Shown one piece after another: positions 1 to 27,285 of a stretch of 27,285 nucleotides of DNA. Both the position numbers and the translations under genes were made by a program. Source of the DNA: Terramyces sp. JEL0728 (Eukaryota; Chytridiomycota; Chytridiomycetes; Rhizophydiales; Terramycetaceae); assembly GCA_027603945.1 (NCBI GenBank), contig JADIIU010000155.1, positions 1 to 27,285 on the forward strand, written 5' to 3'. The number at the start of each line of letters is the position of its first letter. Position 1 is the stretch's first letter. The notes under the pieces are model-generated. The model was not told the origin of the DNA. It did not search any database and was given only the letters and a program-made list of their open reading frames with translations.

Positions 1-39
1 TTTAAATTATATTACGAGTGAATGGTTTATTACTGTTGA

Positions 40-155
40 TGAAATACTAAAGTTTCAAGAGATCTATGTGCCAAATGGATTGCTAGTGCTTGGAAAGATA
101 TAAAACGCGAGCCATTGAAATGAGAGACCAATATGGTATAAAATAACAGTGGCGC
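40..155 (+). pseudogene. Decayed pogo/Tc-like DDE transposase fragment
   Basis: Conceptual translation from position 61 gives DLCAKWIASAWKDIKRE, then the frame is lost. A second frame continues with AIEMRDQYGI. The pattern WI..AW.di...I......GI resembles the segment just after the DDE domain of pogo/Tigger-type transposases (known family pattern, recalled, not searched). A plausible upstream piece in another frame reads VDEILKFQE. Frameshifts and stops within 100 bases mean it is not functional. No terminal inverted repeat or complete element is visible because the window starts here. Confidence 0.4.
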
Positions 156-280
156 TCAGCTTAAAAAAGCTAATAATAAATACTTCTCCTTATTATTTTA
201 TTAATAAATAATATTAACTCAATTTAAGAAGCAAAATCACAAGAACCTTTCATACTACCGTCTCACTCAATGAGGATCGA

Positions 281-487
281 TACACCCAAGACGATGATAT
301 TCTTATGCTCCATCGTGCAATACAATATAGAGAAGTTATTTCAGATACTATATATAGACACAAGGATAATGACCTTATCAAATTACTGTTGAACGACAGC
401 GATTGGGACTGCATGAAAGATTTGCTTGCTGTTTTAAAACCTCTTAAAGAAGTTACTTTGTTGAGCTCAAAAAGCAACTCACGATAA
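281..487 (+). pseudogene. hAT-family transposase remnant
   Basis: A short open frame contains ILMLHRAIQYREVI and, about 25 residues later, DWDCMKDLLAVLKPLKEVT. The order 'ML.RA...R..I' then 'W..l.dll.vLkPl.evT' is the classic middle segment of hAT (BED zinc finger-associated) transposases. The frame stops at 485-487. A further possible piece in another frame (ANDYTDLLYNHFNNLFTHL, about 538-594) may be decayed continuation. The fragment is about 70 residues of a family that usually has more than 500, so it is a relic. No flanking 8-bp duplication could be identified. Confidence 0.55.
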
Positions 488-579
488 AAATCTGAACGCG
501 ATTTCTCCTGCTTTTTGGAAAAACGAAAGATCTAAAGGCGAATGACTACACTGATTTGTTGTATAATCATTTCAATAAT

Positions 580-786
580 TTATTCACACATTTGAGAGGA
601 CATAGGGTTGGGCATATCCCACATTTTAACCTTAAAATTACTTTCAGCAAGAATGAAAGTTTGAGCAGAATCATCTTCCTCTAATTCCAGAATTTCAGCC
701 TGAGCTTTCAGTCTGTTCTCTTGTTTTTTGTAAAGGCATTTGTTGTGGTATTTTAATATGAAACAATTAATCTTATAGTCTAATAA
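580..786 (-). pseudogene. Coding-like fragment, unidentified
   Basis: A minus-strand frame is open from 786 down to the stop at 580-582 and reads like a protein C-terminus: a Cys/His-containing start (YHNKCLYKKQ), a charged stretch (AEILELEEDD) and an ending FKVKMWDMPNPMSSQMCE. There is no in-frame ATG in the N-terminal part, and the frame is closed by TGA at 787-789, just beyond the 3' end of the glycine decarboxylase gene. It could be an exon of a broken gene or a transposon-derived C-terminus, since it overlaps the transposon graveyard. I do not recognise the family. Confidence 0.35.
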
Positions 787-803
787 TCAAAACTATGAAT
801 ATA

Positions 804-3800
804 TTAATCTTCATAAGACTCTAAAGGAGGGCAAGAACAAATCAAATTACGATCACCATAAGTGTCGTCCACTCTGCTAACTGTAGGCCAGAATTTGGAT
901 TTATGGCGCAACAAATTCATAGGATATGCTGCTACAGCTCTGCTGTATGGTCTATCCCAGTTATCCGACATCACAACCTGTTGAGTATGTGGAGCCTTGA
1001 CAAGCACATTGTTATCTTTTGGATACTTGCCGTCAGCTACTTCTTGGATTTCCTTGCGGATAGAAATCATTGCATCGCAGAATCTGTCCAGTTCAGCCAG
1101 AGATTCGGATTCAGTTGGCTCAATCATCAAAGTGTTTGCAACTGGAAAAGACATTGTTGGAGAGTGGAAACCATAGTCGTGTAGTCTCTTTGCAATGTCA
1201 ATCGCTTCAATCCCAGAAGTTGCTTGGAATGGATGGCAATCAATAATAAATTCATGTGCGCATTTGCCATGGTTGTTTGTAAACAACACTTTGTAGTGGT
1301 CTTTGAGACGGTACATCATATAGTTGGCATTCAATAACGCCAATTGAGTAGCTTTTTTGAGGCCGTCGTCTCCCATCATTTTCAAATATGCCCACGAAAT
1401 TGGCAGGATGGATGCTGATCCCCATGGTGCAGCCGAAATTGGCCCAATAGCTTTGTCTCCCCCAGAAACTACAACAGGATTTCCCGGCAAGAACGGACCT
1501 AAATGAGCTTTAACTCCAATTGGACCCATACCAGGACCACCACCACCGTGTGGTATACAGAAAGTCTTGTGCAAGTTCAAATGGCAAACATCAGCCCCGA
1601 TTTCAGCAGGTTTACACAACCCCATTTGAGCGTTCAAGTTTGCACCATCCATATATACCTGGCCTCCATGCTCGTGAATAATTTTGCATGCTTCGGTGAT
1701 TCCTTCTTCGAATACACCATAAGTAGATGGGTAGGTAATCATAGTTGCTGCAAGTGTTTTTTCGTACTTTTTTGCCTTTTCCTTTAAATCCTTTAAATCC
1801 AGGTTTCCTAATTCATCACATTTGACTGTAATTACTTTCATTCCGCTCATGACGGCAGAAGCAGGATTAGTGCCGTGGGCAGAAACTGGAATCAAACATA
1901 TATCGCGATGGCCCTCTCCGATCGATTCGAAATAAGCTTTGATGCAGCGTAACCCTGCATATTCACCCTGAGCTCCGGAATTTGGCTGAAGCGAGACGTA
2001 ATCAAATCCGGTAGCTTCTTTAAGAGCGTACTCCAATTCCCTAAACAAGATTTGATATCCCTCTGCTTGGTCTGTCGGTACGAATGGATGAATATTTCCA
2101 AATTCTGGAAAAGTAACTGGAATCATTTCAACGGTAGAGTTGAGTTTCATGGTGCATGAGCCTAGCGGAATCATTGCGTCTGCCAAAGATAAATCCTTCT
2201 TTTGCAAGTGGTAAAGGTATCGAAGCATATCAGTTTCAGAATGATAAGAGTTAAATACTGGATGTTCAAGATATGGTGTAGTCCTAACCAACTTTTGGGG
2301 GAATGCTTTGGCTCCAATCTCTGGAGTAATGTTTGATGCAGTCGCAAGAATATCGATAGTGTTTGTAGAAACATATGGCGCCTGTCCAGTTCCGTGTTGG
2401 AACGATTCAGTAAAGGAGCTAGAGGCAAACAAATTGATCAAATCAACCAAATCCTGTTTAGTGACAGTTTCGTCGAGGGAAACAGCAACGGTATGTTCAT
2501 CTACTTTTCTGACATTGACTTTGTGATCGGCAGCCTTCTTGATCAAATCGTCGGCAGGATATGTTAACTGAATAGTCAATGTATCAAAGAATGAAGTGTT
2601 TGTAACTTTGTGTCCAAGTGAAATCGCACATTCAGCAAGAATGGCAGTCAAATTGTGGATCCTTTGAGCAATAGCTCTAATTCCCTGGAATTAATATAAA
2701 ATACCTGTGGCCCATGGTAAACTGCGTATAAGCCAGCCATGTTTGCCAACAATGCTTGCGCAGTGCAGATATTACTGGTGGCTTTTTCTCTACGAATGTG
2801 CTGTTCTCTTGTTTGTAAAGCCAAACGGTAAGCTGGGTTGCCTTCTGCATCTTTCGATAACCCAATCAAACGGCCAGGCATTCTCCTCTTTAATGCATCC
2901 TTGACTGCAAAAAAGGCGGCATGAGGACCACCATATCCAAGCGGAACACCAAATCTTTGAGAGTTGCCCAGGGCAATATCAGCCCCAAATTCACCTGGTG
3001 GTTTCAACAAAGCCAAGGACATTAGATCAGTAGCACAAGCAACAAGTGCTCCATGCCTGTGGGCTTCAGCGCAGAACTCTTCATAATCATGAACTTGCCC
3101 GTTAACATTTGGATATTGAACTAGTGCACCAACCACATTTCCGCTGTATTTGCTGAAATCAAACTCTTTGAAATCCTGTACTACAACTTGAATTCCAAAT
3201 CCTTCTGCTCTAGTTTGCACACAAGCAATTGTTTGAGGGAAGCAGTTTGAATCTACGAAAAACACATTCTTCTTTTTGTTTGCGGTGGCATAGCACAACA
3301 ACATTGCTTCCCCTGCTGCCGTTCCTTCGTCCAAAAGGGAGGCATTTGCAACATCCAAGCCGGTCAGATTAGTAACCATAGTTTGATAATTTACCAGTGC
3401 TTCAAGTCTGCCCTGTGAGATTTCTGGCTGATATGGAGTGTACAAAGATTAATATATATCTACCTGTGTATACCACCCTGGATTCTCCATTACATTGCGT
3501 AAAATAACTGCAGGAGTGAGGGAAGCTGAATATCCCAGCCCCAAGTATGATTTGAACACCTTGTTCTTGCTGGCAATCTCCTTGATTCTTTCCAATGTTT
3601 CAGATTCGCTCAAGGCTTTACCCAGACGTGTAGGGTTTTTGATATTGATCGCAGGCGGTACAGTTTTAGAAACCAGATCGTCCAAATTAGACACTCCAAC
3701 CACTTTGCACATGCTTTCAATATTTGATTCATTAGGACCTAAATGTCTTCGTTCAAATGTATCAAGTGCGTCGAAAATTGAAGAACGAGCAATCTTTGCA

Positions 3801-3883
3801 GATGCAAACTGGCGTACATTGCGAGGTCTAGAAGCGGCCTTGGATTAAAAAATTGTTACAACTGATAGAGAGCGACGAAGCAT
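804..3883 (-). CDS. GCV2: Glycine dehydrogenase (decarboxylating), P-protein, mitochondrial
   Basis: PLP enzyme of the mitochondrial glycine cleavage system: decarboxylates glycine and passes the aminomethyl group to the H-protein lipoyl arm. Four exons: 3860-3883, 3464-3838, 2705-3442 and 804-2684, giving 1005 residues, the normal length for eukaryotic P-proteins. The N-terminus (MLRRSLSV, then [15 protein letters not shown]) is Arg/Ser-rich and acid-poor like a mitochondrial presequence. Conserved blocks include [52 protein letters not shown] and the PLP-lysine motif [15 protein letters not shown] (Lys about residue 752). Introns: 3839-3859 (21 nt), 3443-3463 (21 nt, ends TG rather than AG) and 2685-2704 (20 nt, GTATTTTATATTAATTCCAG). 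Removing the last one restores [16 protein letters not shown]. The presequence is split after residue 8 by the first intron. Confidence 0.97.
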
Positions 3884-4195
3884 CAAATATTTTTTAGAAA
3901 AAATTAGGTAAGCCAAATCAGCTGAAAAACGAGCGTGAAAAAAGAAATGTGAAAATTTCCATTTCAAGTTTGATGCAGATGCCAAAACAAAAAGAAGAGA
4001 AATTCAGCCGATGCCGAGATTGTTTGTTTAGCTTTTACTGGGATAATAGGGATCATGTTTGAAGCGATTCTTTAATAACGTAATCGACTCCTATATTTAG
4101 GAAGTGTGGTGATTGAATTATTCATCATGTGTTCAATTAATTGCGAATGATATTGGGTTCTTTGTCATTAGGTGATTCATGCTCTATTTGAAGGC
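3884..4195. other. Intergenic, GCV2 upstream region
   Basis: AT-rich sequence upstream of the glycine decarboxylase start. A-rich tracts lie just 5' of its ATG (on the minus strand). No reading frame, RNA gene or clear TATA box could be supported. Confidence 0.5.
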
Positions 4196-4363
4196 TTACT
4201 TTAGCGAGACCACTTTGTAGTTAACCCATATCGAGTGAAGATGCCAGGCAAGGATGGCTGTGATTCCAAAGGTTATTCCCTTCTTTAATCCTTGCAAATG
4301 TTCATATATTAAAAGTCCGGTGATAAATACTGATGGTTGATTTGGTTTCGCAACTAAACACAT
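4196..4363 (-). CDS. Possible small single-pass membrane protein (55 aa)
   Basis: An ATG-initiated frame of 55 residues begins MCLVAKPNQPSV and contains GLKKGITFGITAILAWHLHS, a plausible single membrane helix preceded by basic residues, with a basic tail. The layout (short basic lead, one helix with G/A spacing, then His) loosely resembles very small respiratory-complex subunits such as cytochrome oxidase VIIa/VIc-type proteins, but the similarity is weak and I do not assign it. It lies only 81 nt downstream of the first NDT80-like gene on the same strand, leaving little room for a promoter. A 19-nt GT...AG stretch at the 3' end could be an intron that changes the last residues. It may be spurious. 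Confidence 0.3.
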   Translation of the reverse strand: MCLVAKPNQPSVFITGLLIYEHLQGLKKGITFGITAILAWHLHSIWVNYKVVSLK

Positions 4364-4444
4364 TTTTTTTAGTTGCAAAACAGTAGTCGGCTCAACTTAC
4401 ATAGCCTCTCCAATGATGATTGTGGAATAAATACAATGGTTTAT

Positions 4445-5340
4445 TTACATAAAGAGTGATTCCACTAGTTGGTCAAAGTATAGAGATTCAGCAGATTGGC
4501 CAAGTGGCTCTGTGAATAAATCAATTGAAGATCGTCGAGCAAATGGGTTTGGCATCACTTTTGGTTGTATCATTTGGATGGTATTTGTAGGTTCACTGGA
4601 ATGAGTGCGAAACGAGGAGTGATCAGCGAATAATTCTGGAACGGGAGAAAACTGGTTTGGAACTAGATAGCTGTTTTCAAAATGACACGTAGACAAAGAG
4701 TATCTGGGATTTACATAAGCAAACGGAACTTGCATTGGTATTTCGCAAATAGTGTTTCTCCGGTCTCTAGGATTCCATTTCAAAGTCGATTCGTACGAAT
4801 CATACTGTGACGGTGTAATAGACAGCACGTTCAACTCTTTGCTGATGAATGTGGAATATTGCACAACCGAATCATCAACTCCAACCAATGAAACCGTCAC
4901 TGCTAACTGTAAATGCGAATCACTTCGGGAATTGATTTTCTTTAGTGGTGTGCTCTTACTGAAATACAGTTTTCTTATTGATATCGAGCTGCTTGGTTCG
5001 ACTGGCATGTAGAATGCTCGGACGAGGTTCATTCCGCTGTCGGTTTTCTGTAGTACTTTGATTTTGTTTGTTATATTTGAATCTGTGCATCTGATTTGGA
5101 CCTTGTACAGCATGGTTGGTGCATTATTGTGAAAGACTGGTGTTGCATCGCTTTTGATATTCAGCGATATCTGGAACTGATTTCTTTTGTAGCAATTCCA
5201 GCTGTTGTTTCTGAACCAAATACCTTTGTTTACAGAGACCGTGATTGAGGGTTCAATCCTAAATTATCTATAAAATACCTTTTTTTGTTTTTATCAGTCA
5301 GATTCAAATCTGTGTTTCGCGTTTGCTCGAAAAAGCTCAT
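4445..5340 (-). CDS. NDT80/PhoG-like transcription factor, copy 1
   Basis: Predicted DNA-binding protein of the NDT80/PhoG (p53-like fold) superfamily, 291 residues. Exon 1 is 5279-5340 (62 nt), the intron 5259-5278 (GTATTTTATAGATAATTTAG, 20 nt), exon 2 4445-5258. Spliced, it begins MSFFEQTRNT and has KGIWFRNNSWNCYKRNQFQ at residues 32-50, the family hallmark (G.....W.CYKRN.F). Further on are FSKSTPLKK, SDSHLQLAV and ELNVLSITPSQY, matching the family's F..aT.nNgKrrA...y..l.v and S..l.v.G.sP..Y blocks. The tail is Ser/Pro-rich and ends ESLYFDQLVESLFM. An in-frame ATG lies 12 nt upstream (5352), but it is only 13-20 nt from the TATA box, so the MSFF start is preferred. It is much shorter than yeast Ndt80 (over 600 aa), essentially the DNA-binding domain plus a tail. 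Confidence 0.85.
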
Positions 5341-5364
5341 GTTGATTGGCATTCTCACAGGGTG

Positions 5365-5388
5365 TTTATATACATGCACAGTCACATG
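5365..5388 (-). promoter_or_regulatory. Promoter of NDT80-like copy 1: CATGTGA element and TATA box
   Basis: On the minus strand CATGTGACTG (element at 5382-5388) is followed after 9 nt by TATATAAA (5365-5372), with the ATG 25 nt further on. The same arrangement occurs ahead of copies 2 and 3, which is the main support. Confidence 0.55.
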
Positions 5389-6205
5389 TTTGGCTCCAAC
5401 TTATAAGATTTGCGTTTCACATCACAGAGCGCAAGTCGCGAACCAATTTACCTTTTAATGAATCCGTATAGGCCGGTTTATCTTTGTTTCTACTAATGCG
5501 TGGTAGCAGCCTCTCGAAACCAATGTTATTCTATCTCCATTTTATTTGTAAATTGCGTGTCATGTTTCATGTTCAATCCCTCCCTGAAAACAAACCGAAT
5601 ATGGGCATGCATAATTCAGGCTATGCTATTCCGATTATAGTAGCATCAGCCCGTCTGTTTCCAAATAAACACTTTTTCACCAACTATCCGTCTGCTTTAC
5701 CGGCAATATCCTTCATTTGTCCAAAACACACTTTTCTGGGACTGAATTATCCAACCCTGACCCTGCAACCATAGAAACCAAATAATGAATCTATATGATG
5801 GGCTTACCATTTTTTCAAGGGGCCCTGTTGACATAATGCTAGCCAGAATGTCGTTTGAAAGGTTATTACAACGAAACACTGTTATCTGCGACAGATTTTA
5901 CACCAAATGTTAATCCAGGATATGGCGATCTGAAACCCCACGAAATCTTAGGTCTTTGATCAAACAGATGTATTTCCCAGGCTTAATCAGGTGTTGAAAC
6001 CTATCAATGTCACAACCGTTTCATTTGGTAAACAAATTATACGAGTTGTTCTCATCGTGACGTTAAATGATATCCAAACTTTCAAATATCCTGCAGATTT
6101 TCAAATATATATTTACCAGATGGCAGTGCAGTCCTACCTTCAGTTGGTGTAAATTTAGAAGCCCAATGCTTCGATTAAACCCATTATTTGCAGTTGTAAA
6201 TCAAT
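5389..6205. other. Intergenic between NDT80-like copies 1 and 2
   Basis: About 800 bases with no supportable gene. The open frames here (longest about 96 codons, 5484-5774) have no recognisable motif and no compositional sign of coding. No RNA gene was seen. Confidence 0.5.
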
Positions 6206-6921
6206 TTATTGAGGTTCATATGAAAATGTCGGTAATATATATTCTCCACGCGTAGAATCATAATACTGCAGATCAGGAAAGGTAGGAAATCCAAATTGAG
6301 ACATGAATTCGTCAAGTATAGTTTCGCTAGTTGGCTTATATTCCGGAATACAGTCTGGGTGAGTTAAAGAATCCACAGTGGAACAATTTGTTTCATTTGA
6401 AATCTTTAAAGAGGCAGCTGGAGTAAATACATTCAAGTTTTCACTGGTAAACGTAGCCAGCTTGTACGCTTGATCTTCTTTTCCAATAACCGATATTCTT
6501 GCAACCAAATGGAAGGGGATATTGTATTTCAAAGAATTGGTGGTCCTGCTGATATGGATTTTGGGAATTGTAATTGTGCATGTAGATTCAGCGGTCATAT
6601 AAACTGGCGTAACTGCTTTCATTCCACGATTGGTCTTGCGGTGGATTTGAATATTGCCATCATTAGTGCAAGCTAGCTCAACCTTGTACAGCAAAACAGG
6701 ATGGTTCTTGAAATAAATCGGGCTAGAATCCGTGTCGATTACTACCATTACTTGAAACTGATTTCTTTTGTTGCAATTCCATTTGTTGTCTTCAAACCAG
6801 ATGCCTTTTCTTGGGACCACAGTAATCTTTGGAATCACACTAAATTAATAGAATATTACGAATCACCATTGGCATCTACCAGGTTTAAATCATTGAGCAA
6901 AGTTTGCTTGAAGAATGGCAT
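6206..6921 (-). CDS. NDT80/PhoG-like transcription factor, copy 2 (divergent)
   Basis: 231 residues from exon 1 6860-6921 (62 nt) and exon 2 6206-6839, separated by a 20-nt intron 6840-6859 (GTAATATTCTATTAATTTAG). It starts MPFFKQTLLN and has RKGIWFEDNKWNCNKRNQFQ, so the Tyr of the family signature CYKRN is Asn here. The central block is the most altered of the five: the usual F...TP.nK is IHISRTTNSLKYN, the SD.YFQL strand is replaced, and the LS.TP..Y block has become FTPAASLK. SENLNVF remains. The tail holds SETILDEFMSQFGFPTF, a short acidic/hydrophobic segment. An upstream out-of-frame ATG overlaps the start (ATGCATGCC). It may be a degenerating or specialised paralog; DNA binding cannot be assumed. 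Confidence 0.8.
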
Positions 6922-6943
6922 GCATGGTTCTAATGATATCAAC

Positions 6944-6970
6944 CATTTATAGATTTGTTTCAGTCACATG
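6944..6970 (-). promoter_or_regulatory. Promoter of NDT80-like copy 2: CATGTGA element and TATA box
   Basis: On the minus strand CATGTGACTG (element at 6964-6970) precedes TATAAATG (6944-6951) by 12 nt; the ATG is 23 nt further. The ten bases CATGTGACTG are identical to copy 1 at nearly the same distance from ATG (43-49 nt versus 42-48 nt). Confidence 0.55.
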
Positions 6971-8192
6971 ATTGATTATAAGAATTTGGTATGGAATTGG
7001 CAAAGCGGGTTTCATTATCCATGTACAACGAGAGAATGCGACTGGTCGTTGAGAATAATCGCATAAACTGACCCAGAATAGACAGAGATAGACATCGATA
7101 TAATATGAATTGTACTTTGAGTGCAGATGTCAATCAGACGCAAAATCCTAGTCTGCAATTGAGCCCAACTTTGTATATTTAGATGCCATCGTAAAAGTAT
7201 ACATCTACGTACTATTCATCGTATACAACATGTAATAAACTACCAGTAATCGTTTTGACAGCGTGAATATCTCAAAAGCTCTATGATTCTGCTGGAAATG
7301 AAAAAAGATTTGTTGGGCTCGTTCTTCACTTTTTCAAGGGGCCTCTAGTGAACACATAGTTCATTTGCTGCAACGAGTTTCACCGTGTCTGCACAAGAAT
7401 AATTGGCTTTCAAGAAAAAGATTTGCGAAACCAAAAATACTAGTGTGGAAATGCAAAGCTTTAGAGCACCAAATTCCTCGTACATTCATACTCCAAGATC
7501 CGCATTTCCAACAAGAAATAACGGTACATGTTCATCAAACCCTGAATCTATTCCCCAATATTTTTGACTGTTAATAAAGAGCCTTGCATACTTTTATAAT
7601 TGGGGTACTTTCAATTGCCATGACATCATATCTGCCCCTTCACTCTAGCCAATAACCAACTGTAAAGAGGGAAAAGTACATGGCCAGTGAATGCTAGGTG
7701 CTGCTGTACGTAATCCCCAATTGGTAAACTGCGCACTTTCGAGCCGATGTAAGATATTCATTGGCAGTGCTAATGTTACACCCCAAAAGTAATCTAAAGA
7801 AGTTGAGCCCATCACTATTTGCCACGCCAAGCGAGTGACTCAACAAAAACCATTCGATATAACCACTGTTGAAAAACCAGAATTTGTTTTCGGAAAGATA
7901 TCCTACTTGTGCTCCTCCATATCAATTGTACACTTTGGCCGAATTCTTGTTCGGTGTGAGGCTCACCGTTGCCAACTGCTCAATGCAGGTTCAGGTGCCT
8001 CTACGAGCACACAGATATTGATGAAACACCTGATTTGTAAAATAATCAGTAGATTCCAGTTACAACGAAATTACTACTGTTTGTACGTACAAAGAAATGG
8101 TCCGATACTAATCCGGAAACACACTGGGTTGTGTAATTAACTTTGGACAAAAACTGCATCCACAACACCATTTTGTCACCAGAAAAGCCCAA
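6971..8192. other. Long intergenic region between divergent NDT80-like copies 2 and 3
   Basis: About 1.2 kb between two divergently transcribed paralogs. Open frames of 61-101 codons occur but show no family motif, signal peptide or intron-linked continuation. No tRNA or other RNA gene was recognised. It may hold regulatory sequence for both genes. Confidence 0.5.
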
Positions 8193-8219
8193 CATGTGAT
8201 GTACGAAAAATGTATATAT
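8193..8219 (+). promoter_or_regulatory. Promoter of NDT80-like copy 3: CATGTGA element and TATA box
   Basis: AACATGTGATG (element 8193-8199) is followed after 13 nt by TATATAT (8213-8219), 25-31 nt ahead of the ATG at 8244. It repeats the layout seen upstream of copies 1 and 2 on the other strand. Confidence 0.55.
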
Positions 8220-8243
8220 GGGAGTGCGCTGTAGAGAACCGAA

Positions 8244-9115
8244 ATGAGTTTCTTTACACAGACTCAAGAAATCACCCTGTCCCTCGTTGATATCAACAAC
8301 CACCCGTAATAATTTCTAATCCCAGTGTGATTCCAAATATAACAGTGGTGCCAAAAAAAGGAATCTGGTGTGAGGATAATACATGGAACTGCTACAAACG
8401 AAACCAATTTCAGCTAACTGTCAATATCGATTCTGTTCCCCACTTGTTTTATCACAATACACCAATTGTAAAGTTCAAGATTGACATATCTTGCAGCGAT
8501 GTGTTGGATTCAAAGAAACTATTTGTCCAGCAAAAAACAAAACGCAGAGTCGAACGTGTACAGCCAGTGTTTTTACACTTGGATTCAACAAGCAAGATTA
8601 CTATTCCAAAACTGCAATTCAATAAAAGTACTCCGTCAAACAAGAATAGGAACCTTAGCGATTCGTACTTTCAATTGGTTGTCAACATTTCTGTGGTTGC
8701 AGGTGATGACACTGTGTTTCCACTAACTGCATTTTCAAGCGAAAATTTAAATGTATTGTCTTGTACTCCTTCGCAGTACCGTGTTGAAAAGTATCACAGT
8801 ACCAGGTATTATTCCAGCAATACGTCCAATCTGGCAGGTTGTAAATTTAATGAATTTGCTAGAAATCACTCACCACCTAATAGTGATGCCTATTCTCCCG
8901 CACTAGACTTTTTTGAATCTATTCATAATGCTGCTTCCCCTATTTCTGGCGAGGGCAGTCAGTCGCCAAATTACTCTCTCACACTGGACGGCTCTTCAGA
9001 TAATTCACTTTTAAATTGCAACTCAATTTTTACAAATGAAGGGACGGCAGTAGCGCATATAGACCCTATTGATTCAATGGTATACAATTTCTTACTGGAA
9101 CCATTTTGTAAATAA
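8244..9115 (+). CDS. NDT80/PhoG-like transcription factor, copy 3
   Basis: 283 residues. Exon 1 8244-8305 (62 nt), 20-nt intron 8306-8325 (GTAATAATTTCTAATCCCAG), exon 2 8326-9115. Starts MSFFTQTQEI; KKGIWCEDNTWNCYKRNQFQ occupies residues 31-50. The later blocks are intact: FNKSTPSNKNRNLSDSYFQL and SENLNVLSCTPSQY, agreeing with NDT80/PhoG DNA-binding domain signatures. A linker rich in Ser, Asn and Pro follows, and the protein ends IDSMVYNFLLEPFCK. Together with copies 1 and 2 it forms a divergent trio. The expected role is nuclear sequence-specific DNA binding, by analogy with Ndt80 and vib-1 proteins; the targets are unknown. Confidence 0.87.
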
Positions 9116-9379
9116 AATGTTTAAGTATCCCTTTTAGTACACGCTGGATCCACGGTGAATACTGCCAAGACAACCACTAAACTTACGCTTGCAACCACCT
9201 TGGTATTTCAGGAGCAACCGGACAGAACTGTTGATAGGACTACAAAGCGCATTAAAATTAACAAACACTAGGCAATGTGTAGCCCCACAGTTTCCTTGTG
9301 TTGCCAAAAATGGTTGCAACCGTTCAGCAAAGGAGATATAAACCAAAATGAGAGACAATAAGCGTAGAATAAAAGTTAG

Positions 9380-10157
9380 ATGTGGAACCCTCAGTTTATA
9401 GCCAGTACAGTGGAATTCGCAGTTTCAAGCACAAACATAATATTCACTGTTATTTATTACTGGAGACGGCAATTAACCATTATTAATTACTGGCATATCG
9501 TATTCGGACTAGTGCTCTTGAGCAACCAGGTAGTCACAATGGCTATGGCACTAAATGGACATTCAACAGAGTACTGCTTCATGTGGTATCTACAAGTAAA
9601 TCTTGTTAAAATAGGGAATAACGAAAAATATTGCTGAAGCGAGTATTGACTGGATATTTACTTTGCGAGTGATATACCTGGAACAGTCATATTTGGTGAG
9701 ATACACTTGGATGGGGTTGTTTGTAGCAATGGACGCACTACCAAGGATAATTGGGCAGTTTTATTACAAGACTACAATGCAAGTTTCCGGCCAATGTTTG
9801 TTATATCAGCCGCAGCTGCCCAGCTTGGTAAAGACTGCACTTGGAACGATATTTATAGGTGCCGTCGCGATATGTTTTGCTGTTCAGATTGTAAAATTAA
9901 TACAAACATCAAATGGCGGCCTTGGGGTTCAGCGACTGGAATCGCTCACTGTAACATCTATCGGGTTTGCCCTTGCTCTATGTCTAGTACGTACGGTGAT
10001 TGGGATTCCGTTTATTTTGGACATTTGGCCGACTGTCACTCCATTGTTGATTCCTATTGAACTCACAATCTTGCCTCCTCTGTGTTTCTTGAGCATCGCA
10101 TACGGAAGCAGGTTAAAAGTCAATCTTTTTCCTAAATTAAATAGCAACGGAATATAA
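9380..10157 (+). CDS. Seven-transmembrane protein, GPCR-like, unassigned
   Basis: 252 residues from exons 9380-9595 and 9615-10157, joined by removing a 19-nt intron (GTAAATCTTGTTAAAATAG, 9596-9614), which turns YLQ into YLQ-GITKNIAEASIDW without a frame break. Seven hydrophobic segments can be marked at about residues 6-28, 36-58, 66-92, 102-122, 141-166, 178-202 and 210-232. Cys66 at the start of helix 3 and Cys133 in the loop before helix 5 match the position of the canonical GPCR disulfide. There is no opsin-type lysine motif or recognised fungal pheromone-receptor signature, and the loops are very short. An in-frame TAG directly precedes the ATG. It ends 15 nt from the stop of the convergent Nop9 gene. 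A receptor role is inference; it could also be a small transporter-like or TMEM-type protein. Confidence 0.7.
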
Positions 10158-10172
10158 TTTATACCTCAAAAG

Positions 10173-12274
10173 TTATTTATTCTTTTTAGCAAACAAATCA
10201 TCAATCTCGTCACTCTTCTTTTTTTCCTTTCTTTCCTTCTTTTCCTTCTTTTGATGTTCCAACCATTCGTCTTTACGTTTTTTAAACAACTCCACATTGC
10301 AATTTCTCAAAATAAATTTAGCATGGAAATTTGTAGACAAGACTGTATACTTGTCCGCCAGTTCTTGTGCAATCAATTCTTTCAACTCGATATTGGATGC
10401 TGCCCAGCACTTGTCAACGAAATGGGAGCCGTACTTGTCCTGTGCTAATCGAACAAAAGACTTTTCAAACACCTTAATTAACTGTCTCTTGGACTTGTTT
10501 GGAGCAGTCTCGCTACTTAAAACCGCTTCAAGAATTCTGGAAGCTGTTGGGTCAGATATCCACAAATTCAAAGTAGTAGGAGGACAAAGTAGTATACTAT
10601 CCACTATGGTTTTCGAAATTTCTGGCTTAAAGTTTAATAAATGTTGCAGCATCAAAGCACCTTGGACATTTGGCAAGTGAACAAAAATCTTTTGTTGGAA
10701 TTTCTACATTAATATTAATTACTTCAAAGGTCCGCATATGCAAAATTAAGTTTGCCAATTCCTTTCTGCGTTCATCATCTGTTGCATGGAAAGCAGAGTA
10801 AATAGATTCAGCACAAACAGTTTGGCAATTAGGATGCTTTTTTGCAGTCTCCAATATCTTTACAACTATCCCAGCCCGATTTCCAGTCCCGACTGCGTTA
10901 AAAAATATTACAAATAAAGTCTTCGAATTGCGCTGACAATATATCAAGAATCTCTTTGAATTGCTTCTCTTTGTGGCAATTTTCTATTACTTTTTGCACC
11001 ACAAAATTAGCAACCGGATGCTGGCATAACTGTAACAATCGCGGCTGGAAGAAAGTCTTGTACAGATATCTAAATTGAGGTGATGATGAATGTTTAATGA
11101 TTTTCTCCATCAAGTGTGACCCAACCCTGTCTTGAATCAATATTTTCACAAATTCATTGGGATCTTCCCCTCCATGCAACAGAGTCTTCACCAACTCTTC
11201 GCCAGATTCAGGAATCGCAACTAGCAACTAATATCAATAAATATTACCTGCAATACAGGGTTAGCAACTGGATGCGAAGCCAGTGTTCTAATATCACAGT
11301 GTTTCAATCCCTCACAAACATCGCCGACAACTTTTCTCAATTTATCACTAAAGCTTTTTGGTACTAGCCGGTTCTTTTTCGACACCTATAGAATTAGTAT
11401 CCGTCAATTCCTATCTAACCATAAAATTATTGTGATTTTTGTTATAATTTGCAGATTTCTTACTCCTGATTTGGCCTTCTTCGACCAGGGATTCTCCTGA
11501 TAAAACATTTAACAATGTTCTGACCAAGAAAGAAGCATACGAGTGAGTCATGTATTCGTTCCACCTGTGCGCAATTTCATCAGTGATTCCCAAAACTAGC
11601 TTTTCAATGGTGGGCAAGTCAGGATCAACTTCTTCTTCCTCGTCATTCTTTGACAGTCCTTTTATCGAAATTAGTCAAATATTACTTCTCTTTCAATAAC
11701 ATCCGCAGAGAGGTTCAAGAGTGTTTGGCAAACATGGGAAGCAAATTGATGTTCAAAAAGCGTCTGGAAATTCCCGCAAAGCCGGCTAAAAAATATGCGA
11801 ATTTGATAGTCAGACGAGGATTTGAGCAACTTTTCCAAGATACGAGACCCTTCAAAGTCAGTTGCCAATTGCGATTCTTTTCCTTGCACTTCATTCAACG
11901 CATTTGAAATGAATAAATATTGGTCTAGTTAAACCAAATATACCTTGTGGAGATTCGAATTCTTGAGTTTCTAGCAAGTTTTCAATATTTTGGAAATACT
12001 GGCGGGTTTCTAAATCCAATAATTCTTGCTGTTCAGGTTCCAAGTCACCATGGCTATCAATGACCCAATCAATATCCTTGGCAGGTTCCAATTCAGGTTC
12101 AATTGCAGTTTTTCCCTTTTTTGAACGTCTAGTTTTTTTTCTAGGTTGCTCTTGTTCATCCTGGATTTCACTTTGCACCTGTTCTTGAACATTTTGAAGT
12201 TCTGCTTCTAGTTCCTGTTTCTTGTCTTTTCCACCTCTCTTTCCTCTCTTGCGTTTCTTGTATTCAACTTCCAT
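10173..12274 (-). CDS. NOP9: Nucleolar pumilio-repeat protein Nop9
   Basis: RNA-binding protein needed for 40S subunit and 18S rRNA maturation in the nucleolus (known for the yeast family). Seven exons, about 656 residues, close to yeast Nop9. It starts MEVEYKKRKRGKRGGKDKK, a basic nucleolar-type N-terminus. The Puf-repeat region has ESQLATDFEGSRILEKLL, HQFASHVCQTLL, MTHSYASFLVRTLLNVLSG, SHPVANPVLQ-LLVAIPE, DRVGSHLMEKII, HPVANFVVQKVIENC and KYGSHFVDKCW; the C-terminus is Lys-rich (KKEKKERKEKKK). Introns: 11925-11943 (19), 11666-11685 (20, ending CG, or a 38-nt AG-ended alternative at 11648-11685), 11386-11419 (34), 11228-11247 (20), 10893-10911 (19) and 10704-10722 (19, stopless so far as read but frame-shifting). 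Each removal reconnects Nop9-like sequence. Confidence 0.92.
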
Positions 12275-12424
12275 TGCAATTGTTGAATTTCAAAATTCAA
12301 AAAAAAAATTATCCAAGTTTAAACCAGATTTTCTTCAGGACAGCAATTTAATTGGCAATCAAGATGCGTGGGCCAGATTTGGACTGTGTATAACAGACTA
12401 GCAATATAAATGATCAACATTTAT

Positions 12425-13194
12425 TCAACTAATAAGGATTTCAGGAAACAAGTCCAGTAAGAATACATCGAGCGAAACGTCAGTAGTACCGGGGATGAAA
12501 TTAAGAGGTTGCACATCAGCTGGATGTTCAGGATTTGGCCCCTTGCCCGCAAATTGATCCCCAAGCCTGTCAAGATTAAAGTTCCAATCAACAGCGCTAT
12601 AATTCAAGTTTGGCTTTTCAGATTGCCGCTTAAATTGTCGATCAAGTTTGCCAATCGTATATTTGGCAGGTGTACCGGACAGCACATTTAGGTTTTCACT
12701 GGTGAGCGTTGCCAGGTGATAAACTGAGTTGTTGGCACAAACAATGGTCACGGTTACAATCAGCTGAAAGTAGGCATCAGATAGGTTGCGATGTTTGTTT
12801 AGTGGGGTGCACCTGTTAAATAAAAGTTTTGGAATAGTTACAGTACTCGTAGATTCGACTGGCATGTAAACGGGATGTACATTTTCAATTCCGCCTTTGG
12901 TCTTTTGCTTTACTTGCAGCTTATTGCAATCCAGGATATTGGAACACGATACGTGAATTTGATACTGAGAGCCTGGTTGATTATGGAGATATACTTTTGA
13001 AGCAGCTTTAATTTCAATAGAAAGTTCAAACTGATTCCTTTTGTAGCAATACCACTCTCCATTATTGAACCAGATGCCTTTTGTTGCGGAGCCGTTGACA
13101 ATAGCTGTAACACTACTTTAATATGCTATTACGTGTTGTAATTTTCATCGGAAACTACTAAATCACTGTTCTGGATTTCCTTGAAAAAGCTCAT
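12425..13194 (-). CDS. NDT80/PhoG-like transcription factor, copy 4
   Basis: 249 residues. Exon 1 13133-13194 (62 nt), 20-nt intron 13113-13132 (GTAATAGCATATTAAAGTAG), exon 2 12425-13112. It begins MSFFKEIQNS; TKGIWFNNGEWYCYKRNQFE is at residues 31-50. The later blocks are well kept: FNRCTPLNKHRNLSDAYFQL and SENLNVLSGTPAKY. It has a short tail ending DVSLDVFLLDLFPEILIS. An in-frame ATG two codons upstream (13200, giving MPMSFF) is an alternative start. No CATGTGA-TATA module was found directly upstream; instead three AGGGTTCA copies lie within about 115 nt of the start. It sits 3' to 3' with nothing nearby except Nop9, 150 nt downstream on the same strand. Confidence 0.87.
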
Positions 13195-13692
13195 TGGCAT
13201 AGGTAGAATACACACTCGGAATTTATTGTAAGGGTTCAGACCATACAGCCTTCTTCAGGGTTCAATTCCGTGACAAATTAAATTTCTAAAGTGCATTGCA
13301 AGGGTTCAACCATGTGCTTTGGTTCACCTTTTGAGCTGGTGTCATGTACTCAACATAACGACTGTTGCCATGGGTTACACTGCTACATTGAAATAAGCGT
13401 TGATTTAGAGCATCTCTTTGATTGTCCTATAAATTAGTATTTCTCACATTTAGCAATAGATACTTATTGGTCTGGCATATCCAATGAATATCCATACCAT
13501 CTTTCACTCTTTAAAGTTGAAAGTTGTCAAAGTCCTCATGTGATTCTGCCGAGACAAACCCTTTTTGGCATAAACTTACCACCGATCAAGATGCAGCGAA
13601 TTCTATTAGGCATCTGTGCGCAGCTACTGTACGCTTTTACCAAAAATGTAACATTAAGAGATCCAATTTAGGAAAAGGTTACATCAGTATTC
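13195..13692. other. Divergent promoter region, NDT80-like copy 4 and CBM19-like protein 1
   Basis: About 500 bases between divergently transcribed genes. It contains three direct AGGGTTCA copies (13231, 13257, 13301). A frame starting at 13524 reads into the next gene's leader and is judged spurious. No RNA gene was supported. Confidence 0.5.
13231..13308 (+). repeat. Three direct AGGGTTCA copies
   Basis: Identical octamers begin at 13231, 13257 and 13301, spaced 26 and 44 nt, 37-114 nt upstream of the copy 4 start. Three in 78 bases is far above chance for an 8-mer, suggesting binding sites, though no factor is known. Confidence 0.5.
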
Positions 13693-13700
13693 CTATAAAT
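13693..13700 (+). promoter_or_regulatory. TATA box of CBM19-like protein 1
   Basis: CTATAAAT lies 26-33 nt ahead of the ATG at 13726, matching the short-leader promoter layout of other secreted-protein genes in this window. Confidence 0.5.
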
Positions 13701-13725
13701 CTAGTTGATAGTCGAGATCCTCACA

Positions 13726-14262
13726 ATGTTCAAAGCAACCGTCTTTACTCTCTTGACTCTCGTCCTCGCTAAAGGAAGCAACATCCAAACCTGTACTACT
13801 GTTTGTGTCAACACTGGATCTCAACAATCTGGTGGTTGTTCAGGGACTAGTGATCCAAACGCATGTCAAGCAGGAATCAGCCATGCTGCTAATGAATGCA
13901 CCAACCAATGTACTCAAACCGGAACCACCAGTGGACACAAGCGCAAACGTGCTCTTTCAAACGCAATGTCAAATGAGCACTTGCAATCCATTGAAAACTC
14001 CATAGTAAAGCGCGATGGTTGCTACTACTCCCAAGTATGGAACATGAACGTATGTTTGAACTACGACGACATGATTGCTTTGGGAAGAGTCGTTGGTCAG
14101 CCATGTAACTGGGACAACAATGGTCAACAAAAGTGTGTCGGTGACAAAGGTTTCGTTACTTGCGATAACGGCCAATGGTCTATCAAGCAACCTTGTGGTT
14201 CTGGAACAAGATGCCAACCTTACCCAACTGACCCAAATAACCATGTTTTATGTGGTTGGTAG
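13726..14262 (+). CDS. Secreted cysteine-rich protein with CBM19-like chitin-binding C-terminus, copy 1
   Basis: 178 residues. The start MFKATVFTLLTLVLAKG is a signal peptide, which favours this ATG over a non-ATG upstream extension. The mature protein has a Cys-rich N-terminal part (TCTTVCVN ... CSGTSDPNACQ ... ECTNQCTQ), a very basic linker KRKR, a second dibasic site VKRDGC, and a C-terminal module QPCNWDNNGQQKCVGD..FVTCDNGQW....PCGSGTRCQPY...CGW. The spacing of that module (C..NG...C..G.wv..pC..GT.C...C) resembles family 19 carbohydrate-binding modules, known to bind chitin. Kex2-type cleavage after KR is likely and would release the module. No catalytic domain is present. No intron. Convergent with NDT80-like copy 5. 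The paralog is at 18491-19030. Confidence 0.8.
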   Translation: MFKATVFTLLTLVLAKGSNIQTCTTVCVNTGSQQSGGCSGTSDPNACQAGISHAANECTNQCTQTGTTSGHKRKRALSNAMSNEHLQSIENSIVKRDGCYYSQVWNMNVCLNYDDMIALGRVVGQPCNWDNNGQQKCVGDKGFVTCDNGQWSIKQPCGSGTRCQPYPTDPNNHVLCGW

Positions 14263-14330
14263 AAAGCAATTAGAATTCAATAAACAAAGTTACTTTAGTG
14301 TGGTTTATTTAGGAGAATGAATGTGATTAT
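14263..14330. terminator. Shared 3' region of convergent genes with polyadenylation signals
   Basis: The 68 bases between two convergent stops carry AATAAA on the plus strand (14279-14284) and TTTATT, i.e. AATAAA on the minus strand (about 14304). The transcripts almost certainly overlap or abut. Confidence 0.5.
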
Positions 14331-15137
14331 TCAATAGATGAGCACATCCGAAATGAAATCTTGTAGAATCAAATCAGCAGACATTACAGTTGGCCTGTTT
14401 TGAATTTCAGACTTGAACTTTGATTGCTGATTTGGGACAGTAATATCAAATATCGTGTTCAAACCAATTGGAGTATTTTGAGCAGATTTTGCGTATGGAA
14501 TATCGAGTGCCATATTCATTTGCGTAGGAGACCTAAATCGTTCGATCTTTCGGTGGTAGCTTGGACTCTTTTGAATATTTTCTTTTCGTTTGGCAACTAA
14601 ATACTTTGATGGAGTGCCAGAAAACACAGTCAAGTTTTCACTGGTAAAAATTGCAAAATCATGAATGGTATTGTCGCAACATACAACAGAGACACGCACT
14701 TGAAGTTGAAAATAAACATCGGAACGATTGCTATTCTTGTTGATAGGCGTGCATCTGTTGAATTGTAGCCTAGGGATTGTAAAGTTGCATTTACTGTCAG
14801 CTGGAACACATACAGGCTGCACTGGTTCATCTACTTTGCTTTTTTGCAATATGAATACTTTGTTGCAGTTGAGAACATTTGTACACGTAACATGTACCAC
14901 GTAGTGAGATACTGGGGTGCTATTGTATAGCAAAACTGGCGAGTGAGATTCAATATCGATTTCCAGCTCGAATTGATTTCTTCTGAAGCAGCTATATCCT
15001 CCATCCTTAAAAGTGATTCCTTTCTTTGCGCAGATATTGATGGTTGGCTCAACTCTATTGTTAGCAGTCCCGCACCTCTTCCATTCGCCGTCTACTAGAC
15101 AGCACGAGTCACTCTGAGTTTGAGAAAAGAATGACAT
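14331..15137 (-). CDS. NDT80/PhoG-like transcription factor, copy 5
   Basis: Spliced product 261 residues: exon 1 15076-15137 (62 nt), 21-nt intron 15055-15075 (starts GTGCGGG, contains CTAAC, ends AATAG), exon 2 14331-15054. Unlike the other copies the intron is a multiple of three without a stop, so an unspliced 268-residue form carrying seven extra residues is also possible. Splicing gives KRVEPTINICAKKG, which aligns without gaps to the paralogs. The signature is GITFKDGGYSCFRRNQFE: Trp to Tyr and CYKRN to CFRRN. Later blocks are FNRCTPINKNSNRSDVYFQL and SENLTVFSGTPSKY. The tail ends MSADLILQDFISDVLIY. No TATA or CATGTGA module is evident upstream. Confidence 0.85.
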   Translation of the reverse strand: MSFFSQTQSDSCCLVDGEWKRCGTANNRVEPTINICAKKGITFKDGGYSCFRRNQFELEIDIESHSPVLLYNSTPVSHYVVHVTCTNVLNCNKVFILQKSKVDEPVQPVCVPADSKCNFTIPRLQFNRCTPINKNSNRSDVYFQLQVRVSVVCCDNTIHDFAIFTSENLTVFSGTPSKYLVAKRKENIQKSPSYHRKIERFRSPTQMNMALDIPYAKSAQNTPIGLNTIFDITVPNQQSKFKSEIQNRPTVMSADLILQDFISDVLIY

Positions 15138-15561
15138 TGATGAAATTATGTAGAGATCTGTGGGCTGGCTTTTTCAGATGCTTGTCCAAATAAGGTAATT
15201 GACAAGTGATTTACCTTGAGATTATCTGCAACGGCAGATTCAACGTTCACATCCCTGTAGCAGCGTATTCCTTTGGATTGTCTTTTCGATTACTGCAATC
15301 GGTAGGGGCTGTATTCTATCAAGCCAGTCCCGAGTTTATTGTGGATTCAATATAGGGTAAAATCCATCGGTATTGCTTTGCCAATCATTTTCTATTTTGG
15401 AGAGTAAGTTTATTGCTGAAACAGGCCATGAGCAGTGGTAGACTGCCGAATTACACCGAGCAAGATACCTGCTGCAATTCTATTTTACTTGCTCAAACAC
15501 CAAAGATTTGGTTGCAATAGTTTCCAACGAAACTCGTAATTTCAAACCAAAATATATATTT
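15138..15561. other. Intergenic, upstream of NDT80-like copy 5
   Basis: 424 bases between the copy 5 start and the 3' end of the vacuolar protease gene (both minus strand). No gene, RNA or repeat was recognised. Confidence 0.5.
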
Positions 15562-18183
15562 TCAAAGAGATTGTTCGATTCCTAGCCGGATACTGCAATT
15601 ATCATACAGATATGGAAAAGCTTTTCCAGACTTGCAGCGATCCGTCTGGCCTTCCACGAGGTGTAGTCCATGTAGGCAATTTAGCCAGCCATTCCATTCC
15701 TTCAGGGGACTGTTCGGCCATCGGGTAAACACAATTAACGTCAAACGCCAGTACACTTTGATTGTTGTTCCTGATATGCATTGGTATAGTGATCTGGTTT
15801 CCTTGCAATTGTCTGCGATACACCTCAATGTAGCTGTAGTAGTATATCGGACCTTGGTTGTAGTTTGTCCAATTTTGTTGCTCATTGAGTAAAAAGAAGG
15901 TTTTGCTGGATTAATAAGCATGTACCTATCGTCGGATGATACCTGACAGTATCTCGCGGCAGGGGGGCCAGTAATATCCACCTGCCATCCATTTCTTCCA
16001 TTCAAAGTCAGCGTTTGCACATTTGCCTGGATCAAAGCAGTTACATCTGCTGTGTTATCCAAGCCTAGGGGATATTTGGTGGTGTTAAATAGAACATGTT
16101 GATTATTGTAAAAAGATGTGAGTTGAAATTTTGGAGGCAACGAATCTCCTGCTTTAGACGACCATGTATGGGGGTCCATTATCGCGGGGAACCCAAGAAT
16201 AGACAGTTGATACTCAATGTATCCGTCATTAGCAGTTGTGTTTGTAGTGATATCCCAAAATTGAAGCGGTGTGATATGGACTGGTTGTTCGCTGGAATAT
16301 GGAAAAATACAACATCCACAAATCCACAAAGCAAGGAATACCATAAAGCTGGCAATTGCTGGATATAAAGTTTGTAGTTTAGCAATTACTGGAATGACAT
16401 TGGTCATGTATAGTAACAAAGGTGCCATGAAAAACACATCCACAATATACGAAGGCAGCCCTTCAACTAAAGATGAGGGAAAGAATGTAATAAACATGTG
16501 CGTGAGGTCGACACTGATTAGGAATGGAATTGAAGATGACACAGCCAAGATAGTAATCCATCTAAATTTTTGCACGGGTTTGAAGGTCGATAATACATAT
16601 CCAGCAGCATAATAATAAGTCCAATCAAATAGAAAATACGCAACCATCAATTTTTGGGCAGTAGCAACAATGGCAAGCAACGTAACAAGTGCCCAAAATA
16701 TCAAATTTGATGCAAACAAATAGTCCGAGATTTGCTCTTTCCTGTCGATTTCCTCGTCATCCGTAGACTCTTTATCTAACCCAGACTCAACGGATCCGGG
16801 AAGTAGATTGTACTTGGCGACGAAAAACCGATCAACAACATAATTCATTCCAAAGGCAATTGCAAATACCAAAAATACACTTGAAAAGTAGGACAACAGA
16901 GACATTCCATAAGTAGATCCTTTGTTGATTGTATTTCTGGCCATAGATAATAAAGCTACACTTCCAAATGACAAAACCCAAAACAACATCGTGTACAAAA
17001 CCCCAAACAAGTATGGTTTGTAAAAAGCCCAGGTTTTCATGTCTTTTCCTTGAATAAACCCAGTGGTAAACAAAATACCGATTAATACACCAACTACAAT
17101 TGAACTGAAAATGAAAAACACTGTTTTGCTGTACATGATTGCAATAACACCCACAACGTCATGGAAAAAGAACCCAGGTGTTGCCGACCCAGAATTGCCT
17201 TCATTACCAATACTAGATAAAAATGCACGGTCATTTGCGACTGACAAAATGCCAGCATACAAGTTGTCAGCCATGTACTGCGTGGAATAAACACTTGCAT
17301 GATCAAAATCATCTTTAGTAGAATGGTATACGTATCTGTTTGTATAGAAAGCATAATCACTTCCAGGCACTCCATTTTCACCGTAAATTTGCCAATCCGT
17401 AATGCTTCCAGAGAATTTACCAACGATTTCTTGTGCCATGATGGAAGCATGGACAAATGGAGTAGAGTGCATCAACCGATAGTTTAATGAATAATGATTA
17501 GTCCTGAACAGCAAACTCCGCTCATACCCAGCGCCTCCTGTTCCTTCAAGGTTGATAAATCCTTTAACATCTTTAAACCACGGATGCAAAGAGAACGCCA
17601 TCCCGCCATACAGCCCCAACTCTTCTCCGTTATTGAAATTAAAAATGATATCTGCTTGTAACGGACTAGTGCAGGTTTTCTTGGCAAGCGAATATAAACT
17701 GGAAATCATCGAACCAATCCCAATACCATCGTCAGTGACACCAAGACTGAAATCAACGCTGTCGAAATGCGCAGAGACCAGCAAAGCGTCCGACGATTGT
17801 CCTTTAACCCTAACCAACACATTGTTGGATTCAAAATAAGTAACACCATAAGACATGTTTGTAGCATCGAATTCCAATTGAAATTCAGCTGAACAGTTCA
17901 TTGATTTGCGCATATCTTGAATGCTGTTGATTTCATCGATAATCAGCTGTCTGACTTTCAAGTTTTCTTGACTTGCATATGTGTGAGTTTTGTTTATCAT
18001 TTGATGCAAAAAGTCCCAAGCGTACTGTCCAGACACATTATCCCCGTCAATTTGACTTTTTGCAGTGATTGACCTTGGGTAGCCCCATAGCGAAAGGATA
18101 CTGTAGCGCAGTCCTATTACAACACTAGTGAATACAACAACCACGAGCGATACGTATACTTGCTTCATGACAGACTTTTCCAT
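15562..18183 (-). CDS. PFF1: Vacuolar membrane M28 metalloprotease (Pff1-like)
   Basis: 873 residues from the chosen ATG. N-terminal membrane helix (about residues 8-26), then a lumenal M28 zinc peptidase domain: SAHFDSVDFSLGVTDDG (His139, Asp151/152), FNFNNGEELGLYGG (Glu187 base, Glu188), NLEGTGGAGYE, PGSDYAFYTN and YHSTKDDFDHA. About eight further hydrophobic segments (residues about 345-620) precede a C-terminal lumenal domain. This order is the fungal vacuolar membrane protease (yeast Pff1) architecture and length class. The family's presumed role is proteolysis in the vacuole lumen. The frame is open upstream to 18327, with an in-frame ATG at 18267 adding 28 residues (MWFRVTNILLIPFQ). 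I prefer 18183 because the helix follows directly and the context ACCCATGG is good, but 18267 remains possible. No introns. Confidence 0.93.
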   Translation of the reverse strand: MEKSVMKQVYVSLVVVVFTSVVIGLRYSILSLWGYPRSITAKSQIDGDNVSGQYAWDFLHQMINKTHTYASQENLKVRQLIIDEINSIQDMRKSMNCSAEFQLEFDATNMSYGVTYFESNNVLVRVKGQSSDALLVSAHFDSVDFSLGVTDDGIGIGSMISSLYSLAKKTCTSPLQADIIFNFNNGEELGLYGGMAFSLHPWFKDVKGFINLEGTGGAGYERSLLFRTNHYSLNYRLMHSTPFVHASIMAQEIVGKFSGSITDWQIYGENGVPGSDYAFYTNRYVYHSTKDDFDHASVYSTQYMADNLYAGILSVANDRAFLSSIGNEGNSGSATPGFFFHDVVGVIAIMYSKTVFFIFSSIVVGVLIGILFTTGFIQGKDMKTWAFYKPYLFGVLYTMLFWVLSFGSVALLSMARNTINKGSTYGMSLLSYFSSVFLVFAIAFGMNYVVDRFFVAKYNLLPGSVESGLDKESTDDEEIDRKEQISDYLFASNLIFWALVTLLAIVATAQKLMVAYFLFDWTYYYAAGYVLSTFKPVQKFRWITILAVSSSIPFLISVDLTHMFITFFPSSLVEGLPSYIVDVFFMAPLLLYMTNVIPVIAKLQTLYPAIASFMVFLALWICGCCIFPYSSEQPVHITPLQFWDITTNTTANDGYIEYQLSILGFPAIMDPHTWSSKAGDSLPPKFQLTSFYNNQHVLFNTTKYPLGLDNTADVTALIQANVQTLTLNGRNGWQVDITGPPAARYCQVSSDDRYMLINPAKPSFYSMSNKIGQTTTKVRYTTTATLRCIADNCKETRSLYQCISGTTIKVYWRLTLIVFTRWPNSPLKEWNGWLNCLHGLHLVEGQTDRCKSGKAFPYLYDNCSIRLGIEQSL

Positions 18184-18490
18184 GGGTAAATTATTCTCTT
18201 TTGTTCTATTTTTGTAACATTTGTCCTGAAAAGGAATCAACAAAATGTTTGTGACACGAAACCACATTCGAACATGCAAACCATCGCAAGAAAGACTCTC
18301 GGCAACGTACTTGATGAAAGTGCTCAATTATCTAGATGCAATAACATTTATCCCAACTGTCGTGCCGGTCGAATCGGGTAGCCTGAAATAGATAAAACTT
18401 GCAGTGATCAAATATGGATAAAAACCACATTGAATTCGCACGGACCAGCAAATAGCAGGTACAAATAAAGCTGCAATTCTCCAGCGTGTA
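18184..18490. other. Divergent promoter, PFF1-like and CBM19-like protein 2
   Basis: 307 bases between divergent genes. No convincing TATA box on either side and no RNA gene. Part may be coding if the upstream PFF1 start at 18267 is used. Confidence 0.5.
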
Positions 18491-19030
18491 ATGAAATTGG
18501 TCTACCTGATTGGCCTTGTACTAGCAAAGACACATAGCACACGACAAGACTGTTTAGCTGCGGCAGACCAAACTCAAGCCGATGGCGATAACCAATGCCG
18601 CCAGTTAGTGCAAAACAATCCACCGGTATTAAACAAGTGCCTTCAAGGTGTTCAAATGGCTGCAGATAAAATTAGAGACACTTGCAACCAAACAAACCCA
18701 ACAAAGAAACGTAAGCGGAGCACAGCAGTCAACCTCTCTGACCATGAATTGCACCGTATCAATAACAATTGGACAAAGAGAGACCAGTGTTGGTGGTCTA
18801 ATGTCTATAACATGAATATCTGTTTGAATGTGAATGATATGATTGAATTGGGACAGAAAGCTTCGGAAACTTGTAATTGGGATAACAATGGGCAGCAGAA
18901 ATGTGTGAATGATAAAGGCTTCATTACTTGTGTTAACAATCAATGGACTGTTGAACAATACTGTGGGTCTGGGACAAAATGTCAGCCTTATCCCACCGAT
19001 CCAAATAACCATGTACTTTGTGGGTATTGA
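18491..19030 (+). CDS. Secreted cysteine-rich protein with CBM19-like chitin-binding C-terminus, copy 2
   Basis: 179 residues, paralog of 13726-14262. Signal peptide MKLVYLIGLVLAKT. The N-terminal part has Cys residues in a different arrangement (QDCLAAA, NQCRQLV, NKCLQGV, DTCNQT) and looks helical. Then come KKRKR, a helix-like spacer, TKRDQCWWSNVYNMNICLN, and the C-terminal module TCNWDNNGQQKCVND..FITCVNNQWTVEQYCGSGTKCQPYPTDP. The second half is much better conserved between the paralogs than the first. The two dibasic sites (KRKR, TKR) are retained, supporting Kex2-type processing. It converges with the GH5 gene (81-nt gap). Likely secreted and wall- or chitin-associated; no enzyme activity is predicted. 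Confidence 0.8.
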   Translation: MKLVYLIGLVLAKTHSTRQDCLAAADQTQADGDNQCRQLVQNNPPVLNKCLQGVQMAADKIRDTCNQTNPTKKRKRSTAVNLSDHELHRINNNWTKRDQCWWSNVYNMNICLNVNDMIELGQKASETCNWDNNGQQKCVNDKGFITCVNNQWTVEQYCGSGTKCQPYPTDPNNHVLCGY

Positions 19031-19110
19031 ATAAAAGATTGCAGACGTTTAAAAGGCTTTTAATTGACAGCCAATATCTCAGTAATAATCAAATGAACAG
19101 ATAAACAAAT

Positions 19111-20403
19111 TTATGTAGTCAAATCTTCCACTTGTTTGGACTTGTACGCATTCCATTCAGTATTAAGGAGCCCATAAGTCTCAATATCACCAAACTTGTG
19201 CCCAGGTCTGAACGGAGACTGAGTGCCATCAATAGTCCAAATAGACCAATGCGTATTAGTCCTAGCTTTGATCATAGGCACAATCAAATCCCACCACTGT
19301 CGATCTCTATCAACTGTCAAATCGCCATTGATTTCGCCTAGGAAGAGTGGTGCAGTGTCCAGGACGTGGAAGAATCGTTCGATTGCTTCTTTGCGGTAGG
19401 TTGGTCCATCCAAACTCATGTGCAAGAATGAATAGTCATGGCAAGAGTAAACCACCCTGTTCTTTGGCTCGATGCCGTACTTTGTTATATCTGGGACCAC
19501 ATCAGCAAAATTGTGCGCTCTTGTATCATTCAAATTCAATGCTTTCAAGTACAAGATAGTCGAGGTGTATTCGACTGGGTTGAATGTTGGCAAATCGTAG
19601 ATGCCGCCCATACTAATCAGCATGTTTGGGTTAACATTGAGAATCCTGTTTGTCGCGGTTTGCGCAGCAGCTCTCCAGCTTACTTGAGATGTCTTGTACC
19701 CCAAAAGATGCATTAAAGGAAAGATTTGTTGCTGAGCTTTTTTTCGCTGATCGTCCCAGTAAACGCCAACAATAGTGTTGTTGATTGCAGAGCCTCTGAC
19801 TTCGTTACGTAAATCAGCCATGACAACCATCGGATTGTCAAGGAATGTACCGACCATCTTTTCCCATTGTTCAAACCACAATTCTTCAGTGTAGCCAACA
19901 TCATTGAACCATATACCATTGTTATCTTTTTCAGAACAGCAAAAAGAAGCAACGGAAACGTGGTTGTCAAGGATAACCATAATATTAGAGTCAGTCAACG
20001 CTTTAACTACCATTTGGTAGGCTTCAAACGGAGTCTTGCCCAATAACGACGGCTCTTTTGTAATATACTGCGGATCAATTGGTTGTTGGCGGTAAACCAT
20101 TTCAGTAGAGTAGGCAAACCGGACGCAGTTGAATTTTTGTGCAATCAAATCAATAATATTTTGCATTGAATTGATATTCAGCCCAGTAGCAACGTACCCT
20201 TTCATATGGAACCCAGCCCATTCTACACATTGCAATCTGATTGGTAAACCATACTTGTCGACGATATTGTTGCCTGCTACTGAGAGGGGGACTTTATCTT
20301 TCCATGCTGCGGAAGTGTAAGGAGGAACTGCAGGGTTGGTTGTAATTGTTTCGGTTGATGGTGGGATACCTCCTAAAACAGCAGCAATCAACAAGGAAAG
20401 CAT
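19111..20403 (-). CDS. Secreted glycoside hydrolase family 5 protein
   Basis: 430 residues with a signal peptide (MLSLLIAAVLG). A GH5 (beta/alpha)8-barrel is indicated by GLPIRLQCVEWAG (residues 52-64), VILDNHVS (143-150), the acid/base motif ADLRNEVRG (Asn200, Glu201), SCHDYSF (His322, Tyr324) and the nucleophile motif FLGEING (Glu357), then WSIWTIDGT. These are the expected positions of the two catalytic glutamates and supporting residues. The residue after NE is Val rather than the Pro common in cellulases, as in some less studied GH5 subfamilies, so the substrate (glucan, mannan or glycolipid sugar) cannot be stated. No cellulose-binding module, no intron. It acts outside the cell or at the wall. 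Confidence 0.9.
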   Translation of the reverse strand: MLSLLIAAVLGGIPPSTETITTNPAVPPYTSAAWKDKVPLSVAGNNIVDKYGLPIRLQCVEWAGFHMKGYVATGLNINSMQNIIDLIAQKFNCVRFAYSTEMVYRQQPIDPQYITKEPSLLGKTPFEAYQMVVKALTDSNIMVILDNHVSVASFCCSEKDNNGIWFNDVGYTEELWFEQWEKMVGTFLDNPMVVMADLRNEVRGSAINNTIVGVYWDDQRKKAQQQIFPLMHLLGYKTSQVSWRAAAQTATNRILNVNPNMLISMGGIYDLPTFNPVEYTSTILYLKALNLNDTRAHNFADVVPDITKYGIEPKNRVVYSCHDYSFLHMSLDGPTYRKEAIERFFHVLDTAPLFLGEINGDLTVDRDRQWWDLIVPMIKARTNTHWSIWTIDGTQSPFRPGHKFGDIETYGLLNTEWNAYKSKQVEDLTT

Positions 20404-20438
20404 TTAATCTATACTATGGAATGGAATTATTGTGCAGT

Positions 20439-20446
20439 ATTTATAA
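20439..20446 (-). promoter_or_regulatory. TATA box of the GH5 gene
   Basis: TATAAATA on the minus strand, 36-43 nt upstream of the ATG at 20403. Confidence 0.55.
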
Positions 20447-20807
20447 TGATCCTTTGGGCTGATTTAATCTGGTCATTGCCAAATTTGGCCAAGAGTTTCA
20501 GATCAGCGAAATATTAAAAGCGATTTCGAATGAAACTGGAGATACTTTGGAGAGGTGAATTGGATTCGTAGGGCGGAAGTATTCACACTATACCCTGATA
20601 TCCGTGATTATTTAGGCAAACATCAATGCGCTCGCAAATGCATTTGCAGGATGTGGCCAGTGATTGAAGGGACCTAAAAGGGTAATCATAAAAATTCGAA
20701 TTCCAGCATCTTAAGGACCTGTCAACTGATTGAGGCTAGATGGGCTTCTCTGTCATTGAATCACTCCTTTAATGCAGCTTGAGGAATTATTATCTGTACG
20801 GAACAGT
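20447..20807. other. Intergenic, GH5 upstream region
   Basis: About 360 bases between the GH5 promoter and the 3' end of the coiled-coil gene. No coding frame, RNA or repeat was identified. Confidence 0.5.
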
Positions 20808-21162
20808 TTATTGTAAAATACTGAGCAGATTCTTGTTGATTTTCAGTTTGGAATTCAAAACCACTTCAAACTCGTTAACCAGCGAATCCAGCTCCAAGGG
20901 ACGATACTCTTCAGTTTCAAGCAGCTCTGAAATGCAACTAAATCAGAAATAGTTACTCGTCAATCGCCATGATTTCATCCAAGAGTCCTTTCTGTGTTTC
21001 TTTGATTCTGCTTATTTCCAATTCAATATCTTGCAGGTCTTTTTCAATAACGTCAAAATGAGGGTCAAAGGAAGATATTTCTTTGACTTTGCTCCACTGT
21101 GCTTTGAATGATTTCTTTATTTTATTGGTGTGCTTGGTTTTCAACTTTACTAGGATATCCAT
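20808..21162 (-). CDS. Small predicted coiled-coil protein (111 aa), unassigned
   Basis: Exon 1 20957-21162, 19-nt intron 20938-20956 (GTAACTATTTCTGATTTAG), exon 2 20808-20937; total 336 nt, in frame. The protein starts MDILVKLKTKHTNKIKKSFK, basic, then has heptad-like leucine/isoleucine spacing in VIEKDLQDIELEISRIKETQ (about residues 38-57), continuing into an acidic segment SELLETEEYRPLELDSLVNE and ending NKNLLSILQ. Without the intron the frame stops after 69 residues; with it the helical pattern continues, which supports splicing. Size and shape recall small subunits of tethering or kinetochore/BLOC-type complexes, but no family is recognised. Confidence 0.65.
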
Positions 21163-21540
21163 TGATCTTTTTCATTTTGCCGTGTTTTATACTTGTTTAA
21201 AGTTAAGCTTTTTTATGCGGATTTTTGATGAATCAGTTTTATGTAGACTGCTCAGCATACTCTCAGTGTCAATGCTGTGTTCACCAATTGCTTTAGGTCC
21301 CTAACTGATATATCATGGGATTTCTATATGATGTAATCTATCAGGCTCATCACGGAAGAACACAGAAATTGTAAAATACTCAATCAATTGATATTGGAAA
21401 CACTGGGATATCAATCAGGGACATACAAATACACTTGGAGCTGGTCTGGCCTGTTTTTATTCCAGACTTTATCACTCAAACTTTACTTTTCCGCCATTGT
21501 GAAACCATCAGCCAAACACCCTGATCCGAAGCCCAAGAAA
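21163..21540. other. Divergent promoter, coiled-coil gene and GH16
   Basis: About 380 bases between divergent genes. No additional gene or RNA was recognised. Confidence 0.5.
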
Positions 21541-21548
21541 TATAAAAC
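21541..21548 (+). promoter_or_regulatory. TATA box of the GH16 gene
   Basis: TATAAAAC lies 11-18 nt before the ATG at 21559 but 23-30 nt before the next in-frame ATG (21571). The spacing favours translation from 21571. Confidence 0.5.
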
Positions 21549-21570
21549 AAGAAAGTAAATGGAAATCTTT

Positions 21571-22743
21571 ATGCTTCAATTCGTACTCGCCTCGTTGGTC
21601 TCATCGACTGCCCTTTCATCATTCGCATTTGATTACGGCAACGATAAAGCAACAATTACAAGCAATGATCTAGAAATTACTTTAGATGAACAAGCTAATG
21701 GTGCTAGACTAGTGGGTCCGCCGCAAGAAAGAGGGAAAATATGCTCAACTGTATCTCTTGAGCTTGTCAGCGGTTCTGCTTTTGCCATGTATCTGTCAAC
21801 TGATGAACCAAAGAATAGACAAACCGAAAAGTGGGACGAGTTGGATTTCGAATTTATTAATACTATTGGCCAGGGGAATGTGTGGGTCAATACTTTCCAT
21901 GATGGCAAAGATTTGCAAGCTGGTGGTGATGCTACTTTGGGTTCAACTTCTGCTGGCTCCAGTGTCACTGACAAGCGATACTGTATCCACTGGGATATCA
22001 AGGATAAGGCAGTATGGACAATTGACAATGTTGTAGTTAGGGTCTTTTCATTGCAAGGATGGTCCAAGCCATTGAAACCATACTTTTCTTACTGGGGTAT
22101 TCCACTAGGTGCTGATGCTGATGCTTCATTAATCAAGTGGTTTGGAAAACGTACTGAAAAAGGGAGCCATAGTTGTCATGCTAAAAATGTTGAATATGGC
22201 AGCGAGCCGGAATTTCCTTCTATTCCAGTTACTATTATAATTGGACCTTCCCAAGGAAGTCAAGGAAATGGTAATGGAGGCTACTCTGGTAACAAAGGTT
22301 ATGGAGAAAATGGCGGTTATGGAAACCAAGGTAACAAAGGCTATGGAGAAAATGGCGGTTATGGAAACCAAGGTAACAAAGGCTATGGAGAAAATGGCGG
22401 TTACGGAAACCAAGGTAACAAAGGCTATGGAGAAAATGGCGGTTACGGAAACCAAGGTAACAAAGGCTATGGAAGTCAAACAGATATGCCAGTCATCACC
22501 AATGTACCAGCGGAAACTACCCAAGTTTACCAAATGACTACAGATGTGCCAATTGCTACTCCAGTGGCTACAATTGACATGCCAGCTGCTACTCCACAAG
22601 CCTACCCAACTCCTGATGCTGGTGTTGGCGCACCTTACGGCGGAATGATTATGACAACCACTGCCACAGGCAACCAAGCTATTGTAAGTTCTGCTGAATC
22701 ATTTGGCACTGTATTGTATCTATTATCATTCTTGCTTATTTAA
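21571..22743 (+). CDS. CRH-like GH16 transglycosidase, probably GPI-anchored
   Basis: 390 residues from Met 21571 (394 from 21559). Signal peptide MLQFVLASLVSSTALSS. The GH16 catalytic motif is KWDELDFEF: the E-L-D-F-E core gives nucleophile Glu90 and acid/base Glu94. Around it are NVWVNTFHDG, YCIHWD, WTIDNVVVR and YFSYWGIPLGAD, as in Crh1/Utr2-type enzymes that cross-link chitin to beta-glucan in the wall. A Gly/Tyr/Asn-rich tail follows with four 14-residue repeats (GNKGYGENGGYGNQ), then a Thr/Pro/Ala-rich region and a hydrophobic C-terminus (FGTVLYLLSFLLI) preceded by Ser/Ala, fitting a GPI signal. No intron. It converges with a DUF4360 gene. Confidence 0.9.
   Translation: MLQFVLASLVSSTALSSFAFDYGNDKATITSNDLEITLDEQANGARLVGPPQERGKICSTVSLELVSGSAFAMYLSTDEPKNRQTEKWDELDFEFINTIGQGNVWVNTFHDGKDLQAGGDATLGSTSAGSSVTDKRYCIHWDIKDKAVWTIDNVVVRVFSLQGWSKPLKPYFSYWGIPLGADADASLIKWFGKRTEKGSHSCHAKNVEYGSEPEFPSIPVTIIIGPSQGSQGNGNGGYSGNKGYGENGGYGNQGNKGYGENGGYGNQGNKGYGENGGYGNQGNKGYGENGGYGNQGNKGYGSQTDMPVITNVPAETTQVYQMTTDVPIATPVATIDMPAATPQAYPTPDAGVGAPYGGMIMTTTATGNQAIVSSAESFGTVLYLLSFLLI
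22288..22479 (+). repeat. 42-bp coding tandem repeats in the GH16 gene
   Basis: Four nearly identical 42-bp units (22288, 22330, 22372, 22414) plus a 24-nt partial copy (22456-22479). They differ only at a few silent positions (for example GGT TAT versus GGC TAT, TAT versus TAC). They encode GNKGYGENGGYGNQ. Near-identity suggests recent expansion and likely copy-number variation. Confidence 0.95.
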
Positions 22744-22868
22744 CTTGTATAATTGAATAAATCTGTTATTTCGTATCATCTACAGCCGTTGGTCGCGTTC
22801 AAGCACGTTGGAATAATTCACACATAATGTCAAACTGGTTTATTTTATATTTGAGATTGGCCAATAAT

Positions 22869-23516
22869 TTATGGGCAAGTTTTCCAGACCAAGCTGTAGA
22901 TTTGTTGGACTGATCCGTCAATGGAGTCAACAGTGATTTGTGCTGGGGTGTTGGCCAAAGTGATACCAGCCTTTGGTGGGGTGGAAAGACCAAGTTTGAC
23001 TTGGGTGTTGATGTTTCCAGGTAAAACGGCACCGCAAGGAGACCAGACCATTGAAGCAATTGGGATTTGGTCATTTGCTGTGTAATCTTGGTCTGAAGCA
23101 GCGCTAAAGACGGTTTGTGACGAAATTTGTTGGGTTTGGCCAGAGATATAGTAGAGTGCTGACTGGGTAGCAGTAATGCCATCTGGAATCTGCACATATC
23201 CTCTGTAGGTGACGGAAGCGATGGAGTAGGCGAATCCAGATGGGTAGTGCAAGTTCAAGTTGATTTGGCAGTTCTTTCTTGAATCAGTGATTTTGGTTCC
23301 TGGCCCAGATGAAGCTACAAAGGAGGACATAATCATGGTAAAAGTAGTTGCATCTGTTGAAAGGACTGATGAAACGGATCCAGCTGGACAACCAGTACCA
23401 GCATAAGAGATAGACTTGATGGTAATTTGGGAAGGGTCTGGGCCGTTGGAGCCACCAGGAGTGACGATGATTTGAGCAAGAGCAGATGATACGAAAGCAA
23501 GAGCAGCGAATTTCAT
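22869..23516 (-). CDS. Secreted DUF4360 protein A
   Basis: 215 residues with a signal peptide (MKFAALAFVSSALAQ). The DUF4360 family hallmarks are present: ISYAGTGCPAGSV, SSFVASSGPGTKITDSRKNC, YPSGFAYSIASVTYRGY, WSPCGAVLPGNINTQV and a terminal VDSIDGSVQQIYSLVWKTCP. Four conserved cysteines probably form two disulfides. The family is common in fungi and some bacteria and its function is unknown. No intron. Convergent with the GH16 gene (125-nt gap) and divergent from copy B. Confidence 0.9.
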   Translation of the reverse strand: MKFAALAFVSSALAQIIVTPGGSNGPDPSQITIKSISYAGTGCPAGSVSSVLSTDATTFTMIMSSFVASSGPGTKITDSRKNCQINLNLHYPSGFAYSIASVTYRGYVQIPDGITATQSALYYISGQTQQISSQTVFSAASDQDYTANDQIPIASMVWSPCGAVLPGNINTQVKLGLSTPPKAGITLANTPAQITVDSIDGSVQQIYSLVWKTCP

Positions 23517-23547
23517 TTTGGTGATGCGTTGTTGCTAGATTGATGTC

Positions 23548-23556
23548 CTATTTATA
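23548..23556 (-). promoter_or_regulatory. TATA box of DUF4360 A
   Basis: TATAAATAG on the minus strand, 32-40 nt upstream of the ATG at 23516. Confidence 0.55.
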
Positions 23557-24141
23557 CCTTTTTGCGGTGATACTTGACAGTTTCCAAATGAGTTATCCGT
23601 GTTGGTTCGGCCTAATATAGGTTCTATTATCCAAATATTTCCATCACAAAGCCTTGCAGTGCTTGTGGTGCTATTTCTGTGGTAAAACGTTTGGACAACA
23701 AAAACAAGTGTCGGAGGTGCATACTGTGAATAGATCCCAATCTAATAGGTTGGAGTTCTGAACGTCTCTCATGATGCAATGTCCTTCAAAATTTCTCCGA
23801 TCATGTTCGTGGTTGGTCTGCGAAGAATTTTTCTCGGGAACTACGTGGTGGCCTGGGACAAAGGGTTGCTGGCTCGGGGCCATTTATTCTAACGGGACAC
23901 ATGAGTGGTTTTTCGTTGAAAATCATTTGCGAACGACTTGCAAGACAGCTCAAGTTGGAACGGAATCAAACTTGCAGATCAACTATAGAGACAATAGCAG
24001 GTACCATTACGAATATTCCGCAGTACCAACATTGATTCTTTGAAATACATGCCTCGAATAATACTGGATTTAGTAAGTTAAAGGATAGGCAGGGACATCT
24101 CGAAGAAATTGCGTGACTTTAGTCGGAGGACATCAAAGGAA
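23557..24141. other. Divergent promoter region of DUF4360 A and B
   Basis: About 585 bases. Two overlapping open frames of 70 and 90 codons on opposite strands (23671-23883, 23771-24043) have no family motif, signal peptide or intron continuation, so no gene is called. Confidence 0.45.
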
Positions 24142-24149
24142 TATAAATA
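24142..24149 (+). promoter_or_regulatory. TATA box of DUF4360 B
   Basis: TATAAATA, 35-42 nt ahead of the ATG at 24184. Confidence 0.6.
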
Positions 24150-24183
24150 TTAGACAGATTCAGCAACTCAATATCAACTACAA

Positions 24184-24834
24184 ATGAAATCATTCGCTGC
24201 TCTTGCTTTCGCTACCACTGCTTTCTCCCAAATCATCGTTACCCCAGGTGCTCCAGGTGGTCCAGATCCATCCCAAGTCCACATCAAGTCCATCTCATAC
24301 GCTGGTACTGGTTGTCCAGTTGGATCCGTTGCTCAGATTCTTTCTGATGATGCAACCACCTTTACCTTGTTGATGTCTTCATTCGTTGCTTCATCTGGAC
24401 CAGGAACCACCATCACTGACACCAGAAAGAACTGCCAAATCAACATCAACTTGAACTACCCACAAGGATTCTCATACTCTATTGACTCCGTCGACTACAG
24501 AGGTTACGTTCAAGTCCCAGCTGGAATCAAGGCAACTCAAAAGGCAACTTACTACATTTCAGGACAAACCCAACAAGTTTCATCCCAAACTGTCTTCAGC
24601 ACCGCAACTGACCAAGACTACCACTCCCACGATGAAATCGACGTTGCTGCTTACGTCTGGTCTCCTTGTGGAGCTGTCTTGCCAGGAAACATCAACACCC
24701 AAGTCAGATTGGAGCTTTCCAACCCAGCCAACACCAAGATTACTTTGGCCAACACCCCAGCTCAAATCACTGTTGACTCCATTGACGGAAAGGTCCAACA
24801 AATCTACGGACTTAAATGGAAGACTTGCCCATAA
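24184..24834 (+). CDS. Secreted DUF4360 protein B
   Basis: 216 residues; signal peptide MKSFAALAFATTAFSQ. Contains SISYAGTGCPVGSV (Cys44), TDTRKNCQIN (Cys84), DYRGYVQVPAG, WSPCGAVLPGNINTQV (Cys162) and ends GLKWKTCP. It is the most strongly codon-biased gene in the window: Pro is almost always CCA, Gly GGA/GGT, Lys AAG, Ser TCC/TCA and Ile ATC, which suggests very high expression. An AATAAA signal lies just after the stop (24845-24850). Possibly a major secreted or wall-associated protein; molecular role unknown. Confidence 0.92.
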   Translation: MKSFAALAFATTAFSQIIVTPGAPGGPDPSQVHIKSISYAGTGCPVGSVAQILSDDATTFTLLMSSFVASSGPGTTITDTRKNCQININLNYPQGFSYSIDSVDYRGYVQVPAGIKATQKATYYISGQTQQVSSQTVFSTATDQDYHSHDEIDVAAYVWSPCGAVLPGNINTQVRLELSNPANTKITLANTPAQITVDSIDGKVQQIYGLKWKTCP

Positions 24835-25244
24835 ACTTTTAGAGAATAAATTGAATTTACAAAATGATATATCGGCAGCTAAATTTTAACTTTCCGGCAT
24901 TTGTGTATCTTGTGCTACAGGAATAATGTGATTCGCAATTTTCCAAATTGTATAGTCATTATCTTCCAGCATACAACTTGTTTATGCGTGGATGATTATG
25001 GATAAGAAAACAAGAGCCAAGTGACTTGTGATGTAACTTGCATATATTGAAAAAAGTGAATTCTTTCCTTCAGGCTTAGAAGTGGTAAAACGCGACCTCG
25101 CCAGGTAATCCAGCAGCAATATCACGGCAGATAAACACCCAGCGAAAATTCTTCAGCATACTAAAATTGTATGTTTATTTGTTTGTTTTGTCTCAGGCTG
25201 GTGCAGTTGCATGAATCGTGGCACTGTTGATTCAACACTAACCA
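24835..25244. other. Intergenic between DUF4360 B and C
   Basis: About 410 bases, AT-rich, with the polyadenylation signal of B at its left end and the promoter of C at its right. No other gene or RNA was recognised. Confidence 0.5.
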
Positions 25245-25252
25245 TATAAAAA
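25245..25252 (+). promoter_or_regulatory. TATA box of DUF4360 C
   Basis: TATAAAAA, 30-37 nt upstream of the ATG at 25282. Confidence 0.55.
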
Positions 25253-25281
25253 GACGCGCATCTGCCATAAAAACATCTAAA

Positions 25282-25899
25282 ATGAAATTTGCCGCATTAG
25301 CACTTTCTGCTCTGGTAGCCGCTCAACTCCCAGACCCAAGCCAAGTAACAATCCAAAGTATATCCTATGCTGGAACTGGCTGTTCACCTGGCACTGTAGT
25401 ACCTGTAATGGCTGAAGATGCTACCTCTTTTACCTTAATAATGAGCCAGTTTGTGGCATCTTCAGGACCTGGAACAAAAGTCACTGACAATAGAAAGAAC
25501 TGTCAAATCAACTTGAAAATGCTGTACCCTCAAGGATTTTCTTACACTATTACCACAGTCGACTATCGTGGTTATGTTCAACTTCCAAATGGAATTTCAG
25601 CGCAACAAAAATCCACTTACTATTTCACTGGAGAAACCCAGCAAGTTTCATCGCAAACTACATTCGTTGGTCCGCAGAATAAAGATTATCTCGCCACCGA
25701 CACGATTGATGTTGCAGCCTATGTCTGGTCTCCTTGTGGACAGGTATTGCCAGGCAATATTAACACTCAAGTGCGCCTGATGTTGTCAAGCCCAGCAACT
25801 CCTCTGGTAACTTTGGGCAACACTCCCGGCTTGATCACTGTAGATTCAATCGATGGTAAAGTACAACAAATCTACCACATCCAGTGGAAAAAGTGTTAG
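25282..25899 (+). CDS. Secreted DUF4360 protein C (divergent)
   Basis: 205 residues; signal peptide MKFAALALSALVAAQ. Same four-cysteine plan: ISYAGTGCSPGTV, TDNRKNCQIN, WSPCGQVLPGNINTQV and terminal IQWKKC, ending on Cys where the other copies end Cys-Pro. It lacks the short Gly/Pro-rich lead (IIVTPGG..G) seen after the signal peptide of A, B and D. Codon choice is far less biased than in B, with many ACT, CCA/CCT, AAA and ATT codons. This suggests lower expression and an older duplication. Convergent with copy D (63-nt gap). Confidence 0.9.
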   Translation: MKFAALALSALVAAQLPDPSQVTIQSISYAGTGCSPGTVVPVMAEDATSFTLIMSQFVASSGPGTKVTDNRKNCQINLKMLYPQGFSYTITTVDYRGYVQLPNGISAQQKSTYYFTGETQQVSSQTTFVGPQNKDYLATDTIDVAAYVWSPCGQVLPGNINTQVRLMLSSPATPLVTLGNTPGLITVDSIDGKVQQIYHIQWKKC

Positions 25900-25962
25900 G
25901 AACACTACTTTAATAAAGTTAATGAATTTGATTTATTCTAGTTAGAATCTAAGGCCTGACAT

Positions 25963-26586
25963 TTATGGGCAGGTTCTCCATTGGATACCGTAGATTTGTT
26001 GGACGGTTCCATCGACAGAGTCAACAGTGATTTCGGCAGGTTGGGTCAAATCACCAGATAATCTGACTTGGGTGTTGATGTTTCCTGGCAAGACAGCTCC
26101 GCAAGGAGACCAGACAACAGCAGCAAGAGCAATAGTGTCGGTGTTTTCATAATCTTGGTCTGTTGGAGTGCTAAAGACATTCTTTGAAGAAACTTGTTGG
26201 GATTGGCCAGAGATGTAGTAAGTTGCTTCCTGGGTTGCGGTAACACCGGCTGGGATGGAAACATAGCCTCTGTATTCAACGGAGGCAATAGAGTAGGAGA
26301 ATCCTGATGGGTAGCTCAAGTTCAAGTTGATTTGGCAGTTCTTTCTAGCATCAGTGATTTTGGTTCCTGGCCCAGATGAAGCAACGAATGAAGACATCAA
26401 CATGGTGAAAGTAGTCGCGTCATCAGACATAATGGAGGAGACAGTTCCAGCTGGGCAACCAGTACCAGCGTATGAGATGGACTTGATGTGGACTTGGTTT
26501 GGATCTGGACCACCTGAACCACCTGGAGTAACAATGATTTGGGAAAAGGCAGTGGTAGCAAGAGCGAGAGCAGCGAATGATTTCAT
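25963..26586 (-). CDS. Secreted DUF4360 protein D
   Basis: 207 residues; signal peptide MKSFAALALATTAFSQ, nearly identical to that of B. Contains SYAGTGCPAGTV, TDARKNCQIN, EYRGYVSIPAGV and WSPCGAVLPGNINTQV, and ends GIQWRTCP. Relative to A and B it lacks about eight residues between NTQVRL and the PAEITVDS block. Strong codon bias like A and B. It is most similar to B by eye, despite lying on the other strand with C between them. Confidence 0.92.
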   Translation of the reverse strand: MKSFAALALATTAFSQIIVTPGGSGGPDPNQVHIKSISYAGTGCPAGTVSSIMSDDATTFTMLMSSFVASSGPGTKITDARKNCQINLNLSYPSGFSYSIASVEYRGYVSIPAGVTATQEATYYISGQSQQVSSKNVFSTPTDQDYENTDTIALAAVVWSPCGAVLPGNINTQVRLSGDLTQPAEITVDSVDGTVQQIYGIQWRTCP

Positions 26587-26615
26587 TATTTGATACTGTA
26601 TTGCTTGCAGATGGC

Positions 26616-26623
26616 TACTTATA
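26616..26623 (-). promoter_or_regulatory. TATA-like box of DUF4360 D
   Basis: TATAAGTA on the minus strand, 30-37 nt upstream of the ATG at 26586. Confidence 0.45.
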
Positions 26624-27205
26624 CTCGTTAGTTCCCAGAGATACCAGTCGATTCAAAGACACACATAGGCACCGCGACTTTATTAGCTTTCACGCAGCGA
26701 TTTAAGCTTTTGATCAACTGAGGTAAATCGAATTCGATCTGCTTGATGTATCCAACTCCTTGCTAATCCGATAATAGGTCAGTTGGAAATCATTTGGTGT
26801 TTTAACCCAGTTGCTTTCTTCCAGGTCCCATTCGACTTCGCACACCAAAATTTGCAGGACCCGGAAACCCAGGAACTGCGAGTGTGCAAACGTTCAGCAT
26901 GACTGAGCCAAAATCATCTGTATATTCAACAGACAATATCCAAGCATTGCAACTCTCAGCTAGGCTGTTTCATATCCATGCATACCATGATCTCCAAAAG
27001 TTCCAATTTAAAATATATATATCTAGAGATATGGTATCTAGTCAAAGATTAAAAGTAACTATTTTCCGCCAACAGCAAATTATTAGATACAAGCTGTAGC
27101 TGGACATAAAAATTACCACGCATGGAACATATAAATCTAGCAGTGCTTTGTAGAAATTTGGTTGCACAATATTAAATTTAATTGAAAGTTTCATTTATTC
27201 TAAGT
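26624..27205. other. Intergenic between DUF4360 D and E
   Basis: About 580 bases with no supportable gene; a 71-codon frame at 26884-27099 shows no family motif. No RNA gene was recognised. Confidence 0.5.
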
Positions 27206-27285
27206 TTATGGGCAAGTTTTCCAGGTAAGGCCGTAGATTTGTTGGACCTTTCCGTCAATGGAGTCAACAGTGATTTGGGCTGGAG
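27206..27285 (-). CDS. DUF4360 protein E, partial (C-terminus only)
   Basis: The minus strand at the window edge encodes PAQITVDSIDGKVQQIYG followed by LTWKTCP and a stop, the conserved C-terminal block of this family. It is closest to copy B in that block (PAQITVDSIDGKVQQIYG identical). The rest of the gene lies beyond the window, so integrity cannot be judged. Confidence 0.9.
   Translation of the reverse strand, partial: PAQITVDSIDGKVQQIYGLTWKTCP

What the first reader, a model, noticed from the sequence alone, without database searches (positions are those of the whole stretch)
2685..20956. Ultra-short spliceosomal introns (19-21 nt) as the normal intron size
Sixteen introns can be reconstructed in nine genes. 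Five are 19 nt, seven are about 20 nt (one of them ambiguous) and three are 21 nt; a single one is 34 nt. Most read GTAATA/GTATTT...(T/C)TAAT or TAAC...AG, with the branch-like A only about 5-8 nt from the 3' end. Each removal restores a conserved protein (for example [11 protein letters not shown] in glycine decarboxylase, NPVLQ-LLVAIPE in Nop9). Fungal introns are usually 50-90 nt; comparable sizes are known from ciliates and the chlorarachniophyte nucleomorph. So short a branch-to-3' distance implies unusual spliceosome geometry.
Basis: partly seen in the sequence, partly recalled or inferred. Interest (0 to 1): 0.85.

Follow-up and report, generated by a model that had tools for sequence, protein, structure and literature searches.

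The report
Twenty-letter introns in a chytrid fungus
A chytrid fungus interrupts its genes with introns only about 20 letters long, close to the shortest known in any organism, so it could show how the large splicing machine handles such tiny targets.

Summary
Sixteen introns can be placed in nine genes: five of 19 nt, eight of 20, two of 21, one of 34. A gene finder given only the end dinucleotides, run on the window plus 200 kb, put 62 of 100 GT-AG introns at 17-23 nt; seven decoy pairs put 3-10 of 81-101 there. The genome is Terramyces sp. JEL0728 (Chytridiomycota, Rhizophydiales). Nine introns of 19-22 nt in RPC1 sit where chytrid orthologues are colinear, and two 1-nt indels between near-identical loci fall inside tiny introns.

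Length is the sum of two spacings: in the motif-free set, 41 of 54 introns of 19-22 nt have the branch A at position 14-15 and 5-6 nt after it. A few introns end in TG (6 of 236) or CG (1), including one each in glycine decarboxylase and Nop9. U2, Slu7 and Prp18 are present, whereas Slu7 and Prp18 are listed as not found in Stentor. The Prp18 loop has residues rare or absent in 118 homologues. The public Prp18 model misses both tiny introns. There is no RNA evidence. New variant of a known kind.

The parts
804..3883 (-). Glycine decarboxylase (GLDC) gene, 3 tiny introns; spliced protein 1005 aa
2685..2704 (-). 20-nt intron GTATTTTATATTAATTCCAG
   Evidence: junction restores [11 protein letters not shown] inside Pfam GDC-P
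3443..3463 (-). 21-nt intron GTAGATATATATTAATCTTTG with a TG 3' end (branch A 15, tail 6)
   Evidence: restores WYTQ|YTPYQPE; of 12 homologues read, 10 cover the site and all 10 have TQYTPYQPE unbroken
3839..3859 (-). 21-nt intron GTAACAATTTTTTAATCCAAG in the N-terminal leader
   Evidence: placed by hand, outside the Pfam match
5259..5278 (-). 20-nt intron in NDT80/PhoG-like gene 1
   Evidence: placed by hand from the restored frame
6840..6859 (-). 20-nt intron in NDT80/PhoG-like gene 2 (6206-6921)
   Evidence: no Pfam match
8306..8325 (+). 20-nt intron in NDT80/PhoG-like gene 3 (8244-9115)
   Evidence: Pfam PF05224 match does not reach the junction
9596..9614 (+). 19-nt intron in a predicted membrane protein (9545-10157)
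   Evidence: placed by hand; no Pfam match
10173..12274 (-). Nop9 gene, 6 introns; spliced protein 656 aa
10704..10722 (-). 19-nt intron in Nop9
10893..10911 (-). 19-nt intron in Nop9
11228..11247 (-). 20-nt intron in Nop9
11386..11419 (-). 34-nt intron in Nop9, the single longer one
11666..11685 (-). 20-nt intron in Nop9 with a CG 3' end (branch A 15, tail 5)
   Evidence: PUF_NOP9 125-269 against 1-145, equal lengths
11925..11943 (-). 19-nt intron in Nop9
   Evidence: outside the Pfam match
13113..13132 (-). 20-nt intron in NDT80/PhoG-like gene 4 (12425-13194)
   Evidence: Pfam PF05224 match does not reach the junction
15906..15925 (-). 20-nt intron in the M28 peptidase membrane-protein gene (15602-18183)
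   Evidence: outside the M28 domain match
20938..20956 (-). 19-nt intron in a small predicted coiled-coil gene (20808-21162)
   Evidence: one search had chosen a 93-nt intron here; no Pfam match

Best explanation
The segments are ordinary GT-AG spliceosomal introns shrunk to a near-constant 19-22 nt across the genome of the chytrid Terramyces sp. JEL0728. The anatomy is GTAATT or GTATTT, then branch CTAAC/TTAAT with the A at position 14 or 15, then 5 or 6 nt ending in AG. Inferred mechanism: U2 pairs with the branch in the usual way and the two short spacings fix where the ends fall. The 3' end is therefore chosen largely by its distance from the branch, so AG is strongly preferred but a TG or CG at the right distance can serve. 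Prp18 and Slu7 are kept, but the Prp18 loop, which in yeast supports a 10-nt minimum and YAG fidelity, has diverged and may permit the 5-6 nt spacing. Shown by sequence: the introns, their sizes, the spacings, the TG/CG candidates, the factors and the loop residues. Inferred: splicing in vivo, choice by distance, and the role of the loop. I give the loop role about 0.3, lowered from 0.35 on recheck because residues as rare also occur outside the loop.
For: (1) 62 of 100 motif-free introns at 17-23 nt against 3-10 of 81-101 in seven decoys; 49 of 99 against 5-8 of 76-113 in six decoys before refinement; 12 of 32 against 1-5 of 26-33 in held-out loci. (2) In the motif-free set, of 54 introns of 19-22 nt, 41 have A at 14 or 15 with a tail of 5 or 6. 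(3) RPC1: nine introns of 19-22 nt, all at colinear sites in the alignment, one of them in a variable stretch. (4) Pfam matches run across GLDC, Nop9 and dynamin junctions. (5) Two of the five internal indels between loci L023 and L024 are 1-nt changes inside two predicted tiny introns, none in coding exons of the two genes. (6) U2 with its branch-pairing stretch, Slu7, Prp18, Isy1, a Cwc25-like protein, a U2AF65-like locus. (7) Prp18 loop: D275 in 0 of 118 others, K283 3, E284 0, Q285 4.
Against: No RNA data. Totals of introns called do not separate GT-AG from decoys, and the held-out motif-free test is weak (12 of 32 against 5 of 33 for the best decoy). One window intron is 34 nt, and, 45 of 202 calls were 24-120 nt; several of those in the window are plainly wrong, so real longer introns cannot be counted. 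The runs allowed only 18-23 nt and scored the branch only at positions 14-16 with tails of 4-7, so lengths and geometry there are partly built in. Held-out loci gave 0 TG beside 75 AG introns, where about 2 were expected (p 0.13), and 11 other non-AG calls. Pooled over both sets the TG excess over noise is modest (p 0.005). Only four of the seven TG/CG cases have homologue support. Single-base assembly errors could explain individual cases. The loop argument rests on one lineage, and residues as rare occur outside the loop too (L262, A296, F297, R302, Q319).
Confidence: 0.87

Rival explanations
1. Assembly or sequencing errors break the frames and the apparent introns are chance GT..AG strings.
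For: No RNA support; draft assemblies contain errors; the gene finder does call many false introns with any dinucleotide pair.
Against: The 17-23 nt peak appears with GT-AG and not with decoys, with a shared donor and branch that had not been asked for. Nine junctions in RPC1 match orthologues.
Confidence: 0.02
2. The introns are real and tiny, but all use AG; the TG and CG ends are base errors, minor alleles or wrong calls.
For: 0 TG beside 75 AG introns in the held-out loci; the method also makes other non-AG calls (9 of 236 in the first set; 11 of 86 in the held-out set).
Against: 6 TG in 236 against 9 spread over seven other dinucleotides, p about 1e-4 in that set; they lie in different genes; GLDC, dynamin and RPC1 junctions are colinear with homologues, and so is the CG one in Nop9.
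Confidence: 0.4
3. The segments are removed by something other than the spliceosome, for example DNA elimination as in ciliates or an editing-like excision.
For: The size resembles ciliate eliminated sequences (recalled).
Against: GT start, AG end and a CTAAC-type branch are spliceosomal marks; U2 with an intact branch-pairing stretch and splicing proteins are present. A fungus has no second, somatic nucleus of the ciliate kind (recalled).
Confidence: 0.02
4. Real tiny introns, but the Prp18 divergence is unrelated drift or relaxed constraint, and the short branch-to-3' distance needs no adaptation.
For: PMC10711555 (passages) says Prp18 and Slu7 are dispensable for substrates with a short branch-to-3' distance. 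Residues as rare as those in the loop occur outside it.
Against: Prp18 and its GNAAWPIGV and GIHER core are kept while T275, S283, A284, R285, E286 and I288 change; a 79% identical relative shares four of these residues (D275, K283, E284, Q285).
Confidence: 0.5

Closest known systems
Stentor coeruleus introns (15-16 nt; PMC9505925, first of six parts and passages)
   Same: Fixed tiny size; branch A at a fixed position (10 or 11) and a 5-nt tail; AU-rich; major-type GT-AG.
   Different: Terramyces has 14-15 nt to the branch A and a clear TTAAT/CTAAC branch (Stentor's is said to lack a strong consensus). Slu7 and Prp18, listed as not found in Stentor, are present. The Cwc25 glycine start, lacking in Stentor, is kept. 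Fungus, not ciliate.
Mikrocytid introns (16-17 nt; PMC10245619, abstract and passages)
   Same: Many uniform tiny introns with conserved sequence.
   Different: Mikrocytids are reduced parasites; this genome is 15 Mb, with about 1.2 called introns per kb of coding sequence in 227 kb (some of them false).
Chlorarachniophyte nucleomorph introns (18-21 nt; from PMC10245619, passage)
   Same: Nearly the same length range.
   Different: A relict algal nucleus, not the nuclear genome of a fungus.
Paramecium and Nyctotherus introns (around 25 bp; PMC5014332, start of abstract in a listing)
   Same: Narrow short size class.
   Different: A few nt longer; ciliates.
Yeasts with a fixed short branch-AG distance (PMC2483917, passages)
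   Same: Branch site anchored close to the 3' AG.
   Different: Those introns are much longer overall (for example Yarrowia, in a table passage) and are few; here the whole intron is about 20 nt and introns are common.

Membership tests
Major (U2-type) spliceosomal introns | GT (rarely GC) start and AG end | tested here: met
   GT-AG alone gives the 17-23 nt peak among eight pairs; 220 of 236 GT-start calls end AG, with AG given a bonus; starts other than GT 13 of 232, GC 5 of them
Major (U2-type) spliceosomal introns | Branch sequence that can pair with U2 GUAGUA | tested here: met
   TTAAT/CTAAC consensus; U2 at 140 bits with GUGUAGUAUCUGUUC intact
Major (U2-type) spliceosomal introns | Full set of spliceosomal snRNAs | tested here: inconclusive
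   U2 found; U1 and U6 not found by these searches; U4 and U5 not searched
Major (U2-type) spliceosomal introns | Removal as a lariat from pre-mRNA | not testable with these tools
Ultra-short-intron genomes (as in Stentor, mikrocytids, nucleomorph) | Nearly all introns in a narrow class below about 25 nt | tested here: met
   62 of 100 at 17-23 nt, and the 24-60 and 61-120 bins below decoy level; in held-out loci 12 of 32, with 13 at 24-60 (decoys 7-16) and 6 at 61-120 (decoys 8-18). 'Nearly all' is inferred from the lack of excess elsewhere; one 34-nt intron is in the window
Ultra-short-intron genomes (as in Stentor) | Slu7 and Prp18 not found (reported for Stentor; not known to be general) | tested here: not met
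   Slu7 139 and 104 bits; Prp18 109 and 55 bits, all over the cut-off

The most novel reading that the evidence does not exclude
Terramyces and its close kin run a spliceosome in which the 3' splice site is set mainly by a 5-6 nt ruler from the branch, with UG and CG ends used constitutively at about 2%, made possible by a rebuilt Prp18 loop; an ultra-short-intron system in a fungus that keeps Slu7 and Prp18 and retunes Prp18, where Stentor appears to have dropped them.
Probability: 0.27. Interest if true: 0.85.

Novelty: new variant of a known kind. Interest (0 to 1): 0.68.

Why it matters
In the papers seen, introns this short are reported only outside fungi: ciliates, mikrocytids and a nucleomorph. 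A fungus with a 15 Mb genome and its second-step factors in place gives a system closer to yeast for asking how a spliceosome handles a 14-15 nt loop and a 5-6 nt tail. It also gives a testable link between Prp18 sequence, the minimum branch-to-3' distance and the AG requirement. In practice, gene models and mappers with a minimum intron length can fail here: the public Prp18 model of this genome does, and a large survey excluded introns under 30 bp (PMC10639083, passage).

Tried and rejected
Sequencing error, chance GT..AG strings and non-spliceosomal excision were considered and rejected (see rivals).

I first expected loss of Slu7 and Prp18, because short-distance substrates are said not to need them in yeast; both are present. 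I tested for loss of the Cwc25 glycine start described for Stentor; it is kept. The Isy1 N-terminus looks different from the usual one as I recall it, but its gene structure is uncertain.

The U6 covariance hits are false: they lie in coding sequence of two near-identical loci. A U6 core pattern gave none with up to 3 mismatches. A shorter pattern with one mismatch gave 7 hits against 5 for the reversed control, and Rfam found no U6 in those seven loci. U1 was not found, and that search rang in none of its 14 controls. I draw no conclusion from these absences. Rfam found nothing in the window at its cut-offs. The rRNA search did not complete.

Left open: whether other Terramycetaceae share the trait.

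Changed on recheck: the loop role from 0.35 to 0.3, its rival from 0.45 to 0.5 and the novel case from 0.3 to 0.27, because of rare residues outside the loop; the geometry count now comes from the motif-free set instead of the run that scored geometry; a motif-free held-out test and a second intron indel were added.
Full report
WHAT WAS CHECKED. The window was read to base 21600 and its frames listed to the end. It is bases 1-27285 of contig C155 of a genome of 15,016,339 bases in 231 contigs. The 16 introns of the finding were placed one by one: five of 19 nt, eight of 20, two of 21 and one of 34, in nine genes. Fourteen are GT-AG, one ends TG (3443-3463) and one CG (11666-11685). The gene finder called 13 of them over its runs; 3839-3859, 5259-5278 and 9596-9614 were placed by hand from the frame.

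IS IT MORE THAN CHANCE. I wrote a simple gene finder with a coding model trained on the sequence itself, a flat intron length prior from 12 to 120 nt and no motif beyond the two end dinucleotides, and ran it on the window plus 200 kb (20 stretches of 14 contigs). First run, coding model from intron-free ORFs of at least 200 codons: GT-AG gave 99 introns, 49 of them 17-23 nt; six decoy pairs gave 5-8 of 76-113. After three rounds of refinement on its own GT-AG predictions: 62 of 100, against 10 of 81, 8 of 101, 9 of 93, 6 of 86, 8 of 92, 3 of 88 and 8 of 88 (Fisher p at most 5e-12 each). For 24-60 nt GT-AG gave 17 and the decoys 38-57; for 61-120 nt 19 against 25-35. Against this: the totals do not differ (GA-AT gave 113 and 101 introns), and GA-AT had a slightly higher total score (4618 against 4610). 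So the method makes many false calls with any pair, and only the 17-23 nt peak belongs to GT-AG. On 20 loci not used for training (64 kb) GT-AG gave 12 of 32 at 17-23 nt and seven decoys 1-5 of 26-33, in the same direction but with little power. The donor GTAATT/GTATTT and branch TTAAT/CTAAC were seen in the chosen introns without having been asked for.

ANATOMY. In the motif-free set, 54 introns are 19-22 nt; in 50 a good branch-like word was found, and in 41 its A lies at position 14 or 15 with 5 or 6 nt after it. With a motif learned from 18-23 nt calls and length still flat, 202 introns were called, 157 of them 17-23 nt and 45 of 24-120. After removing overlaps there were 124 genes, 200 introns and 163 kb of coding sequence, about 1.2 introns per kb; 80 of 124 genes had at least one. 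Some of these are false: in the window that run put 78-117 nt introns into NDT80-like gene 3, the coiled-coil gene and a DUF4360 gene, and bridged the two TG/CG introns with 81- and 38-nt ones. A run limited to 18-23 nt, with the branch scored only at positions 14-16 and tails of 4-7, gave 220 AG introns (55 of 19, 107 of 20, 35 of 21, 19 of 22, 4 of 23); of 183 with a strong branch, 148 had A at 14 or 15 and a tail of 5 or 6. That geometry is partly built in. The two spacings show no dependence there (Fisher p 0.18). In-frame 21-nt introns without a stop can be missed, so 21 is probably undercounted.

HOMOLOGY. RPC1 has nine predicted introns of 19-22 nt (from the 18-23 nt run). In an alignment with five chytrid proteins all nine junctions are colinear and no further segment needs removing. 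The junction near codon 1003 lies in a variable stretch. The Boothiomyces model and P0127 lack the first two sites. Spliced GLDC and Nop9 match their Pfam domains across two and five junctions. The other nine window junctions lie outside domain matches; three of the nine genes (the membrane protein, the coiled-coil gene, NDT80-like gene 2) had no Pfam match at all. With the limited run, 17 held-out loci (55 kb) gave 86 calls of 18-23 nt, 75 ending AG and 11 not.

NATURAL VARIATION. Loci L023 and L024, on contigs C199 and C111, are near-identical: 20 substitutions and six indels, one of which is an end effect. Of the other five, three lie between genes. Two are 1-nt changes inside predicted tiny introns of two genes on opposite strands, 21 nt in one copy and 20 nt in the other; by the branch motif both change the first spacing from 15 to 14. 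None lies in a coding exon of those genes.

ENDS OTHER THAN AG. When any 3' dinucleotide was allowed, with a bonus for AG, 236 introns were called: AG 220, TG 6, CG 1, and 9 spread over seven others. Support from homologues: GLDC (12 proteins read; 10 cover the site, all with TQYTPYQPE unbroken), Nop9 CG, dynamin (Pfam match and PDB alignment run through), RPC1 (two of the three orthologues with this part align without a gap, P0124 differs). The condensin-like, INTS4-like and PRCC-like cases were not tested. The held-out loci had no TG beside 75 AG introns (p 0.13). TG against noise: p about 1e-4 in the first set, 0.005 pooled. In all, 7 TG/CG beside 295 AG, about 2.3%. For comparison, all minor splice-site pairs together average 0.257% in fungi (PMC7072748, table passage), from annotated genes, so the measure is not the same. 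GC starts number 5 of 232 when any start was allowed, four of them good by eye. By hand, Prp18 has one too.

WHICH ORGANISM. The best match of the Prp18 protein is 'mRNA splicing protein prp18 [Terramyces sp. JEL0728]' on a contig of 239,214 bases. The Prp18 locus lies on G000 contig C7, also 239,214 bases, and 388 of the 402 residues of the public protein are found in exact pieces in that DNA (the first 14 run off the locus). RPC1 is 95% identical to Boothiomyces sp. JEL0838 over 93%. Both genera are Terramycetaceae, Rhizophydiales. So the genome is taken to be that of Terramyces sp. JEL0728.

THE PUBLIC MODEL. P0241 uses neither tiny intron of Prp18. It joins an upstream stretch to base 973 of the locus, fusing PF01894, and near the end it removes about 53 bases in place of the 20-nt GC-AG intron, deleting GNAAWPIGVDSV, most of which the 11 other homologues shown keep. 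A relative, P0242 (79% identical), carries seven extra residues exactly at that intron, as an unspliced 21-nt intron would give; this is inferred from protein alone.

MACHINERY. Found: U2 snRNA, Slu7, Prp18, Isy1, a Cwc25-like protein with an MGGGDLNLKKSW start, and a U2AF65-like locus at 251.7 bits, below that model's cut-off of 310.3, probably because introns interrupt it (weaker RRM matches ring even in two bacterial controls). Not found: U1, U6. Not searched: U4, U5, SF1, U2AF35, Prp8. In Stentor, Slu7 and Prp18 are listed as not found and the Cwc25 glycine motif as lacking (PMC9505925). In yeast, Prp18 is described as favouring a minimum of 10 nt from the branch, and deleting its conserved loop raises use of non-consensus 3' sites, including an AUG (PMC10711555, abstract and passages). 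Among 118 other Prp18 homologues (the ranked hits of one search, without P0241 and P0242), the Terramyces residues are rare or absent at D275 (0; T in 113), K283 (3), E284 (0), Q285 (4), A286 (0), V288 (0). P0242 shares D, K, E and Q but not A286 or V288. Residues as rare also stand outside this loop: L262 (3), A296 (3), F297 (0), R302 (0), Q319 (0). The extent of the loop is recalled from the yeast protein. Many of the 118 are Agaricomycetes by name and few are chytrids.

READING. The core claim, that introns of about 20 nt are normal here, with this anatomy, I hold at 0.87. Choice of the 3' end by distance is plausible. The Prp18 loop as cause is a hypothesis from one lineage at 0.3; relaxed constraint or drift is the likelier rival.

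LITERATURE. Several hit hundreds or thousands of papers of which 12-20 were listed; no listed title or abstract start reports introns of about 20 nt as the norm in a fungus. The terms Terramyces or JEL0728 were in nine papers, none with JEL0728. PMC8476143, a survey of fungal introns, mentions no such lengths in the seven passages shown. Two chytrid genome papers showed no relevant intron lengths in the passages found. One likely source paper, recalled by DOI, is not held. The library lacks most subscription journals, so this does not show that it is unpublished.

Noticed in passing
L045, reverse strand, start of the Isy1 gene: Three introns with full motif (20, 20, 21 nt) follow each other separated by 1-nt and 3-nt exons if only AG ends are used; a 20-nt plus 44-nt reading also keeps the frame, and the gene finder chose another.
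   Followed up: partly
L046 against L047 (contigs C30 and C33): Of 14 substitutions between these near-identical loci, 13 have G or C in L046 and A or T in L047, as a directional mutation process would give. In L023/L024 the direction is mixed.
   Followed up: no
L023/L024 (C199/C111) and L046/L047 (C30/C33): Pairs of near-identical loci on different contigs suggest uncollapsed haplotypes or recent duplication in the assembly.
   Followed up: partly
window 4445-15137: Five NDT80/PhoG-like genes by eye, on both strands: two reach the Pfam cut-off, one is just below it, one has no match and the fifth was not scanned.
   Followed up: no
window 22869-26586: Four similar intronless secreted proteins in a row; one was scanned and matches DUF4360.
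   Followed up: no
window 13726-14262 and 18491-19030: Two related cysteine-rich proteins with likely signal peptides and a shared C-terminal half; the first has no Pfam match, the second was not scanned.
   Followed up: no
window 21571-22743: GH16 protein with a tandem glycine-rich repeat before a hydrophobic C-terminus.
   Followed up: no
P0121 (RPC1 of Boothiomyces sp. JEL0838): The public model lacks the first 100 or so residues, the part that in Terramyces holds a GT-TG and a 19-nt intron; it may be cut short for that reason.
   Followed up: partly
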